Source: a virus
Length of the DNA: 64,000 nt
Reading direction: 5' to 3' (one strand)
Virus record (IMG/VR): IMGVR_UViG_3300034524_000090
Span: 55,805-119,804 of that record
How positions within the stretch are numbered: position 1 is the first letter of the stretch; each line of letters opens with the position of its first letter. Both the position numbers and the translations under genes were made by a program. The notes below the pieces were generated by a model. It made no database searches and had not been told where the DNA came from. It saw nothing but the letters and a program-made list of their open reading frames with translations. This document shows positions 1 through 64,000 of the stretch, piece by piece.

Positions 1-1
1 A

Positions 2-637
2 AAAGTTCCTGCTACTAATGAGGTTATGGATCGGGAGGCTGTAAAATATAAAATCGGAAATTATGCCCAGATATGTGCTTCTAATGATAAAGAACGCAAT
101 GAAAATACAATAAAATTAATTAAACAAGGTATTTATGCTAATGGTGCTGTTGTTGTTGCTGTTGTAGTTGCCGAGAATTTTAACAACTATGACAAAAACT
201 ATATTATACCTTTACCTGAAGGTTATTTATTGGGTTTACATGCGGTTGGCCTTGTAGGATGGGATGATAAAAAACAGGCGTTTAGACTGCGTAATAGTTG
301 GGGTAAATGGGGAGATAAAGGTTATGCTTGGTTACCTTATGACTTTGTTACTAAGGGTATGGATATTGACGGATATGGTCATATAATGTGGTATCTTCTA
401 GAAGCTTGGACAGCATTAGATGAAATTGTTATCGATGATGCCAAAGAAATTAAACTTATTCCATATAATACTCGTGCCGTAGTTGATGGAGTTGAATATT
501 ATGTTGATCAACCACCTATTATTGATCCTACTACGAATAGAACACTTGTACCGATACGGTTTGTCAGTAACCATATGGGCCGTATTGTAAGCTGGAATGA
601 AGCTACTAACGAGATTATAATTAAAAAACTTAATTAA
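2..637 (+). CDS. Papain-like (C1) peptidase with C-terminal copper-amine-oxidase-like domain, 5' truncated by window
   Basis: The frame is open to the left edge, so the true start and the catalytic Cys lie outside the window. The visible part has the papain-family His and Asn segments: HAVGLVGWDD near codon 80, then RNSWGKWGDKGYAWLPYDF. After these comes a short domain resembling the copper amine oxidase N-terminal fold (RAVVDGVEYYVDQPPI, LVPIRFVSNHMG), which in clostridia is common on secreted or cell-surface proteins. Inference: a secreted or cell-wall protease. A perfect hairpin terminator follows the stop codon, so it ends its own transcription unit. Confidence 0.75.
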   Translation, partial: KVPATNEVMDREAVKYKIGNYAQICASNDKERNENTIKLIKQGIYANGAVVVAVVVAENFNNYDKNYIIPLPEGYLLGLHAVGLVGWDDKKQAFRLRNSWGKWGDKGYAWLPYDFVTKGMDIDGYGHIMWYLLEAWTALDEIVIDDAKEIKLIPYNTRAVVDGVEYYVDQPPIIDPTTNRTLVPIRFVSNHMGRIVSWNEATNEIIIKKLN

Positions 638-661
638 GATTAAGTTATAGGTATTACTGGT

Positions 662-690
662 GGCGGGTAGGTAATACCTACCCGCCTTTT
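662..690 (+). terminator. Intrinsic terminator after the peptidase gene
   Basis: Perfect 11-bp GC-rich stem (GGCGGGTAGGT with ACCTACCCGCC), a 3-nt loop, then TTTT. It separates the peptidase gene from nrdJ. Confidence 0.9.
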
Positions 691-711
691 AAATATAAAG
701 GAGGAGGCTTT

Positions 712-3700
712 ATGGATTCTAACGTCTTAGATCTGCTACAAAGGCGTTATTTTCTAAAAGATGAAAATGGTAATCTTATAGAAAATTCTTGGGAAGAACT
801 TTGCGCTAGAGTTGCCGAAAATATTGCCAGCGCAGAGACTTCTCTTGAAAATAAAGAGCGATATAAAGATTTGTTTTATAAGGCGTTAGTTAATATGGAT
901 ATGCTAGCTTCCAGTCCAGTATTGTTTAATGCCAATACTCCACTACAGCAATTAAGTAGTTGTTTTGTGGGCGAACAACCAATTTTAACTTCTGAAGGGT
1001 TTAAGCTAATTAAAGATATTAAGGTTGGAGATTTAGTTGTTACCCATCAAGGCAGATTACGTTCAGTTTTAAAGACTTCTAAGCGTTATACCGAAGAGAC
1101 ATTATATACAATTTCGGTTGATAAAATGTATAAAGATACTTTAAAGGTTACTGGTGATCATCCTATATTAGGGATAAAAAGAAAAGATCTTATATGTAAG
1201 CGTGCCCGTAATTTAATCTGCACAGGTAAATTAAATAAACGTTGTTTATCTCAACCTAAACAATATAAACATGATTGTGAAAGACTAGGTGAGCAATTAT
1301 TACCATATTGGATTAAAGCGGAAGATTTAGAAGTAGGCGATTATGTTGTTGTTGGTACTATAAAGGAAACCAAAGATATTGATTATATTCGGATTAGTGA
1401 TTTTATACCTTGTGATGTGTATATTAAAGATGGAGACTTTATTAAAGTTGCAGGACGGCCAAATTATGGTAAAGAAATTCCAGATAAAATACAGATTGAT
1501 GAAGATTTTATGTATATTGTTGGCTTATATCTTGGCGATGGTAGTGTAGTTCATAAAGATTATAATGTATCAAGTTGTGTAGGCTTTAGTATTAATTCTA
1601 ATAGGAATGATGTAGTTGATAAAATATGTGATTGTATGTATAGGGTATTTAATCTTAAACCCAATATTCATAATTATCCTGAACAGAATACTATCCAGGT
1701 CAGGTATCATTCCTTAATACTTGGATTATTTTTTGAACAATTATTGGGTTCTTTTTGTGATAAAAAAAGAATTCCTGATTGGATTTTATATTTACCCGAA
1801 TCTAAACTAAAAAGTTTATTGGAAGGAATTATGGATAGCGATGGTTATCATTATAAAAATGATGTTTATATTGTCATGTGTAATCGTGACATTATAGAAA
1901 AGTTGTGGCTTATTTTGTTGCGTTTAGGGATATTGGCTAATATAAAAGAATTACCTATTCCTAAAGGTGGCAACAAGACTCCTTACTTGCTTAATTATAA
2001 AGTAAGTCATAATTCTCAACATATTAAACTTGATGATTATGTACTTTTTAGGGTTAATGATATATCTACAGATATTATATCTGACTATGTTTATAACCTT
2101 GAAGTAGAAGAAGATAACACATATGTTGCCAATGGGATTGTTGTGCATAATTGTTTTATTATAGATATAGATGACAATATGGAAAGTATAGCAGAGGCAT
2201 GGAAAGAAGCGAGTCTAATCTTTAAATCGGGCGGGGGTGTAGGTTTTAACATTAGTTCTTTAAGGCCCAAAGGGGCTTTGGTTAAATCTTCTAATGGCGA
2301 AGCATCAGGCCCTATATCGTTTATGAAGGTATTTAATACTATCGTTGAACAAGTTAAACAGGGTGGTCGTCGAAAAGGTGCAATTAAAGTTGATCTTAAT
2401 GTTGAACATCCTGATATAATTGATTTTATCCATTGTAAAGATAATACTTCTGAACTTAATAATATGAATATATCGGTTTCCATTTCTGATGCTTTTATGG
2501 AAGCTGTTAAAAATAACAAAGATTGGCCTTTAGTGTTTAATAATAAAGTATATAAAGTAGTAAAGGCCCGTGATCTTTGGGATGAAATTATTAAGTCGGC
2601 CTGGGCTACTGGCGAACCTGGATTATCTTTTAGGGATACAATGGATAGGGCTAATCCTAATCCACATTTGGGGCATGTGTGGGCCACAAATCCCTGCAGT
2701 GAGTTTGTTAATATCCCTTATTCAAGTTGTCTAACTGGAGATACTAAAGTATTAACATTAGAAGGTGTTCGAGAAATAAAAGATTTAGTAGGTACAAGTG
2801 GTTTTATTTTAAGTGAAAATAATAAGTTTAATAAGTATCAAAATGTAGTATTTAAAGGCGTAAGGCCAGTTTATGAAATTATATTAGAAGGCAATTTAAA
2901 AATACAGGCAACAAAAGATCATAAATTCTTTACTAATAATGGATGGAAGCCTTTAGAGGAAATTAAAAAGGGAATTAAAATTAAAACTAGATCGGGTTAT
3001 CCGTTAGTTAGTATAGAAGATTATGATGAAGAATATGAGATGTATGGATGGATGCATGGTGACGGGTGGTTTACAGAAAATAGTGTTGGCATTTCTTTTA
3101 ATGGTAAAGATGGAGATTTTGATGTAAAAGAACGGTTGTTGCCGATATTTCGTTCTGTTTTTGAAGCTAATAATATAAAACCATTAAAAGATGATTTATG
3201 TTCTTTTCAACTTCAGATAACCAATAAAAAGGCAATAAAAAAGTGTGAAGAATTGGGATTTGTTAAAGGTCATGCTGATAGTAAAAGGTTGCCAATTAGT
3301 TTTTATACTTGGAATATTAAACAACAAATATCGTTTATAAGAGGTTTGTTTACGGCTGATGGGTATATTGGCAAGGGGAAAAATAGGGGTATTATTTTAT
3401 GTTCTACTAGTCTTGTTTTACTTGAAGAAGTTCAAAAGTTTTTAGCATCTATTGGTATTCAAAGTAGAATTACTACGGCCTCATTTAAAACTTGTAAGAG
3501 GAAAGATCAGCATAAATTGATAATTAATAAAGAATCATCTTATATATTTTATAATGTTATTGGATTTTCTGGTACAGCAAAAAGAAATAAATTTAGTAAT
3601 GAAGTTGTCTCGAAAATATATAAAGACAAAGACTTTTTAGAGGTTATCGATATTAGATATGTTGGCAATAAAAGTGTTTTTGATATTATAGAAGTTGAAC

Positions 3701-5112
3701 AAACTAATAGTTTTTATGCCAATGGTTTATTAGTTCATAACTGTAACTTAGCCTCAATTAATCTTGAAAATATGGTTGAAAATGGTGAACTTAATTGGGA
3801 AAAGGTTGAATATTATACAAGACTAACGGTACGCTTTTTGGATGATATGATTGATGTTAATAAATTACCATTGAAAAAGATTGAAGAAGTTACTAAACTT
3901 ATTCGGCCTATAGGTTTGGGTACTATGGGCTATGCCAATATGTTATATAAGTTAGGCATCCCTTATGGCTCCCAAGAAGCTGAAAATCTAACAAAATTAC
4001 TCTATGAATTTATCTATGAGACAGCTCTAGATGAATCTCAAAAGTTGGCTGAAGAAAGAGGTGTTTATCCTGGTTGGAAAGGCTCAGTATGGGAACAAAA
4101 AGGCATTAAAGTACGTAATGCTAATTTAATGTCGATAGCTCCTAATGGCTCTATTAGTTTTATTGCCCAAACTACAGGTGGTATTGAGCCTGAATTTGCT
4201 TTAGTTTATCAACGAACTACTAACGAAGGGGTTAAATATTTTGTTTGTAATAAGGTCTTTAAGAAGGTATTACAGGAAAATGGTTTGTATTCTGAAGAAC
4301 TTTTAAAAGAAATTTTTGAAGCAGGAGGATCAATACAGGAACTAGATTTGCCTCAACAATTAAAAGATATTTTTGTTGTAGCTCATGATCTTGATCCTTA
4401 TAAACATCTAAAGACATTGGCTGTAGTACAGAGATATGTCGATATGGCTTGTTCGAAAACTATAAATCTACCCTCCTCTGCTACACCTGACGTGGTAGGA
4501 GCTATTTATATGAAAGCCTGGGAATTGGGCATTAAAGGGGTTACTGTATATAGAGATGGTTGTAGACCCAATCAGGTTTTAGCTACTGGTGCAACTACTA
4601 AGGTTGAACAAGAAAAAGGTCAGGATAATAATAGTCGTGGTTACATTATTCCTGCTAAACAAAAAGCCAAAGGAATTAGAACTAAACTTTCTACAGGTTG
4701 CGGTTCTTTGTGGCTTTCTGCTTTTGCTGATGAAGATGGTAATATAATTGAAGTGTTTACAGATATTGGCCGTGGTAATTGTATTAGTAACACACAGGCA
4801 CTTTCCAGAATGATTAGTCTTGCTTTGAGAGGAGGGATTAAATTAGAAGATATTATTGAGCAGTTACAAAGCGCTTGCACCTGTCCAAGTTATGCTGTTG
4901 CCAAAGCTACAGGTAAAGGAGTTTCTCCTGGCAAGTCTTGTCCTTCTGCTATTGCTGTTGCTTTAAAAGAATTACAAAAAGAATTTAAGCCCAATATTGA
5001 AAAAGAAACTAAAGTTGTTGTTAAAACTTTATGTCCTCAATGTGGTAATGAATTAGTGTCACAGAGCGGATGTTGGCAATGTAATAACTGTGGTTATAGT
5101 AAATGTGGTTAA
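712..5112 (+). CDS. nrdJ: Adenosylcobalamin-dependent (class II) ribonucleoside-diphosphate reductase with two inteins
   Basis: Reduces ribonucleotides to deoxyribonucleotides using a B12-generated thiyl radical. The 1466-aa product contains about 731 aa of extein, the normal size for NrdJ. Extein landmarks are the redox Cys in SSCFIIDIDD (split by intein 1), the radical-site motif NPCSE, the SINLENM segment, the substrate-binding loop SIAPNGSISFIAQTTGG, and a Cys-rich tail (CPQCGNE, CWQCNNCGYSKCG) preceded by a TSCPD-like domain. Two in-frame LAGLIDADG inteins interrupt it at residues 84-480 and 673-1010, and must splice out for activity. The ATG follows a strong GGAGGAGG site. The class II enzyme is oxygen-independent, which fits an anaerobic host. 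dut lies directly downstream. Confidence 0.95.
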   Translation: MDSNVLDLLQRRYFLKDENGNLIENSWEELCARVAENIASAETSLENKERYKDLFYKALVNMDMLASSPVLFNANTPLQQLSSCFVGEQPILTSEGFKLIKDIKVGDLVVTHQGRLRSVLKTSKRYTEETLYTISVDKMYKDTLKVTGDHPILGIKRKDLICKRARNLICTGKLNKRCLSQPKQYKHDCERLGEQLLPYWIKAEDLEVGDYVVVGTIKETKDIDYIRISDFIPCDVYIKDGDFIKVAGRPNYGKEIPDKIQIDEDFMYIVGLYLGDGSVVHKDYNVSSCVGFSINSNRNDVVDKICDCMYRVFNLKPNIHNYPEQNTIQVRYHSLILGLFFEQLLGSFCDKKRIPDWILYLPESKLKSLLEGIMDSDGYHYKNDVYIVMCNRDIIEKLWLILLRLGILANIKELPIPKGGNKTPYLLNYKVSHNSQHIKLDDYVLFRVNDISTDIISDYVYNLEVEEDNTYVANGIVVHNCFIIDIDDNMESIAEAWKEASLIFKSGGGVGFNISSLRPKGALVKSSNGEASGPISFMKVFNTIVEQVKQGGRRKGAIKVDLNVEHPDIIDFIHCKDNTSELNNMNISVSISDAFMEAVKNNKDWPLVFNNKVYKVVKARDLWDEIIKSAWATGEPGLSFRDTMDRANPNPHLGHVWATNPCSEFVNIPYSSCLTGDTKVLTLEGVREIKDLVGTSGFILSENNKFNKYQNVVFKGVRPVYEIILEGNLKIQATKDHKFFTNNGWKPLEEIKKGIKIKTRSGYPLVSIEDYDEEYEMYGWMHGDGWFTENSVGISFNGKDGDFDVKERLLPIFRSVFEANNIKPLKDDLCSFQLQITNKKAIKKCEELGFVKGHADSKRLPISFYTWNIKQQISFIRGLFTADGYIGKGKNRGIILCSTSLVLLEEVQKFLASIGIQSRITTASFKTCKRKDQHKLIINKESSYIFYNVIGFSGTAKRNKFSNEVVSKIYKDKDFLEVIDIRYVGNKSVFDIIEVEQTNSFYANGLLVHNCNLASINLENMVENGELNWEKVEYYTRLTVRFLDDMIDVNKLPLKKIEEVTKLIRPIGLGTMGYANMLYKLGIPYGSQEAENLTKLLYEFIYETALDESQKLAEERGVYPGWKGSVWEQKGIKVRNANLMSIAPNGSISFIAQTTGGIEPEFALVYQRTTNEGVKYFVCNKVFKKVLQENGLYSEELLKEIFEAGGSIQELDLPQQLKDIFVVAHDLDPYKHLKTLAVVQRYVDMACSKTINLPSSATPDVVGAIYMKAWELGIKGVTVYRDGCRPNQVLATGATTKVEQEKGQDNNSRGYIIPAKQKAKGIRTKLSTGCGSLWLSAFADEDGNIIEVFTDIGRGNCISNTQALSRMISLALRGGIKLEDIIEQLQSACTCPSYAVAKATGKGVSPGKSCPSAIAVALKELQKEFKPNIEKETKVVVKTLCPQCGNELVSQSGCWQCNNCGYSKCG
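961..2151 (+). mobile_element. Intein 1 of NrdJ with LAGLIDADG homing endonuclease
   Basis: A 397-aa protein intron. It begins with Cys (CFVGEQPILT, block A), has a TGDH block B, two endonuclease motifs (IVGLYLGDGSV and LEGIMDSDGYH) and a C-terminal block ending VANGIVVHN before the +1 Cys of the extein. Excision joins LSS to CFIIDIDD. It sits immediately in front of the NrdJ redox-active cysteine. Confidence 0.93.
2728..3741 (+). mobile_element. Intein 2 of NrdJ with LAGLIDADG homing endonuclease
   Basis: A 338-aa intein starting CLTGDTKVLT, with block B ATKDHKFF, endonuclease motifs GWMHGDGWF and IRGLFTADGYI, and C-terminal FYANGLLVHN before the +1 Cys. Excision joins IPYSS to CNLASINL. 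It lies about ten residues after the NPCSE radical-site motif. Its sequence differs clearly from intein 1, so the two look like independent acquisitions rather than a duplication. Confidence 0.93.
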
Positions 5113-5135
5113 TTAAAAGTTGGGAGGGATTAGGT

Positions 5136-5696
5136 TTGAGTATTTTTCAAGAAGGTAGATTAGGCATAGGCGTACAACCTTATCACATTAAATGGGCCAA
5201 GGTTAGACCTAATGCAATAATTCCTTCTAAGCGTCCTGGTGATGCTGGTTTTGATGTTTATGCTTGTATAGATGAGGATATTTGGATAGAGCCTGGGGAA
5301 ACAGTTCTTGTCTCTACAGGAATTGCTTATGAAATTACTCCAGGCTGGCATCTAATTGCTAAAGAAAGAGGAAGTACGGGCAAAATAGGGTTAAAGACTA
5401 GTGCGGGCGTAGTAGATGGGAGTTTTAGGGGAGAGATTTTTGCTTGCCTATATAATGCCAATGAAGAAAAGACTATTATACTAAGTGTTAATGAAGAACA
5501 GACTAAAGCTAAACTTCGTGCTGATGGTTTTACAGTTGATGATTATGATGAATTCTTTATTATCTATCCTATTACAAAAGCAATTCAACAATTAATTCCC
5601 GTATACAGTCCAGATGGCACATGGGAAGAAGTTGACTATGAAAATTTGTCAAAAACTGAACGCGGTGATGGAAAATTAGGTAGTACAGGCAAATAA
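5136..5696 (+). CDS. dut: dUTP diphosphatase (dUTPase)
   Basis: Hydrolyses dUTP to dUMP, keeping uracil out of DNA and supplying the thymidylate precursor. All five trimeric dUTPase motifs are visible: DAGFDVYA, ERGSTG, GVVDGSFRGEI, KAIQQLIPV, and the C-terminal P-loop-like ERGDGKLGSTGK. The stretch between motifs 3 and 4 is longer than usual. I chose the TTG start at 5136 because GGGAGG sits 8 nt upstream; the ATG at 5103 overlaps the end of nrdJ and has no such site. It forms an operon with nrdJ and complements the thyX gene near 58.5 kb. Confidence 0.9.
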   Translation: MSIFQEGRLGIGVQPYHIKWAKVRPNAIIPSKRPGDAGFDVYACIDEDIWIEPGETVLVSTGIAYEITPGWHLIAKERGSTGKIGLKTSAGVVDGSFRGEIFACLYNANEEKTIILSVNEEQTKAKLRADGFTVDDYDEFFIIYPITKAIQQLIPVYSPDGTWEEVDYENLSKTERGDGKLGSTGK

Positions 5697-5699
5697 ATC

Positions 5700-5731
5700 T
5701 TGACAAAATAATCTCTAAGTGCTACTATAAT
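5700..5731 (+). promoter_or_regulatory. Candidate sigma-A promoter upstream of the methyltransferase
   Basis: TTGACA at 5700-5705 is followed by TACTATAAT. A TACTAT -10 gives a 17-nt spacer, while the better TATAAT at 5726-5731 gives 20 nt. It lies after dut and before a hairpin leader. Confidence 0.6.
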
Positions 5732-5771
5732 AGTAGCTAATTACCCTTGTCATTGTTGTATTCCTCCCTCG

Positions 5772-5806
5772 AGGCCCTGCTGTTCAGGGCAGGGCCTACT
5801 TTCTTT
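5772..5806 (+). terminator. Hairpin with short T-rich tail between dut and the methyltransferase gene
   Basis: AGGCCCTGC pairs with GCAGGGCCT over an 8-nt loop, followed by ACTTTCTTTT. It lies downstream of the 5700 promoter and upstream of the next ribosome binding site, so it may act as an attenuator as well as a terminator for dut. Confidence 0.6.
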
Positions 5807-5823
5807 TAAAATAGGAGGTTAAA

Positions 5824-6624
5824 ATGCAGTTAAATACAGTTTATAATATGGATTGTAGGCAAGGATTTTGGGAATTAGAAAAAGAAAATTTAAAATTTGA
5901 TCTTATTCTGGCTGATCCGCCTTATTTTTTAGACCGCAGTAAGACTATTAAGTTTAAAAATCGTAAAGATATAAACTCTCCTATTGAGTGGGATACTTTT
6001 ACAAGTGAGGATGAATATTTAAAGTGGACTGCCGATTGGCTAAATGAAGCTATTAATCTTCTTTCTCCTACTGGTCAATTAATTTGTTACTGTCGTGCTG
6101 AGTATATAAGCGATATAATTTCAATGATAAAGCAAAAAATAAACCACAAATGTACTATGTACTATGTAAAAACTAATCCTCCCCCTTCGGTGCGTAAACG
6201 TAATTACGTGTCAACGGTGGAGACTCTTCTTTGGTTCGTTAAAAATTCAACAAAATATACGTTTAATTTTCAACGACAACAAGATATGCGTAATGCTTTT
6301 ATATTACCAATCCCAGGAGGCAAAGTAAGAAAGCAATATCCTCACCCTACCATGAAACCTTTACAACTTAGTGAGCATCTTATTAAAGTCCATACTAATG
6401 AAAATGATAATATTTTAATTCCGTTTGCTGGTGTTGGTACTGAATGTGTGGCCGCAAAAAGACTAAATAGGAATTTTGTAGGTTTTGAGATTGACCCTTA
6501 TTATTATGAATTATGCCTTAAACGGCTTGGTATTAATAATATTGGTATCAATAATAATACGATAGAAAGGGCTGATACCAATGAACGACAAAAAAATCCA
6601 ACTAGGGAGGCATCTGTTGGTTGA
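5824..6624 (+). CDS. DNA methyltransferase, N4-cytosine/N6-adenine type (beta-class)
   Basis: Transfers methyl groups from SAM to an amino group in DNA. The catalytic DPPY motif is near residue 31 (LILADPPYFLD) and precedes the SAM-binding motif near the C-terminus (LIPFAGVGTECVAAKRL, then FVGFEIDPYYYELC), the order of beta-class enzymes. TMKPLQLSEHLI is a typical motif X segment. No restriction endonuclease is recognisable next to it, so an orphan protective or regulatory role is likely. Its last 44 bp overlap speD. The target sequence cannot be told from the sequence. Confidence 0.88.
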   Translation: MQLNTVYNMDCRQGFWELEKENLKFDLILADPPYFLDRSKTIKFKNRKDINSPIEWDTFTSEDEYLKWTADWLNEAINLLSPTGQLICYCRAEYISDIISMIKQKINHKCTMYYVKTNPPPSVRKRNYVSTVETLLWFVKNSTKYTFNFQRQQDMRNAFILPIPGGKVRKQYPHPTMKPLQLSEHLIKVHTNENDNILIPFAGVGTECVAAKRLNRNFVGFEIDPYYYELCLKRLGINNIGINNNTIERADTNERQKNPTREASVG

Positions 6625-6952
6625 GGTAGTTTTAAAAGAAGAAAATGCTGATATTCTTGACAACATTAATCAAATTAAAAAGGAATTAATTGAAGCTGTA
6701 AGTTATACGGGCGCAACAATTAAAGATGTTAGTTTTGTAAGATTTGAGCCTCAAGGAGTTAGTGGCGTAATTGTGATTTCTGAATCTCATTTTTCTGTTC
6801 ATACTTGGCCTGAATACAATACAGCCGTATTTGACTTTTTTACCTGTGGTAATTGTAATCCTTGGAAAGCCATATCGTATTTAGTTGAATCATTGGAGGT
6901 GAAAGATTTGGTTGTCCATGAAGTGCCGAGGTATATGCCAATAGCTGTTTGA
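6581..6952 (+). CDS. speD: S-adenosylmethionine decarboxylase proenzyme (polyamine synthesis)
   Basis: Makes decarboxylated SAM, the aminopropyl donor for spermidine. The 123-aa protein has the self-processing site ESH (Ser69, in ISESHFSVHTWPEYN) that forms the pyruvoyl cofactor, and the catalytic Cys89 in FFTCGNC. The length is standard for bacterial SpeD. It starts inside the methyltransferase gene, in another frame, with only a weak ribosome binding site, so it probably depends on translational coupling. A polyamine gene on a mobile element may serve DNA packaging or condensation; that is inference. Confidence 0.93.
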   Translation: MNDKKIQLGRHLLVEVVLKEENADILDNINQIKKELIEAVSYTGATIKDVSFVRFEPQGVSGVIVISESHFSVHTWPEYNTAVFDFFTCGNCNPWKAISYLVESLEVKDLVVHEVPRYMPIAV

Positions 6953-6986
6953 CTGAAACAAAGTAAGGAGAGGATGGGATGGGGGC

Positions 6987-8147
6987 ATGTATGTTCCTTT
7001 ACACGTCCATACCGAGTATTCGACATTAGACGGCATAGTTAAAGTACCAGATTATGTCAATAAAGTTAAAGAGTATGGATTGGAAGCTTGTGCTGTAACC
7101 GATCATGGTAATCTTGGTAGTGTTGTTAAATTTTATACTGAGTGCCGCAAAAATAATATTAAGCCTATTATTGGCTTAGAAGCTTATATTGTAGATGATG
7201 TCAATGTTAAAGAACGTGATATGGCTCATATTGTCCTTTTAGCTAAGGACAAAGAAGGTTATTTAAATCTATTAAAGCTTAATAACTTATCTTTTCAGTA
7301 TTTCTATTATAAACCACGCTTGGATTATAAGATTTTAAAAGAATACAGTAGTGGCCTTGTATGTATGTCAGCTTGTATGGCTGGACATATTCCTTCTGCC
7401 CTTCTACAAGGCGAGCATGATCGGGCCAGATATTATATTAACTTACTTTTGGAGATTTTTAAGGATGATTTTTACCTGGAAATCCAGGACAACAATCTAG
7501 AAGATCAGTTCCTTGTTAATTCTCTTTTAGCCTCTTTGGGCAAAGAAAAAGGTGTACCTTTAGTGGCTACCAGTGATATACATTATCTTAATCCTGAAGA
7601 ACAGGAAGCACATTTGGCGATTTTAGCCATACAGACGAAAAAAACCTTACAACAAATTCTTGATGGCAAAGATTTTTCAGGATTTGTTAATTCAGCCGAT
7701 TTCTGTTTAAAGCCTTATGAGGTATTTAAAAATAACCTACAACAGTATCCAGAGGCTATAGCTGCCACTACCGTTATAGCTGATAAATGTAATCTTACTA
7801 TAGATGAGTTAGAAAATCCTAAGCCACTTTTTCCTGTTATTCAGTTGCCCAATAATATCACACCTGAAGAATACTTAACTAGATTAGTTAAATCATCTTT
7901 ATTACAACTAGATTTGCCGATAGACGATTACCAGAAATATTTTGATCGACTTCAGTATGAGTTGGAGGTTATTAATAAGCAAGGATTTGCTCCTTATTTT
8001 TTGGTATTGAAGGATATAATTGATTTTTGTAGACGTGAAGGGATAAGGGTCGGACACGGCAGGGGTTCGGCCAGCGGTAGTTTAGTGAGTTATTTATTAG
8101 GGATTACAAGAGTAGATCCGATTAGGCACGGTCTGTTATTTGAGCGT
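6987..8147 (+). CDS. dnaE: DNA polymerase III alpha subunit, exon 1
   Basis: First 387 codons of the replicative polymerase. The N-terminal PHP domain is intact (VPLHVHTEYSTLDG), followed by the palm region with GRGSASGSLVSYLLG. The reading frame runs into a group I intron after LLFER and would stop at 8166. Splicing joins this segment at 8147/9177 to FLNPDRVSMPDIDVD, restoring the conserved polymerase sequence exactly. The ATG follows AAGGAGAGG. A separate polymerase alpha subunit suggests the element replicates with its own enzyme. Confidence 0.95.
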
Positions 8148-9176
8148 AGTGTAGGTTGCGCTCGTTAAATCCCGTGAATTCGGTAAAAGCCCAAACCGTC
8201 AAGGTCGGTGGGTAATACCGAGCCAAGCCTGTCGAATGGTCGAACCAAGTAGACAGGAAGGTGTAGAGACTAGAGAGTGAGGATGACCTACCAATAAACT
8301 CTCCACGAGAGCGGGACATAAAAGCGTTGGTATTATTGGAGGGACAGTATTGCCCATAATTAAATGTCAGTATTGCGGAAGGGAAGTATATAAAGATCGA
8401 CAACAAAAATTTTGTTCAAAAGAGTGTGCTGTTAAATTTAAACGAGAAACTACTCAAGAGATTGATTTTTTAACTAGCCCTAAAGTAGATACGGAATTAA
8501 AATATTATCTTATAGGTTTAATTTGGGGAGATGGTTGTTTAGTACAACAAAAAAATAAATCGCCCCATATTGTATTGGCCTTAAAAGATAAAGAACTACT
8601 TGAACAGATACGTTTATTATTATGTCCTCATCGTAAATTATATATTAATAAAAAACGAAAACCCCATCATTCTAATTCATATGTACTTGTTATTAGAAAC
8701 TATTTTACGATAAAAGGCTTACAAGAATTGGGTCTAACACATCAAAAATCTAAAAATATTAGTTTTCCTAAAATAGAAGAACCTTTTATTATAGATTTTA
8801 TACGTGGATATTTTGATGCTAATGGGGCAATTTATTATGATGTTAGAGAAGAGGGTTATATATACAAATATGTCAAAATAACAACAGGAAGCAGAGATTT
8901 TGCTTTAGGGTTAAAAGAGGTTTTAAAAAAATTAGGTTTTAATCCTGTTTTTTTTAAAGATAAAAGACATATGGCATACTATATACAATTAAGCCGCAAA
9001 CAGGAAGTAGAGCAATTTGGCAATTTAATTTATTCTAATAAACAATGGTACTTAAAACGAAAATACCAACGCTTTTATGAAGATATAGTCCAAACTGGGC
9101 TGGAAATGACCAGCCGATGAAAATGAGGGAAACCTCCAGAGCGCAGGATAAAGAGCCTGCGGATAATAACAATTTG
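8148..9176 (+). mobile_element. Group I self-splicing intron in dnaE
   Basis: The 5' exon end GAGCGT pairs with an internal guide GCGCTC (8158-8163), putting the required U-G wobble at the splice site. The intron ends in G9176. Conserved core elements are present: an R-like GTGTAGAGACTAGA at 8261-8274 and an exact S element AAGATATAGTCC at 9080-9091, with GACTA/TAGTC forming P7. The homing endonuclease gene lies between the R and S elements, and its end overlaps the S element. Splicing restores an uninterrupted DnaE frame of 1059 aa. Confidence 0.95.
8350..9120 (+). CDS. Intron-encoded LAGLIDADG homing endonuclease
   Basis: 256 aa. An N-terminal zinc-finger-like CQYCGREVYKDRQQKFCSKEC is followed by two LAGLIDADG motifs (LIGLIWGDGCL near residue 56 and IRGYFDANGAI near residue 155), making a single-chain enzyme that would cut intronless dnaE alleles. 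The TTG start lies about 7 nt after GGAGGG. The last codons overlap the catalytic core of the intron (P7, 3' side), so ORF and ribozyme constrain each other. Confidence 0.93.
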   Translation: MPIIKCQYCGREVYKDRQQKFCSKECAVKFKRETTQEIDFLTSPKVDTELKYYLIGLIWGDGCLVQQKNKSPHIVLALKDKELLEQIRLLLCPHRKLYINKKRKPHHSNSYVLVIRNYFTIKGLQELGLTHQKSKNISFPKIEEPFIIDFIRGYFDANGAIYYDVREEGYIYKYVKITTGSRDFALGLKEVLKKLGFNPVFFKDKRHMAYYIQLSRKQEVEQFGNLIYSNKQWYLKRKYQRFYEDIVQTGLEMTSR

Positions 9177-11195
9177 TTCCTTAATCCAGACCGTGTTTCC
9201 ATGCCCGATATAGATGTAGACATCGAAGAAACTCGCCGTGGTGAGGTAATACAATATTTATACGACAAATACGGCACTGATAAAGTATGTCACATAGGCA
9301 CTTACGGCACTTTAAGCCTAAAAGCAGTTATTAAAGACGTAGCTAGGGCTTTAGATATTAGTTTTGAAATCGTTAATAATATAACCAAAAATATTCCTGA
9401 TGAAATAGAAAGTATAACAGATATAGAACAAAGTGATCTTATAATTCAGATTGATAACCTTTTAGGTGAAGAAAAGCGTAAACAACTTTTAAGCATTGCC
9501 AAAATCTTATATGATTTAAAACGTCATCCAAGTATTCATGCAGCTGGTGTGGTTCTATCTCCTATTCCACTTGATCAGATTGTGCCTGTACGGATTCAGG
9601 ATGGAGATATTGTTACTCAATGGGAAATGGAAGATATTGAACATATAGGGCTAATTAAGTTTGACTTACTTGGCTTGCGAACTCTTAGCGTTGTAGAAGA
9701 ATGTGTTAAAATGTGTAACATTGATCTTGACCAAATATCTTTTGAAGATGAAAAGGCGTGGGAACTAATTAGAAATGGTAGCACAATAGGATGTTTTCAG
9801 TTTGAGTCGCCTGGGATTAGAAAATTATTGAGGGATATGCAGGCTTCTACGTTTGAGGATTTAGTGGCAATTAATGCTTTATATCGCCCAGGGCCGCTTA
9901 ACGCTAAAGATGAACAAGGCAAAACTATGGTAGAGCATTATGTAGATAGAAAATTAGGTTTTGAACCTGTAGAGTATGATCATCCTTTGTTGGAATCAAT
10001 ATTAAAAAATACGTTCGGCATTATAGTTTACCAGGAACAACTGATGGAAATAGCCAAGGTTTTAGCAGGTTATACAATGTCAGAGGCAGATGAACTCCGC
10101 AAAGGCGTGGCAAAGAAAAAAACCGATATTGTTGTTCATCATCATCAAAAGTTTGTGGAAGGGTGTGTAAAAAATGGTATTAAACAAGACGTAGCTGAAA
10201 ATATTTGGGGGCAGATAGAAACGTTCGCCGAATACGGCTTTAACCGCTCGCACAGTTGTTCGTATTCTTATCTCTCTTATTTTACTGCTTACTTGAAAGC
10301 CAACTATCCTTTACAGTATATGACTTGTGTGCTTAATTCGATTATAGATAAGCAGGATAAGATAGCCTATTATCTGCAAGAATGTTTACGTATGGGATTA
10401 AAAATTTTACCGCCTGATATAAATAAGAGCTATTTTAACTTTAGTTTGGAAGGTGATGCTATTCGTTACGGCTTAGGCGCAATCAAAAAGGTTTCATCGC
10501 AGTTTGTAGACGTATTAGTTAAAGAACGCCAGAAAGACCCTATTAGATCTCTGAAGGATTTAATTATAAGAATTAATCGTTCTGTAATGCGTAAAGATCT
10601 CTTAATCAACCTTATTTTGGCAGGAACTTTAGATAGTATAGAGCCTTATACCAATAAATCTGCTCTATGCCAAACTGTAGAGGATATATATAAGTACTTA
10701 ACAAAATCACAACAAAAATTAAAAAAAGGCAAGATAACTGAAGAACAAATTAAGACATATATAGAAGACTATTCTTTACCTGATAATTTAAAACTATATT
10801 CTAAACAAGAATTAGAGGCTTATGAGAAAGATATTTTGGGTTTTCCTTTGACTAAATATCTAATGTCAACAGAAAAACTTAGAAAAACACAGTCAAAATG
10901 CACTAATTTGATTGCTGATGTTCCTGCTTTGAAAAACGGTAAACAACTTATAGTAACTGGTATTGTAGAAGGTTTAAAAAATTATCCAGTCAAAACTGGT
11001 AAATACAAAAACAAGCCTCTATATACTTTTTTCTTAAATGACTTGGATAGTAGTGTTAAATGTATAGTTTATCCTTCACAAAATATAAAAGTTAATTTCA
11101 AAGAGGGTGATTTAATTGCTGTAAAAGCTCAAAAAACAACAGAAGAAAATGGCAGGCCATTATTGATCATTAAACAATATCGTAAAATTTCTTAG
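9177..11195 (+). CDS. dnaE: DNA polymerase III alpha subunit, exon 2
   Basis: The remaining 672 codons, beginning at Phe of FLNPDRVSMPDIDVDIEE, which holds catalytic aspartates. Further on are the YQEQLMEIAK and AYGFNRSHSCSYS-like polymerase segments, the helix-hairpin-helix region and a C-terminal OB fold (IVTGIVEG, YTFFLNDLDSSVKCIVYP). A start codon at 9117 makes this look like a separate gene, but that start lies within intron sequence. Total spliced length of 1059 aa is within the DnaE range. Confidence 0.95.
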   Translation, partial: FLNPDRVSMPDIDVDIEETRRGEVIQYLYDKYGTDKVCHIGTYGTLSLKAVIKDVARALDISFEIVNNITKNIPDEIESITDIEQSDLIIQIDNLLGEEKRKQLLSIAKILYDLKRHPSIHAAGVVLSPIPLDQIVPVRIQDGDIVTQWEMEDIEHIGLIKFDLLGLRTLSVVEECVKMCNIDLDQISFEDEKAWELIRNGSTIGCFQFESPGIRKLLRDMQASTFEDLVAINALYRPGPLNAKDEQGKTMVEHYVDRKLGFEPVEYDHPLLESILKNTFGIIVYQEQLMEIAKVLAGYTMSEADELRKGVAKKKTDIVVHHHQKFVEGCVKNGIKQDVAENIWGQIETFAEYGFNRSHSCSYSYLSYFTAYLKANYPLQYMTCVLNSIIDKQDKIAYYLQECLRMGLKILPPDINKSYFNFSLEGDAIRYGLGAIKKVSSQFVDVLVKERQKDPIRSLKDLIIRINRSVMRKDLLINLILAGTLDSIEPYTNKSALCQTVEDIYKYLTKSQQKLKKGKITEEQIKTYIEDYSLPDNLKLYSKQELEAYEKDILGFPLTKYLMSTEKLRKTQSKCTNLIADVPALKNGKQLIVTGIVEGLKNYPVKTGKYKNKPLYTFFLNDLDSSVKCIVYPSQNIKVNFKEGDLIAVKAQKTTEENGRPLLIIKQYRKIS

Positions 11196-11205
11196 GGGGG
11201 GTTCG

Positions 11206-12015
11206 ATGTCAGTAATTAAGTTAGGGCTAGATCCTGGTCATGGTGGTAGTGATCTAGGAGCTATAGGCCAGAAAGCTAAAGAAAAGGATGTAGTGCTTAA
11301 AATTGCTTTGAAGGTCAGAGATATTTTATCTCAATATGAAAATGTAGAGATATATATGACCCGTACTACTGATGTTGATGTTTCTCTAGAAGAGAGAGCA
11401 AAATTTGCTAATTCTGTAGGTGCGACAGGTTTTATTTCTATTCACGCTAATGCGGCATCATCGCCTAAAGCTCGTGGTACGGAAGTATGGGTGTGGAAAA
11501 AAGGCTATGAAGCCGAGAAGATGGCTCTTAGTATATTAAGAGCTTTGGCACAGATACCCTATCCTTCTTTGCTTCCAAGATACTGTATAGCAACAGAAGG
11601 AAACCAATTTGAAACTTATCTTTTACAAGATGATGTACTTCAGGCAACAATACCTTTGGCCTATTATGAACTAGATAATAGAGGTGTTAAAGAGGCTAAT
11701 TTCTATGTACTGAAGTATACTACAATGCCTGCTGTTCTGGTAGAAACTGCATTTATTACTAATCCTGAAGAGGAAGATATGTTGATTAATCGTTACGAGG
11801 AATTTGCCCAGGCTATTGCTGACGGTATTGTAAAGTATTATGGTTTAACGCCTAAACCAAAGGAAAAAACCTGGGAGGAAATACAACAGGAAGCTCTTGT
11901 GTGGGCCAAAACTGTAGGTTTATTAAATAGCCCACATGATATAAATGAGTCAATGACGGTAGGATTATGGGCCGTTTTGGAAAAACGCAAAAGAGAGGAT
12001 TTAAAATGGTATTAA
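11206..12015 (+). CDS. N-acetylmuramoyl-L-alanine amidase (Amidase_3)
   Basis: A zinc hydrolase cleaving the amide bond between muramic acid and the stem peptide. Motifs: LGLDPGHGGSDLGA (first zinc His), FISIHANAA (second zinc His) and VETAFITNPEEE (catalytic Glu). No signal peptide is seen. The last 55 residues (QQEALVWAKTVGLLNSPHD...) resemble the C-terminal module of phage and spore amidases. It could be an endolysin, or a peptidoglycan-opening enzyme for conjugation. It follows dnaE by 10 nt with an AGGGGGG ribosome binding site. Confidence 0.9.
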   Translation: MSVIKLGLDPGHGGSDLGAIGQKAKEKDVVLKIALKVRDILSQYENVEIYMTRTTDVDVSLEERAKFANSVGATGFISIHANAASSPKARGTEVWVWKKGYEAEKMALSILRALAQIPYPSLLPRYCIATEGNQFETYLLQDDVLQATIPLAYYELDNRGVKEANFYVLKYTTMPAVLVETAFITNPEEEDMLINRYEEFAQAIADGIVKYYGLTPKPKEKTWEEIQQEALVWAKTVGLLNSPHDINESMTVGLWAVLEKRKREDLKWY

Positions 12016-12017
12016 AG

Positions 12018-12045
12018 CCAGAGGGGTTTATCCCCTCTGGTATCT
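12018..12045 (+). terminator. Hairpin terminator after the amidase gene
   Basis: CCAGAGGGG pairs with CCCCTCTGG over a 5-nt loop, followed by a weak tail TATCTT. Confidence 0.65.
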
Positions 12046-12067
12046 TAAAAGTCATAGGAGGATAATA

Positions 12068-13189
12068 ATGCAGATCGAATATTTGTCTGCTTCCAGACTG
12101 GAGACATATTTGCAATGTCCTAGAAAATACTACTATGTCTATGAAAAAGGCTACGATACCAGCAGTGACAATACTCGTTTCGGTTCTTTAATGCATAGTA
12201 TTTTAGAACATATACTAACAGTTGAGCCTGCGCCAGCAGATCCCCTTGAGTATGCTAAAGAAAAATTTAAAAATAATTGGCCGCAGTACGGCATAATGAC
12301 CGCTGATTATTTTACTACTGGCTATGCTTTATTGGAAAAGTTTTTCTTGGAAAACGATTATCTTGATTGGCGGCAGAGGATTATTGATACTCCCGAAAAA
12401 CAGTTTGAGTTAAAACTAAACGATGAGGCAAAGGTAATTGGTTTTATTGATTTACCAATGCAAAAAGATCCCGAAACGCTATTGATTCTTGATTTCAAAA
12501 CCTCTGTTGTGCCTAAAACCGAAGATGAGGCAAAAGCAGATGTTCAGATGAGTATTTATTATCTTGCTGGCAGGGAGCTTTATCCTCAATATAAAAACAT
12601 TGAGCTTACCCTGTATTATCTTCGTCATGGCCCTGTTACAACTACCAGGCCAGATGATTTTGCTTTAACGTTTAAAGATTATCTGCTGGCAAGATATTAT
12701 CAGATTAAGAACGATACTGAAGCTAGACCTATTCCTTCTGCTCTAGCCTGCGCTTACTGTCCAGGCCGCCATGAATGCGATGCTTTGACCAGTAGCATAC
12801 AAATTCCTTCAACTATAGAAGAAATGGTGGCAACCTATGAAGCCATAAAAGCTCAGATTAATGCTTTAAACAGCCGTAAGGAAGAAATTAGTAAATTAAT
12901 TCAACAACATCTAGATTTTATGGATGTGCATAATCTACAGGTTGAGAATAAACAGGTTAGTTTAGTTACTCCAAGGCAACTAAAGTATGATGTTTACAGT
13001 GTCTATAAGGCTTTGGGTTTAAATGATTTTCTTAAAGTTGTTTCAATCGAAAAAAAGGCACTGGAAAAATTACTTAAAAACGATAATAAACGTTTGGCAA
13101 AAGCACGTGAGGGAGCCAAATACGAATACAGTACACCTTACATTAAAATTAGTAATGTAAAAAACTTTGATGTGGTTAACGACAATTAA
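12068..13189 (+). CDS. PD-(D/E)XK nuclease with Fe-S cluster ligands (RecB/AddB/Cas4-like)
   Basis: 373 aa. The N-terminus YLSASRLETYLQCPRKYYY carries the first cluster Cys (C17). The nuclease core follows: FGSLMHSILE, GFIDLP, LDFKTS (Asp142, Lys144) and QMSIYY. The remaining cluster ligands are CAYCPGRHEC (C228, C231, C237). This layout is that of AddB and Cas4-type DNA end-processing nucleases. A helical tail of about 130 residues follows. There are no cas genes nearby; the overlapping downstream genes suggest a recombination module. Confidence 0.88.
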   Translation: MQIEYLSASRLETYLQCPRKYYYVYEKGYDTSSDNTRFGSLMHSILEHILTVEPAPADPLEYAKEKFKNNWPQYGIMTADYFTTGYALLEKFFLENDYLDWRQRIIDTPEKQFELKLNDEAKVIGFIDLPMQKDPETLLILDFKTSVVPKTEDEAKADVQMSIYYLAGRELYPQYKNIELTLYYLRHGPVTTTRPDDFALTFKDYLLARYYQIKNDTEARPIPSALACAYCPGRHECDALTSSIQIPSTIEEMVATYEAIKAQINALNSRKEEISKLIQQHLDFMDVHNLQVENKQVSLVTPRQLKYDVYSVYKALGLNDFLKVVSIEKKALEKLLKNDNKRLAKAREGAKYEYSTPYIKISNVKNFDVVNDN

Positions 13190-13790
13190 TCTTGATATTT
13201 TAGAAAAACAAATCGCAAGGCTCCCTCCTGTTGAGCAAGTGCATTTGTCTAACACTAGTGAGGCCAATAAAGAATTGCCTAATTTGCCTTCTTTTAGCTA
13301 TACTTTTGATGAATTATGTAATTTATTACAAACTTTGCCCACTCAGGATGTTTATGGGGCTTATTATTTAAAGAGTGCTGTCGATAATGGCTGTATAGAA
13401 CCTGATCTTTTCCTTAGAGCTAAACGCAATTATCTCTCACTGTTACGTGAGTATCACTTATTCTTACTGTTACGTGATAAGATTAAAATTAAAAAACTTT
13501 ATTTTAATCGCCTGTTGGACGCATTAGGGTATGATTTAGTCATTGAGAGTAGACATAAAAAATACGGGATTAGGAGTTTTGTTGGTACGCCCTTTTCTTA
13601 TCAAAAGTATGGTTTCAAATATGGTGGTAAAAGAGCAAAATTAATTCAATCTTTTTTAGGCATTAGTGAAATTATTGACTTACCTATCACCCGCTCTGAA
13701 GCACGAATTGTTAATGGCTATTGGCTCTATGATGAGCAAGAAGTTTATAATATATTAGCTAGGAGGGGTATTATCAATGGACGACATTAG
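13170..13790 (+). CDS. Conserved hypothetical protein in the nuclease operon
   Basis: About 206 aa, family not recognised. It overlaps the end of the nuclease gene by 20 nt and the start of the next gene by 14 nt, indicating translational coupling. The C-terminal part is basic (KYGGKRAKLIQSFLG) and ends DEQEVYNILARRGI, reminiscent of a small helical DNA-binding module, but this is not established. The start may be the TTG at 13167 or the ATG at 13170. Confidence 0.7.
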   Translation: MWLTTINLDILEKQIARLPPVEQVHLSNTSEANKELPNLPSFSYTFDELCNLLQTLPTQDVYGAYYLKSAVDNGCIEPDLFLRAKRNYLSLLREYHLFLLLRDKIKIKKLYFNRLLDALGYDLVIESRHKKYGIRSFVGTPFSYQKYGFKYGGKRAKLIQSFLGISEIIDLPITRSEARIVNGYWLYDEQEVYNILARRGIINGRH

Positions 13791-14343
13791 AAAAAATCTT
13801 GTTGAAACAGATAATGGCAGTTATTTGCCAGTGGTAGAACGCCTAAAACTTTTTTTAAAAATGAACAATAATTTTCAGTATGGTATTACGACAGTTTGTT
13901 TGGCTGAAAACGAGGATTATGTCACTTATAGTGCTTCATTTGTTACTCGTGAAGGTATACATCTTTTTACTATTGAACATTCGGAGCCTGTCAAAAAGAA
14001 TTATGCTAAAACTAAAAACAAAGCACAATTGGGTGCGATTGCCAAGCTTTTAGCTATGGCGGGATTTGGCATTGATTTTGCACCCGAACTAAAAACGGAT
14101 GTTTTGGTAGACAAAAAAGTTGTTGATTTAAAAGACAATACTGAGCCAACGTCCGAAATAAGTAAATTATTAATTAAAAATCTTAATACCATGATTCAGA
14201 CCTTAAATGACCTGTATCCAGATGAGAATTATACTTTGGAAGCAATATCGCAGGAGGTTCTTAATAAAAAGATGCCAGAAAATGAGGCCGAAGCAAAAAA
14301 AATTAAACGATATATTCAGCAGGTTTTAGCATCAGAAAAATAG
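13777..14343 (+). CDS. Hypothetical protein, possible single-strand annealing/recombination partner
   Basis: 188 aa. The segment KTKNKAQLGAIAKLLAMAGFGID resembles the KAxTSAIGRALAxAGFG-like signature of phage recombination-associated proteins (from memory, low confidence). The C-terminal third is helical and charged. Third gene of the operon after the RecB/Cas4-like nuclease; a terminator follows directly. A nuclease plus annealing-protein pairing would be functionally sensible. Confidence 0.65.
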   Translation: MDDIRKNLVETDNGSYLPVVERLKLFLKMNNNFQYGITTVCLAENEDYVTYSASFVTREGIHLFTIEHSEPVKKNYAKTKNKAQLGAIAKLLAMAGFGIDFAPELKTDVLVDKKVVDLKDNTEPTSEISKLLIKNLNTMIQTLNDLYPDENYTLEAISQEVLNKKMPENEAEAKKIKRYIQQVLASEK

Positions 14344-14365
14344 CAGAATATGTGAAAAGATTATC

Positions 14366-14394
14366 AATCCCCTCTTTCGAGGGGATTATTTTTT
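14366..14394 (+). terminator. Intrinsic terminator of the nuclease operon
   Basis: AATCCCCTC and GAGGGGATT form a 9-bp stem over TTTC, followed by ATTTTTTG. Confidence 0.9.
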
Positions 14395-14415
14395 GTGTAG
14401 GAGGTATAAAATCAC

Positions 14416-14444
14416 TTGTAAATGGATATAAATTATGATAAGAT
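14416..14444 (+). promoter_or_regulatory. Candidate sigma-A promoter for the winged-helix gene
   Basis: TTGTAA, a 17-nt spacer, then TAAGAT, about 57 nt upstream of the start codon. Confidence 0.55.
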
Positions 14445-14470
14445 AAAGTTACAAAAACTAAACAATTAAA

Positions 14471-14500
14471 AAGGAGGTTAATAAGAAGGAGGTTAATAAG
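14471..14500 (+). repeat. Perfect tandem duplication of a ribosome binding site
   Basis: Two head-to-tail copies of the 15-mer AAGGAGGTTAATAAG. The second copy places AAGGAGG 8 nt before the ATG at 14501; the first copy is a redundant site 15 nt further upstream. Confidence 0.95.
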
Positions 14501-15019
14501 ATGGTAAGAAACTATGATTTTTTGCCCAAAAGGGTTTCCGAAGAGACTTTTTACAAAGTCTTGAACTTTCTTGCCAAATATGTCCAGGCGGCTGGTAAAA
14601 CACGTATTACTCTGTCAATGGATGAGATTGCCGAAGAAACTAAATTGAATCGAGCTACGGTAGTAAAAGCAATTAAAGATTTAACAGAAAATGGAATACT
14701 AACGATCAGAGGAGGTGGCGGTCGTGTTCCCTATGTTTATGACTATAATGGCCCTCCAAGTCAAATAACTTCTGAATTTACACTGGAAGCAAAGCTAAAT
14801 TATGCCAAAAGAATGTTGCGCCTTTACTACAATGCCTTAAATCAATTTTATGATTTTGCTAATAGGATATTTGAAGTCGAAGAAAAAGATGATCACTTTG
14901 TTGTTAAAGTCTATAAAAATGTTTATGGGGGTTTAGGTATAAATTGGGGAGATGCGAATTTATTAAGCGATTTTCAGGCACAATATATGGAACTAGAGGA
15001 AGAATTAAAACAAGATTAA
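14501..15019 (+). CDS. Winged-helix DNA-binding protein
   Basis: 172 aa. Residues 22-75 form a helix-turn-helix (LSMDEIAEETKLNRATVVKAIKDLTENGILTI) followed by a Gly-rich wing (RGGGGRVP), as in MarR/GntR-type regulators and some replication-control proteins. The C-terminal half is helical without a recognised ligand domain. It has its own promoter, doubled ribosome binding site and terminator just upstream of parM, so it may control partition or copy number. Confidence 0.75.
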   Translation: MVRNYDFLPKRVSEETFYKVLNFLAKYVQAAGKTRITLSMDEIAEETKLNRATVVKAIKDLTENGILTIRGGGGRVPYVYDYNGPPSQITSEFTLEAKLNYAKRMLRLYYNALNQFYDFANRIFEVEEKDDHFVVKVYKNVYGGLGINWGDANLLSDFQAQYMELEEELKQD

Positions 15020-15049
15020 AGATTTTACAATTAAATAAACGAAAGTTTT

Positions 15050-15092
15050 CCCCTGGCAAAATGCTTTAGCGGCCAGGGGATTTATTTTTTTA
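15050..15092 (+). terminator. Intrinsic terminator after the winged-helix gene
   Basis: CCCCTGGC pairs with GCCAGGGG over a 14-nt loop, followed by ATTTATTTTTTT. Confidence 0.88.
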
Positions 15093-15180
15093 CCAGAAAT
15101 TACATGACATACTTCTATTTTGACCCCAATAGTATTTAATAAAAAGTTTAATAAAAAAATGCACCAAAGGAGGCGGTGAG

Positions 15181-16032
15181 ATGCAGTTTATAGGTATCGA
15201 TGTAGGGCGAGACAGCGTTAAAGTAGCATCGGAAAATAAAAACTTTAAATTTAAAAGTAAAGTTAGCGAATGGAGGCCAAGGAGGTTGGTTAATGATGAC
15301 AAATATGAAGTCGAATTAGATGGACAAAAATATTTTATAGCGGATTTGGCTGATGAGGGTTTTTATGAGCGAGAAATGATGTTAGAGAGTAAAATCCATT
15401 TTGAAACTAAACTATTATTTTTAAGTGCTTTAGCTTTAACTGTAAACAATAGCAATGAAAAATATTGTATTGTTACTGGTCTGCCCGTGAAACAGCACGT
15501 AGATAATACAAAAAAAGAATTAAACGACTTACTCAAAGGCAGTTATTCAGTAGTGATTAATAATCAGGCAGTTAATTTAAATTTAGGTGAAGTATGGGTT
15601 GTTCCTGAAGGTGCGGCTTCGGCCTGGGATTTAGTTTTAAACGAGCAAGGCAAACTTCTCCCCTCTCCCCTGTTAGTGGGTAAAGTACGAGTGATCGATA
15701 TTGGTAGTAGGACAATTAATTACTGTACCCTGGAGAAACTGAAGTACATTGACCGTGAAAGCGGCACATTCGACTATGGCTGTGTGGTACTACAAAACGC
15801 TGATATAAATAGTTATGAAGAGTTTGTAAGAAAGTTAATTGGGGATTTGTCAAAAGTATGGCTTACTTTAAAACCCACGGATACTGTAGTTATTACTGGC
15901 GGCGGGAGTGTTTTGTTGCGGGAATACTTAAAACCACATTTTCCAGTTGTTTATTTTGGTGATGAGTTTAGCAACGCTAGAGGATATTATAAAATGGGGC
16001 GATTACGATGGAACAAGGAAAACGGAAAGTAG
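15181..16032 (+). CDS. parM: ParM/Alp-like actin-family ATPase for DNA segregation
   Basis: 283 aa. Actin-fold signatures: phosphate-1 FIGIDVGRDSVKVA at the N-terminus, phosphate-2 RVIDIGSRTINYCTL near residue 177, and adenosine motif VVITGGGSVLL near residue 239. Family proteins polymerise into filaments that push sister plasmids apart. The next gene, overlapping by 25 nt, has the size and features of its DNA-binding adaptor, making a type II partition locus. The ATG follows AAAGGAGGCGGTGAG. Confidence 0.88.
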   Translation: MQFIGIDVGRDSVKVASENKNFKFKSKVSEWRPRRLVNDDKYEVELDGQKYFIADLADEGFYEREMMLESKIHFETKLLFLSALALTVNNSNEKYCIVTGLPVKQHVDNTKKELNDLLKGSYSVVINNQAVNLNLGEVWVVPEGAASAWDLVLNEQGKLLPSPLLVGKVRVIDIGSRTINYCTLEKLKYIDRESGTFDYGCVVLQNADINSYEEFVRKLIGDLSKVWLTLKPTDTVVITGGGSVLLREYLKPHFPVVYFGDEFSNARGYYKMGRLRWNKENGK

Positions 16033-16295
16033 TATGGTTTAATATTGCAACTGAAAAAGATATTTTAAGTCATGCTGAAAATCAAAGTAATTTTTCACGT
16101 TATGTTAAAAAATTAATTAAAGACGATATTACCTTTCAACAGACAGGGGTTGATCCTAAAGTGTTAGAGCATATTGAGATGATTATTGAAAGCCGTTTGG
16201 CAAATATTACAAATACGGTCTTACCTTTGCATGGTTCTTCTGTTAATAAGGAAATAGAACCCAAAATTTCCGACAATATTTGGGGATATTTCTAG
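16008..16295 (+). CDS. parR: ParR-like ribbon-helix-helix adaptor
   Basis: 95 aa. The N-terminal WFNIATEKDILSHAENQSNFSRYVKKLI fits a strand-helix-helix RHH fold, as in ParR proteins that bind centromere repeats and cap ParM filaments. The C-terminus is acidic and aromatic (PKISDNIWGYF), as expected for the filament-contacting tail. Identification rests on position and fold pattern more than sequence similarity. Confidence 0.72.
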   Translation: MEQGKRKVVWFNIATEKDILSHAENQSNFSRYVKKLIKDDITFQQTGVDPKVLEHIEMIIESRLANITNTVLPLHGSSVNKEIEPKISDNIWGYF

Positions 16296-16309
16296 CTTGT
16301 CCTCTAAGC

Positions 16310-16339
16310 GATAAAAATAAAAACCCTCTATGGAGGGTT
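16310..16339 (-). terminator. Minus-strand intrinsic terminator downstream of the 27-aa peptide unit
   Basis: On the minus strand AACCCTC and GAGGGTT form a hairpin followed by TTTTATTTTTATC. The plus-strand side lacks a T tract, so it ends a leftward transcript. Confidence 0.8.
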
Positions 16340-16358
16340 AATAGAAAGATAGTTAGAC

Positions 16359-16399
16359 TTCTCCCGATACACTTGCTAAAGCAAGTGTATGCGTGAGAA
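16359..16399. repeat. Strong inverted repeat / RNA hairpin
   Basis: ATACACTTGC and GCAAGTGTAT flank TAAA. An outer TTCTC/GAGAA extends the stem across a small internal loop. It lies inside the leftward unit between the 27-aa peptide gene and its terminator. It could be an RNA stability element or a DNA site for partition. Confidence 0.8.
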
Positions 16400-16502
16400 T
16401 CCTAAAATATTCTTCTTGGGCATAAGATTTTTACTAGAATATATTGCCAAAGACCTCCTTGGGTAATTCATGGGAAAATTGGCTTGTTGTTGGCAAAAGT
16501 TA

Positions 16503-16586
16503 TTAGCTCTTTGAAAAGATTAATAAAGCAGTACCAATTAAAACCCAAACAATCGGGTGCAGGAAGATACTGTTAAAATACTTCAC
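16503..16586 (-). CDS. 27-aa hydrophobic membrane peptide
   Basis: A GTG start preceded by GGAGG at 9 nt spacing. The product starts MKYFNSIFLHPIVWVLIG, continues as a single hydrophobic helix and ends in a short basic/Ser tail. It is transcribed opposite to parMR and the transfer genes, and a minus-strand terminator lies 165 bp downstream. The size, topology and plasmid location recall type I toxin peptides, but no antitoxin RNA has been shown. Confidence 0.55.
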   Translation of the reverse strand: MKYFNSIFLHPIVWVLIGTALLIFSKS

Positions 16587-16667
16587 GTTATATCGCCTCC
16601 ATTTGTATTGTGGCCGAAATCAATAGTTTTTATACGTCTAATTAAAAATTTTTCAGGAGGGTTTGAT

Positions 16668-17024
16668 ATGTATTTAATTATCATTGATGCCCGTTCAGAA
16701 GAAAAGAAAAAACGCCACCAGAAAATTTTTGCTCAAATAGGTACAATTGCGGCAGTAACAGCCTGCTGGAGTATAGGTAGTCCTGCTATGGCTTTAGCTT
16801 ACAAGAAAGGCGAAGTGGCCGTTAAAGCTCAACCGATTATTGATCTGTTAAAGGATGTGGCTGAACCTGTTGCGTATGGCTGTTATGTGTATGCCTTTAT
16901 CCGCTATATGTTAGGACAGGAAGCGGAAGCAAAAAGGATGTTAAGAGGTACTACCTGGGCACTTTTGGGTATTAATCTTCTTCCCTGGTTGTTCAACATA
17001 ATTAAAAGCATAGGTGATCAGTAA
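16668..17024 (+). CDS. Small two-helix membrane protein, possible pilin/transfer component
   Basis: 118 aa from the ATG at 16668, which has GGAGGG 8 nt upstream (the frame is open further upstream but without a site). Hydrophobic segments near residues 22-45 and 88-112 are separated by a short charged loop. The two-segment layout resembles VirB2/TrbC-type subunits. It is first of three tightly linked genes ending in a HerA/VirD4-like ATPase. Confidence 0.65.
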   Translation: MYLIIIDARSEEKKKRHQKIFAQIGTIAAVTACWSIGSPAMALAYKKGEVAVKAQPIIDLLKDVAEPVAYGCYVYAFIRYMLGQEAEAKRMLRGTTWALLGINLLPWLFNIIKSIGDQ

Positions 17025-17275
17025 TGAGTATCTTAAAATTATGGCATATTCTAACTACTCCTGGTACTGAATTATTGGAAGAGGTCGTGGGTAGCGGCAA
17101 AGAAGCGGCATGGCAAAAATTATTAATCTTTTTATCCGAATATCTAGACCCTGTAGCAACAATTATTGCTCTAGTTTGTTTACTTTTGATTATGCTAGGT
17201 TCTCGCACAGCAGGTAAAATCTTGTATTGGGATATAGCCCTATTTATCCTGCTTAAACTTTTAATAATAGTGTAA
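17024..17275 (+). CDS. Small membrane protein of the transfer-like operon
   Basis: 83 aa. It overlaps the stop codon of the preceding gene by one base (TAATG). Hydrophobic helices span about residues 43-60 and 66-83. No family recognised; the context suggests a membrane-channel subunit. Confidence 0.65.
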   Translation: MSILKLWHILTTPGTELLEEVVGSGKEAAWQKLLIFLSEYLDPVATIIALVCLLLIMLGSRTAGKILYWDIALFILLKLLIIV

Positions 17276-17287
17276 GGAGGAGATAAA

Positions 17288-19573
17288 GTGTTTAATAGGG
17301 TTAAAGTCATACCTTGGCAGGAGTTTTTTAAAGGGGAGGAAAAACTCCAAAAAACTAGAAAACCCCTTCTTCTCTCCCCTTTTTCCCCCTTTTTAGTGGT
17401 TAAAAATTTACCTTTAGTTTCATTTCAGCTTATACCGAATAAGCACACCAATAATGAAAATAATTTTATGCTTTTAAAAGCCCTTGATGAGCTTTACACG
17501 GTTCCCCTAAACAGGATCAGTTTGACCCAAAAACAAATAAATTATACACCCCTGCCGTATTTTGTTTGGGAAGTATGGTTTATAAATAAAAAAATTTATT
17601 TCCTGGCCCATATTCGTTCTGATTGGCGGGAATATATAGAACACAAATTGACCCTGGCATGGCCTAAAATTAATATCAATTATATGGAAAATATTCCTGT
17701 TTTACCTGATGAAAGCCGTATTTTTAATGTCACCTTAAAAAACCATTTTATTTTCCCCCTGGGAGTCAATAGACTTTTTAACCACCTTGAAACCTTGCTT
17801 GAAACGGTTAGAATAATGGATAACGAAGATAAAGCGGTTTTACAGTTTATTATTACGCCTTTAGGCCCTTCTTGGCATAGTAAAGCGGAATATTGTTATC
17901 AGCAAATTCGGCAGGGTAATATACCGCAAAAAATAGAACTTAAAACGCCGTTTTATTATGCGGCGGTAGCTTTGGAGCCTGTTATGCGGGAACTGTTAGA
18001 TTTTACTACTTTTCTTTTTGGCGACACAAATAGCCGTGAAAAAGACTCTAACCATATTAGAGAAAAGGTGAGTTTTTCACTGTATCAGAGCGTGATGAAT
18101 AAAATTAGACAGCCTGCTTTTGATACTACCATCAGGATAGGCGTTTACAGTATTAATACAAATAGGATACAGGCTATCAGTTATAATATTTTTGCCTTTT
18201 TGAACTTACTGGCGGGAGAACATAATGAGTTTAAACTGAAGCCTTTACCTGCCGAAACCGTTAAAAAATTAAACAACAGAAATCAGGAGTTTAGACTTAA
18301 CCATGATATTTTAACCCTTATGGAGTTAAATAAGCTGATTTTGTTACCTAATCTGGCTTTACAAAATGAATATAAAGAGATCGAAAAGGTAAGTAAGCAC
18401 GAGGTAGTTTTGCCTAAAATTTTGACTCAGGGAGGGCTTTTAATCGGCCATATGAATTACCAGAATGTCAGGCAGGAAGTGTATTTGCCTATTAACAATC
18501 ATGATGAGCTTTGTCTGCCTCATATTGTGATCGGCGGCATGGGCACAGGTAAAACTTCTTTTGGGGCCAATTTAGCCATAGAAGCCATACGGAATAATAT
18601 GGGGGCCATAATTATTGATCCCGCCAAGGGAGAAGCAGGCGATGAAATAGAACTGGCAGTGTCGAAAAACTTAATTAAAAGGATAAAATTCGGTCAGGAA
18701 ATAGTTTGTCTGGACTGGCGAGAGGCTTTGCATGGTGAGAGGAGTAAAAATAGATTTGCTAACGAACTTCTTAATTTCTTTGAGGTAGCTTCGGACGAGA
18801 TAGGTTTTCAGACGATCCGTTATTTAAGGGCGGCGGCTAAAGCCGTACCTTCCAATCGTCTAAAAGATATTATTGAGCTTATGACCAACAGTAGTTACAG
18901 AAAAAAAATAACGGCTAAAATGCGGGAGCAAGAAAAAGAGGTATGGGAAAATTTTAATACATTAAGCGATGCACGTCAGAATCAAATCCTGCATCCGATA
19001 CTAAACCGTTTGGATATTATTTTAGGAGATGATTATTTAAGTGAATGTATGGAGGCCGAAGAGGGCTTAGACTTTGTGGAACTGTTAAAAACCCCTAAAG
19101 TAATTGTTCTTGATGTGCCTAAACGTGAGTTGGGTGCTGAAGCTGTAGATGTACTGGCTACTTTATTAATTACCAAAATTAATCTGGCGATGGTTTTAAG
19201 AAATACTGATTTTCCAGTTTTTGTTATTCAAGACGAGCCGCATCAGTACATGAAGAGCTACCGTATCTGGAAATCGGCGGCGATTGAAAGTAGAAAATGG
19301 AAATTCAGTTTTGTATGGATGTTTCATGCCTGGGAGCAGTTGCCAAGAGATTTAATTAGTATAATCAGATCGGCTAATCCTCATTATCATTTATACACTT
19401 CATCAGAATTAACATATAGAGCTTTGGCTGAAGAAATAAAGCCGTTTGAAATACAGGAGGCGATTAATACCCCTACCCATTATGCCATTAATATTATCAG
19501 GGCCAACAATAAGACTTTAACACCTTTTATGGCGAAGATGCTTCCACCTCCTTCTAAAAGAAAAAGGGGTTAA
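17288..19573 (+). CDS. HerA/VirD4-like conjugation ATPase
   Basis: 761 aa. The N-terminal ~400 residues form a divergent domain. The ATPase core starts with Walker A GGMGTGKTSF near residue 416, followed by GAIIIDPAKGE, a long helical insertion, VIVLDVPKRE, a Walker B-like VFVIQDEPHQYM and a sensor segment SFVWMFHAWEQLP. This is the arrangement of DUF87/HerA and TraG/VirD4-type DNA-pumping ATPases. The GTG start has AAGGAGGAG upstream. No relaxase is visible in the window, so conjugation is inferred from the ATPase and its membrane-protein neighbours. Confidence 0.8.
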   Translation: MFNRVKVIPWQEFFKGEEKLQKTRKPLLLSPFSPFLVVKNLPLVSFQLIPNKHTNNENNFMLLKALDELYTVPLNRISLTQKQINYTPLPYFVWEVWFINKKIYFLAHIRSDWREYIEHKLTLAWPKININYMENIPVLPDESRIFNVTLKNHFIFPLGVNRLFNHLETLLETVRIMDNEDKAVLQFIITPLGPSWHSKAEYCYQQIRQGNIPQKIELKTPFYYAAVALEPVMRELLDFTTFLFGDTNSREKDSNHIREKVSFSLYQSVMNKIRQPAFDTTIRIGVYSINTNRIQAISYNIFAFLNLLAGEHNEFKLKPLPAETVKKLNNRNQEFRLNHDILTLMELNKLILLPNLALQNEYKEIEKVSKHEVVLPKILTQGGLLIGHMNYQNVRQEVYLPINNHDELCLPHIVIGGMGTGKTSFGANLAIEAIRNNMGAIIIDPAKGEAGDEIELAVSKNLIKRIKFGQEIVCLDWREALHGERSKNRFANELLNFFEVASDEIGFQTIRYLRAAAKAVPSNRLKDIIELMTNSSYRKKITAKMREQEKEVWENFNTLSDARQNQILHPILNRLDIILGDDYLSECMEAEEGLDFVELLKTPKVIVLDVPKRELGAEAVDVLATLLITKINLAMVLRNTDFPVFVIQDEPHQYMKSYRIWKSAAIESRKWKFSFVWMFHAWEQLPRDLISIIRSANPHYHLYTSSELTYRALAEEIKPFEIQEAINTPTHYAINIIRANNKTLTPFMAKMLPPPSKRKRG

Positions 19574-19584
19574 CCCCCCTGTTT

Positions 19585-20496
19585 TTATATATTCCTGATT
19601 CTTTTGCGTGAAAACATTCGTTGAACAACGCTGGCTGTAGTATGTTTGTCTTTTATGTCCTGCTCAACCAGATGAACATATTTGATAGCCATCTCTAAGC
19701 CAGAATGTCCAAGTAAATAACGTAAGGAGTGGATGTCACCACCGCCACGTAAGAATTCTGTAGCGGCTATATGCCTTAAACTGTAGGCGTTTATTTTTAA
19801 ACCTAGTTTTCGGCTGTATTTTTGTAATTTATGGTTCCATGAAGTTTCCAGCATAGGTTGTCCATCTTGGTTGCAGAAAACAGGTGAGTGGAGCCATTCC
19901 CTGGGTCTAACTGCCAGGAGTTTATTTAGTGCTTCGGCGGTAACGGGCGTAATGGGCAGGATGCGGGTTGTTCTGGTTTTGGAAATTTCGGCCCTGACGG
20001 TTACGGTAAGATTTTTGAGATCAATATCGGCTGGTATAAGCTGTAATGCTTCGCTTGGTCTGATGGCCGTATCTAAAGTTAATAGTATCAGTGTATAATC
20101 CCTTAAACCCGCATAGGTTTTACGATCAGGTAGTTTTAGTAATTCTTGCAGGGTATCGGTATTGATGTTGATAAATTTTATTTCCGTTTTCTTTCTCTTA
20201 AATTTTTTTAAGGGGTTGTCGTCAATATATTCTTCTTCGACGCAGTAATTGAAAAAGGCTTTTAGATAGACCAGTCTTAAATTATAGGTGGCGGGTTTAA
20301 CCCTTTCGGCCATATAAATGTTTATGGCTTCTTTCAGTTTGTCGGGCCATGCGTCTGGAAATCGTTTAAAAAAGCGTTCAACATGATTCTGGTAATCTTT
20401 TAAAGTTTTTTCAGCTAGTCCTTGAGCCGTTTTATGCCAGATAAATTGTTGTAACGCCTGTCTCCAGTCTACCTTTTTTAGATTTACGCTGTGCAT
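19585..20496 (-). CDS. int: Tyrosine recombinase / integrase
   Basis: 303 aa. The N-terminal SAM-like core-binding domain (residues 8-100) is followed by a catalytic domain with Arg in IRPSEALQL, a box II YSLRHIAATEFLRGG (Arg and His present; the leading His of HxLRH is Tyr), LLGHSGLEMAIKYVHL with the third conserved His and the probable catalytic Tyr. It is convergent with the transfer ATPase and sits next to the candidate attP, the usual layout of an integrase module. Confidence 0.92.
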   Translation of the reverse strand: MHSVNLKKVDWRQALQQFIWHKTAQGLAEKTLKDYQNHVERFFKRFPDAWPDKLKEAINIYMAERVKPATYNLRLVYLKAFFNYCVEEEYIDDNPLKKFKRKKTEIKFININTDTLQELLKLPDRKTYAGLRDYTLILLTLDTAIRPSEALQLIPADIDLKNLTVTVRAEISKTRTTRILPITPVTAEALNKLLAVRPREWLHSPVFCNQDGQPMLETSWNHKLQKYSRKLGLKINAYSLRHIAATEFLRGGGDIHSLRYLLGHSGLEMAIKYVHLVEQDIKDKHTTASVVQRMFSRKRIRNI

Positions 20497-20517
20497 AAAA
20501 AATAGCCTCCTACTTTT

Positions 20518-20705
20518 TCAGTAGAAGGCCATTTTTAATAACAAAGGATTCGGTCTAACTTTTTCTTTTTTGGGGCCTATAAGCCCTTGATTTTCCTTCT
20601 GGTGCCTCAGGGCGGAATCGAACCGCCGACACGAGGATTTTCAGTCCGACTAATACGGCAAAAATCCTCCAAGGCTTGATATTGCTTAATTCGGCCTTCT
20701 ACTGA
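20518..20705. repeat. Inverted 13-mers flanking the candidate attP (putative integrase arm sites)
   Basis: TCAGTAGAAGGCC at 20518-20530 and its exact reverse complement at 20693-20705 flank the tRNA-like core. A related TTCTACTG occurs at 20743-20750. Further AAGGATTTT-type repeats in both orientations lie at 20544, 20634, 20661, 20736 and 20781. Confidence 0.8.
20600..20647 (-). other. Candidate attP core: 3' half of tRNA-Phe(GAA)
   Basis: On the minus strand the segment runs GGACTGAAAATCC (3' anticodon arm with GAA anticodon), a variable loop, a T arm GGCGG-TTCGATT-CCGCC and the acceptor end TGAGGCACCA. No proper 5' half, D arm or full anticodon stem precedes it. That is what a phage or ICE attP carries to restore the host tRNA gene after integration. 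The int gene begins about 100 bp away. Confidence 0.82.
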
Positions 20706-20917
20706 TTTTTTATTGACAGCGGATTTCCTTATGAAAAAAGGATTTTCTACTGTCGTAGATATATTATACGCCATTCCGACAAAAAATCCTTCTTGGTAGC
20801 CATATTTTTTTATCCACCCCCAAACCGATAGAATAAAGGATACAAATAAAAAAATAAAAAATAAAAATCGGCAAAGGCCAAGGGTCAAGATGACAAACTA
20901 GATTAAAAAAGGGCAAT
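20648..20917. other. Non-coding stretch beside attP
   Basis: Contains the right-hand repeats of the integration region, an AT-rich tract and one copy of the CTATCGGTTTGGG motif, with TTATCCACC (one mismatch to a DnaA box) beside it. A minus-strand frame through it lacks a ribosome binding site and runs into the tRNA-like core, so I do not call a gene. Confidence 0.6.
20815..20837 (-). promoter_or_regulatory. CTATCGGTTTGGG motif in the attP region
   Basis: Minus strand CTTTATTCTATCGGTTTGGG. The only copy far from the 37-45 kb cluster. Confidence 0.7.
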
Positions 20918-20956
20918 AAAAAAACCCCTTACGGGTGGTTATTCCCGTAAGGGGTT
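20918..20956 (-). terminator. Intrinsic terminator ending the long minus-strand operon
   Basis: A 13-bp stem (AACCCCTTACGGG with CCCGTAAGGGGTT) followed on the minus strand by a run of Ts, 16 bp beyond the DUF932 stop codon. Confidence 0.92.
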
Positions 20957-20971
20957 ATACATCTATAATAT

Positions 20972-21895
20972 CTAAGCGGCTAAAAGTTCATAAGTCTGAT
21001 CCAAAAGCTCTGCGCCGTTAATAATATTTACAAAGTGGCGTTCCTTAAATGTCTTTGATTTTCTTAAAGGCTCTTTATGTGTAACATGATCTGCAACAGC
21101 ATTTAAAAAGCCCCAAGCAGTGCCTTTAAACTTCTGTAAATCAGGGGCTTTATCATAGCGATACAAAATATCGTTTCTTAGTCTTATTACGTTTTCTTTG
21201 GCTTTTTCGCTCATATCGTTTTTAGTTGGCAAAATAGTGTTGATAATCTCTTCTATATCTTTTTCTTTCAAAGAAATATTAACCATATTTTCAGCGGTTT
21301 TTTGTAGATTTTTTAAGTAAATATCAGTTAATTCTAATGTTCTTCTGGCTTCCTCTAATCGGCCCTGAATATCTCCTCTGTGAATTACACTCCAAGACCG
21401 TTGAGCAGTTTTTAGTGCTAAATTTAATGTATTATTACATACAACACGTACTGGTGTTAATGCGACTTTTACTGGACTTTTGCCGTCATGACTATTAGTA
21501 AAAACTATATAAGGTATTGTAACATCATCAATAAGTTTTATTTCTGGTAAGCGGCCTAATAACCATATTTGTTTACCTTCTTTCAACGATCCTGCTGTTT
21601 CATATTTTAGTCCTTCGCCGATCAAAGAATCTGTAAAAACGAAGGCTTCTTTGTTTTGAATAATTTTGTAACGGTTGCTTACAATACCTAAAACTTTTCC
21701 ATTATCGCTTCTCACGTTGGCCCAATAATTGGGCACTTTCCTTCCTTGCACATAAATTTCTTCAGGTATAACTTCCCAGTCTAAACCTGCTTGTTTAATC
21801 GCTTCTTCTGAAGTTGGGGGTTCATTAAGGATTCTACTCAGGCCATGCCAGGGCACTTCACGAACTGAAAACATAGTTTCAACTAATGCGCTCAT
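20972..21895 (-). CDS. DUF932 family phage/plasmid protein
   Basis: 307 aa. It matches the widespread DUF932 family: PWHGLSRILNEPPTSEEAIKQAGLDW near the N-terminus, NRYKIIQNKEAF, VVCNNTLNLAL, and GTAWGFLNAVADHVTH near the C-terminus. The family is common on plasmids and phages; its molecular role is unsettled. Last gene of the operon before a strong terminator. Confidence 0.9.
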   Translation of the reverse strand: MSALVETMFSVREVPWHGLSRILNEPPTSEEAIKQAGLDWEVIPEEIYVQGRKVPNYWANVRSDNGKVLGIVSNRYKIIQNKEAFVFTDSLIGEGLKYETAGSLKEGKQIWLLGRLPEIKLIDDVTIPYIVFTNSHDGKSPVKVALTPVRVVCNNTLNLALKTAQRSWSVIHRGDIQGRLEEARRTLELTDIYLKNLQKTAENMVNISLKEKDIEEIINTILPTKNDMSEKAKENVIRLRNDILYRYDKAPDLQKFKGTAWGFLNAVADHVTHKEPLRKSKTFKERHFVNIINGAELLDQTYELLAA

Positions 21896-21945
21896 TTTTA
21901 TTTTATCCTCCTTGTGTTTTATTTTTTATGTTTAATTTTTGATTT

Positions 21946-22215
21946 TTAATTTACATTTATTTCGTGTATATATTTTGTTCCTTGTACTATTTGAAATCTA
22001 CAATGCATACACACAGGTTTGCCATAAAAAATATCATCAGTAGCATTGCCACAGAAAATACAAGAGTATTCATAGGGTTTTAATATAATTTGGTTTTTAT
22101 CTATTATAAATTCTATCTCTGTTCCTTCTTCCCAATTTGCCGCTCTAACAATTTCAGGTGGCACAACTAATTTACCTTGTTTAATTGCACGTCTAATATT
22201 AGTTTTTTTACTCAT
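21946..22215 (-). CDS. AbrB/SpoVT-type DNA-binding protein with zinc ribbon
   Basis: 89 aa. The N-terminal swapped-hairpin AbrB domain (KQGKLVVPPEIVRAANWEEGTEIEFII) is joined to a C-terminal zinc ribbon (CIFCGNATDD, CMHC). This is likely a small transcription regulator of the element. The start codon lies just after the stop of the 55-aa gene, with GTAGGAGG inside that gene's end. Confidence 0.8.
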   Translation of the reverse strand: MSKKTNIRRAIKQGKLVVPPEIVRAANWEEGTEIEFIIDKNQIILKPYEYSCIFCGNATDDIFYGKPVCMHCRFQIVQGTKYIHEINVN

Positions 22216-22218
22216 AAT

Positions 22219-22386
22219 TTAACAAATACCTCCTACGTGTGTCCAAGGGTTATAAATTTTAAATACCCAAATTTCTTTACCAGAATTGGTTTTTATCCTT
22301 CCTGAAGGTATTCCCATAACTGCGTGAAATCCCATAGTTTTATTAGCCTTTTTTATTTGGCCCTTAATTTGTTTTCTATTTTTCAT
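22219..22386 (-). CDS. 55-aa basic hypothetical protein
   Basis: The ATG overlaps the TGA of the upstream gene (ATGA), so translation is coupled. The product begins MKNRKQIKGQIKKANKTMGF and ends WTHVGGIC. The N-terminus is strongly basic. Family not recognised. Confidence 0.7.
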   Translation of the reverse strand: MKNRKQIKGQIKKANKTMGFHAVMGIPSGRIKTNSGKEIWVFKIYNPWTHVGGIC

Positions 22387-22646
22387 TGTCTCACCTTCTT
22401 TAGTCTTTGTTGATGAACGGGATTAGGCTTATTTACCCAACCTCCTTCGTCTTCTCTATAATCTAATTCGCCACGTAATATTTTTGTTTCAGTTTCATAA
22501 TCAACAATTTCACCAGGACAATCGGTTGTCAACGAACCTTCAGCGAGCTTGCAAATTTTACACATTGCTAATCCACCTTCACAAATAGGACAATGGATTT
22601 TCTCTATGCAATTACAATCTTCAGGCTTATAAAATATATGCTTCAT
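22383..22646 (-). CDS. Small Cys-rich protein with TTDCPGE motif
   Basis: 87 aa. Cys pairs CNC, CPICEGG and CKICKLAEGSLTTDCPGE suggest one or two zinc sites. The EGSLTTDCPG signature recurs in small phage proteins of unknown role. Preceded by a CAAAGA hairpin and TAGGAG. Confidence 0.75.
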   Translation of the reverse strand: MKHIFYKPEDCNCIEKIHCPICEGGLAMCKICKLAEGSLTTDCPGEIVDYETETKILRGELDYREDEGGWVNKPNPVHQQRLKKVRQ

Positions 22647-22689
22647 TAATAATCACTCCTACGTTTTTTCTTTGAAGTGTGAAGTAAAG

Positions 22690-23115
22690 TTATTTGTTTC
22701 TCTGGGTGGCTTCCCGATAAAGATAATACTTGCCTGCCCAAACAGCAAAATCATGTATGTCCTCTAGTTTGCCAGCCTCAAAAAGAGCATAAAACTCATC
22801 AGAACTCATCTTGTATTTGCGCTCATAACTTTGAAGTTGCTGTTCTAGGAACTTGATTATACTTCCCCGATCACCAGTTAATCGATATACAGTTCGCTCA
22901 AAGTCGTTATAGGACATCATCTTATCCTTATTAAGCCTAACTTTTACCATATTGTTCCACCCTTTGATGTTAAGCTTTTCGCATTTTAAACATGATGCGT
23001 TTTCTCTTTGAAATTCGAGGCTTCCCCATGCTTGTTCTCTTATCTGCTCCTCTATTTTCCGCACAAGAATTCGAGCTTCGTTAATCCATTGCTGATGTAA
23101 AAAACTGTTTGCCAC
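22690..23115 (-). CDS. Hypothetical protein with zinc knuckle
   Basis: 141 aa, GTG start with GGAGGG upstream of a 7-bp hairpin-flanked site. SCLKCEKLN near residue 41 is a CxxC pair. The C-terminal half is helical (TVYRLTGDRGSIIKFLEQQLQSYE). No function recognised. Confidence 0.65.
   Translation of the reverse strand: MANSFLHQQWINEARILVRKIEEQIREQAWGSLEFQRENASCLKCEKLNIKGWNNMVKVRLNKDKMMSYNDFERTVYRLTGDRGSIIKFLEQQLQSYERKYKMSSDEFYALFEAGKLEDIHDFAVWAGKYYLYREATQRNK
22980..22999. repeat. CGCAT...ATGCG imperfect palindrome
   Basis: On the minus strand CGCATCATGTTTAAAATGCG, inside the coding region where it encodes the ASCLKCE zinc knuckle. Close relatives lie outside genes at 23364-23383 and 53573-53593. 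Confidence 0.6.
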
Positions 23116-23130
23116 TTCGATCTACTCCCT

Positions 23131-23151
23131 CCACATTCTCTTTGGAATGTG
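23131..23151 (-). repeat. CAAAGA-loop hairpin next to a ribosome binding site
   Basis: Minus strand CACATTC-CAAAGA-GAATGTG, 7-bp stem, abutting GGAGGG of the 22690-23115 gene. Sister copies: 22662-22682, 23679-23700 and 52811-52831. Confidence 0.7.
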
Positions 23152-23154
23152 TAG

Positions 23155-23343
23155 TTAGCGATTAACACTTTCTTCTAACTCATTTTCTAAATCGTGAAGA
23201 TATATACTAACTCCAAACGCAAATTCGGTTACTTTGGGAGCACGTTCCTCCACCTGTTCTGCCATAGGTAAAAGTTCATTTAAATGTCTGCGTATGGTTT
23301 TGCACTTTTGTTTCATAAACCTATATTCATCTTTGGATAACAT
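23155..23343 (-). CDS. 62-aa helical hypothetical protein
   Basis: Begins MLSKDEYRFMKQKCKTIRRHLNE, highly charged, predicted two-helix protein; GGGAGG 6 nt before the ATG. Function unknown. Confidence 0.65.
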   Translation of the reverse strand: MLSKDEYRFMKQKCKTIRRHLNELLPMAEQVEERAPKVTEFAFGVSIYLHDLENELEESVNR

Positions 23344-23405
23344 AACAGTCCTCCCTTTTGCTTCACATCCTAAACATGATGTGTCTCATCGTTTGTTATG
23401 TGTAT

Positions 23406-23663
23406 TTACCTAAAAAACTCATTATAAAGCTCATTATATGCTTTTTCGTAGTTTTGAGGATTACCATCTCTTTTGACCCATTCATCATAGCAAGCATCTA
23501 CCTGCCAATGGAAATCAGACCGTGGATTGTTATTTGCATATGCTGATAGCCATATTTTATCTTTGGTTTCTTTAAACAATTCTTCTTTTGTCATTTGGGC
23601 TAGTTTTTTTAGATACAAAGATCTAGGTTTTCCATGATTGTCATTCCCGCTATATTTGTCCAT
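23406..23663 (-). CDS. Hypothetical protein, 85 aa
   Basis: Contains LAQMTKEELFKETKDKIW and a Trp/His-containing segment SDFHWQVDACYDEWVKRDG. Small soluble protein of unknown role. AAGGAG follows the CAAAGA hairpin upstream. Confidence 0.65.
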   Translation of the reverse strand: MDKYSGNDNHGKPRSLYLKKLAQMTKEELFKETKDKIWLSAYANNNPRSDFHWQVDACYDEWVKRDGNPQNYEKAYNELYNEFFR

Positions 23664-23704
23664 TTCTTTTTTCTCCTTCGCATTTTCTTTGGAATGTGTT
23701 AATC

Positions 23705-23971
23705 TTAACTGCTGCTGACTGTAATATAAGCCTTATAGTTTTCAGGCAATTTTTGACCACAAATGGGACAATATGTGAACCTTATGTGCTCAGTAGTTCC
23801 ACGTTTTGATACTCGTAATTCTTTTCCATTTTTTAAATACTGTTTTTTGGCAATCACAAACGGCCTAATATATGCCTCAATAACAAAATTTAAACTTACT
23901 GTAGCATTTCTACCATATTTCACATATTCTTTTGATAAACTGCTTGCTAATTCTGTTGCACAATTACACAT
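23705..23971 (-). CDS. Hypothetical zinc-binding protein
   Basis: 88 aa; N-terminal MCNCA and C-terminal YCPICGQKLPENY supply four Cys for a zinc site. The CPICGxKLP pattern is typical of small phage zinc-ribbon proteins. Confidence 0.7.
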   Translation of the reverse strand: MCNCATELASSLSKEYVKYGRNATVSLNFVIEAYIRPFVIAKKQYLKNGKELRVSKRGTTEHIRFTYCPICGQKLPENYKAYITVSSS

Positions 23972-24019
23972 TTATATTACCCCCATACATCTTAATAATA
24001 TTGTTCCTTTTTTATTATC

Positions 24020-25039
24020 TTAGTACACATAATGAGGTGTTTTTCCATCGTATATTATTTCTTCTTCTTGTTGTTCTTCCTGTTGTTCTTGTTCTTCTTG
24101 TTGTTGTTCAAGGTATTTTGTTAGAATTTCAATGCCTCTTGGGGTAATTTCACGTCCTCGACTGGTTTTTTTGATAAGCCCTAAAGTATACAGCCAGGGT
24201 TCTATTACTTCTTCAACAGTCGAAACAGGTACACCTAACAGGTTAGCTATACTTTTAGCGCCAACTGGTCTTTCAGCCCAAGCTAATTGCATAAGATAAA
24301 AATAATCCCTATGTTCTAAACCCATTTCGTCTAATCCTAAGACCTCCATTGTTTCTAAGACAATATCAGGAGGTATTTCATTTGTTCCTTTTATTACTGC
24401 CATATCAATAACACGGTATAAAAGATTTAAGGCTATTCGGGGTGTTAGTTTAGACCGTTTAGCAAGTTCAAACGCACCTTCAACACTAAGTCTAAAACCT
24501 AATTCTTGTGCGGCAAGGGTGACTATCACACCGATTTCTTCAAATTGATAATCCTCCATTTCAATTATTAAATCAAACCTGTCCCGTAACGGCTTTGTTA
24601 CATCGCCTAAACGGGTTGTGGCTCCTATAATAGTAATTATAGGTGTTCTGGCCTTTTTAATTTCATTACCTACTTTGACATCAATCATCCAATCTTCTAA
24701 AACTGTATATAATTTTTCTTCGACCTCTAAAGGTAATGAATGGATTTCGTCAATGAATAATATTTGTAGTTTATCATCGTGTTCAAAACTAATAAGTAGC
24801 TGAATTAGATCCTGTTCTGTACGAAGACTAGGCGCCATTACAACTTTAAATTCAGCTTCTAGTTCTTCAGCCAGAGCTTTAGCTAATGCTGTTTTTCCAG
24901 TTCCAGGTTTACCTACAAAAAGCATATGCGGGGGCACTCGTCCTGATAAGAGTGCCCCTCTAACAGCTAGTCGTATTTTATTTTTAGCTTTTTCTTGGCC
25001 TATATAGTAAGCTAAATTTTTAGGAGTATATAACTGCAT
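24020..25039 (-). CDS. ruvB: RuvB-like Holliday junction branch-migration ATPase
   Basis: 339 aa. AAA+ motifs: Walker A FVGKPGTGKTALAKAL (residues 42-57), Walker B LFIDEIHSLP, sensor/arginine-finger segment GATTRLGDVTKPLRDRFD, then the RuvB-type lid and a winged-helix DNA domain (GVPVSTVEEVIEPWLYTLGLIKKTSRGREITPRG). The last ~30 residues are an unusual Glu/Gln-rich tail. No ruvA or ruvC is seen here, so it may use host RuvA or act with the neighbouring SNF2 helicase. Confidence 0.92.
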   Translation of the reverse strand: MQLYTPKNLAYYIGQEKAKNKIRLAVRGALLSGRVPPHMLFVGKPGTGKTALAKALAEELEAEFKVVMAPSLRTEQDLIQLLISFEHDDKLQILFIDEIHSLPLEVEEKLYTVLEDWMIDVKVGNEIKKARTPIITIIGATTRLGDVTKPLRDRFDLIIEMEDYQFEEIGVIVTLAAQELGFRLSVEGAFELAKRSKLTPRIALNLLYRVIDMAVIKGTNEIPPDIVLETMEVLGLDEMGLEHRDYFYLMQLAWAERPVGAKSIANLLGVPVSTVEEVIEPWLYTLGLIKKTSRGREITPRGIEILTKYLEQQQEEQEQQEEQQEEEIIYDGKTPHYVY

Positions 25040-25042
25040 CAG

Positions 25043-25522
25043 TTAGGCCCCCTTTTTATCTTTTTTGTTGTTGCGTTCAACTTTTATAACTAATGCTTTT
25101 TCCTTATTATCCCAGGTGGCTAAATATTTTTTCAGCACTACATCAAAACTACTTAACCATTCGACAAATGTTCTACTAAAAGCCCTACCTGATCTGCCGT
25201 TATTTATAATATCTAGTTTCAAAGCACCCTCATTATCAGGTTTAAATTTTAATTCATTGGTTTCGTCATCAAAAATAGGTTTTAGTCTTATTGCAGATTT
25301 TATATCGGGGCCTAAAGCACTTACAGCGGCTAAATTAAAATGTATAGCGCCTTTTGGAGTAATATTAATTGTAGGGTCTAAAAACCTGGTATAACTACCG
25401 CCTTCAAATACGTGTTGCATTTTGGTTACACCTCCTTTGGTTTTTACTAGTATGCCCGTTTCTTCATCTAAATTATACATTTTATTTTCTCCATAATCAA
25501 GAGTTTTATTTTGTACTAACAT
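25043..25522 (-). CDS. Hypothetical protein between ruvB and the SNF2 helicase
   Basis: 159 aa if started at 25522, where it overlaps the helicase gene by 17 nt. An internal ATG at 25420 has a much better site (AAAGGAGGTG), so a 125-aa form is likely and the start is uncertain. Contents: beta-rich (INITPKGAIHFNLAAVSALGP) with a Lys-rich C-terminus (RNNKKDKKGA). Possibly a DNA-binding accessory; no family recognised. Confidence 0.7.
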   Translation of the reverse strand: MLVQNKTLDYGENKMYNLDEETGILVKTKGGVTKMQHVFEGGSYTRFLDPTINITPKGAIHFNLAAVSALGPDIKSAIRLKPIFDDETNELKFKPDNEGALKLDIINNGRSGRAFSRTFVEWLSSFDVVLKKYLATWDNKEKALVIKVERNNKKDKKGA

Positions 25523-27188
25523 ATTGTTTTAACACCTCACAAATAAATTTACTAACTTTTTTCGATTTTTGTTCTTCCAATATCGCTGAAGAAATTTCGG
25601 TTTTCTGTTGTAAAACCTGATAAATATGTTCGTCTATAGTTTCATTTCCTATCATATACCAGATATTAACAGTTTCTTTTGAGCCAATACGGTGACATCT
25701 TGCTTCTGCTTGTTCGTGTAAAGCAGGTATCCACATTAATTCTAAAAATAAAACATTACTTGCGGCTGTAAAATTAAGACCAACCCCTGTTGCACCAATA
25801 CTTGCTATTAATAGCCTCTTATCTCTATTATTTTGAAATTCTTCAACTATCCTGTTTCGTTTTTTCATATTCGTATCGCCAGTTATAATTAATGCTTCTG
25901 GAAAATTTTCATGCAAGGTATATAAATTCTTTTTATAATGACCAAATACAACTAATTTCCCTTGCTCGTTTTCTAAAAAATTATTTATCCATTCAGTTGT
26001 CGCTTCTAATTTACCCCTTCCTGCTAACTGTTTTAAATAATTCAATTGCGTTAACGCTTCATTGTAGGTTATTTGCATAATTTTTCTCATATCATAACCT
26101 TGCTGTTTGAGCCATTGAATAAAATCTTTTTCAGCAAGATCGTATTCTTCCCTGTTTGATATATCGACAACTAATGATGTTCTAATTCTATTAGGCAAGT
26201 CTTTTAAAACCATATCTTTTGTGCGCCTGATCATAATAGTTGCCCGTAGTTTTTTATTAAGTTCTTTTAAATTACTTGCGCCGCTATAATCCCACCCCCA
26301 AGGCTTTTGTTTTGCATCACAATATCGTTTAACATAATATCTGAAATCATTAAATTCGTGTGGGGCTAGTAAGTGTACTATTGACCACAATTCTATTGGT
26401 TTATTTAAAATCGGCGTGCCAGTTAAGGCTAATATATGAGGAGTTTTTTTACCTAAAGATATTACACTTTTTGCCCGTTTAGTCCTTGTATTTTTTATAT
26501 AATGAGCTTCGTCCAAGATAATAACTTTTGGATTAATTTTTTTAAGTGTTTTTAGCCAGTAACTTATAATATCGTAATTGATAATTATTATCGGCTTATT
26601 TATATCAACTTTTTTTCGCCCCTCCAAAATAACATATTCATTATATTCCTCATCAGGTAAAACTTTTTGTATTTCTTTGGCCCAATTGTATTTTAAAAAA
26701 GCAGGACAAACGATTATAGCTGGTCTTAATTCAGGATGTAATTGTAACCATGCAAGTGATTGTGTTGTTTTCCCTACGCCTAGATCGTCTGTTAATAAAA
26801 CTCTACCCGAGCGTTCTTCAATTAAATACACGCCTGCTTGTTGAAACTTAAACAGCTCTCTTTTTAATACAGGTAATTCAATTTGTGCTTCTGTAATATT
26901 AGAGCTTTGATATAGAGTGTTATATCGTTCTTTAAGGTTTTCAATTTCTTTATAAAGATTTATATCAACAGCAAAATCGTTAATAAAATTACTTAGTAAC
27001 CTTATTGTGTCAAAATTTAATGGGGCCACCCAATTTTTAGTTTGTTTATTAAATTTACGCTTAGGCAGTTCTTTTACCAGTTCTAATAGGTGTTCATTGT
27101 ATTTGAAGCAAATAATTATATGTTTTTTATCGTCTGCTAGTTTTATACAGTTTTCTGGTTGTGATAAAGAAGGATTAAATAATTGCAC
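25506..27188 (-). CDS. SNF2-family helicase, SMARCAL1/HARP-like
   Basis: 560 aa. An N-terminal HARP-like module (KKHIIICFKYNEHLLELVKELPKRKF...WVAP) precedes SF2 motifs: I TDDLGVGKTTQSLA, II DEAHYIKN, III LTGTPILNKPIELW, V IASIGATGVGLNFTAAS and VI QAEARCHRIGS. SMARCAL1-type enzymes reanneal RPA/SSB-coated strands and regress forks. Operon partner of ruvB and the GHKL ATPase, suggesting fork repair on the element. Confidence 0.92.
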   Translation of the reverse strand: MQLFNPSLSQPENCIKLADDKKHIIICFKYNEHLLELVKELPKRKFNKQTKNWVAPLNFDTIRLLSNFINDFAVDINLYKEIENLKERYNTLYQSSNITEAQIELPVLKRELFKFQQAGVYLIEERSGRVLLTDDLGVGKTTQSLAWLQLHPELRPAIIVCPAFLKYNWAKEIQKVLPDEEYNEYVILEGRKKVDINKPIIIINYDIISYWLKTLKKINPKVIILDEAHYIKNTRTKRAKSVISLGKKTPHILALTGTPILNKPIELWSIVHLLAPHEFNDFRYYVKRYCDAKQKPWGWDYSGASNLKELNKKLRATIMIRRTKDMVLKDLPNRIRTSLVVDISNREEYDLAEKDFIQWLKQQGYDMRKIMQITYNEALTQLNYLKQLAGRGKLEATTEWINNFLENEQGKLVVFGHYKKNLYTLHENFPEALIITGDTNMKKRNRIVEEFQNNRDKRLLIASIGATGVGLNFTAASNVLFLELMWIPALHEQAEARCHRIGSKETVNIWYMIGNETIDEHIYQVLQQKTEISSAILEEQKSKKVSKFICEVLKQYVSTK

Positions 27189-27461
27189 TTAATCACCTTC
27201 TTTAAGCATCATATTCTCTATACTTTTTATGTCATCATAACGGGCCATTTCTACTACAATAAGTTGTTCTAAGAATCTATCTTTGGGATTAATCGCTTCT
27301 ACATACCATCTGCTTTTCTTTTTAGATATTTTAACTAAGTTAGGTTTATAGCCGTATTTTTGTAATATTTCATTTGCAATTTCGTTGATTCTTTGACGCC
27401 GATAAAATAACGGTATATAGGCTTTTTTAATCTCTTTAGGTATACGTCCCAAAGCTCGCAT
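27189..27461 (-). CDS. Small basic hypothetical protein
   Basis: 90 aa, begins MRALGRIPKEIKKAYIPLFYRRQR; strongly basic N-terminal half, acidic end. Lies between the GHKL ATPase (2-nt gap) and the SNF2 helicase (overlap of stop), so it is probably co-translated with them. Possible DNA-binding adaptor; no family recognised. Confidence 0.7.
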   Translation of the reverse strand: MRALGRIPKEIKKAYIPLFYRRQRINEIANEILQKYGYKPNLVKISKKKSRWYVEAINPKDRFLEQLIVVEMARYDDIKSIENMMLKEGD

Positions 27462-27463
27462 AC

Positions 27464-28786
27464 TTATGCCTCCAAATATTTTGCAAAATGAAATTTACCA
27501 AAAAGCAATTCCTTTACTAACCTTTGCCATTCCATTTCAAATTCTCTGGTGCTATCAAGAGTTTTTGTGTGTTTATGCAGAGCTTCATGTAATAATGTCA
27601 TTGTTACGTTTTCTACGCTGGTAAAAATTTCTATTGTTAAATAAATCGTATCCTTGATCTTATCATAGAAACCATCAATATTGCCACAATCAATTTTATT
27701 TATATAGCATTGTTGAGTAAGTTTTACAGGCTCTACTGGCCCTACAATTTTCTCTACAATATTTTTAGCAATCCTAAACATTTCTTTTTGTTTTTCATCT
27801 AAACAACTAAATGGTATATCTACCTCATTAAATTTTTGTTCTATTATTTGTTGGCTATAGGGTACTCCTATACGTTCTAAAAATGCTTGAATTGCCCAAG
27901 GTAAATCCAATACCTGAAAACCTAAATATTCAGCAGTATTATCAGCTTTTGTATTATAACTTAAACATTTATTCTGGAATAATTTCATGACAATTGATTT
28001 CCATAGTTCCCGATTTTGGGGCCATATTGATACTCTACTTTCGACATAATCGCTAAATTTATTTCTCATTTCTAGTATTTTTTCTAGAAAATATGTTATT
28101 ACTTTTTTGCTTTGCGTTTCTTCTAAAGCGTTACGCATCATCTTTTCTAATTGTTGCATATCAACTACAGTCCGATCACGATTTTGAGCTTCTTTACCAA
28201 CTCCTTGAAAATTATAAGAGAATAATAAATTAGGCATCTCGGTTGCTAAAACACCATTAATAAAAACTTTTCCTCCAGGCAAACCGATAACAGGATCAAG
28301 TTGTTTTATTTTTTCTTTCCGTAATTCTTTAAAATACTGTTTAGCCTGTTCCACTTCTTCAGGAGTGCATTCAATTTCAAACCTAGTTCCAACTTCTCTA
28401 GAAATCGATCTAATATTAAATGCTAAAACTTCACAACCCAATGCCTTAGAAAAGATTATTTCTGGTCTAATACGATAACCTACAGTATCTATAATCATTT
28501 CCCTGCCTAATCTGGCTATAACCAGCATAGCCAATTTAAGTCCTTCGCCAAATTGTCCAATCAAATTATTATCGTCTCTTTTACTTGATTTGCCCAAAGC
28601 CAAATCTATAGTTGAAATACCAGGGCCATCATCTTCAATAATAAATTTATTTTTACCTCTATGAAAACGAATATTGCAATTGTATTTAGTTTTTGTGTCA
28701 AAGGCTTCTTGTAATATTTCTCGTAAAGCCTCTACTATTCCCCAATGAGGCACATATTCAGTAGAAATTGCAGTTTCAATACGCAT
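27464..28786 (-). CDS. GHKL (HSP90/MutL/MORC-type) ATPase with C-terminal HEXXH motif
   Basis: 440 aa. ATP lid motifs: N-box EALREILQEAFDTK (the usual Asn is replaced by Glu), G1 IEDDGPGIS and G2 LIGQFGEGLKLA. The middle third is unlike MutL or HSP90. Near residue 396 is MTLLHEALHKHTKT, an HEXXH zinc-metallopeptidase signature followed by a conserved-looking Glu-rich helix. Combining a GHKL switch with a zincin-like site is unusual; proteolysis is inference only. Start codon follows GGAGGGG. Confidence 0.82.
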   Translation of the reverse strand: MRIETAISTEYVPHWGIVEALREILQEAFDTKTKYNCNIRFHRGKNKFIIEDDGPGISTIDLALGKSSKRDDNNLIGQFGEGLKLAMLVIARLGREMIIDTVGYRIRPEIIFSKALGCEVLAFNIRSISREVGTRFEIECTPEEVEQAKQYFKELRKEKIKQLDPVIGLPGGKVFINGVLATEMPNLLFSYNFQGVGKEAQNRDRTVVDMQQLEKMMRNALEETQSKKVITYFLEKILEMRNKFSDYVESRVSIWPQNRELWKSIVMKLFQNKCLSYNTKADNTAEYLGFQVLDLPWAIQAFLERIGVPYSQQIIEQKFNEVDIPFSCLDEKQKEMFRIAKNIVEKIVGPVEPVKLTQQCYINKIDCGNIDGFYDKIKDTIYLTIEIFTSVENVTMTLLHEALHKHTKTLDSTREFEMEWQRLVKELLFGKFHFAKYLEA

Positions 28787-28810
28787 TGTTGTATTTCCCC
28801 TCCTTAATAA

Positions 28811-28993
28811 TTATTCTTCCACTTCTTGATTAGATATTTCCCTGAATAATTGGCCGCACTTAGGACATTTAAACCAAGTACCCTTATATTCTAAGTCACC
28901 TTCATAATCACAAAAAGGACAATAAACAGGAGCTAAAGAAGAATAATCTTGATAGTTAAAGTTATCTGTAGTAGAATAATTAATTTCCAACAT
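28811..28993 (-). CDS. Zinc-ribbon microprotein
   Basis: 60 aa with VYCPFCDYEGD and FKCPKCGQLF, a complete four-Cys zinc ribbon, flanked by acidic tails. Overlaps the upstream gene by 14 nt. Confidence 0.75.
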   Translation of the reverse strand: MLEINYSTTDNFNYQDYSSLAPVYCPFCDYEGDLEYKGTWFKCPKCGQLFREISNQEVEE

Positions 28994-29228
28994 AATAATA
29001 ACCTCCTTTGTCTTCCCAGTATTTATCTATTAGTTTTTTTATTTTTTGGATTGCCTCCTCTTTTGTATCTGCCCAATCTACTCCAAGAGTAGTATCGTCT
29101 TTATATGCCTCCCCTTCCCATTTACCAAGAAAAGGAGTGAATTTGCCCATTACAGGAGCTACCCAAAATTTAAATCCTTTATACTGATGATTTTCGCCCA
29201 TAAAAAACTCTAAACATTTGCAAGGCAT
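28980..29228 (-). CDS. Hypothetical protein, 82 aa
   Basis: Contains GFKFWVAPVMGKF and a C-terminal helix TKEEAIQKIKKLIDKYWEDKG. Weak resemblance to small phage proteins that pair a beta sheet with one helix; function unknown. Confidence 0.68.
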   Translation of the reverse strand: MPCKCLEFFMGENHQYKGFKFWVAPVMGKFTPFLGKWEGEAYKDDTTLGVDWADTKEEAIQKIKKLIDKYWEDKGGYYYVGN

Positions 29229-29244
29229 TATTTACTCTCCCCTT

Positions 29245-29637
29245 CTATATATCCATTTGACAGATAAATTGTGTACCACAACGACATTCATAAGTAAAAA
29301 CAAATGCGCCCTTATCTTTATTTTCTTTGGCAATATCATAATCTACAACATGCATATCTTTTGTTTCCCCACAAGCAGGACATTTTCTTTCAAAGTAAAT
29401 ATTGTTTTTATCAGTTAGTTTTTCTCTTTTCTTGGTCTTTTGTTTGGCTTTATCTTTTTTCATATCGGCTTTTGTTTTTCTGTCCTCATAACATTCTTTA
29501 CATAATTTTACACTTGTACCAACTAAATAATATTCCTGCCCAACCTTTAATAAAGTTCCACACTGCCTGCATTTAACACTCTTTTGTCTGACAGTCTGTA
29601 TTGTAGCATTATTATAATCCAAAACGGTTCTAGCCAT
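29245..29637 (-). CDS. Double zinc-ribbon protein, first gene of the recombination operon
   Basis: 130 aa. A first zinc site (KCRQCGTLLK...LCKECYEDRK), a highly basic linker (KADMKKDKAKQKTKKREK) and a second ribbon (CPACGETKD...YECRCGTQF). Likely nucleic-acid binding. Directly behind a perfect consensus promoter. Confidence 0.75.
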   Translation of the reverse strand: MARTVLDYNNATIQTVRQKSVKCRQCGTLLKVGQEYYLVGTSVKLCKECYEDRKTKADMKKDKAKQKTKKREKLTDKNNIYFERKCPACGETKDMHVVDYDIAKENKDKGAFVFTYECRCGTQFICQMDI

Positions 29638-29677
29638 AGGCTAGCCTCCTTTTTGGTTGTTTAATTATTGTACCCCT

Positions 29678-29706
29678 ATTATAATTCATAAAATCTTTAT
29701 TGTCAA
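29678..29706 (-). promoter_or_regulatory. Perfect consensus sigma-A promoter for the 29.6-21 kb operon
   Basis: TTGACA, a 17-nt spacer and TATAAT on the minus strand, about 40 nt upstream of the first start codon. Confidence 0.92.
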
Positions 29707-29721
29707 TTTTTCTTTATAGAA

Positions 29722-29753
29722 AATTAAAAGGGAAAGGGGCTACCCCTTTTCCT
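29722..29753 (-). terminator. Intrinsic terminator between minus-strand operons
   Basis: GGAAAAGGGG pairs with CCCCTTTCC over TAG on the minus strand, followed by CTTTTAATTTT. It insulates the recombination operon from genes above 29.78 kb. Confidence 0.85.
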
Positions 29754-29778
29754 TTATTATTTCAATAACAAGCCGAAT

Positions 29779-30261
29779 TTATTCTTTTATTTCAATCAAG
29801 TAAGGCCAATTACGTTCCAATGTGCCACCATTTCCGTATCCCTTATATGCTTTACTGACAGCCTCAATAACTTTTTCCCATTCTTGATCATTAATGTCTA
29901 CTATCGTATAAAGTTGCATTGTGCCTCCAAAAACGTCTCGAAATATGCGGGCATTTCTTGTAACAGGACTATATTTACAAGCTATTTGGTCAATAAGTTT
30001 TAAAATATCGTCAAGCTCATTATCATCTTCAATTTTTAATGCTAAACGGTTAATTAAATCAGAAATCAATTCTGAAGGATAACAAAAAGGCGGTTCCCAA
30101 TCTCCATATTGGCTTTCGCTTCTAGGTAAATAGAAATAAATTGGTATTTCTTTGTTGTTCAGTCTTGCAACACAATTGGGTTCTATAATATCTTCCAAAT
30201 TCGTCATATAACTTTTTACTTCTTCTTCTAAAATATTCAATTGGGCTTGACTAAGGGCCAT
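29779..30261 (-). CDS. Hypothetical protein, 160 aa
   Basis: Start set at 30261 because AAAGGAGG lies 7 nt upstream; the frame extends further but without a site. Begins MALSQAQLNILEEEVKSYM; contains a Pro/aromatic stretch WEPPFCYPSELI and acidic helices. No family recognised. Confidence 0.65.
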   Translation of the reverse strand: MALSQAQLNILEEEVKSYMTNLEDIIEPNCVARLNNKEIPIYFYLPRSESQYGDWEPPFCYPSELISDLINRLALKIEDDNELDDILKLIDQIACKYSPVTRNARIFRDVFGGTMQLYTIVDINDQEWEKVIEAVSKAYKGYGNGGTLERNWPYLIEIKE

Positions 30262-30274
30262 TTGTAATCCTCCT

Positions 30275-30766
30275 TTACGCTTCTCCAAATATTTTTTTAC
30301 GTCCTTCTTCAATTACCTTATCAATTTCTTCTACATTTTGTTTCCCAAAAAGAAAAGCAACCAAAAACTTTCTTGCTGGCGGTATTACATTTTCTATAAA
30401 CCATTTTCTTATCCTGCCAGGATTTGGCTTTTCTTTTATATCAACCAACATTTTAGAAATTGGCAACGCAATAATGGATTTAATACCAATTAAGGGGTCA
30501 AAATAAGCCTGCTTAAAGGCTTCATCATAAACTTCTGACTTAAATTTTTCAAACTCAAATTCTCTGGCGGCCATAATTTTGCTGGCTTTTTCTAGTTCTT
30601 TTTCTTCATAATTTAACACATCATTCATGCCACCACAGTCTTCATATATATAGAATAAAATTTCGTCTATTTCTTTATCCAGTTTATTGCCATCGTCATC
30701 ATATATCTCAGCTCTAATTATTTTATTATTATCAGTTTCAATAATAATTGAATATCTTTCGCTCAT
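30275..30766 (-). CDS. Hypothetical protein, 163 aa
   Basis: Acidic N-terminal half with DDDGNKLDKEIDEILFYIYEDCGG, basic C-terminal half with IRKWFIENVIPPARKFLVAFLFGKQ, which could be membrane-peripheral. Unknown function. Confidence 0.65.
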   Translation of the reverse strand: MSERYSIIIETDNNKIIRAEIYDDDGNKLDKEIDEILFYIYEDCGGMNDVLNYEEKELEKASKIMAAREFEFEKFKSEVYDEAFKQAYFDPLIGIKSIIALPISKMLVDIKEKPNPGRIRKWFIENVIPPARKFLVAFLFGKQNVEEIDKVIEEGRKKIFGEA

Positions 30767-30790
30767 TTATTTAACCTCCTACTAAAATAG

Positions 30791-31186
30791 TCAGATATTA
30801 TTTTTGTTAATAAGATTGTGCTGTTTGGCAACTTTAATTGCTTCTTCATAGGCTTCATCGAAGCTATTATAACCCAATTTTTCTTCTGTTTCAAATGCCC
30901 TTTTGTTGTCAAAAAATATAAAGCAAAAACCCCAACTGTTTTTAATATAATTATAAATTACCTTAAGAATACACTGCGAAATATTATCTTGCGATAGAAT
31001 TTCTTCTATAGCTACATAGTTAGAAGGCTCTATATTCATAATTTCAACATCTTTTGTGCATATATTACACCAAACATTTTTGCCAATAAATGGCAGATCA
31101 GCTCCTGGGTCTAAAGGCTGGTCATACCAAGAACTAATATGACCACAAGATAAAATTATATTAGGGGAACCTTGTCGTTTAAACAT
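30791..31186 (-). CDS. Zinc-binding hypothetical protein, paralog of the 35.0-35.4 kb gene
   Basis: 131 aa. The N-terminal module SCGHISSWYDQPLDPGADLP and KNVWCNICTKD matches position for position the protein at 35020-35355 (CGH..W.DQP...DLPF.G.N.WCN.C). The His and Cys residues suggest a zinc site. The C-terminal halves differ. Confidence 0.7.
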   Translation of the reverse strand: MFKRQGSPNIILSCGHISSWYDQPLDPGADLPFIGKNVWCNICTKDVEIMNIEPSNYVAIEEILSQDNISQCILKVIYNYIKNSWGFCFIFFDNKRAFETEEKLGYNSFDEAYEEAIKVAKQHNLINKNNI

Positions 31187-31260
31187 AATTTAAACCTTCT
31201 TTAATATTATTTTAACTAAACACGCTCCTAAATTAAAGCCCCCCAAATACACTTTCTGTT

Positions 31261-31374
31261 CTAGATATTATCAAAAACGTCTAAAAGATAGAAAAACATT
31301 AACAGAAATATAGTCCAAAATGTTAACCATTTAAACCCATAAAAGTCAATAAACAAATATTTCAATAAAACCAA
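31261..31374 (-). CDS. 37-aa membrane microprotein
   Basis: TTG start with GGAGG 9 nt upstream. The product is nearly all hydrophobic and aromatic, ending WTIFLLMFFYLLDVFDNI: one transmembrane helix. Too short for confident calling, but frame, start context and composition agree. Confidence 0.45.
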   Translation of the reverse strand: MVLLKYLFIDFYGFKWLTFWTIFLLMFFYLLDVFDNI

Positions 31375-31392
31375 ACTAATAGACCTCCCTCC

Positions 31393-31638
31393 CTACCCCA
31401 CTTTTTTCCTTTGTGCAACATAAGAGGCCAGCTTAATACTGGCCTCCCAATCTCCCTTAGTATTACCTGCTATATAGTTATATGTTGCAAAAATATCAAA
31501 CGGTTTATAGCCCAAAGGTACTAACATTGCTTTTAGTTCTATATATTCCCTTGATTTCTTCACTCGTCTTTCTCGTAACATTTTTAAACAATTTTGTATC
31601 CGCAAAACCAAATTAGGATCAGGATTTTGCCGTTTCAT
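31393..31638 (-). CDS. Basic hypothetical protein, 81 aa
   Basis: Start at 31638 chosen for GGGAG 8 nt upstream. Begins MKRQNPDPNLVLRIQNCLKM, with a basic helix LRERRVKKSREYIELKAML. Possible nucleic-acid binding. Confidence 0.65.
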   Translation of the reverse strand: MKRQNPDPNLVLRIQNCLKMLRERRVKKSREYIELKAMLVPLGYKPFDIFATYNYIAGNTKGDWEASIKLASYVAQRKKVG

Positions 31639-31680
31639 GTTATACACTCCCTTTTTCGTTTAATTATTCTGTTGTTGTTT

Positions 31681-31803
31681 TTATAATTCAATATATAGCC
31701 CCATATCAGCTTCTTCTCGTAAACATTCTTCACAGCCTGTACACCAAGGATCATTACATATTGGGCATGGATGTACGTCATATCTTGCATCAATATTTCT
31801 CAT
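31681..31803 (-). CDS. 40-aa Cys-rich microprotein
   Basis: ATG with GGAGG 7 nt upstream, overlapping the preceding gene by 14 nt. Five Cys in HPCPICNDPWCTGCEEC form a compact zinc-type cluster; acidic C-terminus. Confidence 0.65.
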   Translation of the reverse strand: MRNIDARYDVHPCPICNDPWCTGCEECLREEADMGLYIEL

Positions 31804-32050
31804 AAATAAACCTCCTTAGATTTTTTAAGGCTTCTTCGGCCTCTCTTTTATGTTCATAAAAGTTTTCTGTATAATCCACTATTAAACCATTTTCTTCTGG
31901 AGTTTCTCCTACTATTGTATAACCTTTTTTGAAATTTACTGCTTCTTTAGTATCAACAATAGCTTCTTGAGCTTCTTGAAGAGTATCAAATATATCAATA
32001 TAATTCCCATTTTTGTCAATTGTAGCCCAACAAGTTTGAATAGTAATCAT
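31790..32050 (-). CDS. Hypothetical protein, 86 aa
   Basis: Beta-alpha pattern with DIFDTLQEAQEAIVDTKEAV and a C-terminal helix KREAEEALKNLRRFIYEKY. GGAGAG precedes the ATG. Unknown function. Confidence 0.65.
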   Translation of the reverse strand: MITIQTCWATIDKNGNYIDIFDTLQEAQEAIVDTKEAVNFKKGYTIVGETPEENGLIVDYTENFYEHKREAEEALKNLRRFIYEKY

Positions 32051-32074
32051 TTTTCTCTCTCCTTTATTTTTTAA

Positions 32075-32407
32075 TTAAAGTTCATATAAACTTAAGCTCC
32101 AAGCATAACCTAGCTCATAAAAATATCCATAACTCTCTAGTAATCTATAAAATTCTTGTAATAACTTAGGACACTTACCATAATTTATGACTTCATAAAA
32201 CGGCCCTTCAAAAGTCATAGTGATTGTTTTATCATTGGCGTATTTAGTATAGTCACTTCCTTTGTATCCTTCTTCCAATACCCATTTACCTTCTGTAAAT
32301 GTAGACAATCTTTGATTGTTAAAATAAATAGTTACGTCTTCTTGACAATTATATTCAGTTAAAAGATCCGCAATAGCAAAAGCCAATTCTTCAAGATTAG
32401 TTTGCAT
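32075..32407 (-). CDS. Hypothetical protein, 110 aa
   Basis: ATG at 32407 chosen because GGAGG is upstream; a longer frame overlaps the neighbour. Acidic, with LAFAIADLLTEYNCQEDVTIYFN and a Tyr-rich C-terminus. Unknown. Confidence 0.62.
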   Translation of the reverse strand: MQTNLEELAFAIADLLTEYNCQEDVTIYFNNQRLSTFTEGKWVLEEGYKGSDYTKYANDKTITMTFEGPFYEVINYGKCPKLLQEFYRLLESYGYFYELGYAWSLSLYEL

Positions 32408-32579
32408 TTGTGTTTTTCCTCCAATCAAATGATTTACAGGCAAGTTGATGAGGTTCGGAATTATGACCTAATTTACAAAATCCACCTTGTTCTATTATAT
32501 CTTGAAAAGTCATATTACCTTCACATAGAAGACAATAAAAACCAATTTTAAAAAATTTGCAATCAATACATCGCTTCAT
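32397..32579 (-). CDS. Cys-rich zinc-binding microprotein
   Basis: 60 aa. Begins MKRCIDCKFFKIGFYCLLCEG, with further Cys in GGFCKLGH and LACKSFDW. The CxDCKFFK opening is shared by many small phage zinc proteins. Confidence 0.72.
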   Translation of the reverse strand: MKRCIDCKFFKIGFYCLLCEGNMTFQDIIEQGGFCKLGHNSEPHQLACKSFDWRKNTNAN

Positions 32580-32604
32580 TAATAATTACCCTCCTTTATT
32601 ATAA

Positions 32605-32772
32605 TTAAATCATTATACTTCCTTCTTCTTCGTAACCACAACTAGGACAAATGTAATAACCATATACATACATTTCATCGCCATAACCTACTTCTTTATC
32701 TTCCACTAAAAACCAAAGTTCACTACCACATTCATCACATTTCTCAAGGGTTTTAAATCGTTCGGCTACCAT
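32605..32772 (-). CDS. 55-aa zinc-ribbon microprotein
   Basis: ATG with GGAGG upstream. KCDECGSELWFLVE and YICPSCGYEEEG give a four-Cys ribbon of the kind that stabilises small nucleic-acid or protein-binding folds. Confidence 0.7.
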   Translation of the reverse strand: MVAERFKTLEKCDECGSELWFLVEDKEVGYGDEMYVYGYYICPSCGYEEEGSIMI

Positions 32773-32792
32773 ATTTTAACCTCCCTTTGTTT

Positions 32793-33002
32793 TTATAGTC
32801 TATAATAATCATAACTATCATCAGGAAGGGGTAAAATTCCACAAGAACTCAATTCTTCAAGTCCTAATTTAATTATTTTTTTATCAGCTATACTTATTTT
32901 TTCTGTGCTTCCACTTTCTATTTTATCCCATAATTCGCTTGGAACATTAATTCTTGTACGGATTTCGTACTCGGGTCGCTCAATAACAAATACTAGCTCC
33001 AT
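32793..33002 (-). CDS. Hypothetical protein, 69 aa
   Basis: Acidic; begins MELVFVIERPEYEIRTRINVP and ends DDSYDYYRL. Good ribosome binding site; unknown function. Confidence 0.6.
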   Translation of the reverse strand: MELVFVIERPEYEIRTRINVPSELWDKIESGSTEKISIADKKIIKLGLEELSSCGILPLPDDSYDYYRL

Positions 33003-33021
33003 TGTTTTACTTACCTCCTAT

Positions 33022-33207
33022 TTATTCTGCGGTTATTAAATTTTCCCATAAATTTTGTATATCAACTAACATAGAATAAAGTTCTTCAGCCCCATATTCT
33101 CCTTCTTCGTACTTAGTAAGAACCCTACACAATCTATCATAGATTATTTTTAAAGCTAAATTCTTTTCCATTTTGTAAAGAAGTTCTTTCTCGTAATTAT
33201 CAAACAT
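33022..33207 (-). CDS. Hypothetical helical protein, 61 aa
   Basis: Begins MFDNYEKELLYKMEKNLALK; two predicted amphipathic helices. Unknown. Confidence 0.6.
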   Translation of the reverse strand: MFDNYEKELLYKMEKNLALKIIYDRLCRVLTKYEEGEYGAEELYSMLVDIQNLWENLITAE

Positions 33208-33241
33208 AGTTCTGCTCCCTACCTTCAGTTCTAATCTAATT

Positions 33242-33976
33242 TTATATTCTCAAACCAGAATAAAAAGGTGGAAACTCCCTTAGCCATTCTGCGGCCTGTT
33301 TTTCTTCTTCAGTCCAAACATCTTTATTAAATACATCTTCAGTTCCTTCTACTCTTTTAGGGTAAACATAATACCCAAAATCAAAAACATTTCGGGCCAC
33401 CATCCTGACAACATTGCCAGTAATATTTGATTTTATTTCTAAATCTGCGTAACCATCAACATCATCTTCACCGCCTCTAGGATTAATTAATTTATGTGTG
33501 TATACCACACTAAAACGGTTGTTTCTTTCAAGTTTAGTAAGTTTTTCTTTATTCTCTTCTTCCTCTGCTTCTTTTAAAAGCGTTTCCAATTTTTCAAGCC
33601 AATCAGTTAAAAATACTATTATTTTTTCTTGATAATAAGGTTTAACAGTAAACTTATAATAATATTTTCCAGTTAATTCTCGATTACGCCATTCACCCCA
33701 TTCAACATCCTCTTCACAAATTTCTTCAGCTATTTCCCATATATTATCCAAACCAGTCATTTTTCTTAACTCAAAAACTAAAGCCCTATAAACATCAATA
33801 CTATCTAAGCTTGGGCTAATATTAAAAAAGTGATTTTCTAATGTGCCAGCATTAAAAATAAACGGTTGATCTAAGTTTTGTATTATCTTTCTAACACATT
33901 TTATATCGTCCTGAATTTGAAACATGAAATCATAGATAATTTTTTGTTCTCCCAAAAAGACTTCTTTGGCTTTCAT
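33242..33976 (-). CDS. Hypothetical protein, 244 aa
   Basis: Contains a central Glu/Lys-rich helix LLKEAEEEENKEKLTKLE between two mixed alpha/beta parts. The C-terminal part (VARNVFDFGYYVYPKRVEGTED) is beta-rich. No family recognised. GGAGG upstream. Confidence 0.65.
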   Translation of the reverse strand: MKAKEVFLGEQKIIYDFMFQIQDDIKCVRKIIQNLDQPFIFNAGTLENHFFNISPSLDSIDVYRALVFELRKMTGLDNIWEIAEEICEEDVEWGEWRNRELTGKYYYKFTVKPYYQEKIIVFLTDWLEKLETLLKEAEEEENKEKLTKLERNNRFSVVYTHKLINPRGGEDDVDGYADLEIKSNITGNVVRMVARNVFDFGYYVYPKRVEGTEDVFNKDVWTEEEKQAAEWLREFPPFYSGLRI

Positions 33977-34121
33977 CTTTATTAAACCTCCTTTTCTTGT
34001 TATTTATATACTTCTATACCTCCCGTATAAGGAAGAATAGGTCGCCAAGAGTTTACCTCTTTTTCTCCCGACGCCTTTCCCCCGCACGGGTAAGAAAGAT
34101 TTAAGATTAGGTAGAATTAGG

Positions 34122-34418
34122 TTACAAGCCCGTTTTATTCCTCCCTCTATTACAAATGTGTTCAAGGTCGTCAAAGTCTACTCGCCTGCAAATGTTCTTG
34201 AGGTTATCAAAGTCTAGACGCCCAAAAGCGGCTAGCGGTCTGATATACCACCCCGCATATTTCCTTCCTCCTCCTAGTAAGAAAGACAAGACCCTTTTAC
34301 GAGTTATAAAAATTTCATCAGGTAAAAGATAAACCTCCCCATCTTGTTTAAGTATCTCTAGCCCTTCTTCGAGTTTGGCAACTTTTTGAAACTCTTCATT
34401 CTCCCAAAAGTTCTTCAT
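34122..34418 (-). CDS. Hypothetical protein with a 12-residue tandem repeat
   Basis: 98 aa. GRLDFDNLKNICR is followed by RVDFDDLEHICNR, an internal tandem repeat of about 12 residues each with one Cys. N-terminal half acidic. Unknown. Confidence 0.65.
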   Translation of the reverse strand: MKNFWENEEFQKVAKLEEGLEILKQDGEVYLLPDEIFITRKRVLSFLLGGGRKYAGWYIRPLAAFGRLDFDNLKNICRRVDFDDLEHICNRGRNKTGL

Positions 34419-34494
34419 GCAATATCCCTCCTTATTTAATCATGTTTTTGGAAATTTTTGCCAAGATTAAGGCTCTCGGCGGATCGTATAGCGG

Positions 34495-34673
34495 TTATTT
34501 CTGTAAGTAATCAAAATACCTTCCAAACGTTGCAAGAAGATTACCTTCTTTGTCTTTAACTCTAACACATTTTTCGCCATGAGTTGCTAATCCTGTAGAT
34601 GTGAAAAACTCTACAACTTTATTACTTCTAATGCGTTTTTTGATAGATATTCTTTATGTTGGTTTATAGCCAT
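34495..34673 (-). pseudogene. Small gene interrupted by a -1 frameshift at a run of six A's
   Basis: ATG at 34673 follows AAGGAGG. The zero frame stops after 20 codons at 34611. The slippery heptamer A AAA AAC (minus strand, T run 34636-34641 on plus) lies in phase, and a -1 shift there continues for a coding-quality tail (VVEFFTSTGLATHGEKCVRV... ending FGRYFDYLQK) to TAA at 34495, about 59 aa in total. It is either a programmed -1 frameshift gene, a mutated pseudogene or a homopolymer sequencing error. Confidence 0.6.
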
Positions 34674-34693
34674 AATTATTACCTCCTTTTTTT

Positions 34694-35023
34694 CTATTCT
34701 TCTTCTATACCTGTTAACTCCCTAGCAACTTTTTCGGCCATATACCAAACTAAAAGGTTTTCATGTTGAGTACAATTACCAACATCGGCTCCATTAAAAG
34801 TGGCTATAAACTCATATACATTTTTATATCCATATTCTTCCGCTTCATCAATCAGACTTTCCCAAATTTCATCCTTAAATTTTTCGTATAGTTTAGTGGT
34901 ATCACTGTAATAGGTTAAACCAGGAAAGCCTCCCTGTACCCCATATTCGGCTAAATCTCTAAGTGTTTGTTTATCAAAATTGGCCTTCATCCAATCCCGA
35001 AAAGTTTTGGCCCGAATAATCAT
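34694..35023 (-). CDS. Hypothetical protein, 109 aa
   Basis: Helical, begins MIIRAKTFRDWMKANFDKQTL and includes FKDEIWESLIDEAEEYGYKNVYEFIATFNGADVGN. It may belong to phage proteins with a helical cap, but no family is assigned. Overlaps the upstream gene by 4 nt (ATGA). Confidence 0.65.
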   Translation of the reverse strand: MIIRAKTFRDWMKANFDKQTLRDLAEYGVQGGFPGLTYYSDTTKLYEKFKDEIWESLIDEAEEYGYKNVYEFIATFNGADVGNCTQHENLLVWYMAEKVARELTGIEEE

Positions 35024-35355
35024 TTTAAACCCCTCCTTAATAAAATATCTTCGATTTCCTCTACAGACTCAAAACCGCTTTCCCAATTATTTTCGTCTAT
35101 TATATCTTCTATCATTATTTGATACCCCCAAATACCATTCTGAAAATCATAAAAAACCATAGCGGCTTCTTTTTCATTAAGCGTTATAATATCAACAACA
35201 AAGCGTTCAGGAAAAATATCTACTATATTACGGTCAGTATTACAAACATTGCACCAAGCATTTCGGCCAACAAATGGTAAATCACTTCCAGACCATCTAG
35301 GTTGATCATGCCACACAATCTCATGTCCACAATCAAGAGTAATATTAATTTTCAT
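35020..35355 (-). CDS. Zinc-binding hypothetical protein, paralog of the 30.8-31.2 kb gene
   Basis: 111 aa with LDCGHEIVWHDQPRWSGSDLPF and RNAWCNVCNTD; the module is shared with 30791-31186. Acidic C-terminal half. The shared His/Cys pattern argues for zinc binding. Confidence 0.7.
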   Translation of the reverse strand: MKINITLDCGHEIVWHDQPRWSGSDLPFVGRNAWCNVCNTDRNIVDIFPERFVVDIITLNEKEAAMVFYDFQNGIWGYQIMIEDIIDENNWESGFESVEEIEDILLRRGLK

Positions 35356-35443
35356 CGTTAAAACCTCCCTTTATTTTGTTTTGATAAATATAAAACCTTC
35401 CTCTTTTATTTGTGTTAAACAAAGTTATAATGTCACCATCTTT

Positions 35444-35773
35444 CTAGTCTATCTTTTTTGATTGTTGTTTTAATTTTATCTCCCAATTCCTTAAATATTC
35501 AGGATCAAGTTGCCAGTTGTCTAATTTTTCAAAGAAAGATTTCTGTCCCTCTTGCGTAGACAAGTCTACTGTTCCAAAACTAGTAGAATACTCCAGGTTT
35601 TCAACTGCATGTTTTATTGTTATACCTTGTGCAACTTTCCATAATAAAGGTTCTATATCACTCTTATATATGGCTGATATAATCCCTCTCAGCCATTCTA
35701 TATCATCATAATCGGTTGTAATAAGCACTTGACCTTTATTTTGAGGGTATTTAATAAGAACAGCATAACTCAT
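35444..35773 (-). CDS. Hypothetical protein, 109 aa
   Basis: ATG at 35773 chosen for AAGGAGG upstream. Begins MSYAVLIKYPQNKGQVLITT, a beta-alpha protein with many Trp and Ile residues. Unknown. Confidence 0.62.
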   Translation of the reverse strand: MSYAVLIKYPQNKGQVLITTDYDDIEWLRGIISAIYKSDIEPLLWKVAQGITIKHAVENLEYSTSFGTVDLSTQEGQKSFFEKLDNWQLDPEYLRNWEIKLKQQSKKID

Positions 35774-35825
35774 AACTAATACCTCCTTTTTGTAGGTTAT
35801 TCCTAAAATTTTCCACCGCCAAAAA

Positions 35826-36098
35826 CTATTCTTCATGTAAATATTTAAATAATATTTTCCCAGGCTCTTCTCTTAATCTCTCTAAATAAGAAATAAACTC
35901 TCTAAAAGGTAATAATTCGTCTTTGTCTAATTCATTTCCATATTTATCTAAGACTTGATAAGGTAGATTTAATTTATATAAAGCACACATAACTCTCTTA
36001 ATATCTTCTTCTCCTACTGCAATAGTTTTATATTGATCATACTTAAGCCGTCCTTCTGTAAAATGTAAAGTAGAAGGAAAAACGACAGTGTAAATCAT
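35826..36098 (-). CDS. Hypothetical protein, 90 aa
   Basis: Begins MIYTVVFPSTLHFTEGRLKY; contains IKRVMCALYKLNLPYQVLDK, a beta-alpha-beta pattern. Unknown. Confidence 0.62.
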   Translation of the reverse strand: MIYTVVFPSTLHFTEGRLKYDQYKTIAVGEEDIKRVMCALYKLNLPYQVLDKYGNELDKDELLPFREFISYLERLREEPGKILFKYLHEE

Positions 36099-36172
36099 AT
36101 TAATTACCTCCTTTTTAATTATATTATACCTATGTCTTTAAGCACAATTTTCGCCGCTGTCTTTTCTTCACA

Positions 36173-36322
36173 CTAATTACAAGAACAATATTGAGAAGAA
36201 GCCAGATCCTTTAAAAACCTAATAATATCTTCATCAGAAGCCCCAATAAGATTTCTTGCTGTTTCACGGATAGAATTATTATGTCCTTTTTGAGCTAATT
36301 CCTTAATAAATTGACGATGCAT
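36173..36322 (-). CDS. 49-aa hypothetical protein
   Basis: ATG directly abuts the TAA of the upstream gene, whose end contains AAGGAGG. Begins MHRQFIKELAQKGHNNSIRE, helical, ends SSQYCSCN. Unknown. Confidence 0.62.
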   Translation of the reverse strand: MHRQFIKELAQKGHNNSIRETARNLIGASDEDIIRFLKDLASSQYCSCN

Positions 36323-36475
36323 TTAACCAACCTCCTTTTTTTCACACATATCACAAATTCCTTCAGGTTCCCAATCAAGATAATCATACTCAATTATTTG
36401 GGCTAATTTTTCTAAACACTCATCACATACCCATTGGTAATGAGGATATAAGGCCATACTCATAATTTTATTCAT
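36323..36475 (-). CDS. 50-aa zinc-binding microprotein
   Basis: VCDECLEKLAQI and ICDMCEKKEVG provide a CxxC pair at each end. AAAGGAGG upstream. Likely a zinc ribbon. Confidence 0.65.
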   Translation of the reverse strand: MNKIMSMALYPHYQWVCDECLEKLAQIIEYDYLDWEPEGICDMCEKKEVG

Positions 36476-36489
36476 GTTTCATACCTCCT

Positions 36490-36573
36490 TTACCTTTTTG
36501 TCAAGAAAGACACAAAGAAATAATTTACACTAAGAAGCAATAATGCGGCAAATATAGCAAATATAATTTCCAT
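36490..36573 (-). CDS. 27-aa single-helix membrane peptide
   Basis: Begins MEIIFAIFAALLLLSVNYFF and ends with a basic TKR: one transmembrane helix with cytoplasmic charge. AAAAGGTG upstream. Similar in scale to the peptide at 16503. Confidence 0.5.
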   Translation of the reverse strand: MEIIFAIFAALLLLSVNYFFVSFLTKR

Positions 36574-36631
36574 TATTCACCTTTTCCTTTTTTTAAGTTG
36601 TTTTACTTAATTATCTATAATTATTACCTTC

Positions 36632-36952
36632 TTATAATCCACTTTTAATTTCACAGTTCTTATCCTTTTCCGCTTCCTCTAATATTTTCTCTAGTTCTTT
36701 TTCAGTAATTATAATTGGCCCCGCTAAACATTCATCATTTTCCTCATCATATTCAGGACAATTAATACAGTCCTGGAAACGTCCATATATAGGACAATAA
36801 TCAAAATCAGCAGAAGTAGCATAGGTTACTTCCCAACCTTGATTAGTTCTTAAATATGTCTCATAAAAAATATAATCACCACCATTTCTTTCCTGCCCTA
36901 ATTTTTCAGGGTAACGAATAATTGTAATATATTTTTCAGTAGAATTAATCAT
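36632..36952 (-). CDS. Hypothetical Cys-containing protein, 106 aa
   Basis: ATG at 36952 selected for GGAGG upstream. The central segment DYCPIYGRFQDCINCPEYDEENDECLAGP holds four or five Cys, probably a metal site. Acidic C-terminus. Confidence 0.65.
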   Translation of the reverse strand: MINSTEKYITIIRYPEKLGQERNGGDYIFYETYLRTNQGWEVTYATSADFDYCPIYGRFQDCINCPEYDEENDECLAGPIIITEKELEKILEEAEKDKNCEIKSGL

Positions 36953-37006
36953 TGTAAATACCTCCATTAATTTTAATTATGAATATCTATATGATCTACT
37001 AGTTAT

Positions 37007-37243
37007 TTAATCTTCTTCTCCATAAGCACTCGGAATTTTACAACCACCTTCACAATATAAATCCTCATCCTCCCAATTAATTTCATATTCCAATTTTAAC
37101 AGATTTTCTTCGTCATTAGCACAAATAGAACAAAGAATTTCGCCCTCTGGAGTAATATAATAGACAGGATACCCTCCAGGCCAAACATGAGAGGGCAATT
37201 TACCACCATATTCTTCTAAAAATCTTTTTGTTACTTTTGCCAT
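37007..37243 (-). CDS. Hypothetical protein with split Cys pairs
   Basis: 78 aa. VYYITPEGEILCSICANDEEN followed later by DLYCEGGCKIPS; this pattern, with HVWPGGYPVYY before it, is typical of small phage-encoded proteins of unknown function. AAAGGAGG upstream. Confidence 0.68.
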   Translation of the reverse strand: MAKVTKRFLEEYGGKLPSHVWPGGYPVYYITPEGEILCSICANDEENLLKLEYEINWEDEDLYCEGGCKIPSAYGEED

Positions 37244-37271
37244 TGTAACTTCCTCCTTTATTAATTTTTAT

Positions 37272-37294
37272 AAACTAAATCTGATAGATATTCT
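37272..37294 (-). promoter_or_regulatory. CTATCGGTTTGGG motif, variant copy
   Basis: Minus strand AGAATATCTATCAGATTTAG, about 25 nt before the ribosome binding site of the 37007-37243 gene. Confidence 0.6.
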
Positions 37295-37543
37295 TTAACC
37301 TAAATATTCTTCAGGAGTGTAAAATCCTTTTGAAGCCTGGATATATTGTTCTCTCGTAATTTTACTACATTCTTTTAGATAGTCTCTATCTAATGCCCCA
37401 TGTTGCCCAATTGGACAATAAGCAGTAATATATTTTCCTGTATAATCCCAAGGTTCATCTATAGCTACAAAGACTGAATCAGGGCTAAGGGGTTTATCCT
37501 TATCCGCATCTTTATCTGAGTAATAACCGATAATATTATTCAT
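37295..37543 (-). CDS. Hypothetical protein, 82 aa
   Basis: Begins MNNIIGYYSDKDADKDKPLS; Asp/Tyr-rich, ends QASKGFYTPEEYLG. Related in style to short phage proteins; unknown. Confidence 0.62.
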   Translation of the reverse strand: MNNIIGYYSDKDADKDKPLSPDSVFVAIDEPWDYTGKYITAYCPIGQHGALDRDYLKECSKITREQYIQASKGFYTPEEYLG

Positions 37544-37568
37544 AATATCTCCTCCCTTTGGTTATTTA

Positions 37569-37592
37569 AAACCCAATCCGATAGATATTATA
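37569..37592 (-). promoter_or_regulatory. CTATCGGTTTGGG motif with TATAAT directly upstream
   Basis: Minus strand TATAATATCTATCGGATTGG followed by G; no -35 box 17 nt upstream. It precedes the 37295-37543 gene. Confidence 0.7.
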
Positions 37593-37625
37593 GCAGAAAG
37601 TGAAGAGATATATCACTTCCGTTTT

Positions 37626-38027
37626 CTAGAACCATGACGCAAATACAGGCCCAGGCTGGCCTTTTCTTACTTCTTCTACTAATTTCCTAGCATAGTTATA
37701 ATCAGCCATATAACCTCTATGGTTTTTTCTTCTTAAAATAGCATCTTTTATTACATCTTTATTAATTTTAAGCAAAGTATCCTGTAATTCCCCTTTTCTA
37801 AAACCCGCCATATGCATATACCATTCGCAGAAAAATGGCGTATTTGTTTTATAAGCTATTATTGCATTAACTGCTGATTTAGGGGTAAAATAACCAAGAG
37901 ATTCACAAATTAAATGGCTAACAATTCTCGGCCAACGATTTAAAATAAACTCCTGCATTTTTTCCTGTCTTAAAAACTCCCAACCCTCTTTTCCATATTG
38001 TTCAAATATATTTTGTAAGTTGATCAT
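37626..38027 (-). CDS. Hypothetical protein, 133 aa
   Basis: Helical and basic: FLRQEKMQEFILNRWPRIVSH, DAILRRKNHRGYMADYNYARKLVEEVRKG. Unknown; GGAGG upstream with a motif copy before it. Confidence 0.65.
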   Translation of the reverse strand: MINLQNIFEQYGKEGWEFLRQEKMQEFILNRWPRIVSHLICESLGYFTPKSAVNAIIAYKTNTPFFCEWYMHMAGFRKGELQDTLLKINKDVIKDAILRRKNHRGYMADYNYARKLVEEVRKGQPGPVFASWF

Positions 38028-38053
38028 ATAAATCCTCCTCTTTTAGTTATTTA

Positions 38054-38079
38054 AAACCCAAACTGATAAATATTATACT
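38054..38079 (-). promoter_or_regulatory. CTATCGGTTTGGG motif with TATAAT upstream
   Basis: Minus strand TATAATATTTATCAGTTTGG followed by G, before the 37626-38027 gene. Confidence 0.68.
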
Positions 38080-38216
38080 ATAGAAAAGGAAGGGGTATTA
38101 GCTCTTCCTTTTTCTCGACAAAACTGTTTCTTTAAGAGTGCCCGTTTATTGGGCCTGATAAAATGATAAGATTTACGTGTCCAAAAATTTTGGGGCAAAG
38201 ACATTTTCTTTTTCAT
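38073..38216 (-). CDS. 47-aa very basic protein
   Basis: ATG at 38216 chosen for GGAGG upstream. Begins MKKKMSLPQNFWTRKSYHFI, continues with RPNKRALLKKQF; likely binds nucleic acid. Its end overlaps the motif copy at 38054-38079. Confidence 0.55.
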   Translation of the reverse strand: MKKKMSLPQNFWTRKSYHFIRPNKRALLKKQFCREKGRANTPSFSIV

Positions 38217-38241
38217 GTGTACACTCCTCCTGTCTAAAACA

Positions 38242-38685
38242 CTAAAGAGTTTCTTTTGCAATTTCTAAAATCACATCATCAATATAAATAGCCTGCCCTG
38301 TACAAGTCCTTCCCCACCAAATACCATATTCATTTTTTAATATCGGTTCGCCTTTTTCCTCTAATTTTTCGGCTAACCAATTCGATACCACCCACCATTC
38401 ATATATTTCTTGGGGTTCATCTCGCAGTGTATCTATCGTTAAAGATAATTCGTCAATTTGTTCTTCTATTTCTGCGGCCTTATTATCATCATCTTCTTTG
38501 TCAAGTAAATCATATAATTTCTCTTTTGCTTTTTCTAATTCCTCAATTTGTCTTTCGTCATATAAATTGATAATATCATCGTAACTAAATATATTCTTAT
38601 TTAACAAATCGTCTACTAATGTAGTTTGGCAAACATATACGTGATTTTCATCAATTTTTTTAGCTTTTTCCATAATATCCCTCAT
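38242..38685 (-). CDS. Hypothetical coiled-coil protein, 147 aa
   Basis: A long Glu/Lys-rich helix (ERQIEELEKAKEKLYDLLDKE...AAEIEEQIDELSLTID) lies between a short N-terminal domain and a C-terminal segment with WWVVSNWLAEKLEE. Resembles phage proteins with this layout but no function known. Confidence 0.68.
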   Translation of the reverse strand: MRDIMEKAKKIDENHVYVCQTTLVDDLLNKNIFSYDDIINLYDERQIEELEKAKEKLYDLLDKEDDDNKAAEIEEQIDELSLTIDTLRDEPQEIYEWWVVSNWLAEKLEEKGEPILKNEYGIWWGRTCTGQAIYIDDVILEIAKETL

Positions 38686-38867
38686 TTTCTATTCCTCCTT
38701 AATTTAAATTCGTTTCTTTTAAATATAGGCAAACTATCTGTCCCACCTGCTATTGCGATATAATAATATTCTCCATCATAATCCTTAATAATTCCCCATT
38801 CCCCATAATAAATTGATTTCTTATCTGTAATATAAACCTTTTCCCCAATTAATTTACTTGTTTTCAT
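38682..38867 (-). CDS. Small SH3-like hypothetical protein
   Basis: 61 aa. IGEKVYITDKKSIYYGEWGIIKDYDGEYYYIAI reads as a small beta barrel, as in KOW/SH3-type folds; basic C-terminus. Overlaps the downstream gene by 4 nt. Confidence 0.6.
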   Translation of the reverse strand: MKTSKLIGEKVYITDKKSIYYGEWGIIKDYDGEYYYIAIAGGTDSLPIFKRNEFKLRRNRK

Positions 38868-38901
38868 ATATAATACCTTTAATTCTTTTCTTCCTGGCTT
38901 A

Positions 38902-39123
38902 TTAACTCCCTTTTCCTAATATTTTACCAGCATTTCGACCAAAATAAAGTTCTAATTTAGCTTTATTCAGATACCTAATAATAAAATCGTTACCAGATTT
39001 TTTTAAGTTCAATACTTCTACCCAATAACTATCTTCTCTCATTTGACGCAAAAACGCCTGTAAGTGAGGAAACATATTATTAATATTATTACAGATTGTA
39101 GTAGCTTCTTTTTCGGTTAGCAT
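38902..39123 (-). CDS. Hypothetical protein, paralog of the C-terminal domain of the 39961-40428 product
   Basis: 73 aa, beginning MLTEKEATTICNNINNMFPHL. The pattern MLTEK.A..IC..IN..FPHL recurs in the larger 39961-40428 protein, indicating duplication. Overlaps the upstream gene by 35 nt. Confidence 0.68.
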   Translation of the reverse strand: MLTEKEATTICNNINNMFPHLQAFLRQMREDSYWVEVLNLKKSGNDFIIRYLNKAKLELYFGRNAGKILGKGS

Positions 39124-39571
39124 TTTTTATCTCTTCCTCATTTGTAATATATTTAATACACTCACTAACAATTTTATAACTTTTTATTCCACCTATCACC
39201 CAAAACTCAATTAGATTATGTTGAGCATCAGTTAAAACAAATCCATGTATTATATATTTATTTTTTCTGTGATGATAAAAACAATACAAGATAGCCTCTT
39301 TATCTTGAACATAATTTTTAATTTTTGCTTTTATTTTTTGTGGCAGTCGAAAATATTCCACAAAAGGTCTTAAATCATATTCAGTCAAATACCCATAAGG
39401 AACTTGTTGTCCAACAGGATTTTTTAATAAATTCATAGGTCTTATATAACTACTATATTGAGTATTACTGATAACATTACCAATCGAAATCACATTTGTT
39501 TGACGGTCAAAGGTTTTATGACCAGTATTTATGAACATTTTATTAGGATTTATCCATTCTTTTGTTTTCAT
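39089..39571 (-). CDS. Hypothetical protein, 160 aa
   Basis: Begins MKTKEWINPNKMFINTGHKT; central PYGYLTEYDLRPFVEYFRLPQ; C-terminal basic patch NANRKRSYYNL. No family recognised. Confidence 0.62.
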   Translation of the reverse strand: MKTKEWINPNKMFINTGHKTFDRQTNVISIGNVISNTQYSSYIRPMNLLKNPVGQQVPYGYLTEYDLRPFVEYFRLPQKIKAKIKNYVQDKEAILYCFYHHRKNKYIIHGFVLTDAQHNLIEFWVIGGIKSYKIVSECIKYITNEEEIKNANRKRSYYNL

Positions 39572-39600
39572 TAATCTATTAAACCTCCCTTATTTTAATT

Positions 39601-39624
39601 AAACCCAAACCGATAGATTAAATA
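39601..39624 (-). promoter_or_regulatory. CTATCGGTTTGGG motif
   Basis: Minus strand TTTAATCTATCGGTTTGGG, overlapping the stop codon of the 39618-39932 gene and preceding the 39089-39571 gene. Confidence 0.72.
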
Positions 39625-39932
39625 GGCCCATCAACCTCGCTATTTAAATATAAAGTACATATATCACATTGACCCCCGCATTTCTTAATTTTATATTCAT
39701 ATTTTGGTGGCTTGATAATTTCTGTAATTGGTCGATTTAAAAATTTGGCCTCAGTAGAAAAATCAAACAAACAATCCATTAGCTCATTCAATCTTGTCTC
39801 CATATAGTCATCAACAAATTTTTGATTCTCTTCTTTTAGTATTTCAATATATTTTTCAGCCTTTTCCCTGCCTTTGAAACATCTAATAAACCCCATGCAA
39901 TTATTTTTAAAATAACTGCATACTGCAAACAT
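39618..39932 (-). CDS. Hypothetical protein with C-terminal Cys cluster
   Basis: 104 aa. N-terminal MFAVCSYFKNNCMGFIRCFKG and C-terminal KKCGGQCDICTLYL hold seven Cys. Helical middle part. Possible metal binding. Confidence 0.65.
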   Translation of the reverse strand: MFAVCSYFKNNCMGFIRCFKGREKAEKYIEILKEENQKFVDDYMETRLNELMDCLFDFSTEAKFLNRPITEIIKPPKYEYKIKKCGGQCDICTLYLNSEVDGPI

Positions 39933-39960
39933 ATTTATTACCTCCTTTGAAAATTATATA

Positions 39961-40428
39961 TTATAGACATCCTATTATCATTTTTTCAGCATGTTTGCCA
40001 AAATGATCGAATAAATCTTCGATCTTCCTGATACGGAAATCACAGTTTTCATCTTTATTAAGATTAATAACATCTACTTCATACCTATATCCCATTTCTC
40101 TTATTGTGGCTTCCAAATGCGGGAAAAGTTTATTTATTTGGTTGCAAATATACCGTGCTTGTTTTTCTGTTAACATATCAAACTCCTCCTTGTACCAATC
40201 AGGATATTCTTTTTTCGTCTTGAATTGAACATAATATTTCTTTTTATTATAATAAGGTTTATTAGCACTTATATTGACGTATTTCTGATCGCCTCTTTTT
40301 CTAGCATTTCTTGCCACTATCTTAGCCTCTTCTAAACTATCACAGATAAATACTAATTTATTTATTTTACCTTCAGCTAATCCCCAACCTGACATAAATT
40401 TATCAGTCATAGTAACATAATAAGGCAT
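39961..40428 (-). CDS. Two-domain hypothetical protein
   Basis: 155 aa. The N-terminal domain (LVFICDSLEEAKIVARNARKRGDQKYVNI) is joined to a C-terminal domain (MLTEKQARYICNQINKLFPHL) that also exists as a stand-alone gene at 38902-39123. Fusion or fission within one locus. Confidence 0.68.
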   Translation of the reverse strand: MPYYVTMTDKFMSGWGLAEGKINKLVFICDSLEEAKIVARNARKRGDQKYVNISANKPYYNKKKYYVQFKTKKEYPDWYKEEFDMLTEKQARYICNQINKLFPHLEATIREMGYRYEVDVINLNKDENCDFRIRKIEDLFDHFGKHAEKMIIGCL

Positions 40429-40454
40429 AAAAATACCTCCTTTGATTTTTTATA

Positions 40455-40478
40455 AAAACCCAAACCGATAGAATAAAG
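40455..40478 (-). promoter_or_regulatory. CTATCGGTTTGGG motif
   Basis: Minus strand TTTATTCTATCGGTTTGGG, between the terminator at 40484 and the ribosome binding site of the 39961-40428 gene. Confidence 0.75.
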
Positions 40479-40483
40479 AGGCA

Positions 40484-40508
40484 AACAAAGGGCCATTTTA
40501 CACGGCCC
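40484..40508 (-). terminator. Intrinsic terminator of the 40498-40950 gene
   Basis: GGGCC and GGCCC stem on the minus strand followed by TTTGTTT; the stop codon lies in the loop. Confidence 0.7.
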
Positions 40509-40950
40509 TTAATTCTTCTATTTCTTTTCTAATTAATTCTACCGCTTCAGGGGCCGCAGTTTTTGTTTCAGCGGCCCATTTAATTAACTCGTCTAGACTG
40601 ATTCTCTTTATATCCTGTTCCATACTGCCCTCTGATGGAGCAACATAGAACTTAATAAAATCTTCTCCTCTATTGTCGTACCATGAATTATTTACATACA
40701 CTGCTTCCTGCTTGGTGACCGAAAAAATTCGACCACCAAGAGAAACGTATTTAGTTTCATTATGGTAACGGTAGCCCTCTATTCCACCCGAATTGGGGCC
40801 ACCATACCAATCAGTATCGTCCACAAACGGATCAAATACTACAGGATGATCCAATACTTCTACATCTCTCAATACAGTCCTTGCCTCTAATAGATTAGAG
40901 GCAAAACCTGCTTTAACCAACAAGGTGGCGATCTCTAATCCTTTTAACAT
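40498..40950 (-). CDS. Hypothetical protein, 150 aa
   Basis: Begins MLKGLEIATLLVKAGFASNL, then Asp/Gly/Tyr-rich sheet region (DDTDWYGGPNSGGIEGYRYH) and a helical end (LDELIKWAAETKTAAPEAVELIRKE). Has its own promoter and terminator, so it is monocistronic. No family recognised. Confidence 0.68.
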   Translation of the reverse strand: MLKGLEIATLLVKAGFASNLLEARTVLRDVEVLDHPVVFDPFVDDTDWYGGPNSGGIEGYRYHNETKYVSLGGRIFSVTKQEAVYVNNSWYDNRGEDFIKFYVAPSEGSMEQDIKRISLDELIKWAAETKTAAPEAVELIRKEIEELRAV

Positions 40951-40974
40951 TTAAATCATCCTCCTTTAATTTTT

Positions 40975-41002
40975 ATTATAATATCCTATATTCAGTTGTA
41001 AA
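40975..41002 (-). promoter_or_regulatory. Sigma-A promoter for the 40498-40950 gene
   Basis: TTTACA, 16-nt spacer, TATAAT on the minus strand. Confidence 0.78.
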
Positions 41003-41005
41003 TAA

Positions 41006-41028
41006 TCGCCAGGAAAAAATCCTGGCGA
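41006..41028 (-). terminator. Hairpin terminator after the 41030-41416 gene
   Basis: CGCCAGGA and TCCTGGCG pair on the minus strand, starting right after the stop codon; followed by ATTATTT. Confidence 0.7.
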
Positions 41029-41029
41029 A

Positions 41030-41416
41030 TTAATTTATTTTATTTGTTAAGGCTTCATAATACATTTCACCCAAATAATCCTTTAAATCCTGATGTTTCC
41101 CAAACCTTCCCTTGACGTCCAAATTAATACCATTTGCCATCAAGGAAGGTCTAATAACTACCTGAAAATCAATCCAGCCATCATAGAAACCATTTTCGTC
41201 CATTCTATGATAGCTGGAATTAATAACCAATCTATCTTCTCGGCTACTTTCAAAATCAAAACGGTTGCCGCTATCGATGCCGCTACCATGCGGCAAATAT
41301 TTTTCAACAATCTCCTCAATTTTTGCTTTGTGTTTTTCCTGCCATTCTACATTATTTCTTTTAATACAATTCAGATACGCAATAAAATGTCCAGCTAAAG
41401 CTTGATAAACACGCAT
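41030..41416 (-). CDS. Hypothetical protein, 128 aa
   Basis: N-terminal helix MRVYQALAGHFIAYLNCIKR, then a beta-sheet region with Asp-rich turns (DENGFYDGWIDFQVVIRPSL) and FGKHQDLKDYLGEMYYEAL. Resembles phage-type conserved hypotheticals; unknown role. Confidence 0.66.
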   Translation of the reverse strand: MRVYQALAGHFIAYLNCIKRNNVEWQEKHKAKIEEIVEKYLPHGSGIDSGNRFDFESSREDRLVINSSYHRMDENGFYDGWIDFQVVIRPSLMANGINLDVKGRFGKHQDLKDYLGEMYYEALTNKIN

Positions 41417-41446
41417 ATTAAATTCCTCCTTCTAAAATTTTTATTT

Positions 41447-41465
41447 GGCCCAAACCGATAGAATC
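41447..41465 (-). promoter_or_regulatory. CTATCGGTTTGGG motif
   Basis: Minus strand GATTCTATCGGTTTGGGCC, before the ribosome binding site of the 41030-41416 gene. Confidence 0.72.
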
Positions 41466-41484
41466 GGCGGGCCGCCCTAAAAAA

Positions 41485-41604
41485 TTAATACTTAATTTTT
41501 TTCCTACAGGCCGTTTTATTTAATTCGGCCTTTTTATTCTGTTTAATGCGGGTACGGGGATTAATTCCCCATACCCGCCGATCTTTGAGTAAGATAATTT
41601 TCAT
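41485..41604 (-). CDS. 39-aa very basic peptide
   Basis: ATG overlaps the TGA of the upstream gene. Begins MKIILLKDRRVWGINPRTRI and ends KTACRKKIKY; Arg/Lys-rich, probably nucleic-acid binding. Confidence 0.55.
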   Translation of the reverse strand: MKIILLKDRRVWGINPRTRIKQNKKAELNKTACRKKIKY

Positions 41605-41888
41605 GGGATCACCTCTATATATTCTGAATCTTGGACAGCCTGTAAGACCGCCCTATATATATTTTGTTCCTCTTCATATATGAAGAGGAAACTGTTCATA
41701 ATATCTGTTATTTCTTCTGTTTCTAGGCCGAAAATTTTCAGCCCGAAACAGAAAAACGTAGCGAACAATTTATTATTTACATCTATTTTTTCCATCCCCG
41801 CCGCAAAACGGCGAAGATGGTCAAAGGAGATACGGACTGGTTTTTCTTCAAGCACGATACCGTTTTCATGATCAATTATTTGAAGCAT
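41601..41888 (-). CDS. Hypothetical protein, 95 aa
   Basis: Contains VRISFDHLRRFAAGMEKIDV and a Phe-rich helix LFATFFCFGLKIFG; acidic C-terminus. Unknown. Confidence 0.62.
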   Translation of the reverse strand: MLQIIDHENGIVLEEKPVRISFDHLRRFAAGMEKIDVNNKLFATFFCFGLKIFGLETEEITDIMNSFLFIYEEEQNIYRAVLQAVQDSEYIEVIP

Positions 41889-41921
41889 ACCATATTCCTC
41901 CTTTAATTAATGTATTATATA

Positions 41922-42251
41922 TTATAACGTAATTATATACCATACAATTTTATCTCTATATTGTTCTAACTCTGCAAAGTCTAAGACCTTGCCTTCAGGT
42001 AGTCTGCAATTCAGACTGCCTACTACAACTATATCGCCCTTTTTTAACTGCAAGAATTGCCTGTTAGGTTGAACAGGTAATTCTAATAACTGCCCAAATA
42101 ATTGGGCAGTTCCTTCGTGCCCAATTACCGATACAAACCCTTCTTTGAGAAGGGTTTGTACTTCTTCTAATGTAACTTTTTTTACGTTGATATTAATTTC
42201 ATCAAATAGAGACAGCATAGTGATAGAAAAGGCATTAACTAAATAAAGCAT
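41922..42251 (-). CDS. Hypothetical protein (STIV B116-like pattern), 109 aa
   Basis: Begins MLYLVNAFSITML; the pattern ITLEEVQTLLKEGFVSVIGHEGTAQLFGQLLELPV and LKKGDIVVVGSL resembles the small STIV B116-type family found in viruses and plasmids (memory-based). Its role there is unknown; DNA binding has been suggested. Confidence 0.68.
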   Translation of the reverse strand: MLYLVNAFSITMLSLFDEININVKKVTLEEVQTLLKEGFVSVIGHEGTAQLFGQLLELPVQPNRQFLQLKKGDIVVVGSLNCRLPEGKVLDFAELEQYRDKIVWYIITL

Positions 42252-42288
42252 AATTTTCTCCTCCCCAAATTTTGTTCTCGCCCAATCC

Positions 42289-42306
42289 GATATATATTAT
42301 ATCAGA
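42289..42306 (-). promoter_or_regulatory. CTATCGGTTTGGG motif with TATAAT upstream
   Basis: Minus strand TATAATATATATCGGATTGG followed by GC, upstream of the 41922-42251 gene. Confidence 0.68.
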
Positions 42307-42322
42307 TTAGGCTTCCAACCAA

Positions 42323-42357
42323 TAAAAAAACCCAGGCAGAAAATATCTGCCTGGGTA
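42323..42357 (-). terminator. Strong intrinsic terminator after the 42363-42581 gene
   Basis: ACCCAGGCAGA pairs with TCTGCCTGGGT on the minus strand, followed by seven Ts. Confidence 0.92.
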
Positions 42358-42362
42358 TAATT

Positions 42363-42581
42363 TTATTCGTAAATTTCAAACTCATCCCTATTTTCCTCTA
42401 TCCAGGGAACTAACTCCCTGGAAAAAGGAAAATCAGAAATTAAAAGTACATTTTCAAGTTCTTTTTCTGTAATGGGACCATAGGTCCCAATGATTTCCCA
42501 ACGGGGTATAGATCCAACAGCTTTCATTTCGACGGCGTACAATTCGCCGTTTTTCCTTTGCCAAATCTGATACTTAATCAT
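42363..42581 (-). CDS. Hypothetical protein, 72 aa
   Basis: Begins MIKYQIWQRKNGELYAVEMK; small beta protein with acidic end. ATG overlaps the TGA of the 33-aa gene upstream. Confidence 0.62.
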   Translation of the reverse strand: MIKYQIWQRKNGELYAVEMKAVGSIPRWEIIGTYGPITEKELENVLLISDFPFSRELVPWIEENRDEFEIYE

Positions 42582-42679
42582 TCTTTTCCCTCCTCTTCTT
42601 TATATTCACTACAGACGGGAACTTTGCTCCCGTCTTTCAAAATAATATAGCAGTCACAACCACAACCATATTTACACAT
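42578..42679 (-). CDS. 33-aa Cys-rich peptide
   Basis: MCKYGCGCDCYIIL has four Cys in nine residues, plus one more downstream; acidic tail. GGAGGAGG of the preceding gene's end serves as ribosome binding site. Metal binding is likely. Confidence 0.55.
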   Translation of the reverse strand: MCKYGCGCDCYIILKDGSKVPVCSEYKEEEGKE

Positions 42680-42682
42680 ATT

Positions 42683-42808
42683 TTATTCCTCCTCCTCCTT
42701 ATAGCAATTTTCTATTGAAATGTCGTATCCACAGAAGGGGCATAAGGCCCCTTCTGCTAACTCTAAGACAATATCTAATTTAATACCGCAACAATGTTTT
42801 AGTAGCAT
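42683..42808 (-). CDS. 41-aa zinc-binding peptide
   Basis: HCCGIKLDIV and LCPFCGYDISIENC give a treble-clef-like Cys pattern; acidic end EEEE. AAAGGAGG upstream. Confidence 0.6.
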   Translation of the reverse strand: MLLKHCCGIKLDIVLELAEGALCPFCGYDISIENCYKEEEE

Positions 42809-42843
42809 ATTATATACCTCCTTTATTATGTATTAGGGACTGG

Positions 42844-43206
42844 CTATTTCGCCAGTCCTTTAAGCAAATTAAAGAACATCTTGGTCTGGTAAACGCCTTT
42901 TACCAGACCATAATAACCATTCTGGTACCTTTTCAGTACCAGAATTTTTTCTGTATCCGAAACTAGAGCATAATGTATTCCATTATGCTCTGTAGCCGAC
43001 AGTATTTTAATACTATCAACATCAAGGAATGTTGCAAACCGTTCCTTAATCACAGGCAAATCCTCTTCAAATAATTGAAGAGGATTCTTCTTGATATTAA
43101 TTGATTTAATTACTTCTTTCAATTCATCGACGGTATATTCTACACCGTCGATAATAATAACGTTATTCACGTTCTCACTAACAATATTCTTCTTTTTCCT
43201 TGCCAT
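42844..43206 (-). CDS. Hypothetical protein, 120 aa
   Basis: A basic N-terminus (MARKKKN) is followed by VIIDGVEYTVDELKEVIKS and a beta-rich core (LSATEHNGIHYALVSDTEKILVLK). No family recognised. Its long leader contains a structured element (43217-43330). Confidence 0.65.
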   Translation of the reverse strand: MARKKKNIVSENVNNVIIIDGVEYTVDELKEVIKSINIKKNPLQLFEEDLPVIKERFATFLDVDSIKILSATEHNGIHYALVSDTEKILVLKRYQNGYYGLVKGVYQTKMFFNLLKGLAK

Positions 43207-43216
43207 TATTATTCCT

Positions 43217-43330
43217 CCTTAATTAGTTTTTTTAGCAAGTAGCTTACCGCTACCTGCTGTCACCCAAAATGGGCACGAAGACCCTTCCGTTTAGGCGTCC
43301 CAACGCTTCGCGGGTTTTGGGAATTTTTGC
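43217..43330 (-). ncRNA. Candidate structured 5' leader RNA (copy A)
   Basis: On the minus strand CCCAAAA...TTTTGGG encloses a branched region including CGC-GAA-GCG, GGGACGC and a GAAG/CTTC hairpin, then a separate hairpin AGCAGGTAGC/GCTACTTGCT directly before AAGGAGG. The block AAAATTCC..AAAACC..CGTTGGGAC is repeated at 44528-44572. It may be a regulatory leader; the ligand, if any, is unknown. Confidence 0.4.
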
Positions 43331-43354
43331 CAGCCTATTAGAACCAATATTATT

Positions 43355-43445
43355 CCATATAGAGCCAAATATGAACCATATAGAACTATATAGAACCATA
43401 TAGACTATTTGGGCCAAATAGATAGATATAAGCCAATATAGTCCA
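43355..43445. repeat. CATATAGA-type low-complexity repeats
   Basis: Repeated short units (CCATATAGA, GAACCATATAGA, ACTATATAGA) across about 90 bp, flanked by terminators. A minus-strand frame crosses them but has no ribosome binding site and contains a terminator hairpin, so no gene is called. Confidence 0.6.
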
Positions 43446-43514
43446 AATAAAAAAATACGGCCCAATAAGGCCGCATAGAAAAAAAACAAAAAAATAAAGG
43501 GGAATAATCCCCTT
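43446..43514 (-). terminator. Tandem intrinsic terminators after the sigma-like gene
   Basis: AAGGGG/CCCCTT (43497-43514) followed by a T-rich run, then CGGCC/GGCCG (43458-43473) followed by TATTTTTTTATTT on the minus strand. Confidence 0.85.
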
Positions 43515-44085
43515 AGTCGAATGTATATTCAACTCCACGTCTATCTACATTGAAGTAGATAGACGCCACTAATCTCACATTACTTATTATATTGGATATT
43601 TCGCTCACAGACTTTTTAAGCCTATGAGCGATCTCGTATCTATTATATCCAAGCAGTAAATATTTTATTACTGCTCGGTATTCGGCCCCAAATAACTCCA
43701 TAAACCCTTTTATTTCTTCGACAGTATCATCTTCAATAGCGTCAAAGAGATTATCAACCTTAATTTTATCAATATATGCTCCTACGAACTCGCCGTCATT
43801 ATTGGCGAGTTCTTGTTCTAAATATATTTCTATCCGTTCCATTTCCGTCAATCTTTGACGGACAATAGAACGTATTTTATTCTTTATTGTCCTCCATTCT
43901 TTCCCTGGTGTTAACTTTACCAGGGAAACCGCCAATTCTTGATATATATCGGCCTTTTCCCAATCGAAAAGGCCGTAATAATTCAATACCTCAGTTATCA
44001 TCCTGTAAATTAAACCTTTTTGAGCCTCCATAAAGGCCCAAAGGGTCTCATATTGTTTTCTTTGAGTTTTTGTTAACATTTTCAT
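43513..44085 (-). CDS. Sigma-factor-like protein
   Basis: 190 aa. The N-terminal half has a region-2-like arrangement (GLIYRMITEVLNYYGLFDWEKADIYQELAVSLV). The C-terminal half has a region-4-like helix-turn-helix (EYRAVIKYLLLGYNRYEIAHRLKKSVSEISNIISNVR). It is small enough for an ECF-type or phage late sigma factor. It may direct element promoters that have a TATAAT box but no -35. Linked to a strong upstream promoter and long leader. Confidence 0.7.
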   Translation of the reverse strand: MKMLTKTQRKQYETLWAFMEAQKGLIYRMITEVLNYYGLFDWEKADIYQELAVSLVKLTPGKEWRTIKNKIRSIVRQRLTEMERIEIYLEQELANNDGEFVGAYIDKIKVDNLFDAIEDDTVEEIKGFMELFGAEYRAVIKYLLLGYNRYEIAHRLKKSVSEISNIISNVRLVASIYFNVDRRGVEYTFD

Positions 44086-44166
44086 ACTGTATTCCTCCCT
44101 TATTATATTCTATATTCAATTGTATTTCCCTCAGCCGTTTTTCGGCTTCATAGGGAATTTATATTA

Positions 44167-44316
44167 TTATAATTCATCAATTACTCTTTGAACTTTATTG
44201 TAAAACTCATCTAACAGAATTACTCCTTTGTTATAATCCTTTAGTATTCGTTTTATTCTTTCAATGGCTTGTTTACATTTTTGTCCTTCTTCAATTGCTT
44301 TAATTAATTCTTCCAT
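44167..44316 (-). CDS. 49-aa helical protein
   Basis: ATG follows AAGGAGG. Begins MEELIKAIEEGQKCKQAIER and continues as heptad-like helices. First gene behind the 44480 promoter and its leader; cotranscribed with the sigma-like gene. Unknown. Confidence 0.6.
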   Translation of the reverse strand: MEELIKAIEEGQKCKQAIERIKRILKDYNKGVILLDEFYNKVQRVIDEL

Positions 44317-44329
44317 ATCTCATTCCTCC

Positions 44330-44473
44330 TTAGTATATTCCATATTCAATTGTTTGGTAACGCAGTATTCCCGATGGCGTACTGCGTCCAAGGACAATAA
44401 TATTAATATATTTTTATTGCCCTTGGATTTTTTCGATATTAACTTGTCAAAGAGCAACGCAGGAAAATCCTGC
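44330..44473 (-). ncRNA. Structured leader with attenuator-like hairpins
   Basis: In the transcript from the 44480 promoter: a 13-bp stem CCAAGGGCAATAA/TTATTGTCCTTGG (one G-U pair) over a 13-nt loop, then CGCAGTA/TACTGCG, before the ribosome binding site. No T tract follows, so regulation would be by folding, RNA stability or protein binding. Confidence 0.55.
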
Positions 44474-44479
44474 AAGTAT

Positions 44480-44508
44480 ATTTTAGCACGTGTCAAGGTT
44501 GTTGTCAA
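44480..44508 (-). promoter_or_regulatory. Strong sigma-A promoter
   Basis: TTGACA, 17-nt spacer, TAAAAT on the minus strand. A second TTGACA lies inside the spacer. Drives the 49-aa gene and the sigma-like gene. Confidence 0.85.
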
Positions 44509-44527
44509 GTAGGTTAGCAAGATGCCT

Positions 44528-44572
44528 GTCAAACCTTGAGTCCCAACGGTTTCTGGTTTTGACGGAATTTTC
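44528..44572 (-). repeat. Structured element, copy B
   Basis: On the minus strand AAAATTCCGTCAAAACC...CGTTGGGAC, closed by GTCAAA/TTTGAC, 20 nt upstream of the 44480 promoter. Related to copy A near 43300. Confidence 0.5.
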
Positions 44573-44640
44573 TGTCTTTCCAGCTTTTGCCAGACATTAT
44601 ATACAGACGTATATATAGACTGATTAAGATTAAGACGATA

Positions 44641-44661
44641 AAAGGCAAACCGATAGAATAT
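44641..44661 (-). promoter_or_regulatory. CTATCGGTTTGGG motif
   Basis: Minus strand ATATTCTATCGGTTTGCC. Confidence 0.7.
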
Positions 44662-44790
44662 AAGGCGTTATATATAGAAAAGACGCCGTAAAAAATAGCC
44701 TATATATTTTTTATATAAGCCAAAAATTCGCCGCAGGAAAAATTCGCCGCAATAAAAAACAACCACATATAAAAACTAATACAAATAAAA

Positions 44791-44810
44791 ATCTAAACCG
44801 ATAGAATACC
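44791..44810 (-). promoter_or_regulatory. CTATCGGTTTGGG motif
   Basis: Minus strand GTATTCTATCGGTTTAG. Confidence 0.7.
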
Positions 44811-44868
44811 CAGGTATATATATAAAACCCATATAAAATCTTTTTCTCTTCCAATTTATTCTATATTC

Positions 44869-44889
44869 AGCCAATCTGATAGAATAATA
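44869..44889 (-). promoter_or_regulatory. CTATCGGTTTGGG motif
   Basis: Minus strand TATTATTCTATCAGATTGGC. Confidence 0.68.
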
Positions 44890-45016
44890 GGGATTTTATT
44901 AATCCTTTTTACCAGGCATTTTTCCCCTATATAAAAAAATATAGGAATTAATATTAAGCCTAATTATAATATTCAGACTATATATATAACCTTAATTGTA
45001 AGAATTATATTATATT

Positions 45017-45140
45017 ACAGTAAAAAGAGTGCCCAAAAATAACATATTTTTCCAGTAAAAATTCTTCCGAAAGATTTCCTTTTTCTTCCAGTAAAAATCT
45101 ATGCCAAAGACTTTTTCCAGTTTTTTCCATGTAAAAAGAC
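45017..45140. repeat. Four iteron-like repeats with ~36-nt period
   Basis: ACAGTAAAAAGAGTGCCCAA, CCAGTAAAAATTCTTCCGAA, CCAGTAAAAATCTATGCCAA and CCATGTAAAAAGAC start at 45017, 45052, 45088 and 45127. Confidence 0.6.
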
Positions 45141-45169
45141 AAAAAAAGAAGGAAGGGAAAAACCCTTCC
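45140..45169 (-). terminator. Intrinsic terminator of the coiled-coil gene
   Basis: GGAAGGG/CCCTTCC stem on the minus strand followed by TTCTTTTTTTGT. Confidence 0.88.
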
Positions 45170-45182
45170 TAGAAGTCCTTTT

Positions 45183-45521
45183 TTATTTTATTATTTCATT
45201 TAAGAGGATAACATCCTCTTTCGTCATTTTAGACTTTATATATAATCTTTTTTGTATGGCATTCAATGTCGCTATGCTTATATATCCTTGATCTGTAATA
45301 AATGCTACTGTATTATTCTCTGTCAGGTATTTAACTATTTTAATCTTTAAAGCATCCTCCGCTTTTTTGATAGCATTCTTTATAATGTCTTCTGTTATTT
45401 CATTGCTTTTTTTGGCCTTTAATTCTTTGTTTTCTTGTTCTAATACTGCAATTTTTGCTTTTAATGCTTGTAATTCCGCTAAAATAGCATCATTAATCTG
45501 GTTAGCTTTTTTTGTAGCCAT
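45183..45521 (-). CDS. Coiled-coil hypothetical protein
   Basis: 112 aa. A heptad-rich helix (ILAELQALKAKIAVLEQENKELKAKK) precedes a small domain with YLTENNTVAFITDQGYISIATL. It may be a DNA-associated or replication-control protein given its place between two repeat-rich intergenic regions; that is inference. Confidence 0.7.
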   Translation of the reverse strand: MATKKANQINDAILAELQALKAKIAVLEQENKELKAKKSNEITEDIIKNAIKKAEDALKIKIVKYLTENNTVAFITDQGYISIATLNAIQKRLYIKSKMTKEDVILLNEIIK

Positions 45522-45547
45522 TACAATCTACCTCCAATAATTGGGAT

Positions 45548-45595
45548 TTATTAACTTGTTTTAACGTCCTAGCCAGATAGCTGGCTGTGGACGTA
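45548..45595 (-). ncRNA. Strong hairpin between the 54-aa and coiled-coil genes
   Basis: ACGTCC..AGCCAG pairs with CTGGCT..GGACGT on the minus strand, a 12-bp stem with a small internal loop, followed by TAAAACAAG. Could be a weak terminator or an RNA control element. Confidence 0.5.
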
Positions 45596-45602
45596 AATAT
45601 GT

Positions 45603-45767
45603 TTACGCAAGTTTAGCTAAATATAAACTTACTTTTCGTTGAATCTCTTCCATATTACAGTATTTACAATTCCTGAAACAACTATCACAGAATTTTTCCC
45701 AGTTAATTGGCTTATTCATGCGTATTTGCTTTGCTACATACTGAAGGATTCTTTCTTCCCTTGTCAT
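45603..45767 (-). CDS. 54-aa Cys-rich protein
   Basis: ATG with AAAGGAG upstream. Begins MTREERILQYVAKQIRMNKP; FCDSCFRNCKYC supplies four Cys, probably zinc. Lies at the edge of the iteron-bearing region. Confidence 0.62.
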   Translation of the reverse strand: MTREERILQYVAKQIRMNKPINWEKFCDSCFRNCKYCNMEEIQRKVSLYLAKLA

Positions 45768-46036
45768 TGTTGTACTCCTTTCTTTTGGACTTGCGCTTTA
45801 TTCACTTGTCAAAGAACTCGCTTAATATATTCGACGTTTTTTCATACATTCCTTCTTTCCGCATAAAAATTTTTGTTGTTTTTTTATCGCTTGTCAGCTA
45901 TTGATATATCTATGTTTGAAGTCTTTTTTTCAATTGTCTGAAGATAAAAACTTTGAGGCATAAGATGCATAGTTATGCAGTATAATGCTGGGTTTATACA
46001 AGCTACCTTATTATATATATATAAAACATATATAAA

Positions 46037-46130
46037 TGTATTAGACGCATTGACGTATTAATGTATTGGACGTATTGACGTATTGAGGTATTGATGTATT
46101 GTTGTATTGTTGTATTGGACGCATTGTTGG
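46037..46130 (+). repeat. Array of 8-9-bp direct repeats (GTATTGA-type)
   Basis: About eleven units such as TGTATTAGA, CGTATTGA, TGTATTGGA, CGCATTGTT run head to tail, directly beside a TATATATATATA tract. Confidence 0.85.
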
Positions 46131-46210
46131 TTTCCTTATTTTCCCATGATTTCATTGTATATATTGTATATACACACTATATATTTATTATTCCGATGAG
46201 TTTACTAGGA

Positions 46211-46236
46211 TTTCGTATAAAAGATATTATACGAAA
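46211..46236. repeat. 10-bp inverted repeat
   Basis: TTTCGTATAA and TTATACGAAA around AAGATA. Confidence 0.85.
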
Positions 46237-46465
46237 TACGTTCCTGGCTTTGTTTATCTATACTGTATTTATTCTCTATATGTTTTAATATGGTTTATAT
46301 AGGGGCGGTATTTTCATCACTATTTATGCTTGCATATATACGCATCCTAGCGCACACCCACACATTACTCGGCCCCCAAAAAACACAATCCAACCGTCCA
46401 AAAACGGCCTAATTGATCCTTAGTAGACATAATATAATAAGACCTATATATGCGACATATTACAC

Positions 46466-46500
46466 TTGACAATTTAGGCTTTCCTGTTGACAAAATAGGC
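46466..46500 (+). repeat. Paired direct repeats 21 bp apart
   Basis: TTGACAATTTAGGC (46466) and TTGACAAAATAGGC (46487), two helical turns apart. Each starts with a -35-like hexamer. Confidence 0.75.
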
Positions 46501-46615
46501 TAATACGTCTACTGCTGTATAGGGCCTATAACAGAAAAGGCTAAATAGAAAAAAGCTAGTATTCGATAATACCAAATGGGTTTTAGATCATATTAAGCAT
46601 AAAGGTTTTTAGACA

Positions 46616-46648
46616 CAAAAAAGGCCCAATTAAAACTTCTAATTGAGC
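46616..46648 (-). terminator. Intrinsic terminator of the 46662-47183 gene
   Basis: GCTCAATTA/TAATTGGGC stem on the minus strand followed by CTTTTTTGTG. Confidence 0.8.
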
Positions 46649-46661
46649 TTAAATAAACTAT

Positions 46662-47183
46662 CTATATTGGGTTATCTTTGATAAATTTGGCTTTAGCTTT
46701 ATTAAAATCTCCTGGGCCATAACGGGCTAAAATATCTTTGGCTGTATTGATTATCTTTTTGGCTTCCTCTCTTTGTGATTTAGGCCATTTGACGGCTGAT
46801 GAACGGATATATTTTAGATTTTCATTATACCAATGGAATACTATCCATTCTTGTTCTGTTAGGGCTTCTATTTCAGGTATTTGATGTTCATCAGTAATAT
46901 TTAAAAAGCAATCCATATGCAAAGGATCATCTAGGCGATCATATATCTTTATATCTAATCTTATCAAAGGAAACTTTTCTATCTCGTAGAGTTCTAATCT
47001 TACTGAGTGGATGGCATTTTTACAGGCTTTTATTGTCTTATTGTCTATATGGATAAATAAACTACACCCCATATTAGTCCATATAGGTATAACGCCATAA
47101 CCTATTTGGTTAAAGGCTTCTATTATTTCAGGTGGTAAATAATCAGGAGGGGCTATTAGGATTTCTGGCGGGATTTTTTGCAC
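46662..47183 (-). CDS. Hypothetical protein, 173 aa
   Basis: Begins MQKIPPEILIAPPDYLPPEI; then CKNAIHSVRLELYEIEKFPLIRLDIKIYDRLDDPLHMDCFLN, a beta-rich segment; C-terminal helical and basic. Not recognised. Monocistronic between two terminators. Confidence 0.68.
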   Translation of the reverse strand: MQKIPPEILIAPPDYLPPEIIEAFNQIGYGVIPIWTNMGCSLFIHIDNKTIKACKNAIHSVRLELYEIEKFPLIRLDIKIYDRLDDPLHMDCFLNITDEHQIPEIEALTEQEWIVFHWYNENLKYIRSSAVKWPKSQREEAKKIINTAKDILARYGPGDFNKAKAKFIKDNPI

Positions 47184-47221
47184 AACAACACCTCTTTTGA
47201 TATTATAACCCTAAATCCTAT

Positions 47222-47246
47222 AAAAATAAAAGGCCCTATAGGGGCC
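47222..47246 (-). terminator. Intrinsic terminator upstream of the 46662-47183 gene
   Basis: GGCCC/GGGCC hairpin on the minus strand followed by TTTTATTTTTA; ends the transcript of the 47318-47833 gene. Confidence 0.8.
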
Positions 47247-47317
47247 TATTTAACTAAAGTTTAATATTAAATTTATTATTATATTTTAAGGGGATTAAAG
47301 TTTAATAAAATCTTAAT

Positions 47318-47833
47318 TTATTCTTTCAAGGTTACAGTTATGCCCGTTTTAGGATTATCTTTAGGATAATACATTATAGCTTTAGGCATAGATGTGATAT
47401 ATTTACTGGTTCTGTATTTAGAAGAATACCCAGGAGGTATTAGATCCTCTTCTTTAGAACCTATAGTAGAAACATTTCCATTGGGCCAAACTATTTCAAA
47501 GCTAGAAGGATAAAATTTAATTGGTTGATTTGACGGATTAACAACGTCTACAATATATTGTTTTTCTAGTTTATCATATATAAAATTTATAAAGGTAAAA
47601 GGTCTCTTTCTTTCTATAACTGTTATTACACGATATTGTTCATTATCAATATCAGGTATATTTTTCGCCACTCTAAAACTGGAAGCATTACTATTATATA
47701 TAAAAATAATAATAAAGAATAATGCTATTAAACCTGTGATTAAACCTATTACAAGACGTTTATTATTTTTTGCTGTTTCTGTTGTTTTCTCATTTTTCTC
47801 TGCGGCCAGATTTTTTTCAGGCGGTAAGGACAT
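47318..47833 (-). CDS. Single-pass membrane protein with extracytoplasmic beta domain
   Basis: 171 aa. A charged cytoplasmic N-terminus (about 25 residues), one transmembrane helix (VIGLITGLIALFFIIIFIY), then a beta-rich domain with DVVNPSNQPIKFYPSSFEIVWPNGNVS, like DUF4352-type surface domains. Probably displayed on the host surface. Own consensus promoter. Confidence 0.72.
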   Translation of the reverse strand: MSLPPEKNLAAEKNEKTTETAKNNKRLVIGLITGLIALFFIIIFIYNSNASSFRVAKNIPDIDNEQYRVITVIERKRPFTFINFIYDKLEKQYIVDVVNPSNQPIKFYPSSFEIVWPNGNVSTIGSKEEDLIPPGYSSKYRTSKYITSMPKAIMYYPKDNPKTGITVTLKE

Positions 47834-47867
47834 CGCTATAACCTCCTTAGTTTTGTTTTACAAGGAA

Positions 47868-47896
47868 ATTATAGCATATCCTGACAGAACTGTAAA
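47868..47896 (-). promoter_or_regulatory. Sigma-A promoter for the membrane protein gene
   Basis: TTTACA, 17-nt spacer, TATAAT on the minus strand, about 35 nt before the start codon. Confidence 0.88.
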
Positions 47897-47946
47897 GGTA
47901 TTTTTTAATTAACCACACAATGACGTACAAGCTCTTTAGGATTATC

Positions 47947-48453
47947 TTAATAATATTTTTTTACAATTTCTTCATCAGATAATGCTTTTGGATTTAATTT
48001 TATATTAGCTATAGAACTGTTATTTTTGTTTTTCAAAATGCCCAATACAGCTTCTCCTAAAGCTTCAACTAAAGTTACCCCACTGTATCTCTGATTTTTT
48101 TCTCTAATTATCACTTCCCATCCCCAATAGTAATGAATTTCAAAAGGGATATTCCAGTCTATCAGTATCTCAATTAGATCTGTCACAGTAGGCGCCCAAA
48201 TACAATGTGAAGAAGGAATAGGTATTATATTTTTAGCTCCTAGACTTTCTATATAAAGACATTTTTCATCTTCAAGACTAATTATCTTTGATTTTACATA
48301 ACATGGTATTAATGAAGTATGCTGTTTAATATGTGATACATATCTATACGTGTATCTTAAATGATAAGTATAATCACCTATTTTGGGCTTCCATTGTAAA
48401 CCTTTTTTGTTTAATTTTTCAGCCAGCGATAAATTAACTGTTTCTTGAGGCAC
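47947..48453 (-). CDS. Hypothetical protein, 168 aa
   Basis: Begins MPQETVNLSLAEKLNKKGLQWKP, with HSLIPCYVKSKIISLEDEKCLY, FEIHYYWGWEVIIREKNQRYSG and VTLVEALGEAVLGIL. The pattern recalls short phage proteins that sense a table or level (TLxEALxxAxxxIL). Unknown. Confidence 0.68.
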   Translation of the reverse strand: MPQETVNLSLAEKLNKKGLQWKPKIGDYTYHLRYTYRYVSHIKQHTSLIPCYVKSKIISLEDEKCLYIESLGAKNIIPIPSSHCIWAPTVTDLIEILIDWNIPFEIHYYWGWEVIIREKNQRYSGVTLVEALGEAVLGILKNKNNSSIANIKLNPKALSDEEIVKKYY

Positions 48454-48456
48454 TAG

Positions 48457-48918
48457 TTATTTCCCCCTTTCTTCTAAAAATCTATATCCCGTTTCCTCAA
48501 TTAAATTAAGAAGCCTTATATATTCTTCTTCTGTTATATCATGTCCATTTAATTTAGCTACCTCGGTCTGCCCCCGATGTTTATACCAACTGAAATAATA
48601 GACATCATGATGTTCTATTTGGCCGTTTTCCCAATATTTATCAACATCGTCATGAATAATAACAGCATAAGCCTGATCCTCATAGTAATAAAAATTAACT
48701 ATAAGATAACCACTACTAACTTCATATCCTCTCTGCCAGGAATCGCTTGTTTCGATTTCATAAAAATAATGTCTGATTATATTATCTCCACCAGCCCAAT
48801 TATCAGGATTAAATTTGCCGTTAATAAACATCGGAGAGGGTTTACTATTTGTGCCACGTTTATTAAATTCTTCATATTGCCTAATTCTTAGTCTTTCTAA
48901 ATCGTCTTTTGTAATCAT
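48457..48918 (-). CDS. Hypothetical protein, 153 aa
   Basis: Aromatic, acidic; GDNIIRHYFYEIETSDSWQRGYEVSSGYLIVNFYYYEDQAYAVI forms a beta sheet; C-terminal helix EEEYIRLLNLIEETGYRFLEERGK. Unknown. Confidence 0.66.
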   Translation of the reverse strand: MITKDDLERLRIRQYEEFNKRGTNSKPSPMFINGKFNPDNWAGGDNIIRHYFYEIETSDSWQRGYEVSSGYLIVNFYYYEDQAYAVIIHDDVDKYWENGQIEHHDVYYFSWYKHRGQTEVAKLNGHDITEEEYIRLLNLIEETGYRFLEERGK

Positions 48919-48986
48919 TCAGTTAAACTTTACCCTCCTTTTTATGCTGATTTTTATTGCGTTTTATTGTGATTATTATTGTGTTT

Positions 48987-49865
48987 TTACTGATAATGTA
49001 TACCTAAATAATTTAAAACATCTTTTAGGCCCAATTTATAAATGCAGTATTCCCATAGTTGAGGATGGGTTTCTTTTAGTTTTTGAAATCTATTAGGTTT
49101 TTTGTCTAGGTGGATACCAAACATGCAAAAAATACAGCCTGTACGTTCATAACCCATATCATATACTTTAGAATAAGGAATATTATACTTATGAATATAA
49201 TCCCATATATCTTGTTCTAGCCAAAAACTTAGAGGCTTGGATAAAGGTCTTTTTGAATCGTAAATATTACATCCAGTTTGTAGATATATCTGTTTCCTTC
49301 TAGCACTGTCAGCGGCCAGTAGGCCAATATAAGGTTTTAGCCCTGTTCTTCTTTCAAAATTCATCACTGGTCCCTCTTTTAAATGATAACAACATTGTTC
49401 TGATATTTTAAAAGGAGCGTCTACAAGGTATTTCCACCTGTCGCTGATTTTTCCTGTCTTATACTTCCCTACCCCGTTCCACCTTTTTTCTCTTAGTTGT
49501 TCTGATTTGGATTGGCGGTATTCTCTTATATATTGAGCCTGTTCTTTACTTATTACAGGATAACCATATTTTTCAATTATCTCTTTAAAGGTTTTTTTGG
49601 GTCTAATCCAGATAACATTATCTAAGGTCTTTACAAATTCTCTGTTTTCAGGAAACTCTAGGCCAGTATCTACAAAAATAGCATGCACATCAGGATAAAT
49701 AGTTCTTACTAAGTGTAATAGAACTGTACTGTCTTTACCGCCGCTTATAGAAACATATACATCTCCATTCCAGTATTCATACCACTCCTGAATCCGTAGA
49801 AGTGATTTTTGTATTTTTAATTCTAAGGGTAAAGATTGTAGTTGTTTTAATTCCCAAGCTTCCAT
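48987..49865 (-). CDS. PAPS-reductase/ATP-pyrophosphatase family protein
   Basis: 292 aa. PP-loop SISGGKDSTVLLHLV near residue 40, then AIFVDTGLEFPENREF and the family-typical C-terminal GCIFCMFGIHLDKKPNRFQKLKETHP. Relatives include CysH-like and DndC-like enzymes that adenylate or sulfurate substrates; phage versions are common but mostly uncharacterised. Substrate unknown. A role in nucleic-acid sulfur modification is possible, but dnd/ssp partners are not visible here. Confidence 0.87.
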   Translation of the reverse strand: MEAWELKQLQSLPLELKIQKSLLRIQEWYEYWNGDVYVSISGGKDSTVLLHLVRTIYPDVHAIFVDTGLEFPENREFVKTLDNVIWIRPKKTFKEIIEKYGYPVISKEQAQYIREYRQSKSEQLREKRWNGVGKYKTGKISDRWKYLVDAPFKISEQCCYHLKEGPVMNFERRTGLKPYIGLLAADSARRKQIYLQTGCNIYDSKRPLSKPLSFWLEQDIWDYIHKYNIPYSKVYDMGYERTGCIFCMFGIHLDKKPNRFQKLKETHPQLWEYCIYKLGLKDVLNYLGIHYQ

Positions 49866-49884
49866 TTACATTTCCCCTTTTAAG

Positions 49885-50121
49885 TCATGAAAAAATCCTC
49901 ACTATAAGCGAAAGAAACCAGTCTATTACCGCCAAAATACACAAGATAGAAAAAGCTAGAAGAAGCCCGCCTATACCGCCCCATAATCCACCAAAGAAAA
50001 CATTACCACTTTTGAATTCAATTTCAGAACAGGATAAAATAGAGGCCCCTATCGCACCCACAAAAAGTCCTACAATAAGACAGGTTAAAATTGTTAACAT
50101 ATATACTCTCCTTTTATCCAA
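49885..50121 (-). CDS. Two-helix membrane protein
   Basis: 78 aa. Transmembrane helices near residues 5-27 (LTILTCLIVGLFVGAIGASIL) and 43-70; short polar loop. Function unknown; neighbour is another small membrane protein. Confidence 0.65.
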   Translation of the reverse strand: MDKRRVYMLTILTCLIVGLFVGAIGASILSCSEIEFKSGNVFFGGLWGGIGGLLLAFSILCILAVIDWFLSLIVRIFS

Positions 50122-50142
50122 TATGACATATTTTGTTTCTCC

Positions 50143-50430
50143 TTAACAATTATACTTCTTTCTGATATACATTTCAAAAGAAGTTATATGTGGCGTTATT
50201 GCAAACCAAACAATTACTAGAACAAAACCTGATACAATACCTAATACTGCTAAAGAATAACTAATATAATGGGTTACAAATAAAATTAGACTGATTAACC
50301 ATATACTATGACAACATACTAATATTAATACCCATATTATATCTAGTAGGGTTAATAATTTTTTTCCTGTTGTTTGGGTTTTGTTGTAGGAATTATATTC
50401 GTCTATTAGTAGACGGGCCAAATTCAGCAT
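50143..50430 (-). CDS. Three-helix membrane protein
   Basis: 95 aa with hydrophobic stretches LLTLLDIIWVLILVCCHSIW, ISLILFVTHYISYSLAVLGI and VSGFVLVIVWFAI; basic C-terminus. Unknown. Confidence 0.65.
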   Translation of the reverse strand: MLNLARLLIDEYNSYNKTQTTGKKLLTLLDIIWVLILVCCHSIWLISLILFVTHYISYSLAVLGIVSGFVLVIVWFAITPHITSFEMYIRKKYNC

Positions 50431-50478
50431 AACAACACCCCCTGTGGGAAACTAAAGATAGTAATTTATACAATATAA

Positions 50479-50937
50479 TCATAGACAACCTCTCACCATT
50501 TTATTAATCATAATCTCATAGATCTGTTCAGCCAGATCTGTTAGAGTTTTTCTATTATTGTCTACCCAACAAATTTGCGGGTGGAAATACATCGGAGGCA
50601 ATTTAGCTAGTTGTTCTGGTATATTATTCAATAGTGGTGTTACATCATCAATAGCAATTACTATCTTTTTCAACGCCACAGCTATACCTATTTCTATATG
50701 TGTGCCTTTTCCACCTGGAAAAAGCACTATCAATACATCCGAATCTTCTATTGCATATGCTTCATTTACAGCAATATCAATATAATTGTCATATACAGTG
50801 CAAGTAGTCCAATCATAAGTCCATTTCCAACCATAGTTTTTTACTAATAACTCGGCCAATTTACGTACTTGTTCTTTATTATCCCAACCAGAAGCAATAT
50901 AAAATTTTACTTTATCAAAAACGAATTTTTGCTTCAT
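50479..50937 (-). CDS. Nucleoside 2-deoxyribosyltransferase-like protein
   Basis: 152 aa. KFYIASGW at the N-terminus and DSDVLIVLFPGGKGTHIEIGIAVALKK (with the presumed catalytic Glu in HIEIG) match the nucleoside deoxyribosyltransferase fold, which moves deoxyribose between bases. It would fit nucleotide salvage together with NrdJ, Dut and ThyX. Overlaps the radical SAM gene by 4 nt (ATGA). Confidence 0.78.
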   Translation of the reverse strand: MKQKFVFDKVKFYIASGWDNKEQVRKLAELLVKNYGWKWTYDWTTCTVYDNYIDIAVNEAYAIEDSDVLIVLFPGGKGTHIEIGIAVALKKIVIAIDDVTPLLNNIPEQLAKLPPMYFHPQICWVDNNRKTLTDLAEQIYEIMINKMVRGCL

Positions 50938-51827
50938 ACAACTACTCCTTTTCTGACAATGTTAAACATATCTATAATATTATCTAACATTTTATATCGT
51001 TGACCAGATATTGAGTTGGCCGCAAATTCGCCTTTAGTTAAATCTATATACATCGTAAACTGTCCATCATCGCCCATATAGAATTCATTCCAATCTTTTT
51101 CTGTCAGTATTCTTTTAATGCCTAATTGTTTAATCGCCAAATTATCAAAGCTAATAATCCTGAATCCTTTAATTATCTCAGTGATATTTTGGTAAAATTG
51201 TTTTTTATTATTTTCAACATCAGAGGAATAATAAGTTCTACCCCTGCCGATTTCTTTGTATCCTAAAATTAATATTTTAAGATTTTTATTATATAGTTTT
51301 CGCAACTCGTCTAACGAAATAACACCATTGATAATATGAATTACTGCATTTGAATATTGTTTAACAAGATTAATAAATTCATCTGTCACTTTGACCAACG
51401 ATACACCTAAACCTTTAATTAAATCATTACTGATCAGGTAACGAATTAGAGCCTGATTAGTCATAAAGTGGTTCTGGTTAACTGTAATATTGGCAATTAT
51501 ATTCTTAGATTCGAGCTTAGTTAAAAACGGTATCAACTGTGGATGACTTAAAGGATTGCCACCACCTATAGCAATTTCCGTATAGGGGTGTATACTATCT
51601 ATAAGTCTTATAACTAAATTGGCATCTAAATTAGCATGTTGACCATTTGGTGTAGAATCCTCATAGCAGTGGAGACATCCCATATCGCAGTAATTTGTAA
51701 TTTTAAGATCAATACTTTCAGGAAATATAGGTATAAAAACTTCTGCTTTTGTTTCTCTTATTTTAGTACCGTCATCGAATATTCTCACTGTATAGTTACC
51801 ATTTTGATACTTACCAAGTAATTTCAT
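50934..51827 (-). CDS. Radical SAM protein
   Basis: 297 aa. The [4Fe-4S] motif CDMGCLHC lies near residue 48 (ITNYCDMGCLHCYEDSTPNG), followed by AIGGGNPLSHPQLIPFL. The core resembles SPASM-type/peptide-modifying and phage radical SAM proteins; no substrate peptide is obvious next to it. Translationally coupled to the deoxyribosyltransferase-like gene, which suggests a shared nucleotide substrate, but this is inference. Confidence 0.87.
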   Translation of the reverse strand: MKLLGKYQNGNYTVRIFDDGTKIRETKAEVFIPIFPESIDLKITNYCDMGCLHCYEDSTPNGQHANLDANLVIRLIDSIHPYTEIAIGGGNPLSHPQLIPFLTKLESKNIIANITVNQNHFMTNQALIRYLISNDLIKGLGVSLVKVTDEFINLVKQYSNAVIHIINGVISLDELRKLYNKNLKILILGYKEIGRGRTYYSSDVENNKKQFYQNITEIIKGFRIISFDNLAIKQLGIKRILTEKDWNEFYMGDDGQFTMYIDLTKGEFAANSISGQRYKMLDNIIDMFNIVRKGVVV

Positions 51828-51841
51828 AACAAAACCTCCAA

Positions 51842-52141
51842 TTAACCATCATAACTATATTTTCCAAACGCCACTATTTCATCGCCTTTAGGAGTAGTAT
51901 ATTCAACTTCAAATGTATAGTAGTCATTAAAATAGTCATCATAAGTAGCGTAGTCGTCTTCATAATAAATCACAAATTTATCTACAGGTTCAGCCTTCTC
52001 TTTTGGGATAAATTTTTTATTGTAAATATCAAATAGTAGTTCACCCTTCTTCCATTTCTCATATTCTTCTTTGGTACATATTGTGATACTATGCGTCATA
52101 CTACTATTGGTTTCAAAAACGCCCCTGCGAATTACTTTCAT
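51842..52141 (-). CDS. FETNSS-motif protein, short paralog
   Basis: 99 aa. Begins MKVIRRGVFETNSSMTHSI, the same signature as its neighbour. Acidic, Tyr/Asp-rich body. The motif occurs at the N-terminus of phage-encoded proteins of unknown function. Confidence 0.75.
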   Translation of the reverse strand: MKVIRRGVFETNSSMTHSITICTKEEYEKWKKGELLFDIYNKKFIPKEKAEPVDKFVIYYEDDYATYDDYFNDYYTFEVEYTTPKGDEIVAFGKYSYDG

Positions 52142-52158
52142 AAATTATTCCTCCTTTG

Positions 52159-52653
52159 TTAATTTCCTTTATAATACTCTTCGTGCGGATATGACACATT
52201 AATTTCTACATCATAATCGTCATTATCATTGCCTGTAATAATAAAGCTTTGAGAGGAAAATAGATATTTTAGTAATTTATCGTCGTCATAGCAAATATTA
52301 ATAAAATCATCTAGTGCATAAACATGATCGATATAACCATAATCTAAATATTTATAGCCATTATTGTCAATCACATATTTAGGTTCTTCAAAAATACATT
52401 CAATGCCTTTACGTTTCAATATTGATCTTATATTGCTAAGTAAATCTTCTCGCCCCATTTCAAGAATAGCTGTATAGAGATAACTAGCTTTTGTTTCAGG
52501 GTCATTGTATTTTCCATATTCCCATCCAAATTCTCCCACTCTGAATACAATTTCATCCCTTAATTGATCAAGCAAATCAGTTTGAGTTACACAAATAGAG
52601 TGGGTACTGCTTGAATTGGTTTCAAAAATATTCCTTCTAATTTTTACTCCCAT
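52159..52653 (-). CDS. FETNSS-motif protein, long paralog
   Basis: 164 aa. Begins MGVKIRRNIFETNSSSTHSI and continues with a helical/beta body rich in Asp and Tyr. Tandem paralog of 51842-52141 with an 18-nt gap, indicating duplication followed by divergence. The upstream 51-aa gene overlaps its start. Confidence 0.78.
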   Translation of the reverse strand: MGVKIRRNIFETNSSSTHSICVTQTDLLDQLRDEIVFRVGEFGWEYGKYNDPETKASYLYTAILEMGREDLLSNIRSILKRKGIECIFEEPKYVIDNNGYKYLDYGYIDHVYALDDFINICYDDDKLLKYLFSSQSFIITGNDNDDYDVEINVSYPHEEYYKGN

Positions 52654-52792
52654 AAATATCCCTCCAACTTTCTCTGTAATATGGATTTTCTACCCGTATG
52701 TATCCACAATATGGACAGGTTACATAACGTTCTGATGCGTCATAAGTACCATAAAATACATTATTACAACGTGGACACCAACAAGAAACCAT
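52637..52792 (-). CDS. 51-aa zinc-ribbon microprotein
   Basis: ATG with AAGGAGAGAGG upstream. SCWCPRCNNVFYGTYD and VTCPYCGYIRVE give a four-Cys ribbon. It overlaps the FETNSS gene by 17 nt. Too short to appear in standard ORF lists. Confidence 0.7.
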   Translation of the reverse strand: MVSCWCPRCNNVFYGTYDASERYVTCPYCGYIRVENPYYRESWRDIYGSKN

Positions 52793-52810
52793 TTGCCTCT
52801 CTCCTTAACC

Positions 52811-52831
52811 ACATATCTTCTTTGAAATGTA
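52811..52831 (-). repeat. CAAAGA-loop hairpin, distant copy
   Basis: Minus strand ACATTTCAAAGAAGATATGT, 15 nt before the ribosome binding site of the 51-aa gene; related to the copies near 23 kb. Confidence 0.5.
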
Positions 52832-52870
52832 CATTATCTTTCATTTTCAATACTCCTACCTTTGCTTTTT

Positions 52871-53542
52871 TTATGAAGCTAAAATTAGTTGTGCATAGTG
52901 TAGGTTTTTATTTTGTACTGTTTCTAGCAGATTATTGCCATATACTCTAACTTTATAAACTAACTTTTGATATAGCTTACTAAAAGACTTGCCCAACAGT
53001 ATACCGTAGGCTTCATACAGTTTCGCCATTCTAGCCAAAGTGTTTAAATAGTATACTGGTTTGATAACATTGCTTTCATTAAGCTCTACTGCTCGTAAAA
53101 ATATTGGCGTCTTGATCAAACCAGCATCTAGAGTATACATAGCTGTACAAATGTCTAAATCAAATATCTCTGGTATTGCTCTTGTTATATCTTCACTTTT
53201 TATTTTTAAAATAGTTAAATCTACTAATAGACTATCTGGTATATTTAATAAACAGGTTCTATCTACATATTTAGATAAATTAGTAAAGCTACATGGCGCA
53301 TAAGGATCATCTCCCAAAGGCGGTCTAGGGTATTCACCAGAATTATCGGAGTTCCAATGTATTTTTGGTACGCCATACATAGCAATTAATTGATTTACCT
53401 GTTCGGCCTCTTCAAAAGAACAGAAAACATCTATATCCCTGATTTCTTTTTTGTTTATCAGACTAAGTATCGATCCGCCAGAAATTACAGCAGTATTCAA
53501 TTGTAAATTGGATAATACTTTGTCTAATACATCAAACCTCAT
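52871..53542 (-). CDS. Nucleotidyltransferase-fold protein
   Basis: 223 aa from the ATG at 53542, which has AGGGGAG upstream (a GTG at 53575 is a weaker choice). TAVISGGSILSLINKKEIRDIDVFC matches the GGS...DxD core of the polymerase-beta superfamily. The remainder (VYYLNTLARMAKLYEAYG) is helical. Substrate unknown; phage-encoded relatives with this core are common. Confidence 0.8.
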   Translation of the reverse strand: MRFDVLDKVLSNLQLNTAVISGGSILSLINKKEIRDIDVFCSFEEAEQVNQLIAMYGVPKIHWNSDNSGEYPRPPLGDDPYAPCSFTNLSKYVDRTCLLNIPDSLLVDLTILKIKSEDITRAIPEIFDLDICTAMYTLDAGLIKTPIFLRAVELNESNVIKPVYYLNTLARMAKLYEAYGILLGKSFSKLYQKLVYKVRVYGNNLLETVQNKNLHYAQLILAS

Positions 53543-53602
53543 ATTAAACTCCCCTTCTTTTTCTTCTTGTGACACATTCTAAACATAATGCGGTATTATC
53601 TA

Positions 53603-53926
53603 TTAGCCCAACGGGAACTTCCGATCATCTAACCATTCGCTTAATAATTGTCTTCTTTCGGCATTACTGTCAGCACACAACCATTTTTTACCTTGTTCTT
53701 TATCAAGTATAAGTAGCACTCTCCCATCTTGTAGACAAATGTGACCAATTGTATCACCATGACCGCAACACGAACCCCTCATGTCAATCCCACCGTTTTG
53801 AAGTGCCTGTACTAAATCAGCAATACAACCATCAATAGGTTTCCATTTAAAGATGTCTATACCCTCTGCAGATAAGTCTGCTGGAACTTTTACCCATACC
53901 AGTTTCTCATTGCCATGTTTGCACAT
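53603..53926 (-). CDS. Phage-type protein with CCGHG motif
   Basis: 107 aa. MRGSCCGHGDTIGHICLQDGRVLLI matches a signature found in many short phage and plasmid proteins (CCGHG...I.LxDGR). Zinc binding via the Cys/His group is plausible. Function unknown. Confidence 0.72.
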   Translation of the reverse strand: MCKHGNEKLVWVKVPADLSAEGIDIFKWKPIDGCIADLVQALQNGGIDMRGSCCGHGDTIGHICLQDGRVLLILDKEQGKKWLCADSNAERRQLLSEWLDDRKFPLG

Positions 53927-53955
53927 ATCTAATCTCCCGTGTGTTTTTTTAATCT

Positions 53956-54441
53956 TTAACTGGCATGTTCTTCAAGTATTTTATAGAACTCACTAGCCTT
54001 AATTTCTTTCATACCAACAGGAATTTTTTCACTATATAACGGCTCAATCGAACAATATACAGTTCCTTCTATGTCGAACAATCTTGTTCTGTATCTACCA
54101 CACACACCTTCAAAGTAAAATATAGGTGCAGGCTTGGGTAAAATTTTAAGTTTACTATCTTCTAAGGATTTAATCCATGCTTTACCAATTTTAGAATTAC
54201 GTTTAAAGGGTCTTAAACCATTACCAATATCTTTTCCGAGTGCTTTGCCAAATTTATCTAAGTCCTCTTGGGTGGGTACAATGTAAAATAGATTCTGCGA
54301 AGCGTGATATTCTTGAGAGGCGATATTATAGTCAGTCATAAATTTTTTAACGTGTTCGTATACTTTTTTACGATTTTCTTTCCAAGCAAAATAATCATGA
54401 TATAACGGCGATTCCTGGGTAACTATAAAATATTTTTCCAT
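53956..54441 (-). CDS. Hypothetical protein, 161 aa
   Basis: Helical N-terminus (ENRKKVYEHVKKFMTDYNI), central EYHASQNLFYIVPTQEDLDKFGKAL, beta-rich end FYFEGVCGRYRTRLFDIEGTVYCSI. Ends one base before the 54442 gene's stop region; likely co-translated. Unknown. Confidence 0.68.
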   Translation of the reverse strand: MEKYFIVTQESPLYHDYFAWKENRKKVYEHVKKFMTDYNIASQEYHASQNLFYIVPTQEDLDKFGKALGKDIGNGLRPFKRNSKIGKAWIKSLEDSKLKILPKPAPIFYFEGVCGRYRTRLFDIEGTVYCSIEPLYSEKIPVGMKEIKASEFYKILEEHAS

Positions 54442-54870
54442 TTAAACTTCCTCTCCTTGATAATCAAATTGTTCATATAGGCTATCTATGGTTAACTTTA
54501 CATCTTTCAAAATATCTTCAAGTGTATAAAATTGTCCTATATCGTCAATATGAGAATAATCACAACCTAATTCTACACACCGCTTATCATCCAAAGTAAA
54601 TATTTTTCTATACCAACTACATCCTCCATGAAAATATAAATTCATAATAGGTTTGCAAGCAGAGTAACAATAAAATTTCCAGCCTTCTTCCGTTATTGTA
54701 GGCTCTAACCATAAAGAATTTGCTAATTCTTTATCGGAAAATTTATCAAGGATTAGATAAATATAATAACACCAGTTATACTGTTCAAAAGGGTAATGTA
54801 TTTTAAAACTAATACCACGATACCTGCCAAACGCAATTTTTGTTTCTTTACATTCAATTATTTGTTGCAT
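54442..54870 (-). CDS. Hypothetical protein with GCDYSHIDD segment, 142 aa
   Basis: WKFYCYSACKPIMNLYFHGGCSWYRK and VELGCDYSHIDDIGQFYTL resemble conserved segments in phage proteins of unknown function. Cys/His/Asp residues could bind metal. Confidence 0.7.
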   Translation of the reverse strand: MQQIIECKETKIAFGRYRGISFKIHYPFEQYNWCYYIYLILDKFSDKELANSLWLEPTITEEGWKFYCYSACKPIMNLYFHGGCSWYRKIFTLDDKRCVELGCDYSHIDDIGQFYTLEDILKDVKLTIDSLYEQFDYQGEEV

Positions 54871-54890
54871 TATTATTTACCTCCTATGGA

Positions 54891-55406
54891 TTATATATAA
54901 ATATTTATATTACCATTCTTTAGTTCTTCTAAATTTTCCTTGACTTTTTCTAGTTTCCACGTTAAATATCTAATTTGGGCCTCTATATTTTCAATTTCTT
55001 TATTTAAAACACTTTCCATCTTAGTAATAGACTTTTGAGCACCTTTTCTTTTAAACAATAATTTTTTACAACCATGTTGATATGACAAATCAAATATATC
55101 TTCGTCTGCATAATAATTTGTATCATATTCAGAAATCATTTCTACATCATCTAAATTGCATTTATAAAACAATTTTCCTTGTTTTAATGCTTCTTCAAGA
55201 GAAAACCTTTTACTGCAACTATTACTCTTAAAAACGTTATTTTCTTTATCGTAAAAAGACCAATAAGTATCTTCTAAATACATATTACCGTTTTTATCTT
55301 GTTTAACAATTAATTGCCCATCAAAACACCAGTATGGTTCATATATTTTTTCAAGTATTTCATTGTGATAAATAAACCTATATACATCGTTTAATTTTAA
55401 TTCCAT
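54891..55406 (-). CDS. Hypothetical protein with C-terminal coiled coil
   Basis: 171 aa from the ATG at 55406 (GGAGGG upstream). A beta-rich domain (NDVYRFIYHNEILEKIYEPYW) precedes a helix NKEIENIEAQIRYLTWKLEKVKENLEEL. Unknown. Confidence 0.66.
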   Translation of the reverse strand: MELKLNDVYRFIYHNEILEKIYEPYWCFDGQLIVKQDKNGNMYLEDTYWSFYDKENNVFKSNSCSKRFSLEEALKQGKLFYKCNLDDVEMISEYDTNYYADEDIFDLSYQHGCKKLLFKRKGAQKSITKMESVLNKEIENIEAQIRYLTWKLEKVKENLEELKNGNINIYI

Positions 55407-55436
55407 TCTATTGCCCTCCACAAATTTATTTAGTTT

Positions 55437-55625
55437 TTATACTTTTTCTACTGGCAAATCCCAATGTATCCAATCCAATAACTTATCCCCTATAACCTTA
55501 TTGCGTTCATAATCAACCTGTGTAATTTCAATTATTGTATCTTTAGGTATAATTCCTGTCGAAATTGAATTTCTTGTTTTAATATCTTCTAGTAATCTAT
55601 ACTGTCCTTTTTGAGTAATAATCAA
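55437..55625 (-). CDS. Small beta protein, 62 aa
   Basis: QYRLLEDIKTRNSISTGIIPKDTIIEITQVDYERNKVIGDKLLDWIHWDLPVE has the rhythm of a small SH3-like domain, similar to short phage proteins that end in a W..LPVE-type segment. Unknown. Confidence 0.66.
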   Translation of the reverse strand: MIITQKGQYRLLEDIKTRNSISTGIIPKDTIIEITQVDYERNKVIGDKLLDWIHWDLPVEKV

Positions 55626-55662
55626 GATTTATTCTACCTCCTTATTAATAAATTATATAGTT

Positions 55663-55986
55663 TTATATCTTATCGTCAAGTAGTAAATCTAATTCCCATT
55701 TATACTGAATTGTTTCTTTACTACTGCATTCTAATGCTAATTCTCTTAGCCAGGGCATTTCTTTTTTTACTTTTTCTTTTGTATAACCCCCAAGATAGAT
55801 TAAATTATCTCTTTGTGCGCCCAAAAATCTGTTTAAAGGCAACAAATGCAGGTCAATATACTCTCTATAATCTTCTTCGCTGAATAGCTCTACCTCTTCT
55901 AACAGCTTTTTAAATTGTTCTTTATAAGGCGATTGTTCTACGATATTTAAATCAAAAACCATTGTTTCAGGCAGATATTGATCCAT
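55663..55986 (-). CDS. Hypothetical acidic protein, 107 aa
   Basis: Helical, Glu/Leu-rich: EQFKKLLEEVELFSEEDYREYIDLHLLPLNRFLG and TKEKVKKEMPWLRELALE. Unknown. Confidence 0.64.
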   Translation of the reverse strand: MDQYLPETMVFDLNIVEQSPYKEQFKKLLEEVELFSEEDYREYIDLHLLPLNRFLGAQRDNLIYLGGYTKEKVKKEMPWLRELALECSSKETIQYKWELDLLLDDKI

Positions 55987-55997
55987 TTTTGATCACC

Positions 55998-56357
55998 TTA
56001 ATTAAAATGTAAAGCCCTTAAAATTAATCGGAAAGCATAATAATCAGGATTAACTAATGCCCGTATAGAATCCCCCATTAAAACGGGAAATACTAATATG
56101 AAAACTAATATTGATATAACTACTAATGCTATACCCCCCAAATCTAAATCATCATTATTATCTTCCTTGGCTCTTTTTCTTAAATATTTACCATACCTGA
56201 TACCTAAAGTACAAAGTATAAAAACTACAATACTTTCAATTAAGCCCAATATCCCATCTATATATGCCTGTTTAATCATAGCTCCCCATAGATAAGTAAT
56301 TGTAACTCCTAATTTATCAGCCAAATTCTGCAAAACCTGCATAATTTGATTTTCCAT
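55998..56357 (-). CDS. Two-pass membrane protein, 119 aa
   Basis: Transmembrane helices LGLIESIVVFILCTLGIRYG and GIALVVISILVFILVFPVLM around a charged loop KYLRKRAKEDNNDD. Holin-like size, but no lysis cassette around it. Confidence 0.68.
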   Translation of the reverse strand: MENQIMQVLQNLADKLGVTITYLWGAMIKQAYIDGILGLIESIVVFILCTLGIRYGKYLRKRAKEDNNDDLDLGGIALVVISILVFILVFPVLMGDSIRALVNPDYYAFRLILRALHFN

Positions 56358-56389
56358 ATATAACCATCTCCTATTATTTAAATTTTAAG

Positions 56390-57001
56390 CTAAATTTTCC
56401 CCATTTCTTCAAGATGTCTTGATATTATTTCAAGATCATTGTCTGATATTGTAAAATGACAACTCTTACAATGCCAATATATTTCTTGCTCCTCTTCTTC
56501 ATAGATTTTTTCAAGTGCTTTTTGACAAAGTGGGCAAAATTTATTTTGTTCAACATATTCATTGATAATTTCTATATACCGTTTTAATAATTCCTCACGT
56601 TGTTTTGCAATTATTTCCTCGTCAAATCCATAAAACGTCATTTCCCATAAAGTATGGACTACAATTTCAGCCAAAGAAAACTGCTTTATTAAATCTCTAT
56701 CTATTTCAAAACCTGCCCATTCACTAAAAAGACTAAGTTCTAAAGCGTAAGTATCATTATCAAAAGGTTTTTGCCCATACACATCATAATATTCTTTTAT
56801 AACACCTTCTTCGTTCTCTTTTATAATATCTATTTTAATTATTGTTTGATCTTCATTTTTTGCTGGCTCGCATCGGCAAACAAATTCATACACTTTTTTA
56901 TAATCGTCTAAATCCTCTCCTATACCCACTCTATAAAATTTTAATAGTTCTTTTTTAACATCTTGCCAGGTTGTTGCCCTATAAACTTGTTGTAATATCA
57001 T
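56390..57001 (-). CDS. Hypothetical protein (DUF6557-like) with C-terminal zinc ribbon
   Basis: 203 aa. LFSEWAGFEIDRDLIKQFSLAEIVVHTLWEMTFYGFDEE recalls the DUF6557 family signature. Two Cys pairs FCPLCQKALE and WHCKSCHFTI form a C-terminal ribbon. A shorter relative without the ribbon is at 60108-60524. Confidence 0.7.
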   Translation of the reverse strand: MILQQVYRATTWQDVKKELLKFYRVGIGEDLDDYKKVYEFVCRCEPAKNEDQTIIKIDIIKENEEGVIKEYYDVYGQKPFDNDTYALELSLFSEWAGFEIDRDLIKQFSLAEIVVHTLWEMTFYGFDEEIIAKQREELLKRYIEIINEYVEQNKFCPLCQKALEKIYEEEEQEIYWHCKSCHFTISDNDLEIISRHLEEMGKI

Positions 57002-57031
57002 TTTTATCGCCTCTTCTTAAAAATATTGTAA

Positions 57032-57262
57032 CTAATATCTAACATATATTTTATCAATCAATAATTCCAATAGTTTTTTAAGAAACGCTTTATCTGTATT
57101 TGTATCCATAGCTTCACTATTAGCTACTAAATTATTCCCTTCTTGCTTAATAATATATTGTCCGAAACCTATACCAGAATTCCATTCAATAATAACTGCT
57201 CCATCTAACAAGCTTATATCGGTTATTTCTAAATTAATTTTATTTATATCATGCTTCCTCAT
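57032..57262 (-). CDS. Hypothetical protein, 76 aa
   Basis: DISLLDGAVIIEWNSGIGFGQYIIKQEGNNLVANSEAMDTN reads as a small beta sandwich; C-terminal helix. GGGAGA upstream and its own promoter. Unknown. Confidence 0.66.
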   Translation of the reverse strand: MRKHDINKINLEITDISLLDGAVIIEWNSGIGFGQYIIKQEGNNLVANSEAMDTNTDKAFLKKLLELLIDKIYVRY

Positions 57263-57284
57263 TTATACGTCTCCCTGATACTAT

Positions 57285-57313
57285 TATAACCGTTTTTTTA
57301 TCGTTTTGCAAAT
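57285..57313 (-). promoter_or_regulatory. Twin promoter 1 (TTGCAA/TATAAT)
   Basis: TTGCAA, 17-nt A-rich spacer, TATAAT on the minus strand. Nearly identical to the promoter at 57851-57879. Confidence 0.85.
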
Positions 57314-57336
57314 AAATTTTTATCGTTTTTGTTAAT

Positions 57337-57795
57337 TTAATTTTTTTCCCATCTCCATTTATCATGTTTTTGTACTGGCGTTTTATCTATACGTGGTCTG
57401 CTTGGAGTGTTCCATGATCTTCCACGACAAATGCCTGTTAAATTAAATCCTGCCGCACGTAAACTTGCTCCTCCTTCTTCGGGCAAAGTATAAGTTATTA
57501 CTTTTTTATATCCTAAGATTTTTGCAATCCTACATGCTGTTCCTAATAGTTTAGAACACGCATTATAAGTACCATCAGTACATAATCTTGTAATCTCTAA
57601 TGTCCAACCATCATCTAACATTCGTGCTACTGGTCTACCTATAACAGCTACGCCAACTAGTTTATTACGCTGAATATCTTTTATACCTAATAAGAACTTA
57701 TAACCCTGAGGAGGTTGGTGATGACGATGATATTTTTTAATAAACTCACAGACAGTCTTAAAATCTACAGGAATTATTTCTAAGGTTTTACTCAT
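57337..57795 (-). CDS. XF1762-like GNAT-fold phage protein
   Basis: 152 aa. YHRHHQPPQGYKFLLGI, ITRLCTDGTYNACSKLLGTACRIAKILGYKKVITYTL and SLRAAGFNLTG match the XF1762-type family of phage proteins related to acetyltransferases. Known only as conserved; substrate unknown. Confidence 0.85.
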   Translation of the reverse strand: MSKTLEIIPVDFKTVCEFIKKYHRHHQPPQGYKFLLGIKDIQRNKLVGVAVIGRPVARMLDDGWTLEITRLCTDGTYNACSKLLGTACRIAKILGYKKVITYTLPEEGGASLRAAGFNLTGICRGRSWNTPSRPRIDKTPVQKHDKWRWEKN

Positions 57796-57850
57796 AACTC
57801 AACCCCTTTTGACAACTTTTTCTTTAGAACGTTTTAGGTTATTCCATTTT

Positions 57851-57879
57851 ATTATAGTTGTTTTTTCATTGTTTTGCAA
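57851..57879 (-). promoter_or_regulatory. Twin promoter 2 (TTGCAA/TATAAT)
   Basis: TTGCAA, 17-nt spacer, TATAAT on the minus strand, upstream of the XF1762-like gene. Confidence 0.85.
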
Positions 57880-57899
57880 GCGTTTTTTTATTGTTTTAT

Positions 57900-58187
57900 C
57901 TATATATGAGTTATCTCCCTTGGTAGCCAACCATCTAAACGTTCAACTAAAATAATTGGGCAATTATATCCCATACCTGCCATTTCCCTTGTGGCAACTT
58001 CAAAAACTATAACCCTGTTGTTAGAATACTGCCATTTATGTTGATAAACAATCTCAGGTTGCCCTATATATTTAATCACTATTTGTTTAACTAGCTTTAA
58101 ATCTTGATAAGTTGGGGCTTGTATTACTACCATTGAATCTGGTTCATCTATAAAACTTAGAGCTAATCTTACTTGATCTTCTCTCAT
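57900..58187 (-). CDS. Hypothetical protein, 95 aa
   Basis: Begins MREDQVRLALSFIDEPDSMV; alpha/beta with VIQAPTYQDLKLVKQIVIKY. Overlaps the upstream gene by 4 nt. Unknown. Confidence 0.66.
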   Translation of the reverse strand: MREDQVRLALSFIDEPDSMVVIQAPTYQDLKLVKQIVIKYIGQPEIVYQHKWQYSNNRVIVFEVATREMAGMGYNCPIILVERLDGWLPREITHI

Positions 58188-58525
58188 TTTATATCACCTA
58201 TCACGCCTCTTTTTTCTATCCCATCGTAACGTATCCTATATTTACTTTCTTCAAGCATTTCTTTTAAGGCCCTCTCTAATATTCGCCTTTTTGTTTCTAG
58301 ACTATAACTATAATCTAAAACAGCGCAATATTGTCCCCAATTTTTCTCGCAATCACAATAACCAAAACAACCTATTTCTTGTATACAAACTCTTATAGAA
58401 TTATTATTATCTACAACATCTAAACATATTTGATAAGAAATTGGTATAGTATTATCTAATTCCCCTAAAATACTATCTACCATTTTTATCAAAGATGGGT
58501 TAGCAGGCAAAACAAAAACCTTCAT
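58184..58525 (-). CDS. Hypothetical Cys-containing protein, 113 aa
   Basis: Contains VCIQEIGCFGYCDCEKNWGQYCAVL (five Cys within 21 residues), flanked by mixed alpha/beta segments. Likely metal or redox site. Adjacent to thyX with a 3-nt gap. Confidence 0.68.
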   Translation of the reverse strand: MKVFVLPANPSLIKMVDSILGELDNTIPISYQICLDVVDNNNSIRVCIQEIGCFGYCDCEKNWGQYCAVLDYSYSLETKRRILERALKEMLEESKYRIRYDGIEKRGVIGDIK

Positions 58526-58528
58526 AAT

Positions 58529-59209
58529 TTATTTGTTACACCTCTTCTCTTCAGGACATTTACCTAAATATTTACATTTGGGTACAAGAAAATCTTTTAA
58601 TTCAGGTAGATATACTTCTATACTTTTCTTCATTTTGTTTGCCAATTCCCTTATTTCCCATTGGGCCTTATTACATAATCTTTGATGCATAAAATTAATA
58701 AGGGCTTCCCATGTTAGAGCTAAAGTTAAACTAGTATGGCAGGCATTAGGTAAAATATATCTAGCATCTTCTACAGGTATTCCTTCTTCAATCATTTCTT
58801 TATAAAAATCCCATATAATCATACTTAAGATATAACAGTATTTATTTTTTAAATGACTATTATTTATTGTCGGCGGTATAATATAATTAATATTTTCTGT
58901 TACATAGCGTTGACTACGTTGATTTGGATAAAAACCTATGCTGTGGCGAACTAATTGATTAGCACATGCTCTACTTATTCCTTCGACATAAAATTTAAAC
59001 GTAAATCCCCGACTAGGAGAATTGTGACCTGAACGGATACAATGCCATCCAATTTTAGCTAGTTTCTCTACTTTTTCTTCATCATGTAATACATCTTTAA
59101 AAGAGTTATCTCGAAGATAATCATAGCTATCATAGCAAACAGCAGCCATATATCCTACATAGACTGGAAAATATTTTACTTCTTCAGGATTAAGAAGTTT
59201 AACAAGCAT
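58529..59209 (-). CDS. thyX: FAD-dependent thymidylate synthase
   Basis: 226 aa. Converts dUMP to dTMP with FAD and methylene-tetrahydrofolate. The ThyX motif region reads ANQLVRHSIGFYPNQRSQRYV: the RxxSxR part is intact while the third residue of the usual RHR is Ser, and the spacing is one residue longer than the common form. Other family segments (SRGFTFKFYVEGISRACANQ, ALTWEALINFMHQRL) are present. Together with NrdJ and Dut it gives the element its own dTTP supply. The C-terminus ends in a Cys pair (GKCPEEKRC). Confidence 0.92.
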   Translation of the reverse strand: MLVKLLNPEEVKYFPVYVGYMAAVCYDSYDYLRDNSFKDVLHDEEKVEKLAKIGWHCIRSGHNSPSRGFTFKFYVEGISRACANQLVRHSIGFYPNQRSQRYVTENINYIIPPTINNSHLKNKYCYILSMIIWDFYKEMIEEGIPVEDARYILPNACHTSLTLALTWEALINFMHQRLCNKAQWEIRELANKMKKSIEVYLPELKDFLVPKCKYLGKCPEEKRCNK

Positions 59210-60107
59210 TATTCTCTCTCCCTCTAATTAATTTCTGAATTAATTCGTCCAGATAGTTTTTACATCTATTATAGTTATCTCTTGAATTTTGATAGGGCTT
59301 AATCTGTAACAATAACTCTTGTAGCTTCTTTAAATTAGTTACTATATCAGCTAAATTTGGGGCATAGTTTAACATCATTAAGTAATTTTGCATTGTATTT
59401 TCTATATAGTTTTTATCCTTTTCATACAATTTTTGTATGACATCTATATTATCTGTGACATCATAAATTGTATTTTTCAGATCTATAACTATATGTTTAT
59501 CTATATAAACATAAAAATCGCCACGACTAAGATTGTAATCATAGATTTTACATTCAGTACCAGGCGGTAATTGTGTTTTAATTTTATTAAAAACTTCGTT
59601 AACATAATCATGATAAAATTTTTGTCTCTTATACAAGACTTTTTGACAACAAACATCTTTACCTAAATGTCGCAGTGGAATCAAATAAGGATTATCTTCT
59701 ATGACTACTTTGGGTTTTATATCAACTGCAACATCACCTATTTTTTCATGTCTCTTCTCATAAAAAGGTACATATTGAAGTTTATATCTCTTATACTGAT
59801 ATTCTTCTTCAAGATCAGTAAAAAAATAATCCTTTTCTATGTCATCATAGACAGCGTTTTGAGTTAATCGTTCTATATTTGCATTATATTCTTCAACAGA
59901 AGTTTCCTGCCCATTTTCTACTGAAATATATTTTGTTATAACTGATATTATCTGCCATAGTTCCACAACAGGTTCTTCTTCTGTGGTAATAATTTCGTCT
60001 TGATTACAAAAAATTATTTGCCCATTGACTTTGTAATATTTATTCGTCCCTGTATAATTTAGTTTTAAAGTATACCCTTTTTCGTCCTTTACAGCCTCTA
60101 AAATCAT
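59199..60107 (-). CDS. Hypothetical protein, 302 aa
   Basis: Beta-rich N-terminal half (LKLNYTGTNKYYKVNGQIIF), a middle domain with TQLPPGTECKIYDYNLSRGDFYVYIDKHIVIDL, and a helical C-terminal end (IVTNLKKLQELLLQIKPYQNSRDNYNRCKNYLDEL). Overlaps thyX by 11 nt. No family recognised. Confidence 0.68.
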   Translation of the reverse strand: MILEAVKDEKGYTLKLNYTGTNKYYKVNGQIIFCNQDEIITTEEEPVVELWQIISVITKYISVENGQETSVEEYNANIERLTQNAVYDDIEKDYFFTDLEEEYQYKRYKLQYVPFYEKRHEKIGDVAVDIKPKVVIEDNPYLIPLRHLGKDVCCQKVLYKRQKFYHDYVNEVFNKIKTQLPPGTECKIYDYNLSRGDFYVYIDKHIVIDLKNTIYDVTDNIDVIQKLYEKDKNYIENTMQNYLMMLNYAPNLADIVTNLKKLQELLLQIKPYQNSRDNYNRCKNYLDELIQKLIRGRENNAC

Positions 60108-60524
60108 CTAGTCTTCTCCTTCCCAAAAAGAATCAGTAAAATTTTGAAGTGATTCTTGAAGATCAAGATCATAAACGATTTCTTTTAATATATATGCGGC
60201 CAATTTTTCTGGTTCCCATAACTGTAAAAGCTTATCAGATACATAGAACCCTGCCCATTCCTCAAAAAAAGCATATTGAGGTAGATATTTATTAGAATCA
60301 TTAGGTTTTTGTAATACAAAATTAAGATCTTCTTCATAAGCAGGCACAAGTATCCAGTTTTCTTTATTAAAAGGTTCAATTTTTATTATACTTTCATAAA
60401 CATCTTCTAAGTCTTGTAATGACAAATCTGTTATTGTTTCGGATTTAATTAGATTACAATATTCTTTTTCTATATTTCCCCAATCGCATTTCTTGAATAG
60501 CTCTTGTACTGTTATTTTTCCCAT
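60108..60524 (-). CDS. Hypothetical protein related to the 56390-57001 product
   Basis: 138 aa. FEEWAGFYVSDKLLQLWEPEKLAAYILKEIVYDLDLQE parallels SEWAGFEIDRDLIKQFSLAEIVVHTLWEMTFYGFDEE in the 203-aa protein, without the zinc ribbon. Directly follows the 302-aa gene's start. Confidence 0.66.
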   Translation of the reverse strand: MGKITVQELFKKCDWGNIEKEYCNLIKSETITDLSLQDLEDVYESIIKIEPFNKENWILVPAYEEDLNFVLQKPNDSNKYLPQYAFFEEWAGFYVSDKLLQLWEPEKLAAYILKEIVYDLDLQESLQNFTDSFWEGED

Positions 60525-60542
60525 AATCTTGTCTCCTTTTAA

Positions 60543-61058
60543 TTACCACGTTATTCCCCATAATTTAACAATTAATGCCGTTTTTATATATTCTATATTA
60601 GGAGTCTCTGTTTTATCTTCTTTTTTCTCTATAGTTACTAAAGTTCCCTGGCGTATTGGATCATTAATTTTATCCCAAATACCAATTTGCGATATTAATT
60701 CTTTCCCTATATCATATAAAGCCTTGTTAAAACAATATTTTTGTATATTTTCATCCTCATATTCTTGAGGAGATAAGAGATACTGGTTTATTAATCTTTT
60801 ATTTACGTAACATTTTACTGTCGGCATTATTGTCTCGGTTAAAGGATATTTAATAGTATCAAATAATTCTCCTGCCAATTTTTTTGTTTTATCTTCAAGA
60901 TAATTAATAGTATAATAGTCCTGCATAGTATAACAGCCTGCATATACTTTTTTGCGTAGTTCTTGTAATTCTGCCAATATGTCCTGTACAGTTAATTTTA
61001 AACCGCAATATTTATTTATAAGTTTTTCATAATCTTTTTGTGATATAATTTCATTCAT
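60543..61058 (-). CDS. Hypothetical protein, 171 aa
   Basis: ATG at 61058 chosen because AAGGAG is 6 nt upstream. Helical: LTVQDILAELQELRKKVYAG, DKTKKLAGELFDTIKY. The gene overlaps the previous one by 8 nt. Unknown. Confidence 0.64.
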   Translation of the reverse strand: MNEIISQKDYEKLINKYCGLKLTVQDILAELQELRKKVYAGCYTMQDYYTINYLEDKTKKLAGELFDTIKYPLTETIMPTVKCYVNKRLINQYLLSPQEYEDENIQKYCFNKALYDIGKELISQIGIWDKINDPIRQGTLVTIEKKEDKTETPNIEYIKTALIVKLWGITW

Positions 61059-61344
61059 CTTCTTCTTCTCCTTTTTCATTAATAAAATTTGTAGGCATCA
61101 TACCGCCACTAAGAAACAATAACATATAGGCATCAAAATCGAAACCTAACATATCGTAAATAAAATACCTAAAACTACCGCCTTCTCTGATTAAGTCACA
61201 AAGGCTTTTTATTATATACATAGTGGTAAACAATCTTATATTATAATCTAACTGGCCCCATATCTCTTGTGCTTTAATGTTCTGTTCGTTATGCCATCCA
61301 TTCTCGATAATATTTTGGATAAATTCATCAAGTTTATTATCCAA
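61051..61344 (-). CDS. Hypothetical protein, 97 aa, TTG start
   Basis: TTG preceded by AGGGGTG. Helical protein with LDYNIRLFTTMYIIKSLCDLIREGG; acidic C-terminus EKGEEEDE. Begins inside the end of the 61248-61481 gene in another frame. Confidence 0.62.
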   Translation of the reverse strand: MDNKLDEFIQNIIENGWHNEQNIKAQEIWGQLDYNIRLFTTMYIIKSLCDLIREGGSFRYFIYDMLGFDFDAYMLLFLSGGMMPTNFINEKGEEEDE

Positions 61345-61481
61345 TAAACATCACCCCTATAAAGTTTGTTATTTTTTTCTTTAAAATTTAATTGTTTTTG
61401 GTGTTTAATAGCCTGCTCTTTATCAAGAAAAATACTGCCATCGGTACATTGAAATCCTTTAACTTCTTTTATTTCTCCCAT
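61248..61481 (-). CDS. Hypothetical protein, 77 aa, overlapping next gene by 97 nt
   Basis: N-terminal EIKEVKGFQCTDGSIFLDKEQAIKHQKQL resembles short phage proteins that open with a beta hairpin followed by a helix. The last 30 codons overlap the next gene in another frame and follow a run of seven As, so the true C-terminus may be shorter if a base is missing. Confidence 0.55.
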   Translation of the reverse strand: MGEIKEVKGFQCTDGSIFLDKEQAIKHQKQLNFKEKNNKLYRGDVYWIINLMNLSKILSRMDGITNRTLKHKRYGAS

Positions 61482-61524
61482 CCTATTTTGTCTCCTTTCA
61501 TTTTTAAAAATCTATGCCACTTCC

Positions 61525-62082
61525 TTAGTCTTGCTTTCTTTTTTTATTCTTAGAAGTTAATTCCTCCAATCGCCACCCAATCGAATAAATAAGTTTTTTG
61601 GCTATACCGTCTATCTCTGCCTGCATTGTTTGAGCTTCTTTTTCTAGGGCCTCAATTGTGGCACGCAATTTATTCTGTATGGCCTCTAAAGATTTAATTT
61701 TGGCCTGCAAAGTCTCGATTTCAATATCACTTATTTTGAGCTGTCGTTGTAATTCAGATATTTCATTCCGAATTTCTTTATCTCTATGTTCTTTAGTTTC
61801 TTTGGCTTTATTAAGCTCTCCTAGTAATTTATTAACTATTGTTTTATTAATTTCATCGCTAAAACCATAGTCTGCTTTTACTATTGTTATTACCACTTTA
61901 TCATCGTCGTTAACAACAAAAATTACATCATCTTTAAGGTAATAAACAATCTCTTTATTATCTTTTATTTCGCTCCATATCTTTTGGGCCTCATTCAAAT
62001 TATTAAGTATTTCTTGTTCGGCATTATCAACATTAGAAACTCTTTCCTGCCACCGTTGTACAGCATGACTTGTTACTTTCAA
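61525..62082 (-). CDS. Protein with N-terminal toxin-like fold and long coiled coil
   Basis: 185 aa. The first 70 residues (KVTSHAVQRWQERV...IVYYLKDDVIFVVNDDDKVVITI) resemble RelE/DUF4258-like small folds by pattern; the remainder is a long heptad helix (LQRQLKISDIEIETLQAKIKSLEAI). First gene behind the divergent promoter. No antitoxin is evident, so toxin activity is not claimed. Confidence 0.7.
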   Translation of the reverse strand: MKVTSHAVQRWQERVSNVDNAEQEILNNLNEAQKIWSEIKDNKEIVYYLKDDVIFVVNDDDKVVITIVKADYGFSDEINKTIVNKLLGELNKAKETKEHRDKEIRNEISELQRQLKISDIEIETLQAKIKSLEAIQNKLRATIEALEKEAQTMQAEIDGIAKKLIYSIGWRLEELTSKNKKRKQD

Positions 62083-62105
62083 TATTTTACCTCCTCTCTA
62101 GAACT

Positions 62106-62134
62106 ATTTTATTGCTTTTTTGTTGTACTGTCAA
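62106..62134 (-). promoter_or_regulatory. Divergent sigma-A promoter, leftward
   Basis: TTGACA, 17-nt spacer, TAAAAT on the minus strand. Confidence 0.88.
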
Positions 62135-62147
62135 TAGGCAATTTGCC

Positions 62148-62176
62148 TTTACAATCTTTTTTAATAAAAGTATAAT
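62148..62176 (+). promoter_or_regulatory. Divergent sigma-A promoter, rightward
   Basis: TTTACA, 17-nt spacer, TATAAT, starting 14 bp from the leftward -35 box. Between the two lies the palindrome AGGCAATTTGCCT (AGGCAAATTTGCCT-like), a plausible operator. Confidence 0.88.
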
Positions 62177-62194
62177 ATAGATGGGTGATTAGTA

Positions 62195-63466
62195 ATGGAC
62201 ATTACTAAAATAAAAAAATACCGCCTAAAAGCTGGAGCCTATGCGGTACTAAGAGAGCTACAAGATATAAAAACAGAAGATCTAATTTTTCAACTTTACT
62301 TGCCTGTTAAAGATGATGATACCAGAAAACTAATTACCTTCTTTGAAAAACAATTGATTCTAGCAAAAGTTGATCAGGAACGTTTTATGAAAACACGTTA
62401 TCAACAAATTCAAGAAAAAGTGCAATGGATTAAGAAAAACAATAAATACCGTTTATTTGCCGATTTTTCTATGTATGTGATGCGTAACCTTGATAAATGT
62501 CATAATGTCTTATGTGCTTATCAAGATATGTTAATGGATGTTTGGACTAATCTTTCCCCTTTTGAAACTTATTGGTATGGTTTAGATAAAAATGATAAAC
62601 CTCTTATTATGCCAAGCTTATATTGGGCTTATGATGCCGAACTATATGATTTATTAGAGCGACACAAAAAGGCTTCATTACAAGAAAAACTAATTATTGA
62701 ACAAAGAATGTTAGAATATGATCTTAAAACTAACCCCATTGCTATGAACGAAAGAAACATAACTAACATCATATATGCTATGATCGGTTTAATTAACGAA
62801 GAAAATCAGGATTTTATTTTTCCTGGGCAAAATTGGTTTAATCATTATGAAGTAGTTTACAATTTCCCACAAAAAATACATGATAATAATTATTATTTAG
62901 ATTTACTTGATCAAAGACATTATTTTTTAGACCCCGAAGGAGTAATTATACAATGTTTTAATACAGGCATATTTAAAGAGATTAGGTTTAAAGAAGAGTT
63001 TTTAGAAGATGGGATGCTAGTCTTGTTTAGGGTTACAAACGAAGAAGATAAACATACAATGGGTTTTATCGATCTGCGTGATAAATTTATTTATTGTATT
63101 GGAACATACGCCGAAGAAGCGCACCCCATCTTCGGCTCCTACAAAGAAAATTTTATTAACTTTATTCTTGAAGTCTATTGTCTTTTAACACATGATAACA
63201 AAATTACGCCGCTAAAATTTTTAAAAGAACCTAATACAACAACTGATGAGCCTGCTATTTATGTTTATACTAAAACCACTAAATCTGGCTCACAACGACA
63301 GGGTTATAAAAGCGGCCCCAGAAGTCTACATTATGTTAATGCTTTCCTAAGACGTGGAAACGCTTCCGAAATGGCTAAAGCTAATGCAAGATTATATGGT
63401 ATTATTGTGCCTCAAGGATATACTTTTGTTAGACCACACTGGAGAGGGCGTAAAAAAGAAACCTAG
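62195..63466 (+). CDS. Hypothetical protein, 423 aa
   Basis: No family recognised. Begins MDITKIKKYRLKAGAYAVL; helical N-terminal 250 residues, with FSPFETYWYGLDK-like aromatic patches; the C-terminal segment is basic and aromatic (RSLHYVNAFLRRGN, GIIVPQGYTFVRPHWRGRKKET), typical of nucleic-acid contact. Only plus-strand gene in the right half, with its own divergent promoter, so it could be a replication or control protein. Weak ribosome binding site (GGGTG). Confidence 0.75.
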   Translation: MDITKIKKYRLKAGAYAVLRELQDIKTEDLIFQLYLPVKDDDTRKLITFFEKQLILAKVDQERFMKTRYQQIQEKVQWIKKNNKYRLFADFSMYVMRNLDKCHNVLCAYQDMLMDVWTNLSPFETYWYGLDKNDKPLIMPSLYWAYDAELYDLLERHKKASLQEKLIIEQRMLEYDLKTNPIAMNERNITNIIYAMIGLINEENQDFIFPGQNWFNHYEVVYNFPQKIHDNNYYLDLLDQRHYFLDPEGVIIQCFNTGIFKEIRFKEEFLEDGMLVLFRVTNEEDKHTMGFIDLRDKFIYCIGTYAEEAHPIFGSYKENFINFILEVYCLLTHDNKITPLKFLKEPNTTTDEPAIYVYTKTTKSGSQRQGYKSGPRSLHYVNAFLRRGNASEMAKANARLYGIIVPQGYTFVRPHWRGRKKET

Positions 63467-63473
63467 ATTTTAT

Positions 63474-63635
63474 TTATTTTTTCCTATATGGTTGCCATCT
63501 TTTAACCAGTTCATCTTCTTTAACTTCATACTCTATTTCTGAAAAAATCCGAAAACATCCCATACATCTCCATCGTCTAATTTCGTCACCAAAAAATACT
63601 TCATGCAAAGGTGTTTGACAATTAGGGCACAACAT
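63474..63635 (-). CDS. 53-aa zinc-ribbon microprotein
   Basis: LCPNCQTPLHE and WRCMGCFRIF form a four-Cys ribbon; basic C-terminus. GGAGG upstream. Convergent with the 423-aa gene, ending 8 bp from it. Confidence 0.7.
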   Translation of the reverse strand: MLCPNCQTPLHEVFFGDEIRRWRCMGCFRIFSEIEYEVKEDELVKRWQPYRKK

Positions 63636-63663
63636 ATCAATACCTCCTCTTTGATTTACTACT

Positions 63664-63688
63664 AAGCCCTGGCAAACTACCAGGGCTT
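63664..63688 (+). terminator. Hairpin near the 63677 gene end
   Basis: AAGCCCTGG and CCAGGGCTT around a 7-nt loop containing the minus-strand stop codon. On the plus strand it is followed by AGTTACTTTTTTC, so it would stop rightward transcripts; the minus-strand side has no T tract. Confidence 0.6.
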
Positions 63689-63826
63689 AGTTACTTTTTT
63701 CTCTAAAACTGCAAAGAAAGTAGCTAAAAATTCATCTGGTTCCATCTTGAATAATTTCATACTAACAAAGCATATAACACAATATCCTGCAAAACCTCCA
63801 AGTAAAATTTCTATTAACTGCTTCAT
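63677..63826 (-). CDS. 49-aa membrane protein
   Basis: AGGAGAG upstream. Begins MKQLIEILLGGFAGYCVICF: one transmembrane helix, followed by an acidic/aromatic cytoplasmic part. Stop codon sits in the hairpin loop. Confidence 0.55.
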   Translation of the reverse strand: MKQLIEILLGGFAGYCVICFVSMKLFKMEPDEFLATFFAVLEKKVTKPW

Positions 63827-63869
63827 ACTTTTCTCTCCTGCTTCAACACCCACAATATCGCTTTAACGG

Positions 63870-64000
63870 TTAGGATTTAACTTTAAATATGTTGCAACTT
63901 GCTAAATTATCTTCATCGCAAAATTCCCGAAGGATAAAATCAAGGAATTGATCATCTACATAACCAAACTCTTTAATCTCAATCTCTATATACTCATTAT
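63870..64000 (-). CDS. Partial hypothetical gene at the window edge
   Basis: The frame is open to the right edge and stops at TAA 63870. Visible 43 residues include YIEIEIKEFGYVDDQFLDFI and two Cys further on. Start and family lie outside the window. Confidence 0.55.
   Translation of the reverse strand, partial: NEYIEIEIKEFGYVDDQFLDFILREFCDEDNLASCNIFKVKS

Follow-up and report, generated by a model that had tools for sequence, protein, structure and literature searches.

A short co-oriented site at the heads of small-gene units in a large SPbeta-group phage looks like a phage-specific control site

The window, i.e., the whole stretch of DNA analyzed here (64,000 nt, positions 55,805 to 119,804 of the virus record IMGVR_UViG_3300034524_000090), belongs to a large Bacillota phage with SPbeta-group gene content. 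Seven small genes, each at the head of a transcription unit and one of them a DUF1874/AcrIII-1 homolog, have a virus-specific sequence in common, which is missing from the genes inside the runs; these seven are probably early genes (Table 1). The common sequence is a 13-bp core, CTATCGGTTTGGG, with the invariant part TATC-R-G-W-TT; it is exact in four of the eleven sites, and the other seven deviate at 1-4 positions. The phage also encodes two sigma-like proteins, one at 43513-44085 (a weak match) and an ECF-like one at L044:5233-5721, as well as two tyrosine recombinases, both of which retain most catalytic residues.

Table 1. Core sites, the genes that they precede and a candidate regulator gene (window coordinates; site positions are those of the 13-bp cores).
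Feature	Position	Strand	Remarks
Core, class A, exact	20819..20831	-	between terminator 20956-20923 and attP; possible 55-aa ORF 44 nt downstream
Core, class B, weakest (CTATCAGATTTAG), AAGAAT upstream	37275..37287	-	gene 37007-37243 begins 31 nt on
Core, class B, TATAAT upstream, extended -10	37572..37584	-	gene 37295-37543 begins 28 nt on
Core, class B, TATAAT upstream	38057..38069	-	gene 37626-38027 begins 29 nt on
Core, class A, exact	39604..39616	-	gene 39089-39571 begins 32 nt on; heads run of about five genes
Core, class A, exact	40459..40471	-	gene 39961-40428 begins 30 nt on
Core, class A, exact	41449..41461	-	gene 41030-41416 begins 32 nt on
Core, class B, TGATATAAT upstream	42281..42293	-	gene 41922-42251 begins 29 nt on; terminator 42356-42330 shortly before
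Core, class A	44644..44656	-	gene-free stretch
Core, class A	44792..44804	-	gene-free stretch
Core, class A (CTATCAGATTGGC)	44870..44882	-	gene-free stretch
Possible degenerate twelfth site	43413..43425	-	noncoding; matrix score 13.4
Regulon gene, no assigned function	37007..37243	-	phrog_18452 match covers last 25 residues only
Regulon gene, no assigned function	37295..37543	-
Regulon gene, no assigned function	37626..38027	-	single-sequence structure prediction of unusable quality (pLDDT 44)
Regulon gene, no assigned function	39089..39571	-
Regulon gene, phrog_5423	39961..40428	-	65% identity of the N-terminal half to SUNDANCE_191 (Brevibacillus phage Sundance)
Regulon gene	41030..41416	-	homologs close to genome ends of several other phages
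Regulon gene, DUF1874/STIV B116-like, AcrIII-1 viral ring-nuclease family homolog	41922..42251	-	IGH motif His retained
Weakly sigma-like protein, candidate regulator only	43513..44085	-	C-terminal sigma region 4-like HTH

The eleven same-facing copies reported in the initial annotation are all present within a few bases of where it placed them, and all are on the minus strand. With up to two mismatches to the core allowed, 0.78 matches would be expected in the window (maximum 3 in 100 shuffles) and 10 were found, one of which, at 3908 on the plus strand, lies inside a gene and is a chance match. The scan of the full record that had been proposed was done with a 24-column matrix over the entire 119,804 bp, and it returned eleven strong sites and no more (scores 19.2-32.2), the next best being the possible twelfth site of Table 1; when the noncoding segments were shuffled 60 times, no site scored 19 or more. 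All eleven are confined to 20.8-44.9 kb of the window, that is, to 24 kb of the record, and none overlaps a predicted gene, although only 18.5% of the 20-46 kb region is noncoding. The motif is thus not equally frequent within genes or on both strands, the finding that would have spoken against it. Unbiased motif discovery on upstream regions also recovered it, at 20.4 bits.

As previously noted, seven of the sites precede a ribosome binding site (SD), and the other four lie outside this genic set, one near attP and three clustered in the AT-rich gene-free stretch at 44.6-44.9 kb. At the seven genic sites, we measured 14-18 nt from the core end to the SD and 28-32 nt to the start codon. The near-constant start-codon gap, the unit-head placement and the two upstream classes described below were absent from the initial annotation. 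The spacing, kept at all seven genic sites, and the occurrence of one core behind two different upstream halves would suit an element acting at the RNA level, i.e., a transcribed core that controls translation or stability, or is recognized by a binding protein, in the mRNA leader at a fixed distance from the SD. We find this scarcely probable, since none of the leader folds was conserved or better than shuffle (z-scores -0.97 to 1.51), the four other sites have no SD at that distance, and class B transcription probably begins inside the core, so that only part of the core would be in the RNA. We give very little credence to a repeat without regulatory role, such as origin iterons or a spreading cassette. 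Three copies are indeed clustered in the gene-free stretch, and the leaders of 37572 and 38057 are alike, so that these two sites may be duplicates, but placement before SDs and coupling to TATAAT argue against such a repeat, as do the leaders of the remaining copies, which are alike only in A-richness.

The two classes differ in what lies upstream of the core. In the four class B sites, TATAAT (n = 3) or AAGAAT (n = 1) stands exactly 2 nt upstream; judging from the frequency of TATAAT in noncoding DNA, its presence at an identical offset in three of eleven sites has a P of about 1e-6. These three (37572, 38057, and 42281) had been described as following TATAAT directly and without a -35 box, and the first part is right, while the second does not apply to 37572, which has a weak -35 (GTGATA, 18 nt) plus an extended -10. 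Only 37572 has an in-register sigma-70 match scoring 9/12 or better, and the other ten sites lack one. The seven class A sites have neither TATAAT nor any clear -10/-35, but carry a CC/GCCT block 5' of ATTCTATCGGTTTGGG. Their cores are near-perfect in most cases, those of class B being poorer. No core accompanies the block's strongest sigma-70 promoters, 44508-44480 (11/12) and 29706-29678 (12/12). Because site 42281 lies directly before its gene and after a strong terminator, a promoter is most likely there; a strong terminator also precedes site 20819. On the opposite strand, CCGATAG is similar to a sigma-28 -10, which we regard as a coincidence.

Near-perfect cores at class A sites despite the lack of a clear -10/-35, the poorer ones at -10-bearing class B sites, and the near-fixed leader length suggest an alternative promoter class, in which CC/GCCT...ATTCTATCGGTTTGGG would itself be the promoter, read through a phage sigma-like factor or activator or an unrecognized phage polymerase, and class B would be hybrids with a host -10. 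A CC block 5' of the core in all seven class A sites (naive P 4e-9, post hoc) points the same way, as do the two sigma-like proteins, 43513-44085 and the ECF-like L044:5233-5721 being the candidate factors. The CTAT-N-GG of the core presumably resembles the start region of T7-type promoters, which we take as a lead only. Nevertheless, we consider this explanation rather unlikely. No T7-type RNA polymerase was matched in Pfam/PHROGs scans of most (not all) ORFs, and the proteins scanned gave neither a blastp match to a YonO-type polymerase nor a DFDGD motif. In addition, 43513-44085 matches sigma factors only weakly, the structure predicted for it without an alignment was unusable, a fold search with it was meaningless, and the 44.6-44.9 kb cluster has no gene directly downstream. 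We judge it distinctly unlikely that class A sites are -35-less, -10-less phage promoters served by a dedicated phage factor, and that the two classes pass the same gene set over from host-type transcription to the phage type.

On balance, we lean toward the core being a phage-specific double-stranded DNA control site in the transcription-start region of early accessory genes, a functional analogue of SPBRE, which is an established site at promoter regions of SPbeta and is bound by the repressor MrpR (PMC10516654). By analogy, the site here is probably bound by a phage regulator. At class B sites, host RNA polymerase would use TATAAT and start transcription inside the core, where a phage-encoded regulator would block (or gate) initiation, so that the gene set would be silent in the prophage and released together on infection or induction. 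At class A sites, the regulator site would be the same, but the promoter half upstream of it would be another one (CC/GCCT...ATT), possibly dependent on a phage factor. This control-site reading is supported by eleven of eleven sites being co-oriented and noncoding, with none expected by chance, by TATAAT at an exact offset in three of them and cores at unit heads, and by leaders without conserved RNA structure. It also draws on the SPbeta-group gene content with the precedents of SPBRE in SPbeta and of the Sundance repeat described below, and on the lack of motif enrichment in the host-like G102 genome, which has 45 matches vs 76 for the reversed control. Several observations count against it. 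Repression of host promoters would call for sigma-70 matches at the sites, and ten of eleven have none of at least 9/12, the strongest such promoters being coreless; a tight start-codon distance is not required of an operator; and no obvious MrpR-like degenerate recombinase was found on inspection of the catalytic residues of both tyrosine recombinases.

We re-derived SPBRE as AAATAATATGTATAT, whose strong sites are on the same strand as their genes. Both are short polar repeats of about ten sites, oriented like the genes, in promoter regions (a position that we infer here) of the early/accessory block of a large temperate phage, on a related phage backbone. However, AAATAATATGTATAT bears no resemblance to the core, the SPBRE-to-start-codon distance in SPbeta is 29-125 nt vs 28-32 nt from the core end here, and no obvious counterpart of MrpR, which has a tyrosine-recombinase fold without catalytic residues, was found in this phage. 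The sigma-like, AbrB-like, and winged-helix proteins previously put forward as binders are candidates only; we could connect none of them with the motif.

The stoperators of L5 and cluster A mycobacteriophages are 13-bp, asymmetric, intergenic sites co-oriented with transcription and present in many copies per genome (PMC9283540, PMC6550527). The sites here match this anatomy in their 13-bp asymmetric cores, shared orientation and short intergenic gaps, and the gaps from the upstream stop at 39604 (1 nt) and 38057 (3 nt) leave no room for a complete promoter, so that repressor-bound roadblocks halting elongation from strong upstream promoters, e.g., at 44508, have to be weighed. We hold this to be improbable because TATAAT coupling and unit-head position point to initiation, a roadblock would not be expected to keep a near-constant distance to the start codon, the strongest promoter has three of the sites upstream of it, and other minus-strand genes (45-62 kb) have no sites. 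Unlike stoperators, the sites are restricted to one block rather than spread over the transcribed arms of the genome, several copies are coupled to a -10, and no L5-type repressor was recognized in the phage.

No relative examined (IMG/VR, G102:C4, and homolog loci) carries the core, which leaves the control-site reading without a phylogenetic footprint. A pattern scan of IMG/VR gave 35 matches, judged to be chance as single copies without leader context, and stricter patterns gave none; searches there with 17288-19573, 20972-21895, and 27464-28786 found no relatives. The relative element G102:C4 (103 kb) shares a 54% identical DUF932 and one 94% identical gene, but none of its core matches has fewer than two mismatches, and no clear replacement motif was seen. 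The core was absent from the fetched loci of viral contigs with homologs of 41030-41416 and 41922-42251, and core-plus-SD from genomes with the exact tRNA-Phe 3' half. In the SPbeta-group Brevibacillus phage Sundance, we found an own polar repeat, GCGTGTG[TA]TTTT...TTTACATTANTATATGAA, whose sites, about 16 in number, share one strand of a small-gene block. Many precede an annotated start by 17-22 nt, and one target is a homolog of 39961-40428. Its sequence is unrelated to the core and carries an upstream GTGTG box; several of its sites are at varying start-codon distance, which also counts against the control-site reading, and some are not directly before an annotated start.

The site appears to be a private switch of this phage for a small-gene set. 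Of the initial description as undescribed, the sequence part stands, for the sequence is new, but SPBRE, L5 stoperators, and the cases below show that the kind of element is already known from other large phages; its wording "regulon operator or alternative promoter class" fares better, as a shared regulon is well supported and the two hypotheses remain the right pair. Taken with SPbeta and Sundance, our result suggests that every SPbeta-group phage has a private, fast-diverging site for one shared task; if so, the co-evolution of regulator and site, and likewise immunity specificity, could be tested throughout the group. Brevibacillus phages Jenst and SecTim467 have about 20 promoter-like copies of a motif that is missing from the host genome; the copies stand before co-functional genes, and phage sigma factors have been proposed as their readers (PMC4909266). 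As described, these are like the present sites in being repeated promoter-like copies upstream of a gene set, but they mark replication and transcription genes.

With a shared control site, a regulon can be named even when nothing is known of its proteins. In this phage the site links six genes without known function to the anti-CRISPR (AcrIII-1/DUF1874) homolog, which makes them candidate anti-defense or early takeover genes. In archaeal viruses, a virus-specific upstream sequence is common to many small single early (anti-defense) genes, AcrIII-1 genes being rarely among them (PMC11065993). The arrangement here is alike in its shared virus-specific sequence upstream of small genes amid low gene conservation, and differs in that the archaeal sequences are BRE/TATA promoters and in that, unlike most archaeal-virus AcrIII-1 genes, the DUF1874 gene lies under the motif.

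The eleven copies of the core reported in the initial annotation were confirmed by matrix scan, pattern matching, and motif discovery. Across the complete virus record (119,804 bp, taking in the window, bases 55,805-119,804, and the other half), the eleven sites scored 19.2-32.2 and the next sequence 13.4; because the matrix was built from these same sites, the independent controls matter. Pattern matching with ≤2 mismatches gave 10 matches versus 0.78 in shuffles, the site threshold was never reached in shuffled noncoding DNA, and motif discovery not told of the sites recovered the same motif. The co-orientation also held (minus strand, 11/11), no site overlapped a predicted gene (simple calls of an ORF plus ribosome binding site, SD), and the non-window half contained no site. 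No core match beyond those judged chance was found in IMG/VR, nor any in the host-like genomes tested and relatives; in this sense the sequence and the regulon are new, and the kind of element is already known.

As proposed, the SDs of seven small genes each have a site ahead of them: 14-18 nt separate the core end from the SD, and 28-32 nt separate it from the start codon. Core-bearing genes head gene runs, within which genes lack a core (e.g., the four behind 39089-39571), and a strong intrinsic terminator precedes site 42281 and likewise 20819. The noted cluster at 44.6-44.9 kb comprises three sites within a 0.65-kb gene-free stretch preceding the first gene of the block. A possible 13-codon ORF (MGFIYIPGYSIGL; window 44792-44882, minus strand) starts behind site 44870 and stops in site 44792.

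The TATAAT noted before three copies ends exactly 2 nt 5' of the core at 37572, 38057, and 42281 (chance ~1e-6 for three at one offset among eleven sites), and 37275 has AAGAAT in its place; we call these four class B. The other seven (class A) lack TATAAT and carry CC within 10 nt before the core (7/7), typically as GCCT-n-TTTATT; the naive P of 4e-9 for this CC block is too small, since the pattern was named after looking. Most class A cores are near-exact; in most class B cores position 8 deviates. On one reading the core is common to two promoter types; on the other, class A is a promoter type in its own right.

The favoured reading is that a phage regulator binds the core DNA in the region where transcription starts. 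Such a site would account for the polarity, the restriction to a single block, the coupling to TATAAT, and the likeness to SPbeta. The 15-bp repeat SPBRE lies in promoter regions of SPbeta, where the master repressor MrpR binds it (PMC10516654); re-derived here, the repeat sits on the same strand as its genes. The anatomy would suit a stoperator role and the TATAAT coupling would not; we consider this role unlikely. The regulator-site reading does not account for the strongest promoters of the block, which lack a site, or for the near-constant start-codon distance; these keep alive an alternative promoter class, a tentative but real possibility, and a role of the core at the RNA level, which we consider improbable. 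Regarding the putative regulator, no core binder was identified. The two tyrosine recombinases look active in an alignment with E. coli XerD. As candidates, the sigma-like proteins are weak or unproven; an AbrB-like or a winged-helix protein is possible.

The Brevibacillus phage Sundance (KT151959.1), whose annotated genes include YonF, YonG, YonK, and YomH, has a repeat, GCGTGTG[TA]TTTT...TTTACATTANTATATGAA, at ~16 places on one strand (121.6-134 kb), many copies lying 17-22 nt 5' of annotated starts with small genes downstream; it differs from the core in sequence but is likewise polar. The consulted passages of the Sundance genome paper do not mention this repeat; the paper reports a repeated motif in Jenst and SecTim467 that Sundance lacks (PMC4909266).

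Among the genes preceded by a site, 39961-40428 has a homolog in Sundance, and 41030-41416 has homologs in several other phages, situated close to the genome ends, where we infer that first-injected genes are often found. 41922-42251 encodes a DUF1874/STIV B116-like protein (E 4e-22), which aligns with AFV3-109, a SIRV protein, and STIV B116 and retains the IGH histidine; this family is AcrIII-1, a viral ring nuclease. A study of archaeal viruses, which uses the name AcrIII-1, describes virus-specific regulatory sequences ahead of early, small genes for anti-defence functions (PMC11065993).

The hairpin packing may be more unusual than the motif itself: 24 of the 48 hairpins of the record with stems of at least 8 bp lie within 6 kb (40.2-46.2 kb). 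Coding genes 42844-43206 and 43513-44085 (minus strand) contain 5 and 6 such perfect hairpins, versus 0.43 and 0 in synonymous-codon shuffles. Each copy of a second upstream element (table) has a hairpin 5' and an SD 3'.

The gene content places this large tailed phage in the SPbeta group: SPbeta counterparts were found for terminase, portal, tape measure, DnaB, DnaE, ribonucleotide reductase, dUTPase, and a YorM-like protein. The non-window half carries the genes for terminase, portal, major head, and tape measure. The split DNA polymerase III alpha with its LAGLIDADG-like ORF appears to be an intein or intron arrangement. The attP-like sequence at ~20.6 kb is a tRNA-Phe 3' half with exact copies in several Bacillota genomes, and the host is therefore probably a member of Bacillota.

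Coordinates of further features in the window
Feature	Window	Strand	Remark
Second upstream repeat ACAATTGAATATAGRATAT, 3 copies	40981-40999, 44105-44123, 44335-44353	-	
Ribonucleotide reductase with probable intein	712-5112	+	intein as in SPbeta
DNA polymerase III alpha, two pieces	6987-11195	+	profile 43-433 and 434-1064
LAGLIDADG-like ORF between the polymerase pieces	8350-9120		
phrog_5156 protein, 761 aa	17288-19573	+	distant relative on Alicyclobacillus dauci plasmid

A possible 55-aa ORF (window 20607-20774, minus strand) contains the attP, so that integration would alter its C-terminus. A bacterial genome belonging to the probable host group carries a related element of 103,282 bp (G102:C4, L144-L149), with identities of 54% for DUF932, 94% for gene 23406-23663, and 72% for gene 53956-54441.
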